From NCBI RefSeq assembly GCF_907163085.1, contig NZ_CAJQTX010000005.1, forward strand, positions 1 to 64,000: 64,000 nucleotides of DNA, in the 5' to 3' direction. Position numbers and translations under genes: made by a program. Below are positions 1 to 64,000 of the stretch, piece after piece. The notes beneath the pieces were generated by a model. The model saw only the letters and a list, made by a program, of their open reading frames with translations. It was not told the origin of the DNA and did not search any database. Every line of letters begins with the position of its first letter. The stretch's first letter is position 1. Origin of the DNA: Candidatus Accumulibacter sp. ACC003. Lineage in GTDB: Bacteria; Pseudomonadota; Gammaproteobacteria; Burkholderiales; Rhodocyclaceae.

Positions 1-569
1 AGCTGACGAGCGGCATCCGGATCAACAACGGCGGCAAGGAACGGTTGTTCGTCGAACTGCAGGCCAGCGGCAACGCGCTCCAGATGCCGGCCGCGCGGCG
101 CGACGCCTTCGATCTGCAGCGTGACTGGTTCGCCGCCGACGGCAAGCCGCTCGGCAATCGGCCGCTGCGCGTCGGCGAGACGGCGATCGTTCGCCTGCAG
201 GTCAAGACGCCCGGTCGTTACGCCAACGGCCTGATAGTGGACCACATCCCGGCGGGTCTCGAGATCGAAAACGCCAATATCGTCCAGGGCGAACAGTCGG
301 TGCTCACCATCGACGGCGTCGACCCGCGGCAGGCGATGCTGCACGGCGATATCCGGCACGTCGAGTTCCGCGACGACCGCTTCGTCGTCGCCGCCCGGAT
401 CGCCGGCAAGATGCAGTTCTTCTACCGCGTTCGCGCGGTCACCCCCGGACGCTTCGTGGTGCCGCCAAGCTACGCCGAAGACATGTACCAGCCCGAGGTC
501 TACGGTCTGGCCGGCGGCGGTGAAACGTTGCAGATCGTCGACGGCAGGGAAGCCGGCGCCGCGAAATGA
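1..569 (+). CDS. Alpha-2-macroglobulin family protein, C-terminal part (truncated by window edge)
   Basis: The reading frame is open from the first bases of the window, so the gene begins upstream. The visible part, about 188 residues, is the C-terminal domain of a bacterial alpha-2-macroglobulin (YfhM type), with a conserved stretch running from 'GRYANGLIVDHIPAGLEIEN' to 'PPSYAEDMYQPEVYG'. In the family this periplasmic lipoprotein traps invading proteases and is thought to guard the envelope together with PBP1C. Here the stop codon overlaps the start of pbpC by ATGA, the expected pairing and a sign of translational coupling. The bait region and thioester lie outside the window and cannot be judged. 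Confidence 0.85.
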   Translation, partial: LTSGIRINNGGKERLFVELQASGNALQMPAARRDAFDLQRDWFAADGKPLGNRPLRVGETAIVRLQVKTPGRYANGLIVDHIPAGLEIENANIVQGEQSVLTIDGVDPRQAMLHGDIRHVEFRDDRFVVAARIAGKMQFFYRVRAVTPGRFVVPPSYAEDMYQPEVYGLAGGGETLQIVDGREAGAAK

Positions 570-2863
570 AGCGCCAGCCGCAGCTGGCGCTGGCCACAGC
601 GCTGGCGCTGCTGCTCGTCGCCGACCAGCTGTGGCCACCGCCGCTGGCCGGCGGCGCGGCGCCACACGCACAGCTCGTCGTCGCCCGTGACGGCACGCCG
701 CTGCGCGCCTTCCCCGACCAGGCGCACATCTGGCGCCACCCGGTGCGCGTCGAAGACGTCTCGCCGCGCTACCTCGAAGCGCTGGTCGCCTACGAGGACC
801 GCAGCTTCTGGTGGCATCCCGGCGTCAACCCGTGGTCACTGCTGCGCGCCGGCTGGCAATGGCTGCGGCAAGGGGAGATCGTTTCCGGCGGCTCGACGCT
901 GACCATGCAGGTCGCCCGCCTGCTCGAAGAGACGCCGCGGACGCTGGCCGGCAAGCTGCGGCAAATCGCCCGTGCCGTGCAGCTTGAGCTGCGCCTCTCG
1001 AAGCGCGAGATCCTCGAGTTGTACCTCAGCTATGCGCCGATGGGCGGTGTCGTCGAGGGCGTCGAGGCCGCCAGTCGCGCCTATCTCGGCAAATCGGCGC
1101 GCGATCTGAGCGCTTCGGAAGCGGCGCTGCTGACCGTGCTGCCGCAGGCGCCGTCGCGGCTACGGCCCGACCGCTACCCCGAGCGCGCCCGCGCGGCGCG
1201 CGACAAGGTGCTCGATCGCCTGCAAGTGCGCTGGAGTCCGGCAACGATCGCCGACGCCCGCCAGGAACCGGTGATCGCCCTGAGCATCCGCGAACCGCTG
1301 CTCGCACCGCTGCTCGCCGAACGCCTGCGGCGGCTCAAGCCAGCTGCGGCGCGCGTCGACAGCACCGTCGACGCGGCCATCCAGCAGACCGTCGAACACC
1401 TGCTGGCGACGCGCCTGGCGGTCCTGCCGGCGCGCGTGTCGATGGCCGCGCTGGTCGTCGACAACGCCAGCCTCGAGGTCCGCGCCTACGCCGGCTCGGC
1501 CGATTTCACCGACAACGAGCGCTTCGCGCACGTGGACATGGTGCGCGCCGCTCGCTCGCCGGGGTCGACGCTGAAACCCTTCCTCTACGGGCTGGCGCTC
1601 GACGAGGGGCTGACGCACTCGGAATCGCTGCTGGCCGACGTACCGCAGTCTTTCTCGGGTTACCAGCCGGGCAATTTCCAGGCCGACTTCAGCGGCCCGG
1701 TGAGCGCCTCGGAAGCGCTGCGCAAATCGCTCAATGTACCGGCGGTCGAAGTCCTCGAGCAGCTCGGGGCAAGGCGCTTCGTCGCGCTGCTGCGCCGCGG
1801 CGGACTCAAGCTGGAATTGCCGCGCGGCGCGGCGCCGAATCTCAGCGTCATTCTCGGCGGCACGGCGGTGAGCCTCGAAGGTCTGGTCGGCGCGTACACC
1901 GCGCTGGCGCGCGCCGGCGTCAGCGGCCGGCCGCGCTATTTTGCCGACGCGCCGCTCGAAGAGGCGCGGATGATGAGCGCCGGCGCCGCCTTCATCATCC
2001 GCGACATCCTCGAATCGGGCGGACCGCTGGCGCGACTGGTCGACGACGGCGTCGGCGAACGCCGCGGCATCGCCTGGAAAACCGGTACCAGCTTCGGCTT
2101 CCGCGACGCCTGGGCGCTCGGCGTCAGCGACCGCTTCACGATTGGCGTCTGGATCGGCAGGCCCGATGGCACACCCAACCCCGGTTTCTTCGGCGCCAAC
2201 ATCGCCGCGCCGCTGCTGGTCGATATCTTCTCGGCGATCGACGACGCCGCGCCGCGTGCACGAACGCCGCCAGCGAGCGTTTCGCCGGCAATCATCTGCT
2301 GGCCGCTGGGGCTACGCCGCGAGGCGACACCGCCCGAGCTCTGTCATCAGCAGCGAACGGCGTGGCTCCTCAACGGCACCGCGCCACCGACCTTCCCCGA
2401 CCGCCTGCGCGCCGGCGCCGCGCGCTACGTCGACTACCGCGATGCCAGCAGCGGCCTGCGCGTCCGCGCCGCTTGCGCCGCTGGTCAGATGCACGCCGTC
2501 GACATGGCGCGCTGGCCGGCCGCCGTCGAACCCTGGCTCGACGGCGCGACGCGACAGCGCGCGCTGCCGCCCGAATGGGCGCCCGCATGCCGCAGCGCGC
2601 GCGCCCCCGAGGGCGGCTTGCGAATCGTCGGCGTCAGCGACGGCGAGAGCATCCGCCGCGCCGGCAACGGCCCGGCGCCCGAACTACGCCTCGAAGCGCG
2701 CGGCGGCCAGGAAGAGCTGATCTGGCTGCTGAACGGCCGCCAGATCGCCCGCCTGCCCGCCAGGCACGCGCTGCAGCAGCGCTTCAACGACGCCGGCCGC
2801 TACCAGATCACGGTCATGGACGACGCCGGTCGCTACGACAGCGTCGAAATCAGCGTGCGCTGA
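566..2863 (+). CDS. pbpC: Penicillin-binding protein 1C (bifunctional glycosyltransferase/transpeptidase)
   Basis: A 765-residue class A PBP. An N-terminal signal anchor (about residues 7–20) is followed by a GT51 glycosyltransferase domain with 'EDRSFWWHPGV' and 'GGSTLTMQVARLL'. The transpeptidase domain has the nucleophile motif S-T-L-K in 'SPGSTLKPFLYG', an S-x-N motif in 'KSLNVPAVEV' and the KTG triad in 'KTGTSFGFRDAW'. The last 90 residues resemble the PBP1C-specific C-terminal domain. It polymerises and crosslinks peptidoglycan on the periplasmic side of the inner membrane. The start is fixed by the ATGA overlap with the alpha-2-macroglobulin gene, which marks the yfhM–pbpC operon. Length is normal for PBP1C. 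Confidence 0.95.
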   Translation: MKRQPQLALATALALLLVADQLWPPPLAGGAAPHAQLVVARDGTPLRAFPDQAHIWRHPVRVEDVSPRYLEALVAYEDRSFWWHPGVNPWSLLRAGWQWLRQGEIVSGGSTLTMQVARLLEETPRTLAGKLRQIARAVQLELRLSKREILELYLSYAPMGGVVEGVEAASRAYLGKSARDLSASEAALLTVLPQAPSRLRPDRYPERARAARDKVLDRLQVRWSPATIADARQEPVIALSIREPLLAPLLAERLRRLKPAAARVDSTVDAAIQQTVEHLLATRLAVLPARVSMAALVVDNASLEVRAYAGSADFTDNERFAHVDMVRAARSPGSTLKPFLYGLALDEGLTHSESLLADVPQSFSGYQPGNFQADFSGPVSASEALRKSLNVPAVEVLEQLGARRFVALLRRGGLKLELPRGAAPNLSVILGGTAVSLEGLVGAYTALARAGVSGRPRYFADAPLEEARMMSAGAAFIIRDILESGGPLARLVDDGVGERRGIAWKTGTSFGFRDAWALGVSDRFTIGVWIGRPDGTPNPGFFGANIAAPLLVDIFSAIDDAAPRARTPPASVSPAIICWPLGLRREATPPELCHQQRTAWLLNGTAPPTFPDRLRAGAARYVDYRDASSGLRVRAACAAGQMHAVDMARWPAAVEPWLDGATRQRALPPEWAPACRSARAPEGGLRIVGVSDGESIRRAGNGPAPELRLEARGGQEELIWLLNGRQIARLPARHALQQRFNDAGRYQITVMDDAGRYDSVEISVR

Positions 2864-3075
2864 ATACGGCCGGCGGGCCTGGATTCACCGAGCGCAAGCG
2901 ATTTCCTCGCCATGACGGTGTGGGTGCGTGCATCGATCGCGCCGCTGCTTGCCGGGACCTGGAGGCGCCACCTATACTCTCGTGGCCGGCGCCGGGTCTC
3001 GCGTCCCGGCAGCCCTCCTGCCACAAAACCAACAACAACCAGCGCGGCGAGCGCTGGCGATGCCAACGAGTCGCG

Positions 3076-5517
3076 ATGAAACCTGGACGAAACGACGCCT
3101 GCCCGTGTGGCAGTGGCCGCAAATACAAGAGCTGCTGCCTGAGTAGCGGTGCTGTCGGAAGCGCGCCGAGTCGTCCGGCGAGCGTCTCGTCGGCGTCGAT
3201 CGACCCGGAGCGCTTGCTGGCGATGTTCAGAGCTGGCCGTTACGCCGAGCTGGAGTCGGCTCTGCGCGTGCTGGTCGAGCGGCCACCGCCATCGGGCTTT
3301 CTATGGACGCTGCTCGGCGCCAGCTTGCAGGCGCAGGGCAAGGATAGCGTCTTCGCCTGGCAGCGCGCGACGACGCTGGCGCCCGGCGATTTTGACGCGC
3401 AGACGGGTCTCGGGAGGGCTTTCGTCGAAAGCGGGCGTTTTACCGACGCGGCCGACAGTTTCCGGCGGGCCTTGGCAATCCAGCCCGAGAATCCAGCGGC
3501 GCAGTTCCACCTTGGCGACACGCTACGGCTGCTCGGCCGCTGCAAAGACGCGGTGGCGCTGTTGCGCAGCGCTGCGGACAAGGCCCCGGACTTCGCCGAA
3601 GCGCTGATGTCGCTCGCCGCAGCGCTCGGCGAGCTCGGCCAATTCGGCGAAGCCGAAGCCAACTGCCGGCGGGCCGTCGAATTGGCACCGGAGTACGCGG
3701 CCACGCATTTCGCGTTGGGTAATATCCTGCGCGACGCGGCGCGTCCCGAGGAAGCGCGGGACTGCTTTGCCGCGGCGCTGCGCGTTGAGCCGAACTACGT
3801 CGCGGCGCTCGGCAACCTCGGCAATGTGCTGCAGGAACTCGGGAGTTTCGGCGACGCGGAAGAGTGCTATCGCCGTGCGCTGCAGCTGAACCCCGACTAC
3901 GCCAACGCCAGTGCCAATCTCGGCAAGCTGTTCGTCGAACAGAACCGTTTTGCCGACGCCGAAACGTGTTATCGCCGGGCGCTGAGCCGGCAAGCGCAGA
4001 ACGCCGAGATTCTCGAACGACTCGGCGGCGTACTGCTCGAACTCGGCCGCCCGGACGAGGCCAGGGACTCTTTTCTGCAGGCACTGCGCGTCCAGCCCGA
4101 ACGCATCAGCGCGCGACTGGCGCTGACCACCGCGGCCTTGCCGGTGATCGCGCAAACCGCCGCCGAGGCGACGGCGGTGCCGGCCTTGTTCAGTCAGGCA
4201 CTCGACGAACTGTCGGACTGGCTGCAGGCCGACGCCGCGCGGCAGCCGTGCCTGGCCGACCTGGCGGCGGCGCAGCAACCATTCATGCTCGCCTACCGCT
4301 ACGGCAATCACCGCGAACTGCTGTCGCGCTACGCCGACCTGCTCGCCGCATGCCTGGGGCCGCAAAGAGATCTGCCGCCAGCGCGAGCGCAGCGCGACAG
4401 GATTCGCCTGCTGGTGATATCGCATCACATCCGCCGCCACTCGGTATGGGACATCGTCTTGCGCGGCTTGCTGCGGCATCTCGATCGCACGCGATTCGAG
4501 GTCCTGGTCTATCACCTTGGCAACGTCGAGGACGACGAAACCGCTTTCGCGCGCACGCTGGTCGATCACTGGCGCGACCGGCGGACGATTGCCGACGCCA
4601 GCGGCTGGCTGGCCGCAGCTCGCGAAGACCGCGCCGACGTGATCTTCTACCCCGAGATCGGCATGTCGTCGCTGTCGTACTTCCTGGCCGCGCATCGCCT
4701 GGCGCCGCTGCAGGTGGCCAGCTGGGGGCACCCGATCAGCACCGGCCTGGCGAGCATCGACGTCTTTCTCTCGGGCGACCTGCTCGAAGCGCCGGATGCC
4801 GATGCGCACTATCGCGAACGGCTGCTGCGCCTGCCCGGCACCGGCTGCTGCACGACGCCGCGAGCGCTCGTCGCCGAGCCGATCGCCGACGTCGAGGCGG
4901 CCTTGCTGGCGATGGACGGCACGCGTTTCGTCATCGCTCAGCGCGCCATCAAGTTCGCTCCCGCCGACGATGCGATCTACGCGAAGATCGCGCTGGCCAG
5001 CGGCGCCAGCGTCTTCATCGTTCTCCGCGATCCGCTTTGTCCGTGGGCCAGCGAGCAGATCATGGCGCGCCTGCAGTCGCAGTTCCGCGACCACGGACTC
5101 GATCCAGCCCGCCATCTGCTGCTGATCCCCTGGCTGTCGCCGGCAAAGTTTCTCGCCTTGCTCGATCTTTGCGATGTCTACCTCGACTGCCCGGCTTTTT
5201 CGGGCTACACGACGGCGTGGCAGGCGATCCATCGTGGTCTGCCAATCGTTGCCCTGGAAGGGCACTACCTGCGTCAGCGCCTCGCCGCGGGCCTGCTGCG
5301 CAAAGCCGGCCTGAGCGATTACGTTGCCTCGTCGGTGGCCGATTACGTGACGATTGCCGCGCGCCTGGCCGGCGAATGCCGCGATGGCGATCGCCGACGG
5401 GCGCTGCGCGCGGCGGTGCTCGCCGCCGCGCCAGCGGTCGATGACAACGTCGCCGTCGTGCGCGCCTTCGAGGAGTGCCTGGCAACGGCTCTCGAAGTGT
5501 CGAGCGCGCGGCTTTAG
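3076..5517 (+). CDS. SEC-C motif / TPR / O-GlcNAc transferase-like (GT41) protein
   Basis: About 813 residues. The chosen ATG puts a SEC-C zinc motif at the extreme N-terminus (Cys9, Cys11, Cys20, Cys21 in 'NDACPCGSGRKYKSCC'); the frame is open much further upstream but that part is not protein-like. Roughly residues 55–350 are tandem TPRs with repeated 'YxxALxLxPxxAxAxxNLG' units. The C-terminal half matches the GT41/SPINDLY catalytic region: 'LQVASWGHPISTGLASID' and 'FSGYTTAWQAIHRGLPIVAL'. Such proteins transfer sugars to protein side chains; in bacteria substrates are mostly unknown. Joining a SecA-type zinc knuckle to this enzyme is uncommon. No glycan gene is adjacent, so the target cannot be inferred. 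Confidence 0.8.
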   Translation: MKPGRNDACPCGSGRKYKSCCLSSGAVGSAPSRPASVSSASIDPERLLAMFRAGRYAELESALRVLVERPPPSGFLWTLLGASLQAQGKDSVFAWQRATTLAPGDFDAQTGLGRAFVESGRFTDAADSFRRALAIQPENPAAQFHLGDTLRLLGRCKDAVALLRSAADKAPDFAEALMSLAAALGELGQFGEAEANCRRAVELAPEYAATHFALGNILRDAARPEEARDCFAAALRVEPNYVAALGNLGNVLQELGSFGDAEECYRRALQLNPDYANASANLGKLFVEQNRFADAETCYRRALSRQAQNAEILERLGGVLLELGRPDEARDSFLQALRVQPERISARLALTTAALPVIAQTAAEATAVPALFSQALDELSDWLQADAARQPCLADLAAAQQPFMLAYRYGNHRELLSRYADLLAACLGPQRDLPPARAQRDRIRLLVISHHIRRHSVWDIVLRGLLRHLDRTRFEVLVYHLGNVEDDETAFARTLVDHWRDRRTIADASGWLAAAREDRADVIFYPEIGMSSLSYFLAAHRLAPLQVASWGHPISTGLASIDVFLSGDLLEAPDADAHYRERLLRLPGTGCCTTPRALVAEPIADVEAALLAMDGTRFVIAQRAIKFAPADDAIYAKIALASGASVFIVLRDPLCPWASEQIMARLQSQFRDHGLDPARHLLLIPWLSPAKFLALLDLCDVYLDCPAFSGYTTAWQAIHRGLPIVALEGHYLRQRLAAGLLRKAGLSDYVASSVADYVTIAARLAGECRDGDRRRALRAAVLAAAPAVDDNVAVVRAFEECLATALEVSSARL

Positions 5518-5666
5518 CTCCCCCGCCATCGTGGCCAATCGGCGGCGGGCGTGACGGCCCGGCTCGCCCATCAACGGTACCCTGGCGCACCGGTCGGCAC
5601 CGCGAACCTTTGCCGCGGCTCACGGACCAATGGCTGTTGAATGGCCGGCCGGAGAGCAAGAGAGTA

Positions 5667-6449
5667 ATGCACATGAAAATTGCGGGATCGTGGTCGCGAC
5701 GACTGGCGCTGAGCCTGGCGCTGCTGTTCGTCGTCCCGGTCGGCGTCGCGGTCAGCCAGCATCTTGGCAATGACGCCCAGGCCAATGATTGGCGTACGGC
5801 ACGGCAAGACAGCAGTGGCCAGGCGCCCGACCCCCAACAAACGCCGGCAGCGCTGATCCAGGTCTACGCGGCACGTGCTTTCGGTTGGCGCGGAGCCTTC
5901 GGCGTGCATACCTGGATCGCCACCAAACCGATGCACGGCGAACGTTACACGCGCCTGGAAGTGGTCGGCTGGGGCGTGCAGCGCGGCATCAATGCGGTGC
6001 GCATCGAACACGGCGAAGCCGACGGTTACTGGTACGGCAACGCGCCGACGCTGATTCGTGAAGTCCGCGGCGGCGCCGAGGTCGACGCGCTGATCGCCCG
6101 TCTGCACGCGGCGGCGCAGGCCTATCCGTACCAGCACGAATATCGGCTGTGGCCGGGTCCCAACAGCAATACCTTCATCGCCTACCTGGGTCGGGCGGCA
6201 CCCGAACTGCACCTCGATCTACCGCCGACGGCAATCGGCAAGGATTACCTGCCGGCAGGCGATCTGTTTGCCAGCGCGCCGAGCGGCGGTGGCTTGCAGT
6301 TTTCGCTGCTCGGCTTGCTCGGCTTGACGATCGCCGCCGAAGAAGGCGTCGAGGTCAATGTGCTGGGCCTGTCGCTGGGTATCGACGTCTCGCCGCCGGC
6401 ACTCAAGCTACCTGGCTTGGGCCGTCTGGGGATGGCCAGCCACGATTAG
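5667..6449 (+). CDS. DUF3750 family protein, probably membrane-anchored
   Basis: About 260 residues. A purine-rich ribosome-binding stretch (GGAGAGCAAGAGAG) lies just upstream of two in-frame ATGs, 5667 and 5673; the first is used here. Residues about 10–32 form a single hydrophobic N-terminal segment that could be an uncleaved anchor or signal peptide. The rest matches DUF3750 with 'IQVYAARAFGWRGAFGVHTW' and 'YPYQHEYRLWPGPNSNTF', a conserved family of unknown function in proteobacteria. It is the last host gene before the insertion-sequence pile; the first target duplication begins 41 bp after its stop. Confidence 0.75.
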   Translation: MHMKIAGSWSRRLALSLALLFVVPVGVAVSQHLGNDAQANDWRTARQDSSGQAPDPQQTPAALIQVYAARAFGWRGAFGVHTWIATKPMHGERYTRLEVVGWGVQRGINAVRIEHGEADGYWYGNAPTLIREVRGGAEVDALIARLHAAAQAYPYQHEYRLWPGPNSNTFIAYLGRAAPELHLDLPPTAIGKDYLPAGDLFASAPSGGGLQFSLLGLLGLTIAAEEGVEVNVLGLSLGIDVSPPALKLPGLGRLGMASHD

Positions 6450-6489
6450 CGGCGACGCAGCTCGCCGACGCGTCGTCAATGCGCCAAGG

Positions 6490-6498
6490 CTTCGCATT
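6490..6498. repeat. Target-site duplication CTTCGCATT, copy 1 (left of element A)
   Basis: The 9-mer CTTCGCATT sits directly before the left terminal repeat of element A. Identical copies occur at 11696–11704 and 13614–13622. Together they show that elements A and B entered the same short target one after the other. Confidence 0.85.
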
Positions 6499-6652
6499 CA
6501 GCGCTGAAGCATGACTGCGCCAGCCCAGTACTGGCAAGGCGTTGCGGTGGGCAGGCAAAAAAGGTTTCGCACAAGGGAGCTAGACAGCCGGGGGGACTTC
6601 TGGCAGGATAGGTGGAGGGTCATTGGTCCACGTTTCAGCCGGAGGTATCGTG

Positions 6653-7558
6653 GTGGTTGCAACGAGCGAAGGGGAGTGGGTGCACTGCGGTCGCGTATTC
6701 AGCGCCGCGGAGATCGCCGAGGTGTGCGGGACGGTGGCGTGGCTGCCGGGATTGGCGCGCAAGGAGTTGGCGGCGACGGTCTGCGAGCACCTGGGGTGGA
6801 CCACTCTGACAGGGACGGCGAAGATCAGCGCCTGCCTGGAGTTTCTGGAGCGTTTGCAGGCGGCCGGGCTGCTGACACTGCCGGCGATAAGGCCGTCGTC
6901 AGCACGCCGTTGCGCGCCGCCCGCGGCACCCGTAGATACGGTCACCGGGGAGCTTCCCGTGCACTGCGCCCTGTCGGCACTCGCACCGGTCTGCCTGGAA
7001 GTCGTTCGCGACGCGGCGTTGGTGGCGCAGTGGGATGCGCTGGTGGCGCGCTGGCACCCACTGGGTTTCCAGGGGGCCTTCGGCTACCGCCTGCGCTACT
7101 TCATCACGGCGGGCGACCGGCGGCTCGGCAGCGTCCTGCTGGCCGGCGCTGCCCGCGCGGTCGCCGTGCGCGACCGCTGGATCGGCTGGACGGCCCAGGC
7201 CCGCCGCGAGAACCTGGCGCGGGTGGTGAACAACAGCCGCTTCCTGATCTTTCCCCACGTCCGGGTGCCGCATCTGGCCAGTCATGTGCTCGGACAACTC
7301 GCGCGCCGCGCACGCGCGGACTGGCTCGATCACTGGGGCTTCGAGCCCCTGTTGCTGGAGACTTTCGTCGATCCTCGTCACTATACCGGCACCTGTTACC
7401 GCGCGGCCGGTTGGCAGTTGCTCGGGGCAACCAGCGGGCGCGGGCTGGCCCGCCCCGGCCAGTCGTATCGCAGCACGCCCCGCCAGGTGTGGCTCAAACC
7501 GCTGAGCGCCGATTGTCGCGACCGGCTGTGTGCCGCCCCTGGGAGCTCCCGGCCATGA
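6653..7558 (+). CDS. DUF4338 (DruA-like) protein of element A
   Basis: About 301 residues from a GTG at 6653, which has GGAGGT six bases upstream; a TTG at 6623 and a GTG at 6650 are alternatives. The C-terminal two-thirds has the DUF4338 signature also seen twice elsewhere in the window: 'RDRWIGW', 'VVNNSRFLIFP' and 'LLLETFVDPRHYTGTCYRAA'. DUF4338 defines DruA of the Druantia anti-phage system, but no other druantia gene is here. The stop overlaps the transposase start by ATGA, so the protein is probably made together with the transposase and is part of the element. Molecular activity is not known. Confidence 0.8.
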   Translation: MVATSEGEWVHCGRVFSAAEIAEVCGTVAWLPGLARKELAATVCEHLGWTTLTGTAKISACLEFLERLQAAGLLTLPAIRPSSARRCAPPAAPVDTVTGELPVHCALSALAPVCLEVVRDAALVAQWDALVARWHPLGFQGAFGYRLRYFITAGDRRLGSVLLAGAARAVAVRDRWIGWTAQARRENLARVVNNSRFLIFPHVRVPHLASHVLGQLARRARADWLDHWGFEPLLLETFVDPRHYTGTCYRAAGWQLLGATSGRGLARPGQSYRSTPRQVWLKPLSADCRDRLCAAPGSSRP

Positions 7559-9075
7559 GCAAACCCTGCCGTCGCCCGACACGCGCTGCCCTCAAGGAGC
7601 TGCGCTCAGAGAAGAAACGGCAGGAAAAGGCACTGAACGCGAAACGGCGCGCGAGTGGACAAGTCCTCCACTCCCCCACTTCTCTGCCCAACCGATGCTC
7701 AGCCTTCGCGACCGTCGGCGAGGAAAGGGAGGCCCGCGAGGACGCCGTGAGCAAAAAGACGCGTCTCCTGCGCAAAGAGCTACCCGCCTTGCTCGAGCAA
7801 CTGGAACAAATTCCCGACCCGAGAGACCCCAGGAAGCGCCGCCACAAGCTGACCGCGCTGCTGCTTTACGGTCTGCTGATGTTCGTCTTTCAGTTCTCCT
7901 CTCGGCGCGAGACCAACCGCGAAATATCCCGTCCCCAGTTCATGGCCAACCTCCACCTGCTGTTCCCGGAGATCGAGACCCTACCACACGCCGACACCCT
8001 GTTTCGGCTGCTGCGCGACATCGACCTTGACCACCTTGAGCAGGCCCACGTCGATCTGGTGAAGCGGCTGATCCGCGGCAAGAGCTTCCGCCGCTATCTG
8101 ATCAACCACTGCTACCCCATCGCCATCGACGGCTCGCAGAAGGTCGCCGGCGACACCCTCTGGGCGGAGGAACTCCTCCAGCGCACCGTCGGCAAGGAGG
8201 AAACCCGCCACACCCAGTACTTCGTCTACGTCCTCGAGGCCAGCCTGGCTTTCCACAACGGCCTGGTCGTCCCACTGCTCAGCGAGTTCCTCGAACACGC
8301 GCTGGGCGATACCGAAGCGCAAAAGCAGGACTGCGAGCTGCGCGGCTTTGTGCGCTTGAGCGACCGGCTCAAGACGCTGTTCCCCCGCCTGCCGATCCTG
8401 CTCCTGCTCGACGGCCTTTACGCCAACGGGCCGGTGATGCAGCGCTGCTTGCGCGCCCACTGGCAGTTCATGATCGTGCTTAAGGACAAGGATTTGTCCA
8501 CGGTCTGGCAGGAGTTCCGCGCACTCCACGCCCTGAAGCCACAAGCCGTGCAGCGCGCTTGGGGAAGGCGCCGACAACACTTCAGCTGGGTCAACGACAT
8601 CGACTACGCCTTCGCGGCCAACGGGCGTCAGCGTCTCAAGCTGAACCTGGTGGTCTGTGAGGAAAGCTGGGAAAAGATCGATGAACAGGCCAGGACCGTC
8701 ACCGAAACATCGCGCCACGCCTGGCTCTCCAGCCAACCGCTCAGACAAGACAATGTCCATGAGCGCTGCAACCTCGGTGCCCGCCACCGTTGGGGCATCG
8801 AAGCGGGCTTCCTCGTCGAAAAACATCAGGGCTACCACTACGAGCATGCCTTTGCCCTCGACTGGAATGCCATGAAAGGCTATCACCTCCTCATGCGCCT
8901 GGCGCATGTGTTCAATACCCTGGCACGTTTCACCCGGCAGTTACGCAACCTGTATCAAGAACTCGGTGTGCGCGGCGCCATCGCCTTCATCCGTAATTCC
9001 TGTGCTGCGCCCTGGCTTGACCCAGCACGCCTGCGTCTGCTTCTCGCCGAACCGTTCCTGCTGCAACTCGAATAA
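7555..9075 (+). CDS. DDE transposase of element A
   Basis: 506 residues, starting in a 4-bp ATGA overlap with the DUF4338 gene. A basic N-terminus (about residues 1–70) precedes a catalytic core with candidate acidic residues in 'PIAIDGSQK', 'LLLLDGLYANG' and 'RHRWGIEAGF', the order expected of a D-D-E enzyme. The region from 'HADTLFRLLRDIDLDHLEQ' to 'HVFNTLARFTRQL' is colinear and uninterrupted. It should cut at the 17-bp ends of element A and leave a 9-bp duplication. I do not recognise a named IS family with certainty. Confidence 0.8.
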   Translation: MSKPCRRPTRAALKELRSEKKRQEKALNAKRRASGQVLHSPTSLPNRCSAFATVGEEREAREDAVSKKTRLLRKELPALLEQLEQIPDPRDPRKRRHKLTALLLYGLLMFVFQFSSRRETNREISRPQFMANLHLLFPEIETLPHADTLFRLLRDIDLDHLEQAHVDLVKRLIRGKSFRRYLINHCYPIAIDGSQKVAGDTLWAEELLQRTVGKEETRHTQYFVYVLEASLAFHNGLVVPLLSEFLEHALGDTEAQKQDCELRGFVRLSDRLKTLFPRLPILLLLDGLYANGPVMQRCLRAHWQFMIVLKDKDLSTVWQEFRALHALKPQAVQRAWGRRRQHFSWVNDIDYAFAANGRQRLKLNLVVCEESWEKIDEQARTVTETSRHAWLSSQPLRQDNVHERCNLGARHRWGIEAGFLVEKHQGYHYEHAFALDWNAMKGYHLLMRLAHVFNTLARFTRQLRNLYQELGVRGAIAFIRNSCAAPWLDPARLRLLLAEPFLLQLE

Positions 9076-9156
9076 CCTTGCCCAGGCCTGCCCAACACAT
9101 CTTCCCAAGCGCGGCGCACCCCGCGCCGGGAAAGGCTCGCCTGGCGATCGTAACGG

Positions 9157-11532
9157 CAGATTTCCTGATCCCGGCCGGGAATGTAGGTAGAATTCCGGAA
9201 TTGCACGTGGCACTTTATTTTGACGGCCATGATTTTCTTATGGCATAAACCAAGCTTCGCTAGGAGTGCAAGGAGGAGCAGACGTTGAGGCAATCGTGGC
9301 TTCCAGGGTTTCCGGATGGTGCGCAGAAAGTGGGAGAAGGGTTGGCGATTCTGGAGAAGGATGGCCAAGCGATCTACTTTGTTGGGGGAGACAATTACTT
9401 CTCGCACCCCGTAGGAGACGACGCTGGCCGCAGGTTCGCTCTGACCAGCCTGATGGAGAACGGGCACGTCAAGGCGGTCGAACTGGAAAGGCCACCGCTG
9501 TGCATCCCGCACCGCACGCTGATGAACTGGGTGGGACAAAGCCGCAAAGCCGGGCCATCGTCTTTCTTTCGACCGGCGGCGGCGAGCCGGCCGCGGATCA
9601 TGACGCCGGACAAGAGTGCCGAATGCGCGCGGCTGTTGAGCGAGGGAAAGCGTCCTGCCGAAGTGGCACGGCAGGTGGGCGTCCAGGAGTCGACGCTGCG
9701 CAAGGCGATCCGGCGCCAGGGCGTGCCGCAGTTGGCCGCCTTGCCGCAAGAGGCAGGGGAGTTGGAAGCGGCGAGCACCAAGAGTGAGCGCAGCCGGGCG
9801 GATGCGGAAGCCGCCGCGGGGATGGGCACCGCCTGCACGCGCGCCGACGAGCGGATCCAAACGGCGCTGGGATTGGCGACCGGTGCGACGACGCGCTTCG
9901 AAGCGAGCCACGATGTGGCGATGGGGGGGCTGTTGGCCGGCTTGCCGGCCTTGTGCGCGAACGGGCTACTGACCGGCCTGGATCGCCATCTCAAGCTGCC
10001 CCGGGGATTCTACAGCGCCTTGCACATCCTTCTCGTCCTCGGCTTCATGGCCCTGGGGCGAATCAAGCGGCCGGAACATCTGCGACAAACCTCGCCCGGA
10101 GAACTCGGCAAAGTCATCGGCCTGGACCGGGTACCGGAAGTCCGCACCCTGCGGGAAAAGGTCCATCTGCTGGCCAAGACGGGTGACCCGGCAGCCTGGA
10201 TGCGGGATCTCGCGAAGCTCTGGATGGAAAGCGAGCCAGAAGAAGCGGGTTACCTGTATGTCGATGGTCATGTTCGGGTGTATCACGGCGAGCAGGCCAG
10301 GCTGTCGAAGCGCTACGTCTCGCGCGAACGCCTGTGCCTGCGGGGCACCACCGACTACTGGGTTAACGATGCCCTGGGTCGCCCGTTCTTTGTGGTTTCG
10401 CAGCCGCTCAATGACGGACTCGCCGAGACCCTGCTCAAGGACATCGTCCCCCAACTGCTGGAGATTGTCCCGGGACAGCCGACGCCGGCCGAACTGGACG
10501 CCGACCCGACCCTGCACCGGTTTGTCATGGTCTTCGATCGGGAAGGGGCCACCCAGAGTCTCCTCGGCAGACTCTGGAAACAGCGCATCGGCGCACTGAC
10601 CTACCGCAAGAACGTCAAGGACCTCTGGTCCGAAGAGGTGTTTCAGGAACAGGAAGTCCATCTGCCGGCAGGCGGCAGCACCGGGATGAAACTCGCCATG
10701 CGCGAAACCCGACTCGGCACAGGCGATGGCAGCCTGGCCGTGAGCGAAGTTCGTCGGCTGACCCAGACGGGACATCAAACAGCCGTGATCACGACCGCCC
10801 GGCAACTCGGAAACACCACCATCGCTGGGCGGATGTTCGCCCGTTGGTGCCAGGAAAACTACTTCGCGTACATGATGGAACATTATGATATTGATGGGCT
10901 TATCGAGTACGGAGACGAATCTCTTCCCGGCACTCACCAGGTCGTTAACCCCCGCTGGCGGGAACTCGACAAGGCCGTCAGGCAAACCCGCCAGAGCGAA
11001 AGAAAACTGCAGGCCGCAATCGCCAGGACGGCCTTGAACGACGGCGGCGAAATCCAGAAAAACGCCGAGTCTGTCGAAGCACTGCAGGCCGTTCAGGAGG
11101 AGCTCAAGCGACTTTGCGCGGCGCGCAAGGCAAGCCCCCGAAAGATGACGATCGACAGTCTGCCCGAGGCCGAGCGACCGACCCAACTGCCGCCGCTGAA
11201 CAAGATGCTCTGCGATACCGTGAAAATGGTCGCCTACCGGGCCGAGACCGCCATGGTGGCGCTATTGCGCCGCCACTTGAAGAAGGAGGACGACGCACGT
11301 GCGCTCATTCGCGAATTGTTCGTTTCTTCCGCTGACATCGAACCGAACGCGCTAGCCAACACCCTGACCATCAAAATTCACCGGATGGCCAGCCCAGCTC
11401 ATGATCGCGCTATCGCCGCGCTCCTCGAGGAACTCACCCTGCAAGATTTTCCGCATCCGGAAACCGGGGCAAGAATGACCTTCACTCTTGTCTGAAGTGC
11501 CAACCCGGTTTCCTCCGAGATCAGGAAATCTG
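9157..11532 (+). mobile_element. Insertion sequence C, nested in element A
   Basis: A perfect 14-bp terminal inverted repeat, CAGATTTCCTGATC at 9157–9170 and its complement at 11519–11532, is flanked by a perfect 5-bp duplication AACGG (9152–9156 and 11533–11537). The 2376-bp element carries one long gene. Its insertion point is 82 bp past the stop of element A's transposase, so it arrived after element A and did not break a gene. Confidence 0.9.
9285..11495 (+). CDS. Large DDE-type transposase of element C
   Basis: 736 residues. A TTG start is favoured because a full AGGAGG ribosome-binding site (9271–9276) sits eight bases upstream. The N-terminus includes a helix-turn-helix-like segment ('RLLSEGKRPAEVARQVGVQE', about residues 115–135). 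The core has 'GYLYVDGHVRVY' and 'RFVMVFDREGA' as candidate catalytic Asp motifs, and a later segment (about residues 560–620) is rich in charged helices, possibly coiled coil. It fills the only gene space between the terminal repeats of a well-bounded IS with 5-bp duplications, which makes transposase the firm call. The exact family is not recognised. Confidence 0.75.
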   Translation: MRQSWLPGFPDGAQKVGEGLAILEKDGQAIYFVGGDNYFSHPVGDDAGRRFALTSLMENGHVKAVELERPPLCIPHRTLMNWVGQSRKAGPSSFFRPAAASRPRIMTPDKSAECARLLSEGKRPAEVARQVGVQESTLRKAIRRQGVPQLAALPQEAGELEAASTKSERSRADAEAAAGMGTACTRADERIQTALGLATGATTRFEASHDVAMGGLLAGLPALCANGLLTGLDRHLKLPRGFYSALHILLVLGFMALGRIKRPEHLRQTSPGELGKVIGLDRVPEVRTLREKVHLLAKTGDPAAWMRDLAKLWMESEPEEAGYLYVDGHVRVYHGEQARLSKRYVSRERLCLRGTTDYWVNDALGRPFFVVSQPLNDGLAETLLKDIVPQLLEIVPGQPTPAELDADPTLHRFVMVFDREGATQSLLGRLWKQRIGALTYRKNVKDLWSEEVFQEQEVHLPAGGSTGMKLAMRETRLGTGDGSLAVSEVRRLTQTGHQTAVITTARQLGNTTIAGRMFARWCQENYFAYMMEHYDIDGLIEYGDESLPGTHQVVNPRWRELDKAVRQTRQSERKLQAAIARTALNDGGEIQKNAESVEALQAVQEELKRLCAARKASPRKMTIDSLPEAERPTQLPPLNKMLCDTVKMVAYRAETAMVALLRRHLKKEDDARALIRELFVSSADIEPNALANTLTIKIHRMASPAHDRAIAALLEELTLQDFPHPETGARMTFTLV

Positions 11533-11695
11533 AACGGAGCTCCCTCGACCTCTCCTGTCCCACTGACTGAACACCAAACCCCCGCGCCGCAAGCGCTCCC
11601 TTGCCGCTAGCCAACCCCCATCTGGCCGCCTCGGCGGCGAAAGTGGGCGTAACCGGCAAGTGCTGTCGATTCGGGGAGGTCATGCGTCAGGGCTG

Positions 11696-11704
11696 CTTCG
11701 CATT
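11696..11704. repeat. Target-site duplication CTTCGCATT, copy 2 (between elements A and B)
   Basis: Shared boundary: right duplication of element A and left duplication of element B. With G11695 it reads GCTTCGCATT, identical over 10 bp to 13613–13622. Confidence 0.8.
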
Positions 11705-11731
11705 CACGGTAAATTTGTTCTCGTGCCGGGA

Positions 11732-13518
11732 TCAAGGTGATACGTGGCCTGTAGAATTTTTGGTCATGCGCAGGTAGTCGAAGACCAATCGGATGTTGCG
11801 GTTGAGGTGGCGCATTTTTTCGGAAATGCTGGTTTTGCCGTCGGAGAAGTGGTGCAGGATTCCGACGGCAAAGCGGCGCAGGCGTGACATGTTCTCGGGT
11901 CCGTAACCAGTCCGAATACGGCTACGGTCCTCGTCGTAGTTCCAGTCGATGACGTAGTGACAGCGGTTCTCTATCGACCAATGGCCGCGATTGATGGCGA
12001 GGATTTGCTGTGGGCTGGCCTGTTCTGGAGGGCGACTGGTGATCCCGAGAGCGATTTCGTGCGTCCGCTTGCCGCTCTTCTTGTGCAGCACTTCGCGCTC
12101 GATCAAGAACACCTGGCCGACATACGGGAAGTCGAGATAGGCGTTGAGGGCATTGCTGCACCAAATACGCCGAGTCTCGATCCGACCATGGTCAGGTGGC
12201 GAAACCGCCACGAAGTCTGCCCCCTTCCGATCCTGGAAGAGGAGCGCGATATCGGCTTGCAGTGTTGGCTGATTGCCTTTGACCGTGAAGTGATAGTGCG
12301 CCTTGCGCTCCACCAGGTAGGTCGCCAGCTTGCGCTGTGTCAGTAGCGCGTCGGCGGTGATGTCCTTGCCCTGAATATCGATCGCATCGAGCAGGGGTAT
12401 GAACATCCCGATTTCATTGGTCTGCTTGAGCTCGTCCCCGCCATTTACGGGCAAGGTGCCGACTTTTTTTGGGTGTGACACACGCCGGTCTGATGCCCGA
12501 CCACGCTCATGATGTGTGCTTGCTGACCGTGCTCGTCATGGGCATTGCGCATGGTCTTGCCGTCGACCGCCAGACTGGGGTCGTCTTGAGCATAGGCCTT
12601 GTTCCACTGCTGACACGCTTGATCGAGCGCCATGGGATCGACACGGATCAGGACGTCACGAATGATGAACTCGCTGGGTACGCGGTAAACGCCCTTCTCG
12701 CGACGACAGCGGAAACGCTCGCGTGCTTTCGGTGTGAGGTCTTTGGCCCACCCGGCGATGGCTTTGTAGCCCCGCATTCCGCACAAGACCGCCGCCGTGG
12801 CGATGGCCAGAACGGCAGGAAGGGGGTGACGCCTTCCTTGCGCGCGCCGCGGGTAGGCGATGCCGGCAAAGAAATCGGGAAGCGTGCGCATCTGTTCGGC
12901 GGTGAGCATCATCCTGGGCGCTCCTGTGCGATAGCGGGGGTTGAGTATCGAGCGGGAAAGTTGGCCGCGAGCGTCCGCCTGCAAGGGGCGAACAAAGACA
13001 ACTTTGGGCGACGTCGGGTGGGCGCTGTAGCCTTCTCGGGTGCGGCGAAAGCCTTGCGTCAGCCCCAGAGGCGTCCAGTTCGCGGCGCGATAGACTGTCC
13101 CCTGGAAGCGCGAGGGGTCCACAAAGGTCTCCAGCAGTAACAGCGGCTTCCCGAAATGCGCCTGCCAATCCTCGGCGACCCGTCGCTCGCACAGCGAGAG
13201 CACCTTGGAGCCGAGATTGGGGTAATGCCAATCGGGAAGGATCAGAAAGCGACTGTTGTTGGCGACCAGGCCCAAGCGATCGTACTGATGCCGATAGTCC
13301 CAGCCGATCCAGCGGTCACGAACGCCGCATTTCCAGGCCGCCGCAGAGAAACTCAGCAGGGCCGTCCACTTTTCGCCGTAGGTGGCCACGTACCAAAGCG
13401 TGTGCCCGATCTTCGCCAGGTCGCCCAGGTAGTGATGCTCTGCCATCAACTCCCGATAGCGAGCCTCTTCGCTCTTGCCCACCAAGCGAACACGCAATGC
13501 ACCAAGAACGCTTTCCAT
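11732..13518 (-). CDS. DUF4338–ISAs1 transposase fusion, interrupted by a -1 frameshift at an A7 run
   Basis: Two frames make one protein of about 595 residues. Frame one (13518 to 12445) holds DUF4338 ('RDRWIGW', 'VANNSRFLILP', 'LLLLETFVDPSRFQGTVYRA') followed by the N-terminal part of an ISAs1 transposase ('MLTAEQMRTLPDFFAGI', 'DPSLAVDGKTMRNAHDE', first catalytic Asp). Frame two (12481 to 11732) continues with 'LLDAIDIQGKDITADALLTQ', 'HYHFTVKGNQPTLQADI' and 'NRGHWSIENRCHYVIDW'. The join needs a -1 slip at A-AAA-AAG (12469 to 12463 on this strand), giving ...TQKKVGTL. This may be programmed frameshifting, or a simple indel or assembly error in the homopolymer. Confidence 0.75.
12463..12469 (-). 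other. Candidate -1 slippery heptamer A AAA AAG
   Basis: On the minus strand the zero-frame codons are CAA AAA AAG, so the canonical X-XXY-YYZ pattern A-AAA-AAG lies in the right phase, exactly where the two transposase frames must join. A short stem GGCA/TGCC follows two bases downstream; it is weak as a stimulator. Confidence 0.5.
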
Positions 13519-13613
13519 GCGCCATTTATACGGACTTCCGGCGCAGATGTCCAGGGGGAAGAACTAACTGCTTGATTGCCCGTGCGTTGCCTGAGAGGAC
13601 AAATCCACCCTGG

Positions 13614-13622
13614 CTTCGCATT
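13614..13622. repeat. Target-site duplication CTTCGCATT, copy 3 (right of element B)
   Basis: Third copy of the 9-mer, and with G13613 a 10-bp match to the left flank of element B. It ends eight bases before the -35 box of the tRNA promoter, so the pile stops just short of disrupting it. Confidence 0.8.
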
Positions 13623-13630
13623 CACGGCGC

Positions 13631-13659
13631 TTTACAGCAGGCAATCGTCTGCCTATAAT
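13631..13659 (+). promoter_or_regulatory. Sigma-70 promoter of the tRNA-Ala–tRNA-Glu operon
   Basis: TTTACA (13631–13636), a 17-bp spacer and a consensus TATAAT (13654–13659), placed 18 bp before the tRNA-Ala 5' end. Confidence 0.8.
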
Positions 13660-13677
13660 CCGCGTTCTTTCGGGCCA

Positions 13678-13753
<76 letters not shown>

Positions 13754-13774
13754 ACAAGCCGAAAGAAGTTCCGG

Positions 13775-13850
13775 GTCCCCATCGTCTAGAGGCCTAGGAC
13801 ACTACCCTTTCACGGTAGGTACCGGGGTTCGAATCCCCGTGGGGACGCCA
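13775..13850 (+). tRNA. tRNA-Glu (anticodon UUC)
   Basis: A 76-nt cloverleaf with acceptor GTCCCCA pairing with TGGGGAC, anticodon arm CTACC-CTTTCAC-GGTAG (anticodon TTC) and encoded CCA. The Ala–Glu tandem is common in betaproteobacteria. Confidence 0.97.
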
Positions 13851-14142
13851 GTATTGGCCTATACGGCGCAGCGGAACACCGCGCTGCGGCCTCGCTTTCT
13901 CGTTGTTTCCTTCCCTTTCCGCTTTCCCTTCGTCTTTCCCGATCTCGGAAAGCCCCGCGGAGTGTCCAGGCCAGCTGGCCGCCGACGTGAATTGCGCGTA
14001 CGCCCCTACAACGCGCTGTCTGTAGCGATGGCGACCAGCGCCGAGCTGGCGAAAGACGTCTTGCGGAATCCCTGTACGCCCTGCTCTTCCACCCGCTTAC
14101 CCGCCGCGACTCGATTCGTGGCAACCTCAAACGGAGCCCCCC

Positions 14143-14622
14143 ATGAAAGGCGACAAAACGGTCATTCAGCTGCTCAACAAGCAGCTGGCCAACGAGCTTG
14201 CAGCAATCAACCAGTATTTCCTGCACGCGCGGATGTACAAGAACTGGGGTTTCAACGCCCTCGGCAAGCACGAGTACGAAGAATCGATCGAAGAGATGCA
14301 GCACGCCGACAAGATCATCGAGCGCCTGCTGTTTCTTGAGGGCCTGCCGAAAATGGAGATGCCCAAGCTGTTGATTGGCGAGAACGTTCCCGAGTGCCTG
14401 AGCGGCGACCTCAAGCTCGAGCGCGGCGCGCATGCCGACCTGATCGCCGGCGTAGCCCACTGCGAGTCGGTGAAGGACTACGTTTCTCGCGACCTGCTGC
14501 AGGAGATCCTCAACGACACCGAAGATCACGTCGACTACCTCGAAACGCAGCTCGAGCTGATCGAAAAGGTCGGCGTGCAAAACTATCTGCAGACGCAGAT
14601 GGGCGTGGCATCCGGCGATTGA
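14143..14622 (+). CDS. bfr: Bacterioferritin
   Basis: 159 residues, the normal length, preceded by GGAG. It forms the 24-subunit, heme-containing iron store. The heme ligand Met52 and the ferroxidase residues Glu18, Glu51, His54 and Glu93 are present. At the position three before the His of 'DTEDH', where E. coli Bfr has Glu127, this protein has Thr126, so one diiron ligand may differ. Glu127 in this numbering is the neighbouring residue. No bacterioferritin-associated ferredoxin gene is adjacent. Confidence 0.95.
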   Translation: MKGDKTVIQLLNKQLANELAAINQYFLHARMYKNWGFNALGKHEYEESIEEMQHADKIIERLLFLEGLPKMEMPKLLIGENVPECLSGDLKLERGAHADLIAGVAHCESVKDYVSRDLLQEILNDTEDHVDYLETQLELIEKVGVQNYLQTQMGVASGD

Positions 14623-14716
14623 GCATCCGCCAGCGCGGTCGGGGCCAGAGGGGCGTATCGCCTCCATCGTCCCGGTCGCGCGTGCCCGCATTGGCCGCGC
14701 TCCGGGCACCCTGCCG

Positions 14717-15169
14717 CTATTCCGGCTGGCGCGAATCGATGCTGATCGTCACCGGGCCATCGTTGACCAGGTGAACCTGCATATCAGCGCCGAAGACGCC
14801 GGTGGCGACGCGGCGTCCGAGTGCCACTTCCAGCCGCGCGACAAAGCGCTCGAAAAGCGGCTGCGCGACTTCCGGTGGCGCCGCGCGGCTCCATGAAGGA
14901 CGGTTGCCTTTACGGGTCGATGCGAAGAGCGTGAACTGGCTGACTGCCAGCACCTCGCCATCGGCATCGACGACGCTGCGATTCATCACGCCCTCGGCAT
15001 CGGCAAAGATGCGCAGCCTGCCCAGTTTGGCGGCCATCCAGTCGAGGTCGGCGGCGGCGTCGCAGGCTTCGAAGCCGGCCAGGACCAGCAGGCCTCTAGC
15101 AATACTGCCGCTGACCTGGCCATCGACTTCGACACGCGCCGCAGCGACGCGCTGGACGACGACCCTCAT
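14717..15169 (-). CDS. dtd: D-aminoacyl-tRNA deacylase
   Basis: 150 residues from the ATG at 15169, starting '[17 protein letters not shown]'. It hydrolyses D-aminoacyl-tRNAs and mischarged Gly-tRNA(Ala), keeping D-residues out of translation. The catalytic 'SQFTLFAS' and the 'NDGPVT' gly-pro motif near the C-terminus are present. The frame is open further upstream, but the ATGA overlap with the acetyltransferase stop and the family N-terminus fix the start. Last gene of a three-gene minus-strand operon. Confidence 0.95.
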
Positions 15170-15642
15170 GGTGACGCCGCACGTTCCGGCGCGCACTCCA
15201 GATTCTTGACCATGCACGTCGCCGATGCCGGGCACAGGCGGCGGAACTGGGCGGTTTCGGCAATCGCCGCCGGCACCGCGTTTCGCGCCAGCGGCCGGAA
15301 ACCGTGGCCCGCAAAGAAGTCCTGCGCGGAGGTGGTCAGCAGAAAGACCTGTTCTCGCCGCATCGTTCTCGCCCGTTCCTCCAGCGCCTCTAGCAGCCGA
15401 GCGGCCAGCCCGCGCCGTCGGTAGGCCGGCGCTACGGCCAACGAGCGCAACAGCAGCTCGCCGCCACACGACTCGAGGGCGGCGGCGGCGATCAGGCCAG
15501 CATCGTCGCGACAGACCAGAAACGCCGGCAAATGCTGCGTTTCGAGGTCGGCGATCGGCAGGGCGCATTCATCAAGCAGGGCGAGCAAGGCCGGCAACTC
15601 GTCGAGCCGTGGCTCGCTCATCGCCAAGGGCGCCGATGCCAC
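15166..15642 (-). CDS. GNAT N-acetyltransferase, ArsN2-like
   Basis: 158 residues from a GTG at 15642 with GAAGAG just upstream; an ATG at 15621 is the alternative. The GNAT acetyl-CoA site is '[20 protein letters not shown]', and the C-terminus has the '[15 protein letters not shown]...CPASATCM' pattern of the ArsN2 group, which is usually linked to arsenic detoxification. It lies six bases after the zinc transporter gene and overlaps dtd by four bases. There is no ars operon here (arsC is 16 kb away), so the substrate is open. Confidence 0.75.
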
Positions 15643-15647
15643 GCTCT

Positions 15648-16640
15648 TCAGCTTCCCGGTACGCCGCGTTGTTCGCCGGGCGCCAGCCAGCGCACCGTGT
15701 TGTGCAGCGGTTCCGGCTGCAACGTCACGTGCGTGATGCTCTGCTCGGCCAGCGCCTGGCGGCTGGCGGCGAGCACCGCCGGCCAGTGCGCCAGCGATTC
15801 GACGACCAGATGTGCCGACAGCGCGATGCGGTTCGAAGACAAGGTCCAGATATGCAGATCATGCACCGAGGCGACGCCCGGCACGCCGGCCAGCAGGCGA
15901 CCGATCTGCTCGGTGGACAGGCTCACCGGTACGCCTTCCATCAGCGCCTGCAGGACCTCACGCAACAGGCGCAGACTGGAAACGAGCATCAGCGCGCAGA
16001 TCAGCAGCGACAGCAGCGGGTCGACGGTCATCCAGCCGGTCCACATGATCACCGCCCCGGAGACCAGCGCGGCGACCGAGCCGAGCAGGTCGCCGAGGAC
16101 GTGCAGCAGCGCGCCGCGGGTATTCATCGTCTGCTCGCCGTGCATCAGCAACCAGGCGACGCCGATGTTGAGGCACAGGCCAATCGCCGCAACGACGGTC
16201 ACCGCTTCGCCGTTGACTTCGCCGGGTTCGAGAACGCGGCGCACCGCCATCACCGAGATGCCGACCACCACCAACACCATGAAGACGACGTTGGCCAACG
16301 CCGCCAGTGTCTCGACACGGCCGTAGCCGTAGGTGTGGCGTTGCGTCGGCGGCCGCTGCGACAGCCAGGCGGCAAAAGCGGCGAGGCCCAGCGAGGCGCT
16401 GTCGGTGACCATATGGCCGGCGTCGCCGAGCAGCGCCAGCGACCCCGACCAGAAACCGGTCGCCGCTTCGACGGCGGCAAAGCCGAGCGTCAATACCAGC
16501 GCCCAGATCAGGCGTGGGCCGGCGTCGGCGTGGTGGTGATGGGCGTGGCCGCTGTGGTCGTGGTCGTGCTCATGGTCGTGAGCGGCGTGGTGATCGTGTT
16601 GCTCGTGCGGATGGTGATCGTGGGGAGTGTGCTCGCTCAT
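15648..16640 (-). CDS. Cation diffusion facilitator, zinc efflux (ZitB/CzcD type)
   Basis: 330 residues. The first 40 residues are extremely His/Asp-rich, a likely metal-binding tail. Six membrane segments follow. The metal site is seen as H-x3-D in 'GDAGHMVTDSASLG' (TM2) and 'HVLGDLLGS' (TM5), the HD–HD arrangement typical of zinc exporters. A cytoplasmic C-terminal domain includes 'SVHDLHIWTLSSNRIALSAH'. It exports Zn2+ (possibly Co2+/Cd2+) in exchange for protons. First gene of the operon with the acetyltransferase and dtd. Confidence 0.9.
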   Translation of the reverse strand: MSEHTPHDHHPHEQHDHHAAHDHEHDHDHSGHAHHHHADAGPRLIWALVLTLGFAAVEAATGFWSGSLALLGDAGHMVTDSASLGLAAFAAWLSQRPPTQRHTYGYGRVETLAALANVVFMVLVVVGISVMAVRRVLEPGEVNGEAVTVVAAIGLCLNIGVAWLLMHGEQTMNTRGALLHVLGDLLGSVAALVSGAVIMWTGWMTVDPLLSLLICALMLVSSLRLLREVLQALMEGVPVSLSTEQIGRLLAGVPGVASVHDLHIWTLSSNRIALSAHLVVESLAHWPAVLAASRQALAEQSITHVTLQPEPLHNTVRWLAPGEQRGVPGS

Positions 16641-16652
16641 GGTGCCGGCATT

Positions 16653-16712
16653 TTAATGTGAAAGTCGCGGCCGCGACTCTCGAATCTTTCTTTTCCCCGC
16701 TGCGGAAGAAGG
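16653..16712. repeat. 60-bp dispersed intergenic repeat, copy 1
   Basis: Begins with TTAATGTGAAAGTCGCG, identical to 59210–59226, and continues with lower similarity to ...GAAGAAGG. Both copies sit just upstream of minus-strand transporter genes (the zinc exporter here, an MFS transporter at 59 kb). Confidence 0.6.
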
Positions 16713-16955
16713 ATGAGCTTGTGGTCTGTAGTTTGACGCAGATTGCGGACGACGCCCTGAAGTCAGACCGACGGGCGAGAGCAAATGCTTGTGCAACAGG
16801 GAAAGGTCGCTATCGGCGGAACTTCCATACGGCTTCTCTGAAGGACGGAACGAGCTGAATGGCGCGACGCGCCTGCCTGTCGCTAAGCCTATTTGACCGG
16901 CCAATGAGCGGTTGGCGGAAACGTGTCCAAAGCGTAGATGACTTTGGATGGCTTG
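16713..16955. other. Intergenic stretch without recognisable gene
   Basis: Between the repeat and the toxin–antitoxin operator. Short open frames exist on both strands but none has a ribosome-binding site or recognisable protein. It must hold the promoter of the zinc exporter operon and the beginning of the toxin–antitoxin promoter. Confidence 0.4.
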
Positions 16956-16977
16956 CTGTAGCACGAAGGTGCTACAG
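16956..16977. promoter_or_regulatory. Palindromic operator of the toxin–antitoxin operon
   Basis: CTGTAGCAC-GAAG-GTGCTACAG: a perfect 9-bp inverted repeat with a 4-bp spacer, 35 bp upstream of the antitoxin ATG. Ribbon-helix-helix antitoxins typically bind such sites to repress their own operon. Confidence 0.75.
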
Positions 16978-17011
16978 TTGTTTCTCGCTTATGAAATGAC
17001 TGGAGTCAACC

Positions 17012-17296
17012 ATGCCCACGACGACGATCCGTTTGCCGGACGACCTCAAAGCTCGCGTTGCCGAAGCAGCCAAACGTTCCGGTACCACCACCCATGGTTT
17101 CATCCTCGCCGCCATTGCGGAGAAGGCGGAACACGAAGAGCGACGCGCAGATTTCAATCAGGCCGCAGAGAATCGCTATGCCAAAATCACCACCTCTGGA
17201 GAAACGATTTCCTGGCAGGAAATGCGCGCCTTTCTCGAAGAACGCCTTGCCGGGAATTCGGTGCCCGCCCCCACACCACGCCAGCGCGTGCGCTGA
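17012..17296 (+). CDS. Ribbon-helix-helix antitoxin (CopG/ParD-like)
   Basis: 94 residues with GGAG upstream of the ATG. The N-terminal 45 residues ('TTTIRLPDDLKARVAEAAKR' onward) are a ribbon-helix-helix DNA-binding domain; the C-terminal half is charged and should wrap the toxin. The toxin gene starts two bases after the stop. The perfect palindrome upstream is the expected binding site, with autorepression relieved when toxin is in excess. Confidence 0.88.
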   Translation: MPTTTIRLPDDLKARVAEAAKRSGTTTHGFILAAIAEKAEHEERRADFNQAAENRYAKITTSGETISWQEMRAFLEERLAGNSVPAPTPRQRVR

Positions 17297-17298
17297 CA

Positions 17299-17595
17299 AT
17301 GTCGCGCATCGAATTGGCGCCTGAGGTCGGTGACGATTTTGATCGCATCCTGGACCACCTCGCCAGGTATAAGGTCGAGCAAGCTGCATCACGCATACGG
17401 GAAATCGTCGAAGCGATCAACGTACTGGAGTCCAACCCGCTGATCGGCAGACCGGCACGAGACGGCATGCGGGAACTGGTGATCGGGCGTCGGGCGCACG
17501 GCTATCTGGCCTTGTACCGTTATGTTGCCGAGTTGGACATCGTTTTTGTCCTTGCCGTACGCAGTCAGCGGGAAGCGGGTTTCGTCGGTGACTAG
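17299..17595 (+). CDS. RelE/ParE family toxin
   Basis: 98 residues from the ATG at 17299; a longer upstream frame overlaps the antitoxin and is rejected. Features of the ParE fold: 'IELAPEVGDDFDRILDHLAR' at the N-terminus, 'NPLIGRPARDGMRELVI', and a C-terminal 'IVFVLAVRSQREAG'. ParE toxins poison gyrase whereas RelE cuts mRNA; the 'VRSQREAGF' ending favours ParE-like, without certainty. Tight spacing to the antitoxin indicates one transcript. Confidence 0.85.
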   Translation: MSRIELAPEVGDDFDRILDHLARYKVEQAASRIREIVEAINVLESNPLIGRPARDGMRELVIGRRAHGYLALYRYVAELDIVFVLAVRSQREAGFVGD

Positions 17596-17746
17596 GCTGG
17601 CCTGACCGTGCGGGCGCCAGCCGCAGCGCCGCGACCCACCCCACGGCGCTCGACACCGTCACTGCGCGGAGCGCAGCGACGCGGCAGTCCAGCAAACCGG
17701 CCGGCCACGTGCTCATGACCGCCAGCCGGGATCGCCGCTCATTGAC

Positions 17747-18811
17747 TCACGCAGTTGGCCGAAACAGCGCGCCGCTGGCCACCCCTCTCGCCGTCCGCAA
17801 CAGAGTCAGCAGCCAGATCGCCACGAGCAGGCACCAGCAGCCGATTCCGAACGCTTCGACGCCGCCCAGGCTGGCGTCATGAGCGAGCCGGAAGCTGGCC
17901 GAGACAAAGGCCCCGAGCGGAAAGGTGAAGCCCCACCACGACAGCGCGAAAGGTAGCATTCCCCGCCGCCAGGCGGCCGCTGTGAGCAGCGCGGCCATCA
18001 CCACCCACCAGGCGCCGAAGCCCCACAGGAGCAGGCTGACGAAGACCAGCGTGCCGCCTGGCACCGCCACCGGCAATTGCTCGGCAAGATTCAGCAGGCT
18101 CAGGGAAATCGCGCCGATCGGCCCGAGATGTATCCACACTGTCGGCGCCAGGGGGCCGAAGGCAGGCTTGGCCAGATACTTGCGCTGCAACGTCAGGGCC
18201 AGCAGGCTCAGGTACATCAGCGAACCAGCACCGAGCCCGACGACATTGGCCAGCAACGCCAGCTCGCGCGCACTCCCGTGCAGGTGGCCAAGCAGCGGCC
18301 CACCAGCAACCGGGATCACCACCAGGCCGACCGCCGGGATGAAGATCGCTGGTGTCACGTGCTCCAGCGCGACGTGCTCGCCGCTGAAGATCGCGTAGAG
18401 CACGGCAAAACTGAAAACGAAGGTGAGCACCATCGCCGGCCACCAGAAAAGCAGCGCCAACTCGACCTGGCCGCCAAAGGCGAGGAACTCCGTCGCGATG
18501 ACCAGCATGGCAATCGACAATGTCGGATAGAAGCTCGCCTGCACCGGGTGCTTAAAGGTCGCCAGCGCCAACTCGCGGTACGCCACCCAGCGGCCCAGCC
18601 AAGGCACGAGCAACACGCAGAAAAGCAGCAGGTTGAAGTAGTGAATACCCCAGGCGAGCGGCGCGAGGATCGGCCAACGTGTAGAAAGCGTCAGCGTCGT
18701 AATCGCCAGCACGCCACTGCCCATGACTGCCGAAAACCAGCCGGGGGCGAAGTGACGGACGATCTCGGAGAACTTCGGATAGGTGGGCTGTGCGGGTAGA
18801 GCGGCGGACAT
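17747..18811 (-). CDS. TDT-family transporter (TehA/SLAC1-like)
   Basis: 354 residues from the ATG at 18811, chosen over the TTG at 18820 because AAGGA lies nine bases before it. About ten hydrophobic segments cover the protein, beginning 'FAPGWFSAVMGSGVLAITTL', the family's N-terminal helix. Relatives include the TehA tellurite/dicarboxylate channel, Ssu1 sulfite pumps and SLAC1 anion channels. No tehB is adjacent. A 16-bp palindrome 19 bp upstream of the start suggests control by a dimeric repressor. Substrate cannot be told from sequence. Confidence 0.8.
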   Translation of the reverse strand: MSAALPAQPTYPKFSEIVRHFAPGWFSAVMGSGVLAITTLTLSTRWPILAPLAWGIHYFNLLLFCVLLVPWLGRWVAYRELALATFKHPVQASFYPTLSIAMLVIATEFLAFGGQVELALLFWWPAMVLTFVFSFAVLYAIFSGEHVALEHVTPAIFIPAVGLVVIPVAGGPLLGHLHGSARELALLANVVGLGAGSLMYLSLLALTLQRKYLAKPAFGPLAPTVWIHLGPIGAISLSLLNLAEQLPVAVPGGTLVFVSLLLWGFGAWWVVMAALLTAAAWRRGMLPFALSWWGFTFPLGAFVSASFRLAHDASLGGVEAFGIGCWCLLVAIWLLTLLRTARGVASGALFRPTA

Positions 18812-18829
18812 CGGGAGCAATCCTTGTGT

Positions 18830-18845
18830 ATTAGCGAACGCTAAT
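18830..18845. promoter_or_regulatory. Palindromic operator ATTAGCG-AA-CGCTAAT
   Basis: A perfect 7-bp inverted repeat with a 2-bp centre, just upstream of the TehA-like gene start. Its size and symmetry suit a TetR-type or similar dimeric regulator; no regulator gene is adjacent. Confidence 0.6.
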
Positions 18846-19156
18846 TATCGCTCAAGAGGGCGTTATCGGGCTTGGCAGCGTGCTGGGTCGATGGTCGCAC
18901 CAAGCTGCGTTGAGTAACTCCTGTAGACAGATTGGTTTTCGGTTCGTATGCTACACAACTTGCGGGCAGTGGGGGTTTCAGGCGGACCGAAACGCTTGGG
19001 TTCGGACGGTGTGTTTTTGCGACTGAGCAGGCGCGTTCGTGCTTGCCGTCAGCATATAGTACAGATTCTTACGCATTTTTATCCGGCTTATGCACCCTTG
19101 TGCGCCGAGATATATACCGACATCGGTGCCGACTAAACATTATACGAACGAACGGT
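18846..19156. other. Intergenic region upstream of the SLATT gene
   Basis: AT content rises here relative to the flanks. Short frames lack ribosome-binding sites. It must contain the SLATT promoter; the region just before the ATG (TAAACATTATACGAACGAAC) is AT-rich, but no consensus pair is clear. Confidence 0.35.
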
Positions 19157-19588
19157 ATGACTGACCACATTAATCGGCAAACAGCACCTCAGATTGAGCA
19201 CGCAAACTACTATCTGATGAAGATTTGGGCAAGCAGAGGCTCTCGCTTCGTCGCAAACCGCCGTCTACAACGGAAAAATCACGCTTCTCAGATGGTCCTC
19301 TCTTTTTTTGCGGTGGCGGTCATTATAGCCGGCATTTGGCTCCTGACCATCCCCCCGGAACAAAAGAGATTAGCTGACTTCATCAACTTTTTAGCGATAG
19401 ATGCATCGGTGTTCATACTCGTTCTCAGCAATTTGGAATACTCAAAGAACTACGCCGTAACAGCCGACCGCATGCTCAAAGGCGCTCAAGCCCTTTCGCC
19501 GCTTCACGATGAGTTGAAAATGGCCATTCGATACGAAACGATAACGAGTGAGTTCATGCAAGGCGTTATCGGGCGTTATAACGAATAA
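19157..19588 (+). CDS. SLATT-domain two-TM protein
   Basis: 143 residues from the ATG at 19157. The layout is that of SLATT (SMODS and SLOG-associating 2TM effector): an N-terminal helix with 'RGSRFVANRRLQRKN', TM1 at about residues 44–65, TM2 at about 76–96 ('IDASVFILVLSNLEYSKNY'), then a C-terminal helical tail. SLATT proteins are predicted membrane-perturbing effectors of nucleotide-sensing, anti-phage systems. No nucleotidyltransferase, SLOG or reverse transcriptase gene is beside it, so it may be solitary or have lost its partner to the IS91-type element that follows. Codon use is AT-richer than its neighbours. Confidence 0.65.
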   Translation: MTDHINRQTAPQIEHANYYLMKIWASRGSRFVANRRLQRKNHASQMVLSFFAVAVIIAGIWLLTIPPEQKRLADFINFLAIDASVFILVLSNLEYSKNYAVTADRMLKGAQALSPLHDELKMAIRYETITSEFMQGVIGRYNE

Positions 19589-19875
19589 GGATAGATCGTG
19601 CGAAGCCACGATCTGATCCGTTTGTTGGACGAGCCCGGGCCGGAGCGCTGGGCGCGCCCTCTGCAAATATCTTTTTTGGATTTACCCCGCAGGCATGAAT
19701 GCCGAAGGGCGGGGAGCGGGCCGTCGCCGCGCGCTGCGGCACCGTCAGCGAAGATCGCGCAAATCCGGCCGTTTTGGCGTCCCGGCCACTGAACTCCGGG
19801 CGACCCCGTCACTCAGCTTGGGGAAACTGAAGTCCCAAAGGCGGCCGGACAGCGCTGTGAAGGCGGCTTACACGA

Positions 19876-20982
19876 TCAGGCAGCGATCGCGACGAGCGGT
19901 GGAGCAGCGACGAAGGCGGGCGATGTTGATCGAATACGCGTCCGGACAATTGACATCACGGAGCCACAGCACGGGCAAAGCATCGCTGGCCGCTCCTTGC
20001 GCGGCGGCGTGAAGCGGCTGGGATCGAACTTCAGCAAGCGGTGCAGCAAACTGATCAGGCGCTTGCAATTGGCGTGCAGGAAGCCGAAATTGCGGGCGCG
20101 GCGAAAGCCCTTGGGCAGCACGTGCTGGAGAAGCAGCCAGAGGAAATCAGCGCCGCTGAGCGAGCGCTTTTCCGACTTGCCGGTTTGTGCGTTGCGATAG
20201 CGGAAGCTCACCCGCCCATCCTTACAAGCGAGGATGTCCTGTTCACGGATGACGCCGCGGTAGAGGTAACGACCGAGGTAGATCAAGGCCTTCTCGCCGC
20301 TGCCCACCGATTTGCAGTGCGCCACCCATTCCCGCGGATAGGACGCCGGCAGGCAAATGCCGGCCGCCTCGATCGCCGCCAGCATTTTGGCCCGGAAGAC
20401 CTTGGCCATCGCCCTCTCGTTGAACAGGTAAGTGCCGTTCTTGCCGCGCCGCTTGCGTCGCCAGCGCTGCTTCGCCGCATCGATCGCTGCCGCGGGGACG
20501 ACGAGATGGACATGCGGGTGGAAGTCGAGCCGACGCGAGTGCGTGTGCAGCACCGCGATGGCGCCGGGCGTGCCCTGCAACTGCCGGTCGTTCTGACTGA
20601 AGCGGTGCACCGTTTCCCAGGCACAGCGCATCAAGCCATCGAAGACGACGTCGGCGTGCGCCGCAGCGAGCCCGCGCAATTCGGCCGGCAGCGTGAAGGT
20701 CAGCAGAAAGTAGTCGGCCGGGACGAGGCGCTCTATCTGACGTTCCAGCCATTGCTGGCTCTCGTGGTGCTGGCAGTGCGGGCAAAGGCGATGGCCGCAG
20801 GAATGCGGAACGAGTTTTTGCTGATCGCAGCCTTCGCACTGGAGCTGCATCATCGGGCTGGCCGGGCCGCGGCAATCGCGCATCGCCGAGAGTGCCCGAA
20901 GCTGATCGAAGCTCAGGCGGTGGCGAAATTGCGTCATGAAGTCCGCTTCGAATTCGGCAATGACAGAGCCGAGGCGGATCAT
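19876..20982 (-). CDS. IS91-family Y2-type transposase
   Basis: 368 residues from the ATG at 20982, fixed by AAGGGGA seven bases upstream and an ATGA overlap with the recombinase stop. The N-terminus has a Cys/His zinc-binding segment ('CEGCDQQKLVPHSCGHRLCPHCQHHES'-type pattern, about residues 50–75). The HUH motif is in 'DFHPHVHLVV' and the paired tyrosines in 'IYLGRYLYRGV'. Such enzymes move elements by rolling-circle single-strand transfer. The gene appears complete. Confidence 0.9.
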   Translation of the reverse strand: MIRLGSVIAEFEADFMTQFRHRLSFDQLRALSAMRDCRGPASPMMQLQCEGCDQQKLVPHSCGHRLCPHCQHHESQQWLERQIERLVPADYFLLTFTLPAELRGLAAAHADVVFDGLMRCAWETVHRFSQNDRQLQGTPGAIAVLHTHSRRLDFHPHVHLVVPAAAIDAAKQRWRRKRRGKNGTYLFNERAMAKVFRAKMLAAIEAAGICLPASYPREWVAHCKSVGSGEKALIYLGRYLYRGVIREQDILACKDGRVSFRYRNAQTGKSEKRSLSGADFLWLLLQHVLPKGFRRARNFGFLHANCKRLISLLHRLLKFDPSRFTPPRKERPAMLCPCCGSVMSIVRTRIRSTSPAFVAAPPLVAIAA

Positions 20983-21913
20983 CGCGGCGTCCCCTTGCTC
21001 AGGCAAAAGCGGTCCATCAGCGCGTTGATGCGGTCGATGGCGTGATGCCGGGTTTGATCCGTCAGATGGGTGTAGCGAACCGTCGTGAGAATCGACTGAT
21101 GGCCGAGAATGCTCTGCACCTCGGTGAGCTCGACGCCCGCCTCGATCAGGTGCGTGGCATAGGCGTGACGCAAACTGTGCGGCGAAATGTTTTTTTTAGC
21201 CCGCAGGATTCGACCACCGCCCGCAGTGCCTTCTGAACGCCGCTGCGATTGAGCGGTGTCCTGGCGCTGCTCGCACCTGGCAAGCCGCCGCGGCGATTGG
21301 GAAACAGCAGAACGGGATTACGGTGGCGCTGCCAGAAACAACGCAGGAGTCGGTAGGTGGCCGTCGGCAGCGGCACCAGGCGATCCTTGTTGCCCTTGGC
21401 ATCGCGGATATGCACCCGCCCGCGCGCGCCGTCGATGTCGGCGACCGTCAGCCGTAAACCTTCGCCCAGGCGCAGGCCGAGACTGTAGAGTGTGAAGAAG
21501 AAGACCCGGTAACTGAGCACCTGCGTGGCCAGGAAAATCCGCTCGGTCTCCTCGACCGTGACGATGTCCGGCAGGCGCTGTGAACGCGGCGGCTTGATCA
21601 GACCGGGCGCCACCCAGGGTTTCTTCAGCACGTGCTCGTAGTAGAACTTGAGACCGTACAGATCGAGCTTGAGCGAACTCCAGGAGTGCGTCTCACGCAG
21701 GTCTGCAAAGTAGTCCAACAGGTCGGCCTCGCTCAGATCGTCGATCTGATGAGCGAAGTAATCTCCCACCCGGCGGACGGCGCGCGAATACGCGTCTATC
21801 GTCTTCGGCTGCAAGCCCTTGAGCTTCAGGTGCTTCTGGTGCAGCTCGTAGTTCGTGTCAAAAATCGTCGTTGCGACAGCGGACATCTCTTCCATCTTGC
21901 GGTAACCTCGCAT
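20979..21913 (-). CDS. Tyrosine recombinase of the IS91-type element, frameshifted at an A8 run
   Basis: Frame one (21913 to 21146) holds the SAM-like core-binding domain ('LKGLQPKTIDAYSRAVRRVG') and the first catalytic Arg in 'YSLGLRLGEGLRL'. Frame two (21173 to 20979) carries 'RHAYATHLIEAGV', 'ILGHQSILTTVRYTHLT' with the catalytic His-x-x-Arg, His and Tyr. The frames join if the ribosome slips -1 at A8 (21197 to 21190), which restores '...GLKKNISPHSLRHAYATH', a normal recombinase sequence. Either programmed frameshifting or a homopolymer indel explains this. The start may be the internal ATG at 21895. Confidence 0.75.
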
Positions 21914-22069
21914 TCGTCATGAACGTCCCTCGGATGAGGGGCGAGGTCACATCTTGAGTCAACGCGACGACAGCACCGGGGTTTCCTCCGCGTAGCGGCT
22001 TCGTCCAACAAGATAAACAATGAGTTTGAGGTTCAGCACGAAGATATCGACTATATCTACTTTCAGAGC

Positions 22070-22246
22070 ATGCACCCGCACAAGTTCCATCTCACGGGAT
22101 TTCAAGGCACCCTGAAGTGGCTCAAATTCCGAATTCAATATTTCCTATACATATGGGGCTTGTACATCGTGTGCGTTGTCGTCCCACCCCTACTCATCGC
22201 GGGAGGAATTTACGGATTCCCTTCATGCCTGGCGAGCATCCGCTAG
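22070..22246 (+). pseudogene. 3' remnant of an unrecognised gene with one membrane segment
   Basis: An AT-rich frame open from about 21.94 kb to a TAG at 22246, with its first ATG at 22070 ('MHPHKFHLTGFQGTLKWLKF...'). A clear hydrophobic stretch, 'FLYIWGLYIVCVVVPPLLIA', precedes the end. There is no ribosome-binding site and the frame runs back into the IS91-type element, so it looks like the tail of a gene cut by that insertion. I do not recognise the family. Confidence 0.4.
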
Positions 22247-22328
22247 TTCGTATAACCCTGCGCTCCAGAGGACGTCAGCAACCGGGCTTCGCCCGCTCGC
22301 CGCTGCCCCGAGCTTCGGCGTCATGTTT

Positions 22329-22356
22329 GGGTTTAGGTCGTTTCGTGTGGAACCGG
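22329..22356 (+). repeat. Solitary MITE end
   Basis: GGGTTTAGGTCGTTTCGTGTGG followed by AACCGG matches the terminal repeat of the two MITE copies at 22454 and 27890 closely, but no matching opposite end is visible. It is likely a decayed third copy. Confidence 0.55.
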
Positions 22357-22683
22357 CCACCAAACGCATCGGGGCCACGAACGCATCGGGGCCAGGTCTT
22401 TCTTCTTGCCTTCGTATAAAACCAGATGGCACGTATAGGGCAGGAGCAAAGGCGGGTCTATGTCGTTTCGTGTGGAACGGGCAACGACATCCGCCGCTGA
22501 ACAGGCATAGCCACCGTGACCAGCGGCGTTGCCAGCGTTTCTGGCGCTGTCAAGGGCGGGCGAAGCGAACCCTTTACTGCGCCAGAAACGCTAGCAAGCT
22601 CAAGGGCTTGGGGCTGGTTGCGGTTTGTCGCAGCGTAAGTATTCGGCCAACCCGTAGTGAGCCAGCGCCGTTGGCGAGGCCGG

Positions 22684-23541
22684 TTAGCGGCAGAGGATTG
22701 ATCGGAAGGCTCTGTGAAGGGGATAGAGCCAGATATCCTTGATCGGGAGGATGGGCTTGCTGGTGGGGCACTTCTTGCCTCGGCCGGCGGTTTGGCCGAC
22801 CTTGATCCAGTTGGCGGCCTGGTAGCAGGTGCCGCGATGGCGGGGGGTCTCGACGAAGGTTTCGAGCAGCACGGGGCGGTAACCGTAGCGCGCCAGCCAG
22901 TCCTTGGGCAGTTGCCGCTGCATGAGCGAGAGGATCTTGGAGGCCAGGCCCTTGCACTGGATCCAGGGCAGGATCAGAAAGCGGGCATTGTTCACCACCA
23001 GTTGCAGGTTCCTTTGTCGCTGCTCATCGTGCCAACCGATGAATTGCTCGCGCGCGGCGAGTTTCCAGGCGCTGGCGGCGAAGCTGAGCAAGGCGACGAG
23101 TGTCTCGCCGGCGAAGACGAAGTATCGGCTCTGACTGCCGGCCATGGGCGTGTGGCCGAGATAGTGGTAACGAGCGATGTACTCGTTCCACAGACGCGAG
23201 TTCGCCGAACCGACGACCTGTCGCACCGAGAGAGGCGGCAGTTCATGCACCGGCTGAGTGAGCAAGGGTTGTGGATCGGTGGCGTGCGTGGGCCGATACT
23301 CGGGTTGGCGAGGAGCGGTCCGTCGTGCAGCCGGCAGGGTGAGCAGGCCGTCGGCTTGCATGCGCAGCATGGCCACCCGGCAGGTCATATCCTTCAGCTC
23401 ACCATTGGGCTTGCGCCAGTCGAAGAGCTCGCACACCTGACGCGAGAGTTGTGCGCGGCTGGCGCCGGGAGGGGCCTCGATCAGGCCGCGGATCGTCTGC
23501 AGTTCGTCGGCGGTAAAGTGGCGCCCGCAATAAGGCTTCAC
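22684..23541 (-). CDS. DUF4338 (DruA-like) protein of the IS66-type element
   Basis: 285 residues from a GTG that overlaps the tnpC stop as GTGA, so translation is coupled to the transposase. The N-terminus has a short helical domain ('LSRQVCELFDWRKPNGELKD'), also present in element A's DUF4338 protein ('VCEHLGW...'). The signature appears as 'REQFIGW', 'VVNNARFLILP' and 'VLLETFVETPRHRGTCYQAANW'. It lies within the IS66 inverted repeats, so it moves with the element. The biochemical role is unknown. Confidence 0.8.
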   Translation of the reverse strand: MKPYCGRHFTADELQTIRGLIEAPPGASRAQLSRQVCELFDWRKPNGELKDMTCRVAMLRMQADGLLTLPAARRTAPRQPEYRPTHATDPQPLLTQPVHELPPLSVRQVVGSANSRLWNEYIARYHYLGHTPMAGSQSRYFVFAGETLVALLSFAASAWKLAAREQFIGWHDEQRQRNLQLVVNNARFLILPWIQCKGLASKILSLMQRQLPKDWLARYGYRPVLLETFVETPRHRGTCYQAANWIKVGQTAGRGKKCPTSKPILPIKDIWLYPLHRAFRSILCR

Positions 23542-25328
23542 GAGCTATCGATGGAAGGTGTCTGATTGACCGGGATGGCACGCATCTGGGCCAGACGATC
23601 GGTCGCCATCGCCCAGGGCAGAAAGGCGCTCAAGTCCGCTGGTGGCTGGTTGCCGTTGGCGGCGCAGGCTTCCAGATAAGCCGTCAGCCAGATGCGCGGG
23701 TTGATTCCCCACAAGCGCAGCGTCAGCAGCAAGCTGAACATCGTCGCGGCGAGTGCGCCGGACCAGAGACTGCCCGACCCATAGAAGTTCTTGCGTGCGA
23801 CCACCGGCGTGCGCTGTGCGCGCTCGGCGGCATTATTGTCCATCGCCACCTCGGGGCGGTCGACAAAGACGGTCAGGCCGGACCAATGTTTGCGCATGCT
23901 TCGCAGCACCTTGCTCGCCGGCATTTTGAGCGCCGGGTTCGCCAGTTCGCTTTCCCGTTGACTGGCCATTTGCGTGATCGCCTGCCGCAAGGCGCGGTCG
24001 CGTTCGGCCCACTGTACTGGGTCGCTACGGACTTCCAGGCGCCGTCCATTCAAGTGGTAGAGCTGAGCGATCTGCTCGACCCAGGCCAGTGCCCAGTCCG
24101 CGAGCTCCGGATGGGCGTTGGCCAGTTCCAGGAAATCACGCCGCTGATGTGCCCAGCAGAAAGCCAGAATGAAGTGGTCAAGGACTCGCGCGAGCTTCTT
24201 GTAGGCCGAATAGCGATCACAGATGATGACTCCTCCGGCGCTACCGGAGAGCTCCCGGATCGGCACCGCCGCCGAGCGGCTCGGGTCGAGCACGAAGTGG
24301 ATGACCGATGGGCCGTGGAACACCCAGAAATACCAGCGATGTCCGACCTTCCCTTCGGTCTCGGCAAAAACCCGCCAGCGAGTCTCGTCCGCGTGCCACT
24401 GTTTCTCGCGACGCAGTCGGCCAAGCAGTGCTTCTTCAAGCGGCTCGAACAGCGGCGCCAAGGCACGAAGTCCGCCGGCCACCGTTCCTGCCGAAAGCCT
24501 CAGTTGGTGGTCGGACCAGTCTCGTAGAAGCCGATGCGTCGGCTGACCGTACAAGAACTTCGACAGCAGCAAGTGCACCCAAATCGACACGCCGTACTTT
24601 CCACGCGGGATCAATCGTGCCGGCGGTGGCGCGGTCAGAATGCCGCGGGCGCCCGGGCACTGACAGGTCCGCCGGTAGCGCCGCCGGCAGATCTTCCGGC
24701 GGTAGGCTTTGACCTCGATCTCGAGAACTTCACTGTCTTCTGTGCCGGGAAAGTCGACGTAGCTCAGACCACAGTCCGGGCAATGCGGGCAGTCGATGTC
24801 GATGACCTCGATCTGCGTCGGCAAGTGGCTTTCCGGATTCCGCCCGTGACCCGTTGCTCCCGGTTGATGACCTCGACCCCGCGACGACTTCTGGTCTGCT
24901 GCCGGGTTCTTCTCGGCTCCCGAAGAGCGTTCTGACTTGCGACCAAACAGGCGTTTTTGCAGATCGCGGATCCGGCCCTGGGCCTGCTCGAGCTCGCTAC
25001 GCAAGGCCGCCTCACGCGCCGCCGCTTGCTCCGCCGCACGCGCCATTTCCACCCGATGAGCGGCCTCCGATTCCGCCAAACGGACCAGCGCTTGCCGATG
25101 TTGGCTGCGCCAGAAGTTGGCCTCCCAACGGAGCTTGATTTCCTGCTCCTTGGTCAACGTCACCAACACCTCGGCGAACGGCGCCACTTGGCGGTGACTT
25201 GCCGCCGATCCTCCGCAGATAATGTCCGTAGCCGTGCCCATGCGCCGCATGGTGCCGGATTTCCGCTGCTGTGTCCAGTTCAGATCTCCGGGCTGCCCGC
25301 CAATCGCTGACGGAAGCTCGCCCACCAA
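23538..25328 (-). CDS. tnpC: IS66-family transposase TnpC
   Basis: Up to 596 residues; the TTG at 25328 is the most upstream start, and a start nearer residue 28 or 58 is possible. Order of features: coiled-coil region (about 60–130) with 'LQKRLFGRKSER', a zinc-binding knot ('CPHCPDCGLSYVDFPG'), then the catalytic domain with 'QWHADETRWRVF', 'GVIICDRYSAYKKL' and 'DNNAAERAQRTPVVARKNF', and the small C-terminal IS66 domain ('TLRLWGINPRIWLTAYLEAC'). The DDE residues appear intact, so it may be active. Confidence 0.93.
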   Translation of the reverse strand: MVGELPSAIGGQPGDLNWTQQRKSGTMRRMGTATDIICGGSAASHRQVAPFAEVLVTLTKEQEIKLRWEANFWRSQHRQALVRLAESEAAHRVEMARAAEQAAAREAALRSELEQAQGRIRDLQKRLFGRKSERSSGAEKNPAADQKSSRGRGHQPGATGHGRNPESHLPTQIEVIDIDCPHCPDCGLSYVDFPGTEDSEVLEIEVKAYRRKICRRRYRRTCQCPGARGILTAPPPARLIPRGKYGVSIWVHLLLSKFLYGQPTHRLLRDWSDHQLRLSAGTVAGGLRALAPLFEPLEEALLGRLRREKQWHADETRWRVFAETEGKVGHRWYFWVFHGPSVIHFVLDPSRSAAVPIRELSGSAGGVIICDRYSAYKKLARVLDHFILAFCWAHQRRDFLELANAHPELADWALAWVEQIAQLYHLNGRRLEVRSDPVQWAERDRALRQAITQMASQRESELANPALKMPASKVLRSMRKHWSGLTVFVDRPEVAMDNNAAERAQRTPVVARKNFYGSGSLWSGALAATMFSLLLTLRLWGINPRIWLTAYLEACAANGNQPPADLSAFLPWAMATDRLAQMRAIPVNQTPSIDSS

Positions 25329-25543
25329 AAAAACCGGGGCTACGGGTTCACCGAATACTTACGTCGCAGCCCGCCCCAGAACCCGTCCGGCGGCAAGGAC
25401 TTCCCCGCCCCCCTCGGGGGCGGGGTCACGGGTGGGGGCGCCCGAAGGGCTCGCCGCAGGCATAGGCACCGCTCCACACCAAACGACCCAAACCCGCAAA
25501 GCCCCGACCCCACGTGGACGCAAACAAGATCTGAGAGAACACA

Positions 25544-27889
25544 ATGGATTTTTCCGACAAGTGCAGAATCATTAGCGATATAAATGACGAGGTCAGAGTT
25601 CTTCACCCCCTTCTCAGAGACACTTTTCGCCACATGGACGGTGTAACGGAGATCGAATACACGCACGGCCCCAATGAAAAAGGTGCCGACTTAATCATTA
25701 CCCGGCTAGACAAAGCCCTTGAGCGAAGCCATCAGGTTGGCGTCATAGCAAAAAGGGGGAAGATTGTTAGTAACCTCGATGACATCTACAGGCAAATAGA
25801 AGAATGCCAGTTGCCTCGAAGAATTCAAGGTGGCGCTACCGAAACTCGCCTTTCCGAAGTCTGGGTTGTTAACACGTCGACGATTAGCAACAATGCGCAG
25901 GACAAAATTAACCATAAGTACGCCGGGCAAAGAGTTGAGTTTATATCTGGTGAAAAACTAACCGATCTTGTTGACAAGCACGCACCATACTTTTGGCACG
26001 CAATATCATCAGATATAGGAAGCTACTTGGCCGACCTCGCGAGGAAAATAAGTCAGCTCGAACGTGACATTACTATACTGGGCGGGCTTGGGTGCGACGA
26101 CTTTTATATCACCCCTGAAATCCAGGAATTTGCCAAAACTCACTACGTTGTTAAATCAAGACGCCCTGCGAAGCCACGTTTTGTTAATATTATGGAAGAA
26201 GTTATTCAAACAAAGGTCAGCATCCTTGAAGGAGAAATGGGTTTCGGAAAATCTAAGACCGCAAGACACATCGCAATGCATTTCTGCGGGCCAGACAGGT
26301 TTAAGCATTCCGCTGTCCTCCCAGTGTTCGAAACGTTTAGGACTGTTCTCGACCGCGATCAGACGCTCTCTGCTCTCCTAGGGACGTCGACGGCGCCATT
26401 TTTCAATATCAACGAACATCAAAAGTGCAAATATTTGTTCATATTGGATGGTCTGGACGAAGCGATTGGCAAGTATCCAAATTGGGCTGATCACCTCAAC
26501 CAATTGATTCAGGAAGCCAAATCCACTGACGGTTACTATCTGCTTTTGACCTCAAGGCCGATACGCCGTATTGACGAAGAATTGACTATTTACTCTGGAA
26601 CTCAGCGGTACTCCTTGCGGCCATTGAGCATCCACAAGCTCATCGCCTTTATTGAGAAGGCGTGTGAACAGCTGTCCGTTCCCAAGAGGTTGTTCGAAGA
26701 CCTTCAGAAATCTGACCTCTTCCAACAGCTTCCTCAGAGCCCAATCGCGGCGGCGTTGCTCTCAAGGCTCATCGCGCAAAACTCAACTGACCTTCCATCA
26801 AATCTCACTGAACTTTACGCCAAATCCGTCGAAAATCTTCTAGGAAGATGGGATATATCGAAAGGCGGATGCACCGAGAAAGAATACCGTGATGCCGAAC
26901 AGGTCGCCATGGATCTGGCCAACTTTATGCTAGGTAATCGCCTAATATACATTAGCGAAAACGAAGCACGCGAACGAATAACTTCATGGCACACCGAGAG
27001 AAACACAAATACCGATTTGGCCGCCCTGATAGAACGGGTCTTTGAAAAGAGCGGCCTATTTTTTGTTGACTCTGACAGTGGTACGTTGTCATTCAGGCAC
27101 AGATCCTTTGGGGAGTACTTGTATGCATTGGGTTGTTACAAGAAACACAAACTGATATCTCCGAAGCAAGCTTTCGATCCTTATTGGGTGAGTGTCCAAT
27201 TCTTTCAAACGGGCTTGCTTGGGGATTGCGAGGAACACTTACAGAGTTTGATGGCATACCAACCAACTTCGGACGTCGAGGCTTGGCTCAAAATACTGCT
27301 AATGCCTGAGTACTTTCTTTCTGGCTATCAGACACGATACAATATTGTTGAAGAGAATCTTTTTAGGCTCTTCGTGGACGCGGCCTATCTGTATGAGCAG
27401 GCAAAGCGCGGAAAATCATTGGCACAGCTATCAGAGCTGCCGGAAATGCACCTGCTGTGGTTCTTCCAAAGAGTTATCAGGAGATCTTTTGATTATGACT
27501 ACTTCAAACGCTCTATTACTACGACTTTACTGCGAATTGATGAGGAACTTTTAACTGACGAGGTTAAACATGCGGCACTATTCTTCGCCGCATGCTTCGC
27601 CGCAGAGCTAAACGATCGCAGCGGATTGGAGTATTTAATAAAGACATATGGCGCAGAGAGGCTTCCACTACCGATTTCTATTGCCATCAAACTTGAGCAG
27701 AATACAAACAAAGACTTTGCGAAGCTTCCGTTGCTTAAAGAGCACGAGAGGAAACTTAATCACATGCTAAAACTGCCCACAGAAAAGACGCAAGTGAAGG
27801 CGCTCGGCAAGAGTCAGTCTATAAATGACCTATTTGAGAAGCCTCTTAAAGCCCGATTTCAATCGAATACTAAGGAAGCGCTGACTTAA
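25544..27889 (+). CDS. Nuclease-like domain fused to a NACHT/STAND NTPase (candidate anti-phage protein)
   Basis: 781 residues, AT-rich unlike the flanking host genes. Residues 1–150 resemble Mrr/PD-(D/E)xK-type domains: 'EKGADLIITRL' (Asp49) and 'QVGVIAKRGKI' (Lys70), although the usual acidic partner of the ExK pair is replaced by 'IAK'. The NTPase follows with Walker A 'GEMGFGKS' (230–237), Walker B 'LFILDGLDEA' (298–307) and 'LLTSRP' (334–339), the NACHT pattern. Residues 380–781 are helical, suited to sensing. Relatives of this build (bNACHT, Avs) sense phage proteins and then cut nucleic acid. There is no partner gene. MITE copy 2 enters exactly after the stop, and its duplication includes TAA. 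Confidence 0.75.
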   Translation: MDFSDKCRIISDINDEVRVLHPLLRDTFRHMDGVTEIEYTHGPNEKGADLIITRLDKALERSHQVGVIAKRGKIVSNLDDIYRQIEECQLPRRIQGGATETRLSEVWVVNTSTISNNAQDKINHKYAGQRVEFISGEKLTDLVDKHAPYFWHAISSDIGSYLADLARKISQLERDITILGGLGCDDFYITPEIQEFAKTHYVVKSRRPAKPRFVNIMEEVIQTKVSILEGEMGFGKSKTARHIAMHFCGPDRFKHSAVLPVFETFRTVLDRDQTLSALLGTSTAPFFNINEHQKCKYLFILDGLDEAIGKYPNWADHLNQLIQEAKSTDGYYLLLTSRPIRRIDEELTIYSGTQRYSLRPLSIHKLIAFIEKACEQLSVPKRLFEDLQKSDLFQQLPQSPIAAALLSRLIAQNSTDLPSNLTELYAKSVENLLGRWDISKGGCTEKEYRDAEQVAMDLANFMLGNRLIYISENEARERITSWHTERNTNTDLAALIERVFEKSGLFFVDSDSGTLSFRHRSFGEYLYALGCYKKHKLISPKQAFDPYWVSVQFFQTGLLGDCEEHLQSLMAYQPTSDVEAWLKILLMPEYFLSGYQTRYNIVEENLFRLFVDAAYLYEQAKRGKSLAQLSELPEMHLLWFFQRVIRRSFDYDYFKRSITTTLLRIDEELLTDEVKHAALFFAACFAAELNDRSGLEYLIKTYGAERLPLPISIAIKLEQNTNKDFAKLPLLKEHERKLNHMLKLPTEKTQVKALGKSQSINDLFEKPLKARFQSNTKEALT

Positions 27890-28205
27890 GGGTCTATGTC
27901 GTTTCGTGTGGAACGGGCCACGATCGACCTCCGCCGCTGCCCAGGCATAGCCAGCGTGACCAGCGGCATTGCGAGCGTTGATGGCGCTGTCAAGGGCGGG
28001 CAAAGCCCGGCGAAGCGGACCCTTTACTGCGCCAGAAAAGCTAGTAAGCTCAAGGGCTTGGGGCCGGTTGCGGTTTTTCGCGGCCAGCCCCCGAGCCGGT
28101 CCGGCGGCAAGGACTTCCCCGCCCCGGGGGCGGGGTCAGGGGTGGGGGCGCCCGAAGGGCTCGCCACAGGCATCGGCACCGTTCCACACCAAACGACCTA
28201 AACCC
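27890..28205 (+). mobile_element. MITE copy 2 (316 bp), inserted at the stop codon of the NTPase gene
   Basis: Terminal inverted repeats match at 24 of 27 positions (GGGTCTATGTCGTTTCGTGT... and, from 28205 inward, GGGTTTAGGTCGTTTGGTGT...). A perfect 8-bp duplication TGACTTAA flanks it (27882–27889 and 28206–28213). The duplication contains the gene's TAA, so the reading frame is preserved. The internal part is GC-rich with a large inverted repeat (CCCCGCCCCGGGGGCGGGG) and no gene. The mobilising transposase is not in the window. Confidence 0.85.
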
Positions 28206-28213
28206 TGACTTAA

Positions 28214-28855
28214 TCGATTCTCCACAGAAAGCCGCCACGCAACCTATTGATGCTATTGGGGAGGCAATATCGGTTTCCGATTAAATCAGCGCTTTCCTAA
28301 TGGCAAATAGCTGCGATAGCACTTGGAGTTAAACCTGTGGAACAAGGTTGCCCGGCTTCCTCATAGGTATGCTAACAACAATGGCCGCAGATGTGCGCCA
28401 TAGAGCGCCTACGAGGCCGGTTTGTAAAAACAGTGTTTGAAGAAGCGCAGGAACTGGCGGCTCACCTTGGAGATGTAGCAGAATACCGGGGTGCTCCAGT
28501 CGGGATTTGGTTAGTCAATCGCAGCCCGTCCTTGCCAGAACATGGGCCAGTAGATGCGTGATGGCAGATGGTCGACTACCCGAACGGACTCAAGGTCACC
28601 GTACTCCCACGTCCGCCCCGGCTCCAGCTCGACATTCGCGCGCTGGTTTTCAGTCTTTCTACCCGTCGGCAAAACGTGAATGTGGCAAAAGCGGGGCAAC
28701 GGCACGCCCGTGTGACGGTCAACATTGCTATCATCGAAGCCCTTGCACCTGCGTGCCGCCGCTCAACAGCAGCGCGCTCCTGATCCGGCGATCGCGCTAC
28801 CGGAATCTGCCGGCGACGAGCCTGGCCAGCGACACAGCAATCGGGAGGTAGCACC
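28214..28855. other. Intergenic region with no recognised gene
   Basis: A 640-bp stretch between MITE copy 2 and ratA. The first 200 bp continue the AT-rich islet. A 64-residue minus-strand frame (28705 to 28511, ending '...YGDLESVRVVDHLPSRIYWP') has a protein-like composition but no start signal or family that I recognise; it could be a gene remnant. Confidence 0.35.
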
Positions 28856-29338
28856 ATGGCAAACCATCGCGAAAGCCGCACCATTGCGCTAAGCCCCGAG
28901 TGGCTGTTCGACGTCGTCGCCGACGTCGAGCGCTACCCCGAGTTCGTGCCGCTGATGCTCGAGGCGAAGATCGTGCAGCGCGACGACAACGCTTACGAAA
29001 CCGAGCAGCGGCTGGCTTTGGGTCTCTTGACGCATCGCTTCCGGACGCGCACCGAGCTCGATCGCCCACGGCGAATTCAGGTCGTGTCGGACGATCGCTC
29101 GTTCTGCCGTTTCGATATCCGCTGGGTCTTTACGCCTTTGCCCGACGATCAGTGCCACGTCGATTTCGCGCTCGACTGCGAAACGCGCTCGCTGTTCCTG
29201 ATGCCGGTAATCGAGTTGCTGGTGCTGCCGATGGCGAAGAGCATGGTTGGCGCCTTCGAGGCCCGCGCGCACGCGCTGGCCGGCCAGGCCAGGCAGGGCG
29301 GCCGCGCTGACGCTGGCGAGGCTGAGCCAGCGGCGTAA
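28856..29338 (+). CDS. ratA: RatA/PasT-type START-like protein (COQ10 family)
   Basis: 160 residues, preceded by GGGAGG. The family N-terminus 'SPEWLFDVVADVERYPEFVP' and the C-terminal helix 'LPMAKSMVGAFEARAHAL' define the coenzyme-Q-binding COQ10/RatA group. In E. coli RatA (PasT) was reported to block 70S assembly, while homologues support ubiquinone-dependent respiration; which role holds here is open. smpB, its usual neighbour, is not adjacent, possibly because the variable region upstream separates them. Confidence 0.85.
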   Translation: MANHRESRTIALSPEWLFDVVADVERYPEFVPLMLEAKIVQRDDNAYETEQRLALGLLTHRFRTRTELDRPRRIQVVSDDRSFCRFDIRWVFTPLPDDQCHVDFALDCETRSLFLMPVIELLVLPMAKSMVGAFEARAHALAGQARQGGRADAGEAEPAA

Positions 29339-29421
29339 TCGCTCACCGCAGCGCGGGAATAGTGGCTCGCCGACGACGCTCGCCGGTTAAAATGCGAAGC
29401 TTCTCGAACCAAGGACCACCC

Positions 29422-31269
29422 GTGAGCCAGAAGCCAACAAGCGAGACGGCAAACGCCGCCGCCGTAGCCAGCACCAACTTCGTCCGCAACATCATCGAAG
29501 CCGATCTCGCGGCCGGCAAACACGCGGCGCGCCAGTGGTCGGGCGCTCCCGGCCCGAGCGCACAGCAACTCACCGGCGAGCTCGATCCGGCGAAGATTCG
29601 CACGCGCTTTCCGCCCGAGCCGAACGGCTACCTGCACTTCGGCCATGCCAAGTCGATCTGCTTGAACTTCGGCTTGGCGCAGGACTACGGCGGCCGCTGC
29701 CACCTGCGCTTCGACGACACCAATCCGGAAAAGGAAGAGCAGGAATACGTCGATTCAATCGTCGATTCGGTGCGTTGGCTCGGCTATTCCTGGGAAGGAG
29801 CGATCAGCGAAGGCCAGTCCGAGCAAGAGTGCAACCTCTATTTCGCGTCCAACTACTTCACCTGGATGGTCGAGTTCGCCGAATACCTGATCAGCAGCGG
29901 CCACGCCTACGTCGACAGCCAGAGCGCCGACGAAATGCGCGCCAGCCGCGGCACGCTCACCGAAGCCGGCGCCGACTCGCCGTTTCGCCAACGCAGCGCC
30001 GACGAGAGCATGGACCTCTTCAAGCGCATGCAGCAGGGCGAGTTTGCCGACGGCACGCACATCCTGCGCGCGCGCATTGACATGGCGTCGGCGAACATCA
30101 ACCTGCGCGACCCGGCGATCTACCGTATCCGCCACGCCAGCCACCACAATACCGGCGACCGCTGGTGCGTCTACCCGATGTACACCTACGCACACCCGAT
30201 CGAAGACGCTCTGGAAAATATCACGCACTCGATCTGTACGCTCGAGTTCGCCGACCAGCGCCCGTTCTACGACTGGCTGCTCGAACGCCTCGCCGAGGGC
30301 GGACTGTTGCAACGGCCGCTGCCACAGCAGATCGAATTCTCGCGCCTCAACCTGAGCTACATCGTTCTCTCGAAACGCAAGCTGATCCAGCTGGTCGAGG
30401 AAAAGCACGTGACCGGCTGGGACGACCCGCGCCTGCCGACGCTCGTCGGCGCGCGCCGCCGCGGCTACCCGGCGGCGGGTTTTCGCCTGTTTGCCGAGCG
30501 CGTCGGCGTTTCCAAATCGGACTCGCTGATCGACTACTCGCTGCTTGAAGACTGCATGCGCGAAGTCCTCAATGAAGCCGCCGAGCGCCGCGTCGCGGTC
30601 CTCGACCCGCTCAAGCTGATCATCGACAACTACCCCGCCGACGGCCGCGAAGACTGCTTCGCACCCAATCACCCGCTAAAGCCGGCAGCCGGCAAGCGCG
30701 CGCTGCCTTTTGGCCGCGAGCTGTGGATCGAGCGCGAAGACTTCATGGCGCAGCCGAGCAAGGGCTATCATCGCCTCTCCCCCGGCATCATGGCCCGCCT
30801 GCGCTACGCCTACGTGATCCGCTGCACGGGTTTCGACTGCGACGAAGACGGCGCGGTCAGCGCCGTCCATTGCCAATACCTGCCGGACTCGAAGAGCGGC
30901 ACCGCCGGCGCCGACAGCTACAAGGTCAAGGGCAACCTGCACTGGATTTCGCTGCGCGACGCCTGCCCCGCCGAAGTGCGACTGTACGACCGGCTGTTCG
31001 CGCTTCCCACGCCGGGCGCCCGGCGTGAAGGTGACGCCGAAGGCGTTGAGCGTGACTTCCGTGACGACCTCAATCCGGACAGCGTGCGGGTCATCAAGGC
31101 CTGGCTCGAACCGTCGCTGAAGAATGTTCAGGCCGAAGAATGCTTCCAGTTCGAACGGCACGGCTACTTCGTCGCCGATCGCGTCGATTCGCAAGCCGGC
31201 ACGCCGGTGTTCAACCGCACGGTGACGCTCAGGGATTCGTGGTCGGCGAAGGGCGGCGCGCGCAAGTGA
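29422..31269 (+). CDS. glnS: Glutaminyl-tRNA synthetase
   Basis: 615 residues from the GTG at 29422, which has AAGGA six bases upstream; a TTG-type start 60 bp earlier extends into non-conserved sequence. Class I synthetase charging tRNA(Gln). The HIGH motif is 'PNGYLHFGHAK' and the KMSKS equivalent 'IVLSKRKL'. The catalytic half is followed by the two-barrel anticodon-binding region ending 'GYFVADRVDS...FNRTVTLRDSW'. Length is slightly above the 554 residues of E. coli, mainly through an N-terminal Ala-rich extension. Confidence 0.96.
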   Translation: MSQKPTSETANAAAVASTNFVRNIIEADLAAGKHAARQWSGAPGPSAQQLTGELDPAKIRTRFPPEPNGYLHFGHAKSICLNFGLAQDYGGRCHLRFDDTNPEKEEQEYVDSIVDSVRWLGYSWEGAISEGQSEQECNLYFASNYFTWMVEFAEYLISSGHAYVDSQSADEMRASRGTLTEAGADSPFRQRSADESMDLFKRMQQGEFADGTHILRARIDMASANINLRDPAIYRIRHASHHNTGDRWCVYPMYTYAHPIEDALENITHSICTLEFADQRPFYDWLLERLAEGGLLQRPLPQQIEFSRLNLSYIVLSKRKLIQLVEEKHVTGWDDPRLPTLVGARRRGYPAAGFRLFAERVGVSKSDSLIDYSLLEDCMREVLNEAAERRVAVLDPLKLIIDNYPADGREDCFAPNHPLKPAAGKRALPFGRELWIEREDFMAQPSKGYHRLSPGIMARLRYAYVIRCTGFDCDEDGAVSAVHCQYLPDSKSGTAGADSYKVKGNLHWISLRDACPAEVRLYDRLFALPTPGARREGDAEGVERDFRDDLNPDSVRVIKAWLEPSLKNVQAEECFQFERHGYFVADRVDSQAGTPVFNRTVTLRDSWSAKGGARK

Positions 31270-31397
31270 GCCGGTGCTGGCGTGACGCGAACAGCAATTC
31301 TCGCTACGCCGACCGTGGCGACCGCCGCCAGCGCCGCTGGTCCTGGATTGCTTCGCTACGCTCGCAATGACGGCGGCCCAAGCCCGAGCCGTCGCGC

Positions 31398-31751
31398 CTA
31401 AAGCAGCTCCAGCACCTTCTCCGGCGGCCTTCCGAGAACCGCCTGCTGGCCGCGCACGACGATTGGCCGCTCGATCAGAATCGGATGCGTCGCCAGCGCT
31501 TCCAGCCATTCGTCGTCGATCAGCACGCGGCCGGCGTAGTGCTCCTTGAAGACGGCTTCGCCGCGGCGAACGAGTTGCTCGGGCTTCATGCCGAGCTTCT
31601 GCAGCAATTCGCGCAGTTCTTCGCGGCTCAGCGGCGTCGCCAGATAGTCGATGATCTCGACGTCGACGCCCTTGTCGGCGATCAGCTGGCAGGCGGCGCG
31701 GCTCTTCGAGCAGCGCTTGTTGTGATAGATACGAAGTGCAACGTCGCTCAT
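31398..31751 (-). CDS. arsC: Arsenate reductase (ArsC, glutaredoxin-dependent)
   Basis: 117 residues. The active-site Cys is in 'YHNKRCSKSRAA', the ArsC/Spx-type thioredoxin fold, with 'GRVLIDDEWLEALATHPILIERPIVV' carrying the arginine that binds oxyanion. It reduces arsenate to arsenite, or may act on a related substrate (YffB-like members exist). It stands alone between glnS and a PEP-CTERM gene with no efflux pump nearby. Confidence 0.85.
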   Translation of the reverse strand: MSDVALRIYHNKRCSKSRAACQLIADKGVDVEIIDYLATPLSREELRELLQKLGMKPEQLVRRGEAVFKEHYAGRVLIDDEWLEALATHPILIERPIVVRGQQAVLGRPPEKVLELL

Positions 31752-31818
31752 CGGGCTTCCTCGTCAATTTTGACTTTGCCGCTCGCGACGCCGCACGGCA
31801 AAGCGAGCTCGCAAGCGA

Positions 31819-31842
31819 CAAGCCCCGCCTGAGCGGGGCTTG
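31819..31842 (-). terminator. Hairpin terminator after the PEP-CTERM hydrolase gene
   Basis: CAAGCCCCGC-CTGA-GCGGGGCTTG: a perfect 10-bp GC-rich stem with a four-base loop, 20 bp past the stop of the minus-strand gene. No clear U-tract follows on either strand, so termination strength is uncertain. Confidence 0.6.
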
Positions 31843-31861
31843 TGTAGTAAGTTGCGGTAGC

Positions 31862-32896
31862 CTACAGCAACTTGCGTTGGCGCGCCGCGGCCAGGCCGAA
31901 CAGGCCGAGGGCAAAAAGAACGATGGTGCCTGGCTCGGGCACCGCCGCGCGGAACTGTGCGGCCAGAATCTCGTGCGCCTTGGTCGTCGGATGCACGCTG
32001 TCCCAGAACAGCCATTCGTTCTCGTTGCCTTCGCACAGATTGAAGTTGTCGACACAGGACTTGTTGGTCACCGTCATTCCATAGGCAGCAGGATTGGCAA
32101 GAATCTTGTTGAGAAATGCGGCGCTATCGAACTGGATGATTTCGGCAGACGGCAGAGCTGCGTCAAGGGCGGTAAGGGCATCACCCAGAGCGTAGTTGAA
32201 CGCGCCGCTCAGTTCCCCCATTTTCTTCTCGCCGAGAAACGCGGGGGTCTGGCTGAGATCGAACATGTTCGGGACCAGGAAGTGCTGCGCACCGGCCTGT
32301 GCCAGACCCAGGACAGTGCTTACGATGTTCATGACACCATTGCCGATCAGCTCCGGGATGCCCCCAAAGCCGCCCGATGAGCCTGTCGCCGTGCCCGGCA
32401 GCATACCGCCGCTGCCCTGCCAATAGAAGATGTCGTTCGGGAAGGTCCAGATGACAAACAGCGAAGTCGCCGGGTCGAAGGCTGGACTCTGTGCCGCAAA
32501 AGTTTTGAGCTGCCAAGCCTCACCAAGGTTGTCATAGACCGGCTGCAGAAAAACCGGCACCTTGGGATTGATCGAATTGTAACTCGCCAGACCGCTCGTC
32601 GCACCGCCGATCGCGTAATTGGTGCCGCCGGCCAGAGAAGGTCTGAAGCTGGAGTCGCCGGGGTTATAGCTTTTCCACAGGTATTCGACGGCGACCGGGC
32701 CGTTCGAGTACTGGCCGTTGTAGTACGGTGGCGGCGGGAAGGTGAATATATCGCCGGTCGCCAGGCCGCTGTTACCACCATCCGACAGGCTGTCGCCAAA
32801 AACGAACAGATTGGAGAGGTGTCCCAACGCGGCGTTCGCCGATACCGGCACAGCCAGCGACGCCAATAGCGCCGTCGCGCCAAGCAGTTTCTTCAT
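31862..32896 (-). CDS. PEP-CTERM-anchored SGNH/GDSL hydrolase
   Basis: 344 residues with AAGGGGAA before the ATG. A signal peptide (residues 1–22, 'MKKLLGATALLASLAVPVSA') leads into an SGNH esterase domain: block I 'FVFGDSLSDGGN' with the nucleophile Ser, a block with 'WTFPNDIF', and block V 'DSVHPTTKAHEIL' with Asp and His. The C-terminus 'VPEPGTIVLFALGLFGLAAARQRK' is a PEP-CTERM signal, so the mature protein should be processed by exosortase and sent to the surface or the exopolysaccharide. The substrate ester is not known. Confidence 0.92.
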   Translation of the reverse strand: MKKLLGATALLASLAVPVSANAALGHLSNLFVFGDSLSDGGNSGLATGDIFTFPPPPYYNGQYSNGPVAVEYLWKSYNPGDSSFRPSLAGGTNYAIGGATSGLASYNSINPKVPVFLQPVYDNLGEAWQLKTFAAQSPAFDPATSLFVIWTFPNDIFYWQGSGGMLPGTATGSSGGFGGIPELIGNGVMNIVSTVLGLAQAGAQHFLVPNMFDLSQTPAFLGEKKMGELSGAFNYALGDALTALDAALPSAEIIQFDSAAFLNKILANPAAYGMTVTNKSCVDNFNLCEGNENEWLFWDSVHPTTKAHEILAAQFRAAVPEPGTIVLFALGLFGLAAARQRKLL

Positions 32897-33179
32897 TGCG
32901 TGTTCCCCTTTGGTCGGTTAAATATCGCGAGAAGTCAGGAATCAATCGCAGGCCGCTGGCAACTGCTGGCGCGGCGCCAGAGCGGCATTTTGAACGGACA
33001 GATGGTCGCAAGCAAAACTTGAGCCATGGACGATATCGTACTGTTTTATATACGTCTCTCGTTGATCGGCAGGAGCAAGAGCACGCCAGGTGTAAAATTT
33101 TCCGACAGTCCACGTAAACAACGCGCGGCACGCACCGAGAACGTCATTGCCATGACCCGCCACTGTTGGTGGCGGCGTT

Positions 33180-34385
33180 TCATTCGGCGCGCAGCGCCTC
33201 GACGGCGTCGAGCCTGGCCGCGCGCCTGGCCGGCAAGACCCCCGCCAGCAGACCGATGACGACGGCGATCAGTTCGGCCAGGGCGACGAAGCTGAGCGGC
33301 GTGTGTACCGGTAGCGCCGGCACCAGCAGGTGGAGCAGCTGCGCCAGAGCGAAGCCGAGCAGTAGCCCGAACACGCCGCCGAGCGCCGAGAGTGCCACCG
33401 CCTCACCAAGGAACAGGCCGAGGATCGTCCGCCGCGGCGCACCGAGGGCGACCAGCAGGCCGATTTCGCCGGTGCGCTCGCTGACCGCGATGGTCATGAT
33501 GGTGACGATGCCGACGCCGCCGACGAGCAGCGAGATGCTGCCCAACGCGCCAACGGCCATGGTCAGCAAGTCGAGGATGTTCGACAGCGTGCGCAACATG
33601 TCTTCCTGGGTGGTGATCGTGAAATCCTCGCGACCGTGCCGCGCCTTCAGCGTGCTCGCGACCAGCGCGCTGACGCCGGCGGCGCGCGCGCCCTCCTCGT
33701 ACGACAGGTCAATTTTCATGATCCCGTCGCGGTTGTACAGTTCGAGCGCCCGCGCCGTCGGGATGTAGGCGGCGTCGTCGAGGTCGATGCCGAGAAACTG
33801 CCCCTTGGCTTCGAGAACGCCGATGACGCGAAACTGCATGCCACCGGCGCTGACGCGAGCGCCGAGCGGGTTGGCGCTGCCGAACAACTCGTCCTTGAGG
33901 TGGGCACCGAGAACCATGAAGGCGCGTGCGCTGTCGGCATCTTCGGCGGGCAGGAACTGGCCGCTGCGTACCTTGATGCTGAACACCTTGAGCATGTCGG
34001 CACTGACGCCATTGACGGTCGTCCGCCGCAGACGGCCATTGGCATTGACCTCGGTATTGCCCCACACCGTTGCGGTCATGCCGGTGATGTGCGGCAGACG
34101 TGCAAGGGCGCGGGCGTCATCGAGCGTCAGCGGTCGCACCGACGTCGGGATGCCGCTCGGCGCGTGCCCGGCGGTCTTGGTCCGGCCCGGCGATACGCTG
34201 ATCACGTTGGTGCCGAACTGCGTGAACTCGGCGAGTACGAAGCGGTGAATTCCCTCGCCGATCGACGTCAGCAGGATCACCGCCGCGATACCGACGGCAA
34301 TTCCGAGCAAGGTCAGGAAACTGCGCAAGCGGTGCGCGGTAATCGCCCGCAGCGCCAGTTGCAGCGAGTCACGCGGACGAATCAT
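33180..34385 (-). CDS. MacB-type ABC transporter permease
   Basis: 401 residues from the ATG at 34385; the longer frame adds an Arg-rich stretch unlike the family. Topology is that of MacB/FtsX permeases: TM1 ('LRSFLTLLGIAVGIAAVILLTS'), a large periplasmic domain of about 220 residues, then three TMs ('LSNILDLLTMAVGALGSISL...', 'AVALSALGGVFGLLLGFAL', 'LIAVVIGLLAGVLPARRAARL'). It lacks an ATPase domain, and no ATPase or periplasmic adaptor gene is adjacent, so its partner must be elsewhere. Confidence 0.85.
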   Translation of the reverse strand: MIRPRDSLQLALRAITAHRLRSFLTLLGIAVGIAAVILLTSIGEGIHRFVLAEFTQFGTNVISVSPGRTKTAGHAPSGIPTSVRPLTLDDARALARLPHITGMTATVWGNTEVNANGRLRRTTVNGVSADMLKVFSIKVRSGQFLPAEDADSARAFMVLGAHLKDELFGSANPLGARVSAGGMQFRVIGVLEAKGQFLGIDLDDAAYIPTARALELYNRDGIMKIDLSYEEGARAAGVSALVASTLKARHGREDFTITTQEDMLRTLSNILDLLTMAVGALGSISLLVGGVGIVTIMTIAVSERTGEIGLLVALGAPRRTILGLFLGEAVALSALGGVFGLLLGFALAQLLHLLVPALPVHTPLSFVALAELIAVVIGLLAGVLPARRAARLDAVEALRAE

Positions 34386-34548
34386 CAAGGCGCCTGCCAA
34401 GACTCGGGCGGCAACTCCACCGGCGCGGCAAGCGATCGCCGCGCGCTCGCCACTGCGCCGGGCGCGAGACGCAGCCCGCACCCGGCCGCAGGGCCCGGAT
34501 CGGCGAAGCGATCGCCGGCGGCATTTTTAGCGATGAGTCCGTTGACCT

Positions 34549-34945
34549 TCATTTCTCGGGAAAAGACAGCCGGAGCCGCTCATCGAGCGCCGCGCGCAGC
34601 AGCTGCAATTGACGGATCGTCAGCCTACACCTGTTTGTAGACACAGGCCCGGCCTGGTTCAAATCGAAATGTGCCAGCGCACACAAGGACGGCATGTGCA
34701 GCTTGTCGCCACCGGCCAGGCGATCGAAGCGGCGGCGGAAATTCCAGCGCAGCCATGCCGCGATTGCCAGTGTAGCAGAGGCGCTTGAGCGCATTGAAGC
34801 TCTCCGGCCGGCGGCTCTGCGTCGCCAGCCAGGCATCGATCAAGGCCGTGCCGAATTTATCCGGCAGCGAATCGGCCAGCAGACCCGGCAGCCCGAGGAA
34901 GATAGCGCGCGGCAACTCCGGGAACTCGTACTGTCGCTCGCGGCA
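34549..34945 (-). pseudogene. hipA-like kinase remnant
   Basis: Two HipA blocks remain in different frames: 'YEFPELPRAIFLGLPGLLAD' with 'FNALKRLCYTGNRGMAALEF' (about 34945–34720), then 'LHMPSLCALAHFDLNQAG' (about 34700–34640). In a full HipA the gap between these blocks is far longer and holds the ATP-binding core, so the gene has lost its middle, its ends and its frame. There is no hipB nearby. It marks an old toxin–antitoxin locus. Confidence 0.65.
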
Positions 34946-35063
34946 TGGTCAGCGACGGTGTCGCGCCGCCCGCGTGCAAGGCACGGGGCAGCGCGAGTGC
35001 GGCCGGACGCCGAGCGAGCCGAAGAACTCGACAAGCACTCGCGCGCAGCCGTCGGCCAGCGAC

Positions 35064-35618
35064 TTACAAGGCCTGATACTTGGCTGGATCGGACATTCTT
35101 TCGAGTACCTTGTCCAGTTCCTGTACGGTCAATTTCTCGTCGTAGATACCGGCGCTGACCTGGATGCCACTGGCAAACGCGATGTCAGCTGCCAGCGAAT
35201 AGGAAAGTTTCCTGGACAACGCTCCCGCACCCGGCTTCGACCACATGTACTCCACCCAACCGCCATGGGGTTCGGCACCGGCCTTGCACAGTTCCCGGAA
35301 GATGTACTTGCCGGTGTTGTCGGTAATCTGCATGATTGGCTTGCCGACCAGATCGGGCCTCATCGGGTGCGCCATCATCCGGTCCTGACGACAATCATAG
35401 ACAAATACATAACTGTCCTTCCACACCCAGCGGCCATCCTTGTTGTTGAACTCGGCGTAGCCGGACGATCCTTTCTGGTGCAGAAACTGGGCCGCAGCGC
35501 GCACCTTGCTGATCGCCTCGTCGGCCGCCGCCGCGCCGGCTTCTGCAGCCAACGCGGCATGGCCAAAACCAGCCGCAGCCAGAACCACCATCAAGCGAAT
35601 TGTTTTCCTCGCGTTCAT
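35064..35618 (-). CDS. Periplasmic single-Cache (sCache_2) domain protein
   Basis: 184 residues from the ATG at 35618, chosen because AGGAAGGAAG lies five bases upstream. Signal peptide at residues 1–24 (ends 'GHAALAAEA'). The rest is one Cache domain with the 'YVFVYDCRQDRMMAHPMRPDLVGK' core and 'GGWVEYMWSKPG', as in chemoreceptor sensors of small carboxylates, but with no transmembrane or signalling module, so it is a free periplasmic protein. It follows the acetate permease gene on the same strand after 83 bp, hinting at a shared role. Confidence 0.8.
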   Translation of the reverse strand: MNARKTIRLMVVLAAAGFGHAALAAEAGAAAADEAISKVRAAAQFLHQKGSSGYAEFNNKDGRWVWKDSYVFVYDCRQDRMMAHPMRPDLVGKPIMQITDNTGKYIFRELCKAGAEPHGGWVEYMWSKPGAGALSRKLSYSLAADIAFASGIQVSAGIYDEKLTVQELDKVLERMSDPAKYQAL

Positions 35619-35701
35619 AGATTCTTCCTTCCTCATCAGTACACTCCTATCCACGGCATCCGCTCTGGCCCTTGTCGGGCCAGGCGAAGTCACCGCGGCT
35701 T

Positions 35702-36265
35702 CTAGTTGATCCAGGGCTTGCCTACCGGAAGGATGTCCCGGCCAAAGACGTCAGCATAGATGATGTGGGCCATGATGTACCACGCCATCGCCGCCGTGGC
35801 CATCAGCTCGTAACCGGCAACGACGGTCAGCCCCGGATAGCCGAAGTGCGCCAGATCGAGCAGAATGAAGCCGATCAGGAGCAGCGTAAAGGTCAGTGCC
35901 AAGGCGCCGTGAATCCGCATTGAGCCGACCCACAGGATTGCCGTGAAAAGCGTCCAGGCCACAAGGAACCAGCCGATGTCGGTCTTGCTGGAGGTGTAAA
36001 TATCGTAGTGGTTGCCGATCAGAAGCAAGGTCAGCGCGATCCAGAAGCAACCGTAGGCGGTGAACGCGCAATAACCGAAATTGTTTCCTGTCTTCATTTC
36101 CTGCAGTCCGGCGATCATTTGCGCCAGCCCGCCAAAAATCAGTCCGAGCCAGATGACCGGCCCCAGCCCCATCCAGCCAACGTTGTGAAACTGCAAGATC
36201 ATTGTCGTCAAGCCAAAACCCGCCAGACCGACAACCGCTGGATTACCCAGCTTCTGCTCCGCCAT
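35702..36265 (-). CDS. Acetate uptake transporter (GPR1/FUN34/YaaH, SatP type)
   Basis: 187 residues, six hydrophobic segments, and the family signature 'NPAVVGLAGFGLTTMIL' near the N-terminus. SatP-type proteins carry acetate (and succinate) with protons across the inner membrane. The length fits the 188-residue E. coli SatP. In a polyphosphate-accumulating organism anaerobic acetate uptake is central; if the organism assignment is right, this is a candidate entry route. Downstream on the same strand is the Cache protein. Confidence 0.9.
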   Translation of the reverse strand: MAEQKLGNPAVVGLAGFGLTTMILQFHNVGWMGLGPVIWLGLIFGGLAQMIAGLQEMKTGNNFGYCAFTAYGCFWIALTLLLIGNHYDIYTSSKTDIGWFLVAWTLFTAILWVGSMRIHGALALTFTLLLIGFILLDLAHFGYPGLTVVAGYELMATAAMAWYIMAHIIYADVFGRDILPVGKPWIN

Positions 36266-36703
36266 ACAGTACCCCCACTATAAGAAAAATTTGAAGTGGT
36301 CGAGGACGCCCCCCGACCGCGACAGCCGCAGCCGTCTCATCGTCTGATGAGATTTTCAAGCCCGTCTATCGGGCGACTACTGCTGCGGAGGGCGATTATA
36401 CGTCGACCGCGCCGACAAGCTGGCACTCAAATCCACTCCAGCTTGCGGCGTCTGCTGACGCCTGGCGCAGCGTATTGCACGCGACGGCTGACCGCGGTGC
36501 TCGAATCGTTTCCGATGCGCGCTAATTTCCGCTCGATCGACCATCGCCAATCGCTTGCCGTTAAGATGGCGTTGGCGACTGACGAGTCAACGAAAATGCC
36601 GGGACCGTCGGCCCCCTCTGGGCCTTGACGTAGCGACGCGCAGCAGCCATTCGGCTTGCAATCGCCAAGCTCCCGTCAAGCACCGGGCACAAGGAGAAAA
36701 ATC
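36266..36703. other. Intergenic region between divergent genes
   Basis: 438 bp between satP (minus) and the DUF302 gene (plus). No protein-like frame or RNA gene was recognised. It should contain both promoters; no consensus pair stood out. Confidence 0.4.
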
Positions 36704-37204
36704 ATGATCGAACTGTTGAAGAACACCGCGCCGCAGCGCTTTGCTGCACTGATCATCCTGAGCGTGCTGCTCACCACCACACGCCTGGCGTACGCCAGCG
36801 ATCCCGAGCCCTATCCGGGGACCGTCAGGATCAGTTCGCCGCACGCCTTTGCAGATACCGTCGCGCGTCTGGAGAAGGCCACCGACAAGAACAAAATGGG
36901 GCTGGTTGCCAAGGCCAGCGCCAGTGCCGGGGCGGCTGCCCGCGGCGTCAGGATCGCCGGCAATACGGTGCTGATGATCTTCCGCAACGACTACGCGGTG
37001 CGCATGCTGGCAGCCAGCGTTGCCGCCGGTATCGAAGCGCCTATCCGGGTGTACGTCAGCGAGGGCAGTGACGGCACGGTAACGATTACCTACCGGACGC
37101 CGTCGTCGATTTTCGCGCCTTACCGAAGTGCCGAACTCGACGTGCTGGCCCGCGAACTCGATCCGGTCTTCGCGGCGATCGTCGGTGATGCGCTTGCCAA
37201 ATAA
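36704..37204 (+). CDS. Exported DUF302 domain protein
   Basis: 166 residues from the ATG at 36704, with AAGGAG seven bases upstream. Signal peptide at about residues 1–31 ('...VLLTTTRLAYAS'). The DUF302 fold follows: 'SSPHAFADTVARLEKATDKN', 'GLVAKASASAGAAARGVRI', 'VLMIFRNDYAVRMLAASVAA' and 'PIRVYVSEGSDGTVTITYRT'. The family is small, widespread and of unknown biochemical role. It lies 21 bp before the next gene on the same strand. Confidence 0.85.
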   Translation: MIELLKNTAPQRFAALIILSVLLTTTRLAYASDPEPYPGTVRISSPHAFADTVARLEKATDKNKMGLVAKASASAGAAARGVRIAGNTVLMIFRNDYAVRMLAASVAAGIEAPIRVYVSEGSDGTVTITYRTPSSIFAPYRSAELDVLARELDPVFAAIVGDALAK

Positions 37205-37225
37205 GCATCCAGAAGGCCAGCGCCG

Positions 37226-37966
37226 ATGGCGGCAGCCGCGCCTCACCCCAACCGTCGTGCCGAGATGAAGCTTGCCAGCGTGAGCGCCGAACGCCGCGCC
37301 GACATGTTGGCGGCCGGCTACGAAGTCCGCGAGTGTTACCGTGTCCTCGAAAAAGCCGGCATCAATCTCGTTGGCGAGATTCTGCGTGGTCAGAACGAGT
37401 TCATCGAATTCGAACACTATCCGCGGGACGACGTCTTCGACAACGCAAGCGGTGGGCAGTATTACTACCACGCGCATCGCGAAGCGGCACTCGAACATGG
37501 CCATTTCCACACTTTCCTTCGTGCCGTTGGCATGCCGCCTGGCTGCCAGCCGATCGACTACCCGCAGGCCACCGACGTCTGGCCGACGGGCGATGCAGCG
37601 ATCTCGCATCTGGTCGCCATCTCGATGGACAGCTACGGTTACCCGATCGCGCTGTTCTGCACCAATCGTTGGGTAAGCGCCGAAGCCTGGTATCCGGCGG
37701 CGCAGGTGATCGCGATGCTCGACGGCTTCGTCATTGACCACGCCTTTCCGAACTGGGCGGTCAATCGCTGGATCAGCGCCATGCTGCGGCTTTATCGTCC
37801 GCAGATCGAGTCCTTGATTCGCCAGCGCGACGCGGTGATCGCCGACTGGCAGGCCAGGTCGCCGGACGCGGACGTCTTTGAGGACCGGCGCCTCGAAATC
37901 ACGAGCCATCTACCGATTGACGTCGAAGCGCTGATTCAACAGCTTGAAGAACGACGCACGCCGTAA
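37226..37966 (+). CDS. Conserved protein of unknown function
   Basis: 246 residues, soluble, no signal peptide. Notable is a His/Tyr-rich block 'GGQYYYHAHREAALEHGHFH' at about residues 76–95, which could bind metal, and a Trp-rich C-terminal half ('WPTGDAAISHLVAISMDSYG', 'NRWVSAEAWYPAAQVIAML'). I do not recognise the family with certainty. It follows the DUF302 gene by 21 bp and precedes the CWC-domain gene by 43 bp, so the three may share a transcript. Confidence 0.6.
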   Translation: MAAAAPHPNRRAEMKLASVSAERRADMLAAGYEVRECYRVLEKAGINLVGEILRGQNEFIEFEHYPRDDVFDNASGGQYYYHAHREAALEHGHFHTFLRAVGMPPGCQPIDYPQATDVWPTGDAAISHLVAISMDSYGYPIALFCTNRWVSAEAWYPAAQVIAMLDGFVIDHAFPNWAVNRWISAMLRLYRPQIESLIRQRDAVIADWQARSPDADVFEDRRLEITSHLPIDVEALIQQLEERRTP

Positions 37967-38009
37967 ACCCTGTCGGCCCGCGGGCCGGGAAAGAGAACCG
38001 GGAAAGCCA

Positions 38010-38234
38010 ATGCCTGAAAACAAGGACAAAGCGCCAGGCAGTGTCTGCGCCAGCTGCGGTGCGAGCTTCGTGTGCGGCGTCGTCGCCGGACTGGCGAGCT
38101 GTTGGTGCATGGAAAAGGCGCCGACGGCGATCGAGCCGACGGCCGGTGGCAGCTGTTACTGCCCGAACTGCCTGGCAGAACGAAGCAGCCGGACTAGCGC
38201 CGCGGCGACTGGCGAGCCCTCTCCGGCAGCATGA
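38010..38234 (+). CDS. Small cysteine-rich CWC-family protein
   Basis: 74 residues from the ATG at 38010. Cysteines are arranged as 'CASCGASFVCG', then 'ASCWC', then 'CYCPNCL', the pattern of the cysteine-rich CWC family, probably binding one zinc. The function of the family is not known. The last 40 bases overlap the end of nudB on the opposite strand. Confidence 0.75.
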   Translation: MPENKDKAPGSVCASCGASFVCGVVAGLASCWCMEKAPTAIEPTAGGSCYCPNCLAERSSRTSAAATGEPSPAA

Positions 38235-38652
38235 GCAGTGCGTCGCGGTTGCTCCACGAGAAACACTTGGCCGCGGCCTCACGCCAGGGCAGCCAGCAAT
38301 AGCCCAGATGCTCGGCGCGCGCGACGGTCACCGGCTGCACCGCCGGCAGCTGCAGCGAGAAGACGTGCTCGCTGTTGTACAACACGCCTGGCGCGTAGCG
38401 GTGGCGCCATTCGGCAAAGATCTCGTAGCGATTGCTGACTTGCCAGTCGCACAGATCGTCTGCGGCGGCGGCAATTCCGGTCTCCTCGGCAAGCTCGCGA
38501 AGCGCCGTTTCGAGCAGGCTCTCGCCGGCTTCCTGGCTGCCGGTTACCGACTGCCAGTAGCCGGCGTGCGCGGCGCGCTCGAGCAGCAGCACCAGCAGCT
38601 CGGGCGTGTGAATGACGACCAGTACCGAGACCGGCCGCTTGTACTCGCTCAT
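38194..38652 (-). CDS. nudB: Dihydroneopterin triphosphate diphosphatase (Nudix)
   Basis: 152 residues from the ATG at 38652. The Nudix box is complete (G-x5-E-x7-REL-x-EE-x-G: 'GSQEAGESLLETALRELAEETGI' pattern at about residues 37–59). The N-terminal 'KRPVSVLVVIHTPELLVLLLER' and placement in the aspS operon identify NudB, which removes pyrophosphate from dihydroneopterin triphosphate in folate synthesis. The start overlaps the barstar stop by ATGA. Last gene of the operon. Confidence 0.92.
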   Translation of the reverse strand: MSEYKRPVSVLVVIHTPELLVLLLERAAHAGYWQSVTGSQEAGESLLETALRELAEETGIAAAADDLCDWQVSNRYEIFAEWRHRYAPGVLYNSEHVFSLQLPAVQPVTVARAEHLGYCWLPWREAAAKCFSWSNRDALLMLPERARQSPRR

Positions 38653-39098
38653 GCCAGCGTCGGCAGAGTCGCCAGCCCGTCCGCACGCAGGTCGTAGAAA
38701 ATCCACAGCGGCACGTGCGCCACCCGCCAGTCGTCGATCGCCGCGGCAAACACTTCATTGAGCGTCCGCAAGGCGGCGGGGTTTTCGGCGGCCAGCGTCT
38801 CGGCTCGCGACAGCATCAACACGTAGCCGGGCGCTTCGCACCACGACAAATCGCTCAGGCAATCCTTGAGGGCATCGTAATTGTTGCCGTACCACCCCGG
38901 GAAGCCGAGTTCGCGGCCCAGTTGCTGGAGAACAGCGTCAATCCGCTCGACATCGCCGAGACTGATCTCGAAAACGGCAAACGCCGCGGCGACTGCCGCC
39001 GCCTTCAGCGCGGCCTGGCCGCTGAGCGGAAGATGGTAGATGCCGGCTTGTCGTGAATCCTCGAGCAGGCCTTGCAGCGTCTGATGACTGATGGTCAT
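38649..39098 (-). CDS. Barstar-family RNase inhibitor
   Basis: 149 residues from the ATG at 39098 (an upstream TTG/GTG-type start at 39125 is possible). The barstar core is clear: 'FPGWYGNNYDALKDCLSDLS', including the Tyr/Trp/Asp-rich loop that plugs barnase-type active sites. It directly follows a secreted RNase gene and should protect the cytoplasm from it before export. It overlaps nudB by four bases. Confidence 0.92.
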   Translation of the reverse strand: MTISHQTLQGLLEDSRQAGIYHLPLSGQAALKAAAVAAAFAVFEISLGDVERIDAVLQQLGRELGFPGWYGNNYDALKDCLSDLSWCEAPGYVLMLSRAETLAAENPAALRTLNEVFAAAIDDWRVAHVPLWIFYDLRADGLATLPTLA

Positions 39099-39125
39099 GG
39101 GATAGGCGTTCGTAAGGATGCGCAA

Positions 39126-39527
39126 CTATTCACGGATGCGGCGGAAGCGGCGGTAGTGGTCGTCGGTATAGTAATACTCGCCAGAGCGGGTAACGTCGCC
39201 GCTACTGCCCTGGCCGGCGACGATGCGCCGGGCGCCGCGGTCACGGCTACCCGGAGTCGGCACCGTGTACTCCAGGTAGTAGCCGCGCGCGCGCTCCGGC
39301 AGGCGTCTCTCGAAATTGCCGAAAACGCTGCCGTCCTTGCGTGGGTACGGAAACGGCCCGCCCTGCTGGATCAGCCGCAGGACACGCAGGGCCTCGGCCG
39401 GCAACTCGGCCAGGGTGATACTTTCGGGGTCCGGCGTCGCGCGCGCCTGCGCCGTGAGGACCTGGCCGAGCAGTCCGAGCAGCGCCGCCAGCAGCAGCAG
39501 CCGGAGGACGGCGGCGATGCGCGACAT
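39126..39527 (-). CDS. Secreted guanyl-specific ribonuclease (barnase/RNase Sa type)
   Basis: 133 residues. A signal peptide (about residues 1–28, ending 'TAQARA') precedes a microbial RNase domain of about 100 residues: 'ITLAELPAEALRVLRLIQQG', 'GPFPYPRKDGSVFGNFE' (catalytic Glu region), 'GYYLEYTVPTPGSRDRGARR' and 'YYYTDDHYRRFRRI' with the catalytic His. It cleaves RNA after guanine outside the cytoplasm. It starts seven bases after the aspS stop, with its inhibitor next. Confidence 0.92.
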   Translation of the reverse strand: MSRIAAVLRLLLLAALLGLLGQVLTAQARATPDPESITLAELPAEALRVLRLIQQGGPFPYPRKDGSVFGNFERRLPERARGYYLEYTVPTPGSRDRGARRIVAGQGSSGDVTRSGEYYYTDDHYRRFRRIRE

Positions 39528-39533
39528 CGCCGA

Positions 39534-41336
39534 TCAGCTCTTGCCGACTTCGACCTGCGTTTCGACTTTCTGACGCAGGCGGATGTGCAGCTCCCGCAGT
39601 TGCTTGTCGTCGACGCTGTTCGGCGCATCGGTGAGCAGACACTGCGCGCGCTGCGTCTTCGGAAAAGCGATCACGTCGCGAATCGACTCGGCGCCGGCCA
39701 TCATCGTGACGATGCGATCGAGGCCAAACGCCAGGCCGCCGTGTGGCGGTGCGCCGTACTTCAGCGCGTCGAGCAGAAAGCCGAACTTGAGCTGCGCCTC
39801 TTCTTCGCCAATCCCCAGCACCTTGAAAACCTGCTCCTGAACCTCGGAGCGGTGTATCCGCACCGAGCCACCGCCCAGTTCGGAACCGTTCAGCGCCAGA
39901 TCGTAGGCCTTGGCCAGGCAGGCGCCCGGGTCGCTCTGGAGAAGCTCGAGATGGTCGTCCTTGGGGCTGGTAAACGGGTGGTGACACGCCGTCCACCGCT
40001 GCTCGCCGTCGTCGTAATCGAACATTGGGAAATCGACCACCCACACCGGCTCCCAGGCGTGGCCGTTCAGGAAGCCCTTTTCGTGACCGATCTTGACGCG
40101 CAACGCACCCAGCGCGTCGTTCACGACCTTGCGTTTGTCGGCGCCGAAGAAGATCAGGTCGCCCGACTCGGCGCCGGTGCGCTCGACGATGGCCTGCAGC
40201 GCGGTCGCGTGCAGATTCTTGACGATCGGTGATTGCAGGCCGCTCTCGTTGGGCTGCGTGACGTCGTTGACCTTGATGTAGGCCAGTCCGCGGGCGCCGT
40301 AGATACCGACAAACTGCGTGTAGGCGTCGATTTCGCCACGCGTCAGACTGGCTCCGCCGGGAACGCGCAAAGCGGCAATGCGGCCGCCTTCGCTATTGGC
40401 CACGCCGGCGAAGACCTTGAACGAGACGTCCTTCAACACGTCGGCGACTTCGACGAGCTCGAGCGTGACGCGCAGATCGGGCTTGTCCGAGCCGTAGCGG
40501 TCCATCGCTTCGCCATAGCCAATGCGCGGGAATGGATTGGGCAGCTCGGCGGCGATCACCTCCCGGAAGACCGCCCGGATCAACTCTTCCATCAGCTGGA
40601 TGATCTCGGTCTCGCGCATGAACGAGGTTTCGATATCGACCTGCGTAAACTCCGGCTGCCGGTCGGCGCGCAAGTCCTCGTCGCGGAAGCACTTGACGAT
40701 CTGATAGTAGCGGTCGAAGCCGGCGACCATCAACAATTGCTTGAACAGCTGCGGGGACTGCGGCAGCGCGAAGAACTGCCCGGGATGGACGCGCGACGGC
40801 ACCAGATAGTCGCGCGCGCCCTCCGGCGTGCTCTTGGTGAGCATCGGCGTTTCGATGTCCATGAAGCCGGCATCGTCGAGGAAGCGCCGGAAGGCGCGCG
40901 CCGTCTGGTAACGAAGTTGCATGTTCTTCTGCATCTGCGGGCGACGCAGGTCGATGACGCGGTGCAGCAGGCGGATGCTTTCGGAGAGGTTCTCTTCGTC
41001 AAGCTGAAAGGGCGGCGTCACCGAGGCGTTGAGGACTTCCATTTCGTGACAAAGGATCTCGACCTCGCCGCTGGCGAGGTTGGCGTTGACCGTGCCGGCC
41101 GGGCGGGCACGGACCTTGCCCGTGATCCGCAGGCAGAATTCGTTACGCACCGACTCGGCGGTTTCGAACATCTCCGCACGATCGGGATCGCAGACGATCT
41201 GCGCCAGCCCCTCGCGATCACGCAGGTCGACGAAAATCACGCCGCCGTGATCGCGACGCCGGTGCGCCCAGCCACAGAGCTTGACCTCCTGGCCGATCAG
41301 CTGTGAATTGACTTGTCCGCAATAATGAGTGCGCAT
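39534..41336 (-). CDS. aspS: Aspartyl-tRNA synthetase
   Basis: 600 residues, the bacterial length with a GAD insertion domain. Domain order: OB-fold anticodon-binding ('[20 protein letters not shown]'), class II core with '[20 protein letters not shown]' (motif 2) and '[20 protein letters not shown]' (motif 3). Charges tRNA(Asp), and possibly tRNA(Asn), since many betaproteobacteria use the indirect Asn route; this cannot be settled here. It lies in the fmdB–DUF502–aspS order usual for the group. Confidence 0.97.
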
Positions 41337-41356
41337 GGCTTTCCCGCTTACTTGTA

Positions 41357-41989
41357 TCAGGTTGTGGTGGTAGTCTGGACGGCGGCGACTGGCCGTGCTT
41401 TGCGCGGTGGCGCGACAACGCCCATCGAGATCACGTACTTGAGCGCGGTATCGACGCTCATCTCGAGCTCGATGACGTCCGCTCTCGGAAGCATCAGAAA
41501 GAAACCCGAAGTCGGGTTCGGCGTCGTCGGCACGTAGACGCTGACGTAGTCGCCGTCGAGATGCTGCAGCACGTCACCGCCCGGTTTGCCGGTGAGGAAG
41601 GCAATCGTCCACACCCCGCGGCGCGGGTATTCGATCAGCAGCGCCTTGCGAAAAGCGTTGCCCGACGACGAGAAAAGAGTGTCGGAAACCTGCTTGACAC
41701 TGTTGTAGATCGAATTGACGACCGGAATGCGCGCCAGCAGCAGCTCCCACCACGAAACCAGTCGCTGGCCGATGAAATTCGCCGCGAGCAAGCCGGTGAC
41801 CATGATGATCAGCAGCGTCAGGATCGCGCCAACACCCGGGATGTCGAAGCCGATGATCGTCCGCGGGTGGATTGCTGCCGGCAGCAGTTGCAGCGACTGA
41901 TCCATGGTGCCGACAATCAGCACCAGCACCCAGGCGGTAATCGCCAACGGCACCCAGATCAGCAGCCCGGTAATAAAATAGCGCTTCAT
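41357..41989 (-). CDS. DUF502 membrane protein
   Basis: 210 residues from the ATG at 41989, which overlaps the fmdB stop by four bases. Two TM segments near the N-terminus ('[20 protein letters not shown]' and '[20 protein letters not shown]') and the family sequence '[20 protein letters not shown]' define DUF502. It has no known function but is almost always near aspS in betaproteobacteria. The C-terminal tail is low complexity (Thr-rich). Confidence 0.9.
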
Positions 41990-42366
41990 CCCTTGTCGGT
42001 GCCAACACCGGTCTTGGCGGTGGAGCTGCCGGCCGAGGCTGTCGTTGAGCTTGCGGTGTCCGCTTTCGGGGCAGCGGCGGTGGCCGTGGTCGCGGTATCG
42101 GCGGTGCTGCTGGCGGCGGCTGGCGCCTTCTCGGAGCTCTCGGAATTCTCGGGCTTGCCGACCGCTGTCGTTGGCGCCTTGTTGCCGCCCTTGAAGTCGG
42201 TCACGTACCAACCGGTTCCCTTCAACTGGAAGCCCGCTGCCGTCACCTGCTTGCGATACGTCGCCTGCCCACACTGCGGACACACGCTCAATGTCGGATC
42301 GCTGAGTTTTTGCAGATGGTCTTTCGCGAAAGCACACGAAGCGCAACGATAGGCGTAAATCGGCAT
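41986..42366 (-). CDS. FmdB-family zinc-ribbon protein
   Basis: 126 residues. The first 70 form the FmdB zinc ribbon with two CxxC pairs ('YRCASCAFAKDHLQ', 'SVCPQCGQATYRKQ') and 'GTGWYVTDFK'. The rest is a low-complexity Ala/Thr/Ser tail that varies between species. Named after a putative regulator in Methylophilus; the real role is unknown. First gene of the aspS operon. Confidence 0.9.
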   Translation of the reverse strand: MPIYAYRCASCAFAKDHLQKLSDPTLSVCPQCGQATYRKQVTAAGFQLKGTGWYVTDFKGGNKAPTTAVGKPENSESSEKAPAAASSTADTATTATAAAPKADTASSTTASAGSSTAKTGVGTDKG

Positions 42367-42472
42367 GACTAACCCTCAGAAAGCGCTGGAAAAGGGTGGA
42401 TTATACGCGAAGCCGCCGATGGTTCACCCGCGCACGCCCGACCGCCAGGACTGTCCCTGGCGCCGCAGCCGT

Positions 42473-43333
42473 CTACAGCAGGCCGACGTAGGCGCGCGTC
42501 AGCGCCCTCCCCCAGAACAGCGCCAGCAAGCCCGCCGCGGCCAGGTAAGGGCCGAAAGGGATCGGCACGCTGCGCCCACGTTTGGCGCCGACGATCAGCG
42601 CGATGCCGACCACTGCGCCAAGCAGGGACGAGAGCAGGATGGTCAGCGGCAACATCTGCCAGCCGAGCCAGGCGCCGAGCGCGGCGAGCAATTTGAAGTC
42701 GCCATAACCCATGCCTTCCTTGCCAGTGGTCAACTTGAATGCCCAGTAGACCGACCACAACGAGAGATAGCCACCCACCGCCCCGAGCACCGCCGACGGC
42801 AAGTCGGTAAAGGTCGCGAACAGATTGAACAGTAGGCCGGCCCACAGCAACGGCAGGGTAATCGAGTCGGGCAGCAGCTGGCTGTCAAAGTCGATGAAGG
42901 TCAGCGCAATCAGACACCAGATCAGCAACATGGCGCCAAACGCTGCCCAGCCATAGCCGAAGTGAAACGCGGCGAACGCCGACAGCAGGGCGCTGCTCGC
43001 CTCGACCAGCGGGTAGCGCGGCGAGATCGGTGCCGCGCAGGCCGAACAGCGGCCGCGCAGGAACAGCCAGCTGAGTACCGGAATATTCTCGATCGCGGTG
43101 ATCGCGTGCCCGCACGCCGGGCATCGCGAGCGCGGCCGGGCCAGCGACAGCGGTTCATTGACCGGCGGCGGCTCGCCGCACAGTTCGGCGCAATGGACGC
43201 GCCAGTCGCGATCCATCATCGTCGGCAGGCGATGGATGACGACATTGAGAAAGCTGCCGACCAGCAGCCCAAGCAGACCAAAGAGCAGCGGCCACAGCGT
43301 CGGCGCCAGTTCGCCAGGAAGCACGTCCGGCAT
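42473..43333 (-). CDS. pilD: Type IV prepilin peptidase/N-methylase
   Basis: 286 residues, about eight TMs. The cytoplasmic loop has the four-Cys zinc site ('RCPACGHAIT' ... 'GRCSACAAPISPRYPLVE'). The aspartic protease residues are in 'FIDFDSQLLPD' and the GxGD motif 'GMGYGDFKLLAALGAWLG'. It removes leader peptides from prepilins and methylates the new N-terminus. It begins where pilC ends, completing pilB–pilC–pilD. Confidence 0.95.
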   Translation of the reverse strand: MPDVLPGELAPTLWPLLFGLLGLLVGSFLNVVIHRLPTMMDRDWRVHCAELCGEPPPVNEPLSLARPRSRCPACGHAITAIENIPVLSWLFLRGRCSACAAPISPRYPLVEASSALLSAFAAFHFGYGWAAFGAMLLIWCLIALTFIDFDSQLLPDSITLPLLWAGLLFNLFATFTDLPSAVLGAVGGYLSLWSVYWAFKLTTGKEGMGYGDFKLLAALGAWLGWQMLPLTILLSSLLGAVVGIALIVGAKRGRSVPIPFGPYLAAAGLLALFWGRALTRAYVGLL

Positions 43334-44571
43334 TAGCCGACGACGGCGCCCAGCTTGAAGATTGGCAGGTACATGGCAATCACCATGCCGCCGATCAGCA
43401 CCCCGAGGACGACCATGATGATCGGCTCCATCAGACTCGACAAAGCCTCGACGGCGTCGTCGACCTCGGCCTCGAAGAAGTCGGCAACCTTGCCAAGCAT
43501 CGCGTCCAGGGCGCCGGATTCCTCGCCGATGGCGACCATCTGATTGACCATGTTCGGAAATAGTTCGCTGCTCTGCATCGCCGAGGTGAGGCTGGTGCCG
43601 GTACTGACCTCACTCTGGATCTGCCGCGTCCCGGCCTTGTATACATAGTTGCCGGCCGCGCCGCCGACCGACTCGAGCGACTCGACCAGCGGCACGCCGG
43701 CCGCAAACATGGTCGCCAGAGTGCGTGTCCAGCGTGCGATCACCGACTTGCGGATGATGTCGCCAAAGACCGGCAGGCGGAGGAACAACCGGTCGAAGAC
43801 GATCTGCATCTTTTCCGATCGCTTCCAGGTATAGAAGAAGCCGTAGATCGATAGCCCGATGCCACCAAAAATCGCCCACCAGTACTCGATGAAAAAGTCC
43901 GAGATGGCGATGACGACCAGCGTCGGAGTCGGCAGGTCGGCGCCGAAGCTCTTGAAAACTTCCTTGAAAGCCGGGATCACGAAGATCATGATCACCGCCG
44001 TAATGATGAAAGCGACGACGATGATCGCCACCGGGTAAAACAGCGCCGCCTTGATCTTCGACTTGATGGCGATCATCTTCTCTTTGTAGTTGGCCAGGCG
44101 GTCGAGGAGCGTCTCGAGAATACCGGCCTGTTCGCCGGCGGAGACCAGATTGCAGTACAGCTGGTCGAAATGCAGCGGGTACTTCCGGAATGCCTGCGAC
44201 AAGGAACTGCCGGTTTCGACGTCGGCCTTGATGTCGAGAAGGAGTTTGCCCACCGATGGGTTGTCGTGCCCCCGCCCGACAATTTCAAAGGTCTGCAACA
44301 AGGGTACGCCGGCTTTCATCATCGTCGCCAACTGCCGGGTGAACAGCGTGATGTCCTTCTCGGTGATCTGTCGCCCGCCCTTGAAGCGCTGCTTCTTGAC
44401 CTTGCTGACGACAATCCCCTGGCGCCGCAGAGTGGCCCGGACGACGGTATCGCTGTGCGCCCGCTGCTCGCCGCGAACGATCTTGCCCGCCTTGTTTTTC
44501 CCTTCCCAGAGGAAAGTGAACTCCTTGACTTCTGGCGCGGCTCTTCTGGTGGTTTTCGCTGCGGTCGCCAT
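43333..44571 (-). CDS. pilC: Type IV pilus inner-membrane platform protein
   Basis: 412 residues from the ATG at 44571, with GGGGAAG just upstream. Two T2SSF domains ('FTRQLATMMKAGVPLLQTFE' and 'WTRTLATMFAAGVPLVESLE') with three TM segments. It couples the PilB/PilT motors to pilus growth. The C-terminus 'PIIMVVLGVLIGGMVIAMYL' is typical. The gap to pilB is 13 bp. Confidence 0.95.
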   Translation of the reverse strand: MATAAKTTRRAAPEVKEFTFLWEGKNKAGKIVRGEQRAHSDTVVRATLRRQGIVVSKVKKQRFKGGRQITEKDITLFTRQLATMMKAGVPLLQTFEIVGRGHDNPSVGKLLLDIKADVETGSSLSQAFRKYPLHFDQLYCNLVSAGEQAGILETLLDRLANYKEKMIAIKSKIKAALFYPVAIIVVAFIITAVIMIFVIPAFKEVFKSFGADLPTPTLVVIAISDFFIEYWWAIFGGIGLSIYGFFYTWKRSEKMQIVFDRLFLRLPVFGDIIRKSVIARWTRTLATMFAAGVPLVESLESVGGAAGNYVYKAGTRQIQSEVSTGTSLTSAMQSSELFPNMVNQMVAIGEESGALDAMLGKVADFFEAEVDDAVEALSSLMEPIIMVVLGVLIGGMVIAMYLPIFKLGAVVG

Positions 44572-44584
44572 TCTTCCCCCGTCT

Positions 44585-46309
44585 TCAAGCGTTGGTGCTG
44601 CCGAGAATCTCGTCAAGCGAAGTCATCCCTTGCTTGACCTTCAGCAAGCCGGAACGGCGCAGATCATTGACGCCGTCTTTTCTGGCCTGCAGGGCGATGT
44701 CGAGCTCGCTGCCGTTGGCCATAATTATGCGCTGGATGTCTTCGGTCACCGGCATCACCTCGTAGAGACCGACGCGCCCCTTGTAGCCGCTTCCCTTGCA
44801 GCGTTCGCACTCGCCCGGACCGAACAGCGCCCAGCTGCCATCGAGGTCGCTTTCCAGAAAGCCGGCGTTGAGCAGCGTCTCGACCGGCGTCTCGAGAGGT
44901 TTCTTGCACGTACATAGCCGGCGCACCAGACGTTGCGCGGTAATCAACAAAATGCTCGATGCCAGATTGAAGGTCGGGATACCCATGTTCATCAGGCGAG
45001 TCACCGTCGCCGGAGCGTCATTGGTGTGCAGCGTCGACAAGACCATGTGACCGGTTTGCGCGGCTTTGATGGCGATTTCGGCGGTTTCGATGTCGCGGAT
45101 CTCGCCGACCATGATGATGTCCGGGTCTTGCCGGAGAAAAGCCTTGAGGGCAACCGGAAAGGTCAGTCCGGCCCGGTCGTCCACGTTGACCTGATTGATG
45201 CCGGGCAAGGGTATTTCAGCGGGATCTTCGGCGGTGGAAATGTTGACCCCGGGCTTGTTCAGCAGATTGAGGCAGGTATATAGCGAAACGGTCTTCCCCG
45301 AGCCAGTTGGCCCGGTCACCAGGATCATTCCGTAAGGCCGGTTGATGGCCTCCAGCAGCACCGCCTTCTGCTCGGGTTCATAGCCCAGCGCATCGATTCC
45401 CAGGGTGGCGCTGGCCGGATCGAGAATTCGCAGAACGATTTTCTCGCCGTACATCGTCGGCAAGGTGCTGACGCGGAAGTCGATGGAACGGCTCTTCGAC
45501 AACACCAAGCGCATCCGGCCATCCTGGGGGACGCGCTTCTCGGCGATATTGAGGCGCGAAATAACCTTGATCCGCGAGGCGATCTTGTCCTTGATGACCA
45601 GCGGCGGCGACGCTATTTCGCGCAAGATGCCGTCGGTTCGGAAGCGAATGCGATAGGTCTTTTCGTAGGGTTCGAAGTGGATATCGGAGGCACCGTCGTT
45701 GATCGCGTCGAGCATCATCTTCTGGATGAATCGGACCACCGGCGCGTCGTCGACCTCCATGTTGGAGGCTTCGTCGGCCTTTTCCTGGCTTTGCTCGTCG
45801 GTGAACTCGAGGTTGATGTCGTCGCTGCTCAAGTTCTTGAGGCTGTCCTCGACGGTTTCCGAGAGTTTCGCCACCAGCGGCGCGAGCTTGCTTTCTTCAA
45901 CGACCACCGGGTCTACCGCCAGGCCCGTCTGAAAGCGAATTTCATCGAGCGCGCGCAGATTGGTCGGATCGGCGATGGCGATCGCCAAACGATTGCCGCG
46001 CTTGTACAGTGGCACGACGCGGTGGTTGGCAATCAGCTTGCGGTCGACCGCATTCTTCGGCAGATGGACATCGTCGAAGGCCGACAGATCAAGCAGCGGA
46101 TAGCCGAACTTGTCGGAGGCGAAACGCGCCAGCTCCAGGTAGGTGCCCTTCTTGGCGCTGACCAGTTGCTCGATCAGTGAAGTCCGGTTGGCAGCGGCCA
46201 GCGCAAGCAAAGACTCCGCCTCGGTTTCCTTGAGGCGGTCAGCTTGGACCAGCGCGCGGGCGAAAGCGCTAAGTGGCGTGTTTTGCGGGTTGGCTGCCAT
46301 TTTTCGCAA
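44585..46309 (-). CDS. pilB: Type IV pilus assembly ATPase
   Basis: Up to 574 residues. The TTG at 46309 has AAGG five bases upstream; the ATG at 46300 is the alternative. An N-terminal MshEN/T2SSE_N domain is followed by the ATPase with Walker A 'GPTGSGKT', Asp box and Walker B 'DIIMVGEIRDIETAEIA', and a four-Cys zinc site ('LCTCKK' ... 'CERCKGSGYKGRVG'). It powers pilus extension. pilA is not in the window. Confidence 0.95.
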   Translation of the reverse strand: MRKMAANPQNTPLSAFARALVQADRLKETEAESLLALAAANRTSLIEQLVSAKKGTYLELARFASDKFGYPLLDLSAFDDVHLPKNAVDRKLIANHRVVPLYKRGNRLAIAIADPTNLRALDEIRFQTGLAVDPVVVEESKLAPLVAKLSETVEDSLKNLSSDDINLEFTDEQSQEKADEASNMEVDDAPVVRFIQKMMLDAINDGASDIHFEPYEKTYRIRFRTDGILREIASPPLVIKDKIASRIKVISRLNIAEKRVPQDGRMRLVLSKSRSIDFRVSTLPTMYGEKIVLRILDPASATLGIDALGYEPEQKAVLLEAINRPYGMILVTGPTGSGKTVSLYTCLNLLNKPGVNISTAEDPAEIPLPGINQVNVDDRAGLTFPVALKAFLRQDPDIIMVGEIRDIETAEIAIKAAQTGHMVLSTLHTNDAPATVTRLMNMGIPTFNLASSILLITAQRLVRRLCTCKKPLETPVETLLNAGFLESDLDGSWALFGPGECERCKGSGYKGRVGLYEVMPVTEDIQRIIMANGSELDIALQARKDGVNDLRRSGLLKVKQGMTSLDEILGSTNA

Positions 46310-46577
46310 TAGGACCTTGTGGATGCGTTGTGAACCATTGGGTCCCGACTATGCCGAGTTGGCGCGCTTGATGATGCATTGACTCAGCAGGTTTGTAAAG
46401 AAGCCGGGCCGGCGCTTGCCCAGCGCCGCAACGGATCTGCTCAAGTGGCGTAGCGCTGGCCGGCGGCCAACGCCGACCACCGTTCACCCCACAGCGTCAG
46501 TTGCCGGCGCAGCGATTGCCGGCAGCCGCCGACGGTCATGACCAGCCGCCGCCGGTCATGAGGGATGCCAGCAACGT

Positions 46578-48869
46578 TCAGGTTTCTGCCGCCGCCTCGA
46601 CGACCACCAGCGCGGTCATGTCAACGACTCGGCGAACCGTCGAGGTCGGCACCAGCACATGCACCGGCAGCGCCGCACCCAACAGGATCGGGCCCACCGA
46701 CATGCCATCACCGCCGGTCATCTTGAGCAGATTGTAGGAGATATTCGCCGCGTCCAGATTGGGCATCACCAGCAGGTTGGCCTCGCCGGTGAGCGGCGAG
46801 TCCGGGTCGGAGCGCTTGCGGATCGCTTCCGACAGCGCGCTTTCGCCGTGCATCTCGCCATCGATTTCCAGATCGGGTGCCCGGCTGCGGACGATCGTCA
46901 CCGCCTCGCTCAACTTGCGCGTCGCCGGCGTCTGTGACGATCCGAAATTCGAATGCGACAGCATCGCCACCTTGGGTTGGATCGTGAAACGGCTGACCGC
47001 CGCCGCCGCCATCAGCGTGATCTCGGCGAGTTGCTCGGCGTCAGGGTCTTCGTTGACGTGCGTATCACAGAGGAACAGTGATCGGCCGGGCAGCAAGACG
47101 TGCGTCATCGCGGCCATGGTGCTGCCGCCGGGCGCCTTGCCAATGATCTCGTCGATCTGACGCAGGTGATGCGCAAAGCGGCCGGAGAGGCCGCAGATCA
47201 TCCCGTCCGCGTAGCCGAGCTTGAGCAGGATGGCGCCGATGATCGTATTGTTGGTGCGCAGGCGCGTCTTGGCGATGTCGATCGTCACACCATGGCGCTT
47301 CCTCAACTGGTGATAGGTCTTCCAGCATTCCTTGTAGCGCTCGTCACTGGCTGGATCAACGACATCAAAGTCGGTGCCGGCTTGCAGCTTCGAGCCGATC
47401 CTCTGCAGTCGCGTCGCGATCACTTCCGGGCGGCCGATCAGGATCGGCCGGGTCAGTCCTTCGTTGATGATCGTCTGCGCCGCGCGCAGCATCCGCTCGT
47501 CCTCGCCATCGCAGTAAACAATGCGCGTCTCGCGGACGCGCTTGGCCGCAGAAAAAACCGCCCGCATGCCAAAGCCGGCCTGGTAAACGAACTCGCGCAA
47601 CTTCTCCCGGTAGGCGTCCATATCGGCAATCGGCCGCGTCGCCACGCCGGAGCTCATCGCCGCCGCGGCGACCGCCGGGGCGATGGTGGTGATCAAGCGC
47701 GGGTCGAATGGTTTGGGAATCAGGTAGTCCGGGCCAAATGCCAGGTCCTGGTCGGCGTAGGCCATCGCCACTTCGTCGCTGACCTCCCAGTGCGCCATCG
47801 CCGCCAGCGCCTTGACGCAGGCCATCTTCATTTCCTCGTTGATACCCGTCGCACCGACGTCGAGAGCGCCACGAAAGATGAACGGGAAACAAAGAACGTT
47901 ATTGACCTGGTTGGCGTAATCCGAACGACCGGTGGCCATGATGACGTCGGGACGGACTTCGCGAGCCAGTTCGGGCATGATTTCCGGCGTCGGATTGGCC
48001 AGGGCGAAGACGATCGGCTGGTCCGCCATCTTGAGCAGCATCTCGGGTTTGAGAATGCCGGCAGCCGACAGCCCGAGGAAGACGTCGGCGCCGTCGAGTG
48101 CTTCGGCCAACGTTCGGCGCGCCGTGTCGCGTGCATAGCGCGCCTTGTTCGGCTCCATGTTGGCGTCGCGGCCGGCGTAGATCACGCCTTTCGAGTCGCA
48201 GACCATGATGTTCTCGCGCCGAACTCCCAGATCGCACCACAGATTGAGGCAGGAAATCGCTGCCGCTCCACCGCCCGAGCAGACGACGTTTATTTCGTCG
48301 ATCTTCTTGCCGGTCACCAGCAGCGCATTCAGGATCGCCGCCGACGAAATGATCGCCGTGCCGTGCTGATCGTCGTGAAAAACCGGAATCGACATCCGCT
48401 CCTTGAGCTTGGCCTCGATGTAGAAGCACTCCGGAGCCTTGATGTCTTCCAGGTTGACGCCACCGAGCGTCGGTTCCATGGCGGCGATCATGTCGATCAG
48501 CTTGTCGGGGTCGTTTTCTGCCAGCTCGATGTCAAAAACGTCGATGCCGGCGAACTTCTTGAACAGGCAACCCTTGCCCTCCATCACCGGTTTGGCGGCC
48601 AGCGGCCCGATGTTGCCCAGACCGAGGACGGCCGTGCCGTTCGTGATGACGCCGACGAGGTTGGCTCGTGAGGTGTAAAGGCTCGCCGAGCCGGGGTCGT
48701 CGACGATCGCATGGCAGGCGAAGGCGACACCCGGAGAATAGGCGAGCGCCAGGTCGAGTTGATTGCTCAGTCCCTTGGTCGGCTGCACAGCAACCTTGCC
48801 CGGAGTCGGGTAGCGATGGTATTCGAGGGCCGCTTCACGAAGATCGGTCTGGCTCAGATCTTTTTTCAT
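46578..48869 (-). CDS. maeB: NADP-dependent malic enzyme with phosphotransacetylase-like domain
   Basis: 763 residues from the ATG at 48869, with AGGAG six bases upstream. The N-terminal malic enzyme half (to about 430) has '[14 protein letters not shown]', '[20 protein letters not shown]' and the dinucleotide site '[16 protein letters not shown]'. The C-terminal half is the phosphotransacetylase-like domain that binds acetyl-CoA as an allosteric inhibitor in MaeB proteins. It decarboxylates malate to pyruvate with NADPH production. Confidence 0.96.
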
Positions 48870-49213
48870 TGAGGCTCCTGGCATGGGGTTGGTCAAAATA
48901 GAGCGCGTCACTGTAGCCGACTCGGGCGGTTTACACAAAATCGATGCGTCGTTCGTCAGCCGCGCTGAACAGCCTGCCGACGCGGCGAGCTTGCCAGTCG
49001 ACGACTCGTCACTGGCCGGCATTACCGCCGCCGTCGCTTGCCGTGCGTCGACGAGCGCTCTTTTCGCTGCCAGGAAGCACCAACAATCGCCCGCGGCGCC
49101 GGGCGAGCGATTCGGCTACGAGCGGGGTAAAATGCTGTGAGCACGCGTGGGCCACCACGCCAGGTGGTTTTTTCCGAATGCGACGTGCGTTTGCCTTCAA
49201 TGGGAGAAGATGA
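48870..49213. other. Intergenic region between divergent maeB and the EF-G-like gene
   Basis: 344 bp with promoters for both directions; no gene or RNA recognised. GGGAGAAG just before 49214 is the ribosome-binding site of the EF-G-like gene. Confidence 0.4.
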
Positions 49214-51262
49214 ATGGGCCACACCACCACCAACACGTTGCGCACGGTCGCTCTGGTCGGCCACGGCGCCGCCGGCAAGACCACTCTCGCCGAAAGCCTG
49301 CTCGCCGCCGCTGGCGCGATCAACAGCCGCGGGACAGTCGAAAAAGGCAATACGGTTTGCGACTTCGATCCGCAAGAGAAGGAATTCGGTCATTCCCTGA
49401 ATGCGGCGCTGGTGGGGTTTTCGTGGCAGGACGTGCAGGTCCAGCTGATTGACACGCCGGGCTTTCCCGATTTCGCCGGCCAGGCGATTGGCGCCCTGGC
49501 CGCCGTCGATACCGCGCTGGTGGTGATCAACGCGCAGAACGGCATCGAGCTGGTCAGCGAACGGATGATGGCGCTGGCCGCGGCTCGCGGCGTCTGCCGG
49601 ATGATCGTCGTCAACAAGATCGACGCCGACAACGTGAACCTGCCGGCTCTGGTCGGTGAAATCCGCGAACGCTTCGGTCGTCAGTGCCTGTTGCTCGACC
49701 TGCCGGCGCACGACGGCTGCGAAGTCGTCGAGTTGCTCGGGCACGACAGCGGCGACAGTGATTTTGCGTCGGTGGCCGAAGCGCACCGCGCACTGATCGA
49801 CCAGATCGTCGAGGAAGACGAGGATCTGCTGGCGCGCTACCTTGAGGAAGGCGTCGACCCGAATCCGGACGAACTGCACCTGCCCTTCGAGAAAGTGCTG
49901 CGCTCGGGTCACCTGATTCCGATTCTGTTCGTCTCGGCAAGGACCGGCGCCGGTATCCCGCAACTGCTCGATGTCCTCGCCCGACTGGCACCAAGTCCGG
50001 CCGAAAGCAACCCGCCACCTTTTTATCGCGGCGAACCCGACGGGCCGGCAGAAGCCTTCGCGGCCGACCCTGACCCGGACAAGCACGTCCTGGCGCACGT
50101 CTTCAAGATCGTCAGCGATCCGTTCATCGGCAAGGTCGGCATTTTCCGCGTCCATCAGGGGACGATCAGGAAGGATTCGCAGCTCTTCGTCGGCGACGCC
50201 AAGCGCCCGTTCAAGGTTGGCCACATCTACCACGTCCAGGGCAAGGAGTACGTCGAGGCCGAAGCGCTGCTCCCGGGCGACCTGGGGGCAATCGCCAAGG
50301 TCGATGAAATCGAGTTTGACTGCGTCTTGCACGATTCCCACGACGAAGACCATATCCACCTGAAACCGCTTGAATTCCCGCAGCCGATGCTGGGCCTGGC
50401 GGTGCATGCCAGGCGCAAGGCCGACGAACAGAGACTGTTCGAAATCCTGCGCAAGCTCGAAGTGGAAGACCCGTGCTTCATCATCGAACGCCATCCGACG
50501 ACCAACGAAACGGTGATTCGCGGTATCGGCGAAATGCATTTGCGCGCCAAACTGACGCGCCTGGCGCAGCAGTACAAACTGGAACTCGACACCACGCCAC
50601 CACAGATTGCCTATCGTGAAGCGATTACCGGTTCGGCCGAAGGCCACTGCCGGCACAAGAAACAGAGTGGCGGCGCCGGACAGTTCGGTGAAGTAGCGCT
50701 GCGCGTCGAACCCCTGGAACGTGGTGCCGGCTTCGAGTTCGTCGACGTCGTCAAGGGTGGCGTCATTCCCGGAGTGTTCATGGCCTCGGTCGAAAAAGGC
50801 GTCCGCCAGGCGCTGGCCGACGGCGTCCTCGCCGGCTTCCCGGTGCAGGACCTGCGCGTGACCGTCCACGACGGCAAGTCGCACCCGGTCGACGGCAAGG
50901 ATATCGCCTTCGTGACCGCCGCTCGCAAAGCGACCATCGACGCGATTCGCGCCGCCCGGCCGATCATCCTCGAACCAGTGGTCGAAATCGAAATCCTCGC
51001 GCCGGACGCGATGACCGGCGACCTCACCGGCGACCTGTCGAGCAAGCGCGGCCACCTGACCGGCACGCAACCGCGCGGCCCGGGGGTGATGGCGATTACC
51101 GGCGAGGTCCCGCTGGCCGAACTCGAGGGCTATCAATCACGCCTCAAGTCGCTAACCGGCGGCCAGGGCTCGTACAACATCGCCTTCTCGCACTATGCGC
51201 AGGTGCCGCCCGCGACGCAGCAGCAACTGGTTTCGGAACATCAGGTCGTTGAAGAGGAATAG
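49214..51262 (+). CDS. EF-G-like translational GTPase (atypical paralogue)
   Basis: 682 residues with the five-domain EF-G layout. G1 is 'GHGAAGKTTLAESL', G4 'VVNKIDADN'. The switch regions depart from canonical EF-G: there is no 'RGITI' (the region reads 'EKEFGHSLNAALVGF') and the catalytic 'DTPGH' is 'DTPGFPDF'. Domain IV and V residues ('CRHKKQSGGAGQFGEVAL', 'AVPLAELEGYQSRLKSLTGG'-type ending) are conserved. It therefore belongs to the EF-G-like subgroup that need not drive translocation. The true fusA should be elsewhere in a ribosomal-protein operon. It ends 24 bp before plsB. Confidence 0.85.
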   Translation: MGHTTTNTLRTVALVGHGAAGKTTLAESLLAAAGAINSRGTVEKGNTVCDFDPQEKEFGHSLNAALVGFSWQDVQVQLIDTPGFPDFAGQAIGALAAVDTALVVINAQNGIELVSERMMALAAARGVCRMIVVNKIDADNVNLPALVGEIRERFGRQCLLLDLPAHDGCEVVELLGHDSGDSDFASVAEAHRALIDQIVEEDEDLLARYLEEGVDPNPDELHLPFEKVLRSGHLIPILFVSARTGAGIPQLLDVLARLAPSPAESNPPPFYRGEPDGPAEAFAADPDPDKHVLAHVFKIVSDPFIGKVGIFRVHQGTIRKDSQLFVGDAKRPFKVGHIYHVQGKEYVEAEALLPGDLGAIAKVDEIEFDCVLHDSHDEDHIHLKPLEFPQPMLGLAVHARRKADEQRLFEILRKLEVEDPCFIIERHPTTNETVIRGIGEMHLRAKLTRLAQQYKLELDTTPPQIAYREAITGSAEGHCRHKKQSGGAGQFGEVALRVEPLERGAGFEFVDVVKGGVIPGVFMASVEKGVRQALADGVLAGFPVQDLRVTVHDGKSHPVDGKDIAFVTAARKATIDAIRAARPIILEPVVEIEILAPDAMTGDLTGDLSSKRGHLTGTQPRGPGVMAITGEVPLAELEGYQSRLKSLTGGQGSYNIAFSHYAQVPPATQQQLVSEHQVVEEE

Positions 51263-51286
51263 CGGCCAGCGACAGGCGGCGTAGGC

Positions 51287-53779
51287 GTGCGCGACGCAGG
51301 CGTCGCCGGCTGGTTTGCCCGGCTGGCGCGCCGCCTGCTGTATCTGTGGGTGCGGACCGCGGTTTTCCCGGAGAACCCGGCGGAACTCGGCCTCGACCCG
51401 AACAAACCCGTCTGTTACGTGCTGCAGGACCGACATCTCTCGAATCTGCTGGTGCTCTTCGAGGAGTCGCGGCGAGCCGGCTTGCCGAGCGCCGAGTCGC
51501 CAATGCTGATCGCCGGCCAGCGGCTGCCGCGCTCCTTCTTTTTCCTCAACCGTGACCGCCGCCTGGCCGGCCGGGCCCGTAACGGCAGCGCGCATTCGGC
51601 CTTGCTGGTCGACTTGCTTCGCCAGCGGCGTGCGGCGCCGCCGAACGATTTGGCGGTCGACGTGCAGTTGGTCCCGGTGCTGATCCTTTGGGGTCGCGCC
51701 CCGGACAAGCAGGACTCCATTGTCAAGGCGCTGTTCGCCGAAAACTGGCGGCCGCCGGGCACCTGGCGACAACTGCTGGCGATCGTGCTGCACGGTCGCA
51801 AGGTCCTGGTGCGCTACAGCGCGCCGCTGTCCCTACGCCAGTTGCTGCCGGCGGCGGTCGGCGAAGAACAGGCGCTGCGCAAGCTGTCGCGGGTCTTGCT
51901 CGTCCATTTTCGCCGCCAGCGCCAGATGGCCATTGGCCCCGACCTGTCGCACCGCAACACGCAGGTCGGCGCGGTGCTTGCCGGCGAGCGCGTCCGCGCA
52001 GCAATCGCCAGCGAAGCGGCGACGCGGGCCATCTCGCCGGCAGCAGCACGCGCGCAGGCGAGGCGTTTTGCGCTGGAGATCGCCTCCGATTATTCTTACG
52101 GCGCGGTACGCGCGCTGGAACTGTCGCTGACCTGGTTGTGGTCGCGGCTTTACGACGGCATCGAAGTGCATCATTTCGACGTCGTGGCGCGCATCGCGCC
52201 GGGCCACGAGATCGTGTATGTCCCCTGCCACCGCAGCCACATCGACTACCTGCTGCTGTCGTATCTGATTCACCGCAATGGCTTGACGCCGCCGCACATC
52301 GCCGCCGGCGCCAACCTCAATCTGCCGCTCATCGGCGCGCTGCTGCGGCGTTGCGGCGCCTTCTTCCTGCGCCGCAGCTTCAAGGGCGAGCCCCTGTACG
52401 CAGCGGTCTTCGACGAGTACCTGCATCTGATGCTCGCCCGCGGCTTCCCACTCGAGTACTTCATCGAAGGTGGCCGTAGCCGCAGCGGCCGGCTGTTGCC
52501 GCCCAAGGCGGGAATTCTCGGGATGACGGTGCATAGCTTCATTCGTGAGCAGCGGCGGCCACTGGTTTTCGTCCCGATCTACATCGGCTACGAGAAACTG
52601 CTCGAAGGGCCCAGCTATATCGCCGAAATGGCCGGCAAAGCCAAGCCGCGTGAATCGCTGCTGGGCGTCCTGAAGAGTATTTGGAGGATCAAGCGGGTCT
52701 TTGGCAAGGTGCACGTCAACGTCGGCGAACCGCTGCTGCTGGCCGACTACCTGGATGCCCAGCACCCGGCCTGGCGCGAAGAAGCCGGCGACTGTCCGTC
52801 AGCATGGTCACAGCGTGTAACGCGCCGCGCCGCCGCCGAACTCGCCCGCAGGCTGAACGCAGCGGCGGTGGTCAATCCGGTCAACCTGCTGGCGCTGGCC
52901 TTGCTGGCGACTCCCAAGCATACCGCCGACGAGCAGACGCTGCAGCGGCTGATCGGGCACTACCAGGCACTGCTCAGCGAGGCCGCATATGCTCCGAGCA
53001 GCGTCGCCTGTGCGCTCGACGCGCCGGCCATCGTCGCCTACGGCGAACGACTGGCCTTCGTCGAACGCAGCGCCGATCCGCTCGGTGACCTGATCCGTGC
53101 GCCCGCCAGACAGGCGCCCTTGCTGACCTATTTCCGCAACAACGTTCTGCACCTGTTTGCCCTGCCGGCGGTCATCGCCTGCCTGCTCAGCGACAACCGC
53201 CACCTGGACGACGCGCGCGTGGCGCAGGCGGTGCGCGGCATCTACTCCTTGATGCGCAGCGAGCTGTTCCTGCGCTGGCCGGTCGACGAGTTGCCGGCAG
53301 CCAGCGCGGCGGTCGTTCGCGTGTTTCTGGCGCGCGGCCTGCTACGTCGCCCGCCAGCGTCGGGCGGGCTCACCGCGCCCGAGCCGCTGAGCCCGGAATT
53401 TGCCGAACTGCAGCTCCTCGGCGAGAGCATCCGACCGCTGCTCGAGCGCCACTTCCTGACGCTGGCCTTGCTCGAACAGCAGGGGAGCGGTCGTCTGACG
53501 CGGCAGGCGCTGGCAGACAACTGTCATCGCCTGGGCCAGCGTCTGGCGCAACTATACGATTTCAACAGCCCGGAGTTCGCCGAAAAAGCGAGCTTCTCGG
53601 CGTTCATTGCCTGGCTGATCGAAGCCGAATTCCTGCGCGAAGACGATGCTGGCTTGCTGCATTTCGACGATCGCCTGCTGGCGCCGCTGGCCGACTCGGA
53701 GCTGCTGCTCGCGGCGGCGGCACGGCAGGCAATCCGGCGGCTGGCTGGTACCGGCGTCGCCAGCCAGCCGGCGGCGTGA
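51287..53779 (+). CDS. plsB: Glycerol-3-phosphate 1-O-acyltransferase
   Basis: 830 residues from a GTG start. The acyltransferase core has H-x4-D in 'VPCHRSHIDYLLLSY', then 'RCGAFFLRRSFKGEPLYAAV', 'EYFIEGGRSRSGRLLPPKAG' and 'PLVFVPIYIGYEKLLEGPSY', the four PlsB blocks. It acylates glycerol-3-phosphate at the inner membrane in the first step of phospholipid synthesis. Length matches E. coli PlsB (about 807). Confidence 0.95.
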   Translation: MRDAGVAGWFARLARRLLYLWVRTAVFPENPAELGLDPNKPVCYVLQDRHLSNLLVLFEESRRAGLPSAESPMLIAGQRLPRSFFFLNRDRRLAGRARNGSAHSALLVDLLRQRRAAPPNDLAVDVQLVPVLILWGRAPDKQDSIVKALFAENWRPPGTWRQLLAIVLHGRKVLVRYSAPLSLRQLLPAAVGEEQALRKLSRVLLVHFRRQRQMAIGPDLSHRNTQVGAVLAGERVRAAIASEAATRAISPAAARAQARRFALEIASDYSYGAVRALELSLTWLWSRLYDGIEVHHFDVVARIAPGHEIVYVPCHRSHIDYLLLSYLIHRNGLTPPHIAAGANLNLPLIGALLRRCGAFFLRRSFKGEPLYAAVFDEYLHLMLARGFPLEYFIEGGRSRSGRLLPPKAGILGMTVHSFIREQRRPLVFVPIYIGYEKLLEGPSYIAEMAGKAKPRESLLGVLKSIWRIKRVFGKVHVNVGEPLLLADYLDAQHPAWREEAGDCPSAWSQRVTRRAAAELARRLNAAAVVNPVNLLALALLATPKHTADEQTLQRLIGHYQALLSEAAYAPSSVACALDAPAIVAYGERLAFVERSADPLGDLIRAPARQAPLLTYFRNNVLHLFALPAVIACLLSDNRHLDDARVAQAVRGIYSLMRSELFLRWPVDELPAASAAVVRVFLARGLLRRPPASGGLTAPEPLSPEFAELQLLGESIRPLLERHFLTLALLEQQGSGRLTRQALADNCHRLGQRLAQLYDFNSPEFAEKASFSAFIAWLIEAEFLREDDAGLLHFDDRLLAPLADSELLLAAAARQAIRRLAGTGVASQPAA

Positions 53780-53803
53780 TCGGCACGCCGTGACAGGCCC
53801 GAC

Positions 53804-54562
53804 TCAGGCCCGGCCGTTGCCGCGCCGCGCCGCCTGCTCAAGGCGCTGTTTTTCGGCATACACCTTGTTGGCATAACCGGTTTTCGGGTCGGTCGGCGAG
53901 CCGCCATAATGCTGCAGGCCGCCAGTCAGGCTGCCACGCCAACGGATCGCCTCTTCAAGGACATGGACACCGACCTGGATGTTGGTCACCGGGTCGAGAA
54001 AGGGCTGCTCGCCAGCGCCTTCCGGCACCTTGTCCAGATGGATATTGGGCATCACCTGCATCAAGCCCTGGGCGCCGACCGAACTTTCGGCAAAGGGATT
54101 GAAGCGCGACTCGATACCAATGATGGCAATGATCAGGAAAGGGTCGAGACGACTTTCGCGACCGACGCTTTGCGCGGCCTGGAAAATCGGCACCAGCGCC
54201 TCCGGAGCAACGCGGTAACGACGCGACACATAGTCGAGGGCGCGCCGCAATGACGGGCGGAGTGCTTCGGGAGCTTCTTCGACGGGCGCCGCTTCGACGG
54301 CAGCTTCGGCTACGGCTTTCGTCGGCGACACCTTGACGGCTTCGCTTGGCAAGGCTTCGGGGTCAATCGATGCTTCTTCGGCGGTGCTCGGTGTCATCGG
54401 CACGGCGGGTGGATCGCCGCTGCTGATGCTATTGCTGAACGCCGGCTTGGCGATGCCCAGAACGAGCATCAGGCTGACGGTAATCAATGCGTATTGAATC
54501 GAACTCAAGGTGGCGTCGCTACGACGCGCCCTTGTACTTTTGAGCGAAATAAATGCAGACAT
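53804..54562 (-). CDS. Lytic transglycosylase, SLT domain
   Basis: 252 residues. One N-terminal hydrophobic segment (about 24–42) anchors or exports it, followed by an Ala/Pro/Glu-rich linker of about 50 residues and a C-terminal SLT domain. The catalytic Glu is in 'IIGIESRFNPFAESSVGAQG', followed by 'LMQVMPNIH' and 'GLQHYGGSPTDPKTGYANKV'. It cleaves peptidoglycan glycan strands to 1,6-anhydro ends. It is convergent with plsB. Confidence 0.92.
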   Translation of the reverse strand: MSAFISLKSTRARRSDATLSSIQYALITVSLMLVLGIAKPAFSNSISSGDPPAVPMTPSTAEEASIDPEALPSEAVKVSPTKAVAEAAVEAAPVEEAPEALRPSLRRALDYVSRRYRVAPEALVPIFQAAQSVGRESRLDPFLIIAIIGIESRFNPFAESSVGAQGLMQVMPNIHLDKVPEGAGEQPFLDPVTNIQVGVHVLEEAIRWRGSLTGGLQHYGGSPTDPKTGYANKVYAEKQRLEQAARRGNGRA

Positions 54563-55184
54563 GCTCTCTCCTTCACGTTAGTCGTCGTACCGATGAACGG
54601 CCCGACGAGCGACTGTTACAGGCGGGTGCAAAGCCTCGAAATTGGGGGAAACAGGTACCCTGAGGCCGGGACTCCGTACGCTTTTAAGTGCCGCGAACAG
54701 AGGGGCGGGAGTGAAACTGGACAGCTGAATTTGGGTGGCTGCGCTTCAACAGGAAACGGACTCTATTGATAATCAAGGCCTTGGTCAAGGCACCGCGCCG
54801 GGACGGCGCCCGCATGGCCGCCGTCAGCGGTCACCGCGGCGCCGCGCGCAGGCCAGCCGGGCAGCCGGACGACGCCGCTGCAAGCCTTGCGCCAAGGGCG
54901 CTGCAGCGCTCACCGGCGGCAAGCACGGCGGCATCGCTCGACGGCGTCGGGCGCCGGGAAAAGTGTTGCGCCAATACAACACATCGCGCGCCGTAAACGC
55001 GGCCCGAGACGCCACCGCGCTCGCCGCGAGCCTCTTTTCGCGGCGCCAAAGGGCAGCGGACGGCCGCTTCGTCAGCGTCGCGCAGACGCTGCATCGCGGC
55101 GCCGCGCGGCCGCGGCCACGGTCGATATAATGCGCACAGCGGCCGGCAACGCTGGCTAATCACCCGACCGAGCTCGTACTGCCC
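54563..55184. other. Intergenic region without recognised gene
   Basis: 622 bp. The right half (54.8–55.1 kb) is very GC-rich with open frames of Arg/Ala-rich composition on both strands, which in such DNA is expected by chance. No ribosome-binding site or family match was seen. It includes the promoters of the transglycosylase and the CNNM/CorC gene. Confidence 0.4.
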
Positions 55185-56561
55185 ATGGACATCGCGCTAC
55201 TCGTCTTTCTGATCCTGCTCAATGGCGTCCTGGCGATGGCCGAGATCGCCGTCGTTTCGTCGCGGCAGTCGCGTCTGCAAAAGCTCGCCGATGACGGCAA
55301 CGCCGGCGCCCGCTCGGCGCTGCAGCTGAACCGCGCGCCGGCAAACTTCCTGTCGACCATCCAGGTCGGGATTACCAGCGTCGGCATCCTCAGCGGCGCC
55401 ATTGGCGAAGCGGCACTGGCGGTGCCGCTGACCGCCTGGCTGGCGACTTTTCCGCCGCTGGCGCCCTACGCCGGCGGTCTGGCGCTGACGCTGGTGGTCG
55501 TCGCCGTGACCTATTTCGCTGTGGTCATTGGTGAACTGGTGCCCAAGCGCCTCGGCCTGCTGGCGCCGGAACGCGTCGCCGCGCTGATGGCGCCGCCGCT
55601 GAACGGGTTGTCGCGCCTGGCGCGGCCGCTGGTCTGGCTGCTCTCGTCATCGTCGAGCGTGCTGTTGCGCCTGCTCGGCGCGCCGCGCGAGCAGAGCTCG
55701 TCGGTCAGCAACGACGAAATCAAGCTGTTGATGCGCCAGGGCGCGTTGGCGGGAACCTTCCACGCCAGCGAGCAGGAAATCGTCGCCAACGTCCTGCGCC
55801 TCGACGAGCAGCACATCCGCGAGATCATGACGCACCGCAAGGACATCTATCTGCTGGACCTCAACGACAGCGACGAAGCGATCCGCAATCGCCTCGCAAA
55901 CAGCCCGCACAAGCGCGTTGTCGTCTGCCGCGATGGTCTCGAGCAGATCGTCGGGGTGCTGCGCACCGGCGATCTGCTCAAAGGCGCGCTCTTCGGGCAG
56001 CCACTGGCGATCGAGTCCTTCGTCCGGCCGCCGCTCTACGTGCCGGCCAGCGTGACCACGACGCAGCTGCTGGAAACCTTCCGCCGGGCGCGCCAGCAAT
56101 GTGCGCTGATGATCGACGAGTACGGCGAATTGCAGGGCCTGGTGACGCTTACCGACGTGCTGACTTCGATCGTCGGCGATCTGCCGGTCTACGATACGCC
56201 CGCGGTCCAGGACGTCGTCGTTCGTGAGGACGGCTCGTGGCTGGTCGATGGCGGGGTCAGCATCGAACGGCTGCGCAGCGTCGTCAAGATCAGCGGCGAT
56301 CTGCCGGGTGAGGACGAGAACGCTTTTCATACCGTCGGTGGCTTGATGATGTACGTGCTCGGGCGGATTCCCGCGCCATCCGATTACTTCGATCTCGCCG
56401 CGCTGCGCTTCGAGGTCGTCGACATGGACCACAATAGAGTCGATAAGGTATTGATCGCCAGGGCGCTGGCGATCGGCGGCGCGGAAGCGGCGGCGATTGC
56501 TTCGGATACGAGCGTCGCCGCTAGCGCGCGTAGCGCGTCGGATCGGCCAGACCAGCGGTGA
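55185..56561 (+). CDS. CNNM/CorC-family (DUF21–CBS–CorC_HlyC) membrane protein
   Basis: 458 residues. DUF21 membrane domain with four TMs, opening '[20 protein letters not shown]' and containing '[20 protein letters not shown]'. A pair of CBS domains follows ('[20 protein letters not shown]', '[20 protein letters not shown]') and a C-terminal CorC_HlyC domain ('[13 protein letters not shown]'). Members act in Mg2+/Co2+ export; the 'hemolysin' name is historical. The last 41 bases overlap queC tail to tail. Confidence 0.9.
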
Positions 56562-57228
56562 CAAAACCGGCCCGCCGCAAGCGGCACGAATCGCAAATTC
56601 CGCAGGCACGACCAAGTTCATCGGCCTGGTAACACGAAACGGTGAGCGCGTAATCGACGCCGAGCGCCGCGCCACGCGCGATGATCTGCGCCTTGCCGAG
56701 ATCGATCAGCGGCGCGTGCACGCGCAAGCGGGCGCCTTCGACGGCCGCTTTGGTCGCCAGGTTGGCCATTCTTTCGAAAGCCTCGATGTACTCCGGGCGA
56801 CAGTCGGGATAGCCCGAGTAATCGACGGCGTTGACGCCGACAAAGATGTCGCCACTACCGAGTACTTCGGCCCAGGCCAGCGCCAGCGAAAGCATGATGG
56901 TATTGCGCGCCGGCACGTAAGTGACCGGGATGCCCGGCGCGATTCCCGTTACCGGCACGGCGATGGCGTCGTCGGTGAGCGCCGAACCGCCAAAATCCTC
57001 AAGCGACAGACGCAAAACGCGGTGCGCGTGCGCGCCAAACGCGGCGGCAACAGCCGTCGCGGCGTGCAATTCGGCGCGATGGCGCTGGCCATAGTCGATC
57101 GACAGGCAATGGCAGGCAAAACCGGCGGCACCGGCAATCGCCAGCGTTGTCGCCGAGTCGAGGCCACCCGAGAGAAGGACGACGGCGCGCTTATCGGGCG
57201 AACGATCGATGGGGTCTGCAGTGGTCAT
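56521..57228 (-). CDS. queC: 7-cyano-7-deazaguanine synthase
   Basis: 235 residues. The PP-loop '[16 protein letters not shown]' binds ATP, and the C-terminal zinc site is '[14 protein letters not shown]' with an upstream Cys. It converts 7-carboxy-7-deazaguanine plus ammonia to preQ0 in queuosine synthesis. No other que gene is adjacent. The C-terminal coding end overlaps the convergent CNNM/CorC gene. Confidence 0.95.
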
Positions 57229-57430
57229 GAGCGTGGGCTCGAAAATGGCTGCCTGGCCGCGGCCAGCCGTATCTTGTCGGCGACAAGCGACGCCGCGCCG
57301 AGACGCCTACCGACCGGCCCAGCGGCCACCGGCTGGCGTGTTTCGCTGTCGCTGCCGATGGGCATCTGCTGTGCCGCAACGGCCAGCCGGCTTGCCGAGC
57401 CGATCTGGCAATCATCCGGCAAGTGGCGGC

Positions 57431-57922
57431 CTAGAACGGGATGTCGTCGTCCATGTCGTCGAAACTCGGCGCCTTCTTGGCCGGCGCCGAGCGCGCCGCG
57501 CCGCCAGCGCCGCCGCCGGGGCCACCGGACGACGGCATGCTGCCGCCGTAGTCGCTTTCGTCGCTCGACGATGGCGAACCCATGCCTTCGCGGCCGCCGA
57601 GCATTTTCATCTCGTTGCCGGTGATTTCGGTGGTGTAGCGCTCGTTACCGTCCTTGTCTTGCCATTTACGCGTCTTCAGGCTGCCTTCCACGTAGACCGA
57701 CGAGCCCTTTCTCAGATACTGGCCGGCGATTTCAGCCAGGCGACGGAAGAAGACGATGCGATGCCACTCGGTGGCTTCCTTCTTTTCGCCGGTCTGCTTG
57801 TCTTTCCACGATTCCGAGGTGGCGATCCTGATGTTGCAGACGGCGTCGCCGTTTGGCAGATAACGCGTTTCCGGATCGGCGCCAAGATTGCCGACGAGAA
57901 TCACTTTGTTGACCGAAGCCAT
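57431..57922 (-). CDS. ssb: Single-stranded DNA-binding protein
   Basis: 163 residues. The OB-fold covers residues 1–110 ('[20 protein letters not shown]', '[20 protein letters not shown]'), followed by a Gly/Ser/Pro-rich linker and the acidic protein-interaction tip 'MDDDIPF'. It coats single-stranded DNA and recruits repair proteins. It follows the MFS gene, in the ssb–MFS–uvrA neighbourhood usual in proteobacteria. Confidence 0.96.
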
Positions 57923-57981
57923 GTTGCCTCCCTGGATGTGCAGTACGAGAAGAGAAGATCGCGATTATAGAGCCTGCGCCG

Positions 57982-59187
57982 TCAGGCCGGCACTTGCCGA
58001 CGGCGTAGCGCCGGCATGATCATGGTCGTCGACAGCGACAGCCAGATGACGCTCAGCAGCGCGCCGCAGCCCCACACGGCGCCCGGACCGACGTACTTGG
58101 ATAGCGCGCCGCCAAGGACGCCGCCGGCAAACAGGCCGAGCGCCTGCGTGGTGTTGTATACGCCGAGCGCGGCGCCCTTGGCGTGTGCGGGTGCGATTCG
58201 CGCAATCAGCGACGGCTGCGTCGCTTCGAGGATGTTGAAGGCGATGAAAAAGAGCGTCAGCCACAAGGCCAGCCAGTAAATACTGCTCGACAACAGGCCG
58301 AAACCAATCTGCACGACGAGCAGCAGCGCCACCGCGGCGTTGAACACCAGTTTCATGCGCCCGTAGCGCTCGGCGGCGATGATCGCCGGGACCATGACCA
58401 CGAACGACAGCAGCAGCGCCGGCAGATAGAGCTTCCAGTGTTCGGCGACCGGCAAGCCACCGGTGCTGATCAGCTGTGATGGCAGCAACACCCACATCGC
58501 GGTGAGCATCAGGTGCAGCGCAAAGACACCGAAGTTCAGGCGCAGCAACTGGCGATTGGTGAGGACTTCGACAAAGCTTGGCCAGGTCGGCTGGCGCGGT
58601 ACCGTCGGCGCGACCGGCACCACCTTGAGGACGACGAAGATCGCCAGCAGGGCCAGGACACCGGTCAGCACGAAGATTCCGGGCATGCCGATGCTGACAA
58701 AGAGTAGCGGCGCGGCGACCATGGACACCGCAAAGACCATGCCGATCGACGAGCCGATCAGCGCCATCACCTTGGTCAGATGCTGCTCGCGGGTGAGGTC
58801 GGCGGCCAGCGCGGTGACTGCCGCCGAGATCGCGCCAGCGCCCTGCAGGACGCGCCCGGCGATCACACCGTAAATGTCGCCAGCCGAAGCGGCGACGAAA
58901 CTGCCGACGGCGAAGAGAATGAGCCCGAAGACAATTACCGGCTTGCGCCCGAAGCGATCGGAAGCGGCACCGTAGGCGATCTGCAGGAAGGACTGCGTCA
59001 GGCCATAGGCGCCGAGCGCCATGCCGACCAGCGCGATGTCGTGGCCGGAGGGCAAGTCTTGCGCGTAGATGGCAAACACCGGCAGGATCAGGAACAGGCC
59101 GAGCATACGCAAGGCGAAGACCGCTGCCAGGCTGATACCGGCGCGCTTCTCCTGGCTGTTCATGCGGTCAATGGTAGGCGCGGACAT
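57982..59187 (-). CDS. MFS transporter (YajR-like)
   Basis: 401 residues from the ATG at 59187; an ATG at 59163 is also possible. Twelve predicted TMs, with the MFS loop motif 'GAASDRFGRKPVIVFGLILF' after TM2 and 'LQGAGAISAAVTALAADLTR' in TM4–5. The drug/proton antiporter type is favoured by the general sequence, substrate unknown. It lies between ssb and the divergent uvrA. Confidence 0.85.
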   Translation of the reverse strand: MSAPTIDRMNSQEKRAGISLAAVFALRMLGLFLILPVFAIYAQDLPSGHDIALVGMALGAYGLTQSFLQIAYGAASDRFGRKPVIVFGLILFAVGSFVAASAGDIYGVIAGRVLQGAGAISAAVTALAADLTREQHLTKVMALIGSSIGMVFAVSMVAAPLLFVSIGMPGIFVLTGVLALLAIFVVLKVVPVAPTVPRQPTWPSFVEVLTNRQLLRLNFGVFALHLMLTAMWVLLPSQLISTGGLPVAEHWKLYLPALLLSFVVMVPAIIAAERYGRMKLVFNAAVALLLVVQIGFGLLSSSIYWLALWLTLFFIAFNILEATQPSLIARIAPAHAKGAALGVYNTTQALGLFAGGVLGGALSKYVGPGAVWGCGALLSVIWLSLSTTMIMPALRRRQVPA

Positions 59188-59209
59188 ATGGGATTGGCGA
59201 TTCGGGGAT

Positions 59210-59269
59210 TTAATGTGAAAGTCGCGTCTGCGATTCACGAAGCTTCCTTCTCGCCGCTGTGGGAGAAGG
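59210..59269. repeat. 60-bp dispersed intergenic repeat, copy 2
   Basis: Shares TTAATGTGAAAGTCGCG with copy 1 at 16653 and then a similar tail. This copy contains a hairpin CCTTCTC...GAGAAGG. It lies 23 bp upstream of the MFS start codon, the same position class as copy 1. Confidence 0.6.
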
Positions 59270-59421
59270 GCCGGGATGCGACGGGGAATTCAGGGGGCAA
59301 GTGGCGGGAAACAGTCATGACCATCATGATCGGAAGTGTCTCGAATTGTCATGAGCGTTGGTGCCGACTGCGGAATTGCGTATATTAGCAGGTTTGCTCA
59401 AGCCCCTCAGGCTGGCAACCA

Positions 59422-62310
59422 ATGGACGAGATTAGAGAAATACGGATCCGCGGTGCGCGTACGCACAACCTGAAGAACATCAATCTCGACCTGCCGCGCA
59501 ATCGGCTGATCGTGATCACCGGTCTTTCGGGTTCCGGCAAGTCGTCGCTGGCCTTCGACACGCTTTACGCCGAAGGGCAGCGCCGCTACGTCGAGTCGCT
59601 GTCGGCGTACGCAAGACAGTTCCTGCAACGCATCGAGAAGCCCGACGTCGACCTGATCGAAGGCCTGTCGCCGGCGATTTCGATCGAGCAGAAAGCGACC
59701 AGCCACAACCCCCGCTCGACCGTCGGAACGGTCACCGAAATCCACGACTACCTGCGCCTGCTGTTCGCCCGCGCCGGCACTCCTTACTGCGCCGAGCACT
59801 TGCAGGCGCTCGAATCGCAAACTGTTTCGCAAATGGTCGACCACGTTCTCGCCTTGAGCGAGGACAGCCGGCTGATGATCCTGGCGCCGGTAGTCGCCGA
59901 CCGCAAGGGCGAACAGCTCGAGCTCTTTGCCGAGTTGCGCGCGCAGGGTTTCGCGCGCCTGCGCGTGGACGGCCAGATCTACGAGATCGACGCGCTGCCG
60001 AAGCTCGCCAAGACGCGCAAACATACTGTTGACGTCGTCGTCGACCGCCTGAAGGTGCGTGCCGACAGCCGCCAGCGGCTTGCCGAGTCATTCGAAACGG
60101 CGCTGCGCCACGCCGACGGCCGCGCCATCGCCTACGAGATGGATAGCCAACGCGAGCACTTCTTCTCGGCGCGCTTTGCCTGCCCGGTGTGCTCGTATTC
60201 GCTGCCCGAACTCGAACCGCGAATATTCTCGTTCAACAGCCCGCTCGGCGCGTGCCAGAAATGCGACGGCCTCGGCGTCATTCAATTCTTCGACCCGAAG
60301 CGCATCGTCGGCCATCCGGAACTGTCACTGGCCAGCGGTGCGATCCGCGCCTGGGACCGGCGCAACCCCTTCTATTTCCAGATGCTCTGCTCGCTGGCGG
60401 CGCACTACGGTTTCGACGTCGAAACACCGTTTGCCGACCTGCCCGAGAACATTCAGCAGATCGTCCTCTACGGTTCCGGTCGCGAGCAGTTGCCGTTCGA
60501 GTATCTCAACGAGCGCGGACGCCGCAGCGTCCGGCAGCACAGCTTCGAAGGCATCGTCGTCAATCTCGAGCGCCGCTACAAGGAGACCGACTCGCAAGCA
60601 GTTCGCGAAGAACTGGCGCGGCTGATCAGCAACCAGACGTGTCCGTCTTGCCACGGCAGCCGCCTGCGCGAGGAGGCACGCAACGTGCGCGTCGGCGTGC
60701 GGGCGAACGCGCGCACGCTGCACGAACTCAGCCGCATGCCGCTGACCGAGGCACGCGACTACTTCCTGGCACTGAAGCTGCCCGGCAACAAGGCGCAGGT
60801 CGCCGAGAAGGTGCTCAAGGAGATCGTCAGCCGGCTGCAGTTCCTGATCAACGTCGGCCTCGAATACCTGTCGCTGGACCGCTCGGCAGAAACGCTGTCC
60901 GGCGGCGAAGCGCAACGCATCCGGCTTGCTTCGCAGATCGGTTCGCAACTGACCGGCGTGATGTACGTCCTCGACGAACCGTCGATCGGCCTGCATCAGC
61001 GCGACAACGAACGCCTGTTGAAGACGCTGCAACAGTTGCGTGACATCGGCAATACCGTGATCGTCGTCGAACATGACGAGGAAGCGATTCGCGGCGCCGA
61101 TTACGTCGTCGACATCGGCCCGGGCGCCGGCGTCCATGGCGGCTTCGTCGTCGCCGCGGGGACGCCGGCCGAGATCGTCGCCAACCCGGCTTCGCTCACT
61201 GGCGACTACCTCGCCGGCCGCCGGCGGATCGCACTGCGCGCACAGCGACGCCGGGCCGACCCCGAACGACTGCTGCAGATCGTCGGCGCGCGCGGCAACA
61301 ACTTGCAGGACGTCACCGCCGACATTCCGGTCGGCCTGTTTACCTGCATCACCGGCGTTTCCGGCTCGGGCAAGTCGACGCTGATCAACGACACGCTGTA
61401 TGCCGCCGCGGCCAGGCACCTGTACGGGTCCAGCGCCGAGCCGGCGGAACACGATCGCATCGTCGGCCTCGATCACTTCGACAAGGTGATCAACGTCGAC
61501 CAGAGCCCGATCGGCCGCACGCCGCGCTCGAACCCGGCCACCTACACCGGCCTGCTGACGCCGATCCGCGAACTGTTTTCGGGAATTCCGGAAGCCCGCG
61601 CGCGCGGCTACGGCCCCGGACGCTTCTCGTTCAACGTCAAGGGTGGACGCTGCGAAGCCTGCCAGGGCGACGGCGTGATCAAGGTCGAAATGCACTTCCT
61701 GCCCGACATCTACGTACCCTGCGACGTTTGTCACGGCAAGCGCTACAACCGCGAGACGCTCGAAATCCACTACAAGGGCAGCAACATTCACCAGGTTCTG
61801 CAGATGACCGTCGAGGTCGCGCGCGAATTCTTCGACGCCGTGCCGGTGATCGCCCGCAAACTGCAGACGCTGGTCGATGTCGGTCTGAGCTACATCACGC
61901 TTGGCCAATCGGCAACCACGCTCTCGGGCGGCGAGGCGCAGCGCGTCAAGCTGGCGCTCGAACTATCGAAGCGCGATACCGGCCGAACGCTCTACATCCT
62001 CGACGAGCCGACCACCGGCCTGCATTTCCAGGATATCGAGATGCTGCTGGCGGTACTGCACCGGCTGGTCGACCACGGCAATACGGTGGTCGTCATCGAA
62101 CACAATCTGGACGTTATCAAGACCGCCGACTGGCTGCTCGACCTCGGCCCGGAAGGCGGCGCTGGCGGCGGCCGGATTCTCGCCGCCGGCACGCCGGAGC
62201 AGATCGCACAACTCGCCGGCAGCCACAGCGGCCGCTTCCTGGCGGCCCTCCTGGCCCGCGCCGAAAATGCCGTTACAATCGCCGCCAGCGCTTCGGCAAG
62301 CGGCGATTGA
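59422..62310 (+). CDS. uvrA: Excinuclease ABC subunit A
   Basis: 962 residues. Two ABC modules: Walker A '[14 protein letters not shown]' and '[14 protein letters not shown]'; signature motifs '[14 protein letters not shown]' and '[14 protein letters not shown]'. Zinc modules: '[10 protein letters not shown]...CQKCDGLG' and '[20 protein letters not shown]' with '[10 protein letters not shown]'. It finds bulky DNA lesions and loads UvrB. It is divergent from the MFS gene. Confidence 0.98.
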
Positions 62311-62505
62311 GCCGCCGCCCTGGGCCACTGGACGCGTGCCGACAAGCCGCTGGCTGCGCATCTGCGAACTGCCGAAGCCGAAAAAACTTGTTTGGCGGGC
62401 GTCGAAACCATGCCAGAATTGCAGCCTTTGGCGCCCCGTTCACCGGCCGCCGCGTAAATTTCCGTACTAGCAGCAAAGACGGTTTTAACCACCAAAGGAG
62501 ACAAT

Positions 62506-62787
62506 ATGAACAAGTCCGAAATGATCGACGCTATCGCCGAGCGCGCCGAGCTCTCCAAAGCAGGCTCCGCAAAGGCGCTTGATGCCGTTATCGACACGAT
62601 CGTCGAAACGGTAGCCAAGGGTGAAGCGGTAACCCTGGTTGGTTTTGGCTCCTTCAAGGCCAGCGCGCGTGCGGCACGCGAAGGAAAGAACCCGAAAACA
62701 GGCGACAAGATTCAGATCCCCGAGACGGTCGTCCCGAAGTTCGCCGCCGGCGCAACGTTCAAGAGCAAAGTTGCCGGCAAGAGCTAG
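62506..62787 (+). CDS. hupB: DNA-binding protein HU
   Basis: 93 residues with AAAGGAG upstream of the ATG. The HU fold is complete: 'MNKSEMIDAIAERAELSKAG', 'VTLVGFGSFKASARAAREGK', the DNA-binding arm tip 'NPKTGDKIQIPE' and 'VPKFAAGATFKSKV'. A nucleoid protein that bends DNA. hupB is the closer match by eye; hupA cannot be excluded. Confidence 0.95.
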   Translation: MNKSEMIDAIAERAELSKAGSAKALDAVIDTIVETVAKGEAVTLVGFGSFKASARAAREGKNPKTGDKIQIPETVVPKFAAGATFKSKVAGKS

Positions 62788-62860
62788 CCAGCCAGCCGCG
62801 TCCATCGCGGACGCTTGACCCTGCCTCTTGGCAGTCCATCACCCTATAGGAGTCCTGCCC

Positions 62861-63466
62861 ATGCGTATCCGCACCGCTATCCTCACCGCCGCCCTTGCCC
62901 TTCTGCCGTTGGCCGCAGCGGCGCAACAGCCCGCTACCGCCGAAGCGCTGACCGCAGTCGGACCGGGCCACTTTGCCGGCGTCGTCGAAGCTCAGGTGAC
63001 CCTGGTCGTCGAGGCCATCGATCCGGCGTCGCGCGGCCTTGTCCTGCGCGACGACAAGGGCGAAAAAATGGCGATCATCGCCAGCGACGCCGTCAAGAAC
63101 TTCGCCCAGATCAAGGTCGGCGACCAGGTCATCGCCAGCTACACGCAGGGGCTTGACATTACCCTGGTCAAGGACGGAAAAGCACTTCGCGAGCGTGTCG
63201 AAAGCACCTCGGGAGGCTCCGCAAAGCCGGGTGAAAAGCCCGCCGCCCAGGTCGTTAACGAAGTCGCCTTCATCGCCGACGTGACCGCCGTCGACCGCAA
63301 GAAGCAGGTGATTACACTGCGCGGCGCCACCAAGACCGTCAAGCTGAAGATCAAGGACCCGGAACAGCTGAAGCTGATCAACAAGGGTGACCAGGTCGAG
63401 GGTGTGTATGCCCAGGCGCTGGCCGTTTCCGTCGTCCCGGCAGGCAGCAAGGCGAAGAAGAAATAA
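62861..63466 (+). CDS. Small exported protein of unknown function
   Basis: 201 residues from the ATG at 62861, with AGGAG eight bases upstream. A signal peptide (about 1–21, 'LPLAAAAQ') leads to a repeated beta-rich module: 'TLVVEAIDPASRGLVLRDDK' with 'IKVGDQVIASYTQGLDITL', then 'ADVTAVDRKKQVITLRGATK' with 'INKGDQVEGVYAQALAVSV'. The internal duplication suggests two OB-like beta barrels. No known family is recognised. The C-terminus is Lys-rich. Confidence 0.75.
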   Translation: MRIRTAILTAALALLPLAAAAQQPATAEALTAVGPGHFAGVVEAQVTLVVEAIDPASRGLVLRDDKGEKMAIIASDAVKNFAQIKVGDQVIASYTQGLDITLVKDGKALRERVESTSGGSAKPGEKPAAQVVNEVAFIADVTAVDRKKQVITLRGATKTVKLKIKDPEQLKLINKGDQVEGVYAQALAVSVVPAGSKAKKK

Positions 63467-63530
63467 GAAGAAACACGACGCGCCTCTGCCGTCGCGGCGA
63501 CGGCGCGCGATCCTCGGGCAACTCCCGGGA

Positions 63531-63559
63531 TTGACGCGCCAAATCGCGACACGTAGAAT
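63531..63559 (+). promoter_or_regulatory. Sigma-70 promoter of tRNA-Ala(CGC)
   Basis: TTGACG (63531–63536), a 17-bp spacer and TAGAAT (63554–63559), 12 bp before the tRNA. Confidence 0.75.
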
Positions 63560-63571
63560 CCGTGCGGGTTC

Positions 63572-63647
63572 GGGGGCATAGCTCAGCTGGGAGAGCGTCT
63601 GGTTCGCAATCAGAAGGTCGGCGGTTCGATCCCGCCTGTCTCCACCA
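63572..63647 (+). tRNA. tRNA-Ala (anticodon CGC)
   Basis: A 76-nt cloverleaf with encoded CCA. Acceptor GGGGGCA/TGTCTCC keeps the alanine G3–U70 pair. The anticodon arm TCTGG-TTCGCAA-TCAGA gives CGC, reading GCG, a frequent codon in this GC-rich genome. Confidence 0.92.
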
Positions 63648-63822
63648 AGTAATTCAAACACTTAGCCCGGCTCACAAGGTCGGGATTTTGCTGTCTGGCG
63701 CCCGTGTAGCCACCATGTAGCCAGATTCGAGCAATCCGAATCAATCCCGCCAAAGGAAAACTTGGCGCGGTGCCGGGTCATTGGAGCAGCACTCTCGCTC
63801 AGACCAAGAGGGGGGGTTAAGC

Positions 63823-64000
63823 AATGTGTACGCGTTTCCGTCGTTTGCGCTCCGTAGCGCTGCTCCTATCGGCAGCCGCCGTATATTCAGCCAGTACCAG
63901 CGTGAGCGCAGCCAGCTACACCTTTACCGATCTAGGCACGCTGGGGGGAACCTCTAGCTATGGCTCTGGAATCAACAACGCAGGAAAAGTTATTGGGAGT
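63823..64000 (+). CDS. HAF-repeat exported protein, N-terminal part (cut by window edge)
   Basis: From an ATG at 63823 the frame stays open to the window end: 59 residues. A signal peptide ('MCTRFRRLRSVALLLSAAAV', cleavage near residue 30) is followed by 'YTFTDLGTLGGTSSYGSGIN' and 'NAGKVIG', the start of the HAF repeat found in extracellular proteins that often end with PEP-CTERM. Such proteins are often exported to the surface. The C-terminus is out of view. Confidence 0.7.

What the first reader, a model, noticed from the sequence alone, without database searches (positions are those of the whole stretch)
6653..23541. Three DUF4338 (DruA-like) proteins, each wired to a different transposase type
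Seen directly: DUF4338 proteins at 6653–7558, 12.7–13.5 kb and 22684–23541 share 'NN(S/A)RFLI-P' and 'LLETFV(D/E)...GT-Y-AA-W'. The first precedes an unassigned DDE transposase with an ATGA overlap, the second is fused to the N-terminus of an ISAs1 transposase, and the third follows IS66 tnpC with a GTGA overlap. Each lies inside that element's terminal repeats. DUF4338 is known as DruA of the Druantia defence system. Inference: DUF4338 is a recurrent transposition partner (target choice, end binding, or host-defence evasion), and Druantia may have recruited it from transposons.
Basis: partly seen in the sequence, partly recalled or inferred. Interest (0 to 1): 0.8.

Follow-up and report, generated by a model that had tools for sequence, protein, structure and literature searches.

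The report
Mom-like enzyme genes riding insertion sequences
Three insertion sequences (small jumping genes) in this bacterial genome, each with a different transposase, all carry a gene of the same family, DruA, whose protein is predicted to alter DNA bases as phage Mu's enzyme Mom does and would thereby likely shield the jumping DNA from host nucleases.

The parts
6499..11695 (+). ISAs1-related (PF13808) DDE element with druA ('DDE1 element'); TIR CAGCsCTGAmGCATGAC; interrupted by another IS at 9157-11532
   Evidence: 18 fetched copies, long pieces 99.7-100% identical, 9-bp target duplication
6490..6498 (.). left 9-bp target duplication CTTCGCATT (right copy 11696-11704)
6653..7558 (+). druA no. 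1, GTG start, ATGA overlap with the transposase gene
   Evidence: PF14236 E 2.2e-25
7555..9075 (+). DDE transposase (PF13808 + weak PF01609)
9157..11532 (+). nested Transposase_29 IS (gene 9285-11495), TIR CAGATTTCCTGAT, 5-bp duplication AACGG; not part of the finding
11705..13612 (-). ISAs1 element with fused DruA; 10-bp duplications 11695-11704 and 13613-13622 (GCTTCGCATT)
12445..13518 (-). DruA (about 12949-13518) fused to the N-terminal part of the ISAs1 transposase
   Evidence: PF14236 E 2.7e-25, PF13808 E 2.1e-18
11732..12481 (-). C-terminal part of the ISAs1 transposase in the -1 frame
   Evidence: NF033564 E 1.9e-39
12463..12473 (-). CCCAAAAAAAG, likely -1 frameshift site
   Evidence: same string in L269-L273, which diverge to 82% protein identity
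13631..13659 (+). promoter-like TTTACA-17-TATAAT before tRNA-Ala (13678-13753), starting at +19 from the ISAs1 end; likely the shared target of both elements
22635..25362 (-). IS66 element with tnpC and druA only (34 bp between its end and tnpC, so no tnpA/tnpB); TIR GTAAGTATTCGG; 8-bp duplication GTCGCAGC
23538..25328 (-). tnpC (IS66 transposase)
   Evidence: PF03050 E 2.3e-58, NF033517 297 bits
22684..23541 (-). druA no. 3, GTGA overlap with tnpC; predicted N-terminal helices (HTH-like) + Mom-like GNAT domain

Best explanation
The DruA carried by these insertion sequences is predicted to be a Mom-type GNAT enzyme that would attach a small acyl-type group to DNA bases, and it is coupled or fused to several unrelated kinds of DDE transposase, likely so that the element's own DNA is modified and escapes host nucleases while it moves. 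Shown: the gene sits inside complete, recently amplified elements, overlaps or is fused to the transposase gene, is under purifying selection, is modelled as a GNAT fold with Mom as best match, and keeps residues that line up with Mom's invariant His, Ser and Tyr. Inferred: that it acts on DNA rather than protein, that the modified DNA is the element (helped by its own HTH-like part, or by the transposase DNA-binding domain in fusions), and that the benefit is protection from restriction. Exchange of the gene among transposase classes fits a generic benefit rather than a step of one transposition reaction.
Against: hhalign of DruA with Mom is weak (probability 8%, E 0.004). The window's IS66 DruA scores 15.2 bits on Pfam's Mom model, under its cut-off of 27.1, and has no real match in my Mom HMM. 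A shared fold does not show the substrate: GNATs also acylate proteins, tRNA and small molecules. The place of Mom's Asp is Glu/Asp in 68 of 73 rows only, and that of its Tyr49 is Tyr in 65, Pro in 6 (among them the DDE1 DruA). Fusion to transposases hints at a role inside the transposition complex. I saw no modified base and no restriction phenotype.
Confidence: 0.48

Rival explanations
1. DruA is a subunit of the transposition machine: it binds element ends or helps strand transfer, and any acyltransferase chemistry acts on the transposase or is lost.
For: Fusions to the N-terminus of ISAs1, Tn5-type and IS4-type transposases and, by open-frame length, to the C-terminus of IS66 TnpC in 5 loci; start/stop overlaps; DruA-bearing IS66 has only tnpC + druA in two genomes of different classes, where many IS66 elements also have tnpA and tnpB (recalled).
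Against: Kin of one of these transposase classes move without DruA (ISAs1-A in the same genome; ISAs1-B). Catalytic-type residues are kept, more than binding would need.
Confidence: 0.28
2. DruA chooses the target: it steers insertion to sites just upstream of sigma70 promoters.
For: DDE1 element: best -35 at +18 in 13 of 18 flanks; in other species TTG at +18 in 9 of 16 distinct sites, TTT in 2 more. ISAs1-DruA: +19/+20 in 10 of 24. DruA-less ISAs1-A in the same genome shows little (offset z 2.1).
Against: IS66-DruA shows nothing at these offsets (56 flanks). DruA-less ISAs1-B shows the same +19 geometry (offset z 4.5; overall z 2.3), though IS66 reaches z 3.6 at an odd offset (+8), so 4.5 is no large value. 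ISAs1-, IS4- and Tn5-type fusions of G643 show none by eye (2-6 copies each). So the property goes with certain ISAs1-like transposases.
Confidence: 0.06
3. DruA is a protein or tRNA acetyltransferase (regulator of the transposase, or a GNAT toxin-like addiction module) carried as cargo.
Against: No room for an antitoxin gene in the 2.7-kb two-gene IS66 elements. Mom stands above the other GNATs, and N-terminal HTH-like helices suggest DNA contact.
Confidence: 0.18

Closest known systems
Phage Mu Mom (PF25680; PDB 8bv8)
   Different: about 15-20% identity; extra N-terminal part; window DruA below Pfam's Mom cut-off; Mom is made with the help of Com and acts on a phage genome before packaging (annotation), DruA sits in small IS elements
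Druantia DruA (PADLOC PDLC00002)
   Same: same Pfam family; profile match 96.5%, E 7.5e-10
   Different: about 400 aa or more; none of the three His/Ser/Tyr places kept in 5 rows; window DruAs score only 18.6 and 14.6 bits, the ISAs1 one nothing
IS66 (ISBst12-like, tnpC only; subgroup recalled)
   Same: TnpC, 8-bp duplication, TIR starting GTAA
   Different: carries druA and no tnpA/tnpB
ISAs1 family
   Same: transposase domains, 10-bp duplication
   Different: N-terminal DruA and a likely -1 frameshift; promoter-upstream insertion

Membership tests
DruA / DUF4338 (PF14236) | score over Pfam's curated cut-off (27 bits) | tested here: met
   89.8, 89.6, 138.7 bits
Mom family (PF25680) | score over Pfam's cut-off (27.1 bits) | tested here: not met
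   window IS66 DruA 15.2 bits; 42 of 58 relatives hit at E<=1; one relative, P0094, carries both Pfam labels
Mom family (PF25680) | GNAT fold close to Mom | tested here: met
Mom family (PF25680) | invariant His, Ser, Asp, Tyr | tested here: met
   His/Ser 73 of 73, Tyr 72 of 73, acidic 68 of 73; placement rests on weak alignments that agree
Mom family (PF25680) | adenine modification activity | not testable with these tools
   needs mass spectrometry
Druantia defence system | DruA of Druantia type with a DruE-type helicase nearby | tested here: not met
   weak PADLOC scores; no closed ORF over 1051 aa in the window, DruE size recalled
IS66 family | TnpC over the NCBIfam cut-off, 8-bp duplication, TIR | tested here: met
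   297 bits against cut-off 180
ISAs1 family (11705-13612) | transposase over the NCBIfam cut-off (70 bits) | tested here: met
   C part 135.8 bits; N part alone 50.8
ISAs1 family (DDE1 element) | transposase over the NCBIfam ISAs1 cut-off | tested here: not met
   no NF033564 hit; only weak IS1380; PF13808 shared, so 'ISAs1-related' only

The most novel reading that the evidence does not exclude
Mom-type DNA hypermodification is not a phage curiosity but a mobile module that ordinary insertion sequences swap among at least six transposase classes across bacterial phyla to mark their own DNA; Druantia later took this module over, lost its catalytic residues, and uses it as a reader of foreign or marked DNA.
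Probability: 0.22. Interest if true: 0.92.

Novelty: new variant of a known kind. Interest (0 to 1): 0.72.

Why it matters
If right, simple transposons carry their own DNA-modification enzyme, an anti-restriction strategy best known from phages (recalled), and the unexplained DruA of Druantia gets a biochemical relative and a testable active site. The fixed-distance insertion upstream of promoters would be a bacterial parallel to yeast Ty elements that land beside Pol III promoters (recalled), and can be tested directly.

Full report
CHECK. The couplings are as described: ATGA at 7555-7558 and GTGA at 23541-23538, and an N-terminal fusion to ISAs1. The ISAs1 transposase itself is in two frames in most copies of the genome (open frames of 372 and 267 codons in most rows); the string CCCAAAAAAAG at the junction is unchanged in L269-L273, which diverge to 82% protein identity, so a programmed -1 shift is likely (inferred).

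ELEMENTS. Copies in the same genome (G000) fix the ends. DDE1 element: 6499-11695, 9-bp duplications identical in 17 of 17 copies with both ends. ISAs1-DruA: 11705-13612, 10-bp duplications, 13 of 14 identical. IS66: 22635-25362, 8-bp duplications, 19 of 20. Long pieces of the first two are 99.7-100% identical between copies, a few truncated pieces 96.9-99.5%; the window's IS66 is about 94-95% like the 20 others fetched. G000 holds 83 PF14236 matches. From score bands, open-frame lengths and the fetched loci I assign 32 to IS66, 25 to ISAs1, 21 to the DDE1 type and 4 to Tn5-type fusions; one remnant (in L053) has no transposase near it, and one IS66-type copy (C11:122776) has no TnpC. All 29 full or nearly full TnpC copies and all 18 DDE1 transposases have druA at the adjoining place.

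SURVEY. A Pfam-model search of 398 Pseudomonadota genomes found DruA in 17, G000 included: sporadic. By my reading of the 1.5-kb flanks, 8 of the 16 others have it beside or fused to a transposase (ISAs1-, Tn5-, UPF0236-, IS1634- or IS66-type) and 2 more only by DruA type; the rest are Druantia-like (G245, G361), beside TniQ (G219), in large multidomain proteins (G002, G071) or a remnant (G026). A scan of genome contigs with a DruA alignment kept the best 80 of 552, a sample tilted towards the IS66 type. In 72 of 80 a same-strand transposase lies within 700 bp: IS66 55, Tn5-type 8, DDE_Tnp_1 6, UPF0236 1, ISAs1-like 1, IS1634-type 1; none in L143, L148, L163, L176, L183, L188, L191, L194, of which L143 and L191 are cut by the contig or stretch end (some reference transposases came from these loci after Pfam named them). 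Gene order goes both ways, with fusions at either end. G643, an Arenicellales chromosome, has 52 DruA matches, among them 774-, 791- and 671-aa fusions to IS4-, Tn5- and ISAs1-type transposases, copies 96-100% alike over their long pieces. On a quick tree of 78 DruA domains (62 of the 80 loci plus 16 others) the transposase class changes at least 10 times, 6 being the least possible; starred branches alone force fewer, and the program warns of long branches. DruA dN/dS is 0.08-0.26, the transposases' 0.11-0.30.

TARGETS. Unlooked for: the DDE1 element's 3' flank has its best sigma70-like promoter with the -35 at +18 in 13 of 18 sites (mean score z 6.6 against shuffles; largest shuffled two-position cluster 6, observed 14); ISAs1-DruA's 5' flank at +19/+20 in 10 of 24 (z 6.3); the other ends of these two and both IS66 ends give z -0.3 to 1.3. 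In other species of the genus 9 of 16 distinct DDE1 sites have TTG at +18, one of them at the opposite end, and 2 more have TTT (offset z 10.0); of the few ISAs1-DruA sites there, L274 and, by its -10 alone, L271/L272 fit, L270 and L273 do not. In the window both elements sit in the same target, upstream of the tRNA-Ala promoter TTTACA-17-TATAAT. This places insertion at about -53 to -45 (inferred). Controls: DruA-less ISAs1-A of the same genome, 27 flanks, z -0.5 (offset z 2.1 at +17/18); DruA-less ISAs1-B of other genomes, 28 flanks, offset z 4.5 at +19 and overall z 2.3; IS66-DruA, 56 flanks, nothing at +18 to +20 but 3.6 at +8, a measure of the noise; ISAs1-DruA of G643, four copies, nothing evident. 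So targeting follows certain ISAs1-like transposases, not DruA. Searches listed no report of it.

MECHANISM. I commit to a Mom-like DNA-modifying partner that protects the element's DNA, 0.48. A transposition subunit (0.28) and a non-DNA substrate (0.18) stay open. Shown and inferred steps are separated in the statement above.

Noticed in passing
window 6499-13659, and L299-L325: Two ISAs1-like elements insert with sigma70-like -35 boxes starting at +18 to +20 from the element end; both sit in one target before the tRNA-Ala promoter.
   Followed up: yes
window 12463-12473: Slippery CCCAAAAAAAG at the junction of the two ISAs1 frames, kept in L269-L273.
   Followed up: partly
window 19876-21913: IS91-type Y2 transposase gene next to an integron-integrase-like tyrosine recombinase.
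   Followed up: no
window 25544-27889: Mrr_cat + NACHT + NCH1 protein, defence-like, right beside the IS66 element; no PADLOC match.
   Followed up: no
window 18932-19588: SLATT_5 two-transmembrane effector-type protein.
   Followed up: no
L093: Druantia-type DruA directly beside a TniQ gene, as in Tn7/Tn5053-type transposons (the transposon types recalled).
   Followed up: no
L101, L102, L108: DruA inside large proteins; L101 also has an AAA/STAND-type ATPase domain (L108 not scanned).
   Followed up: no
L050, L051, L052: Tn5-type DruA element; L052 holds the empty site of the L050 copy.
   Followed up: partly
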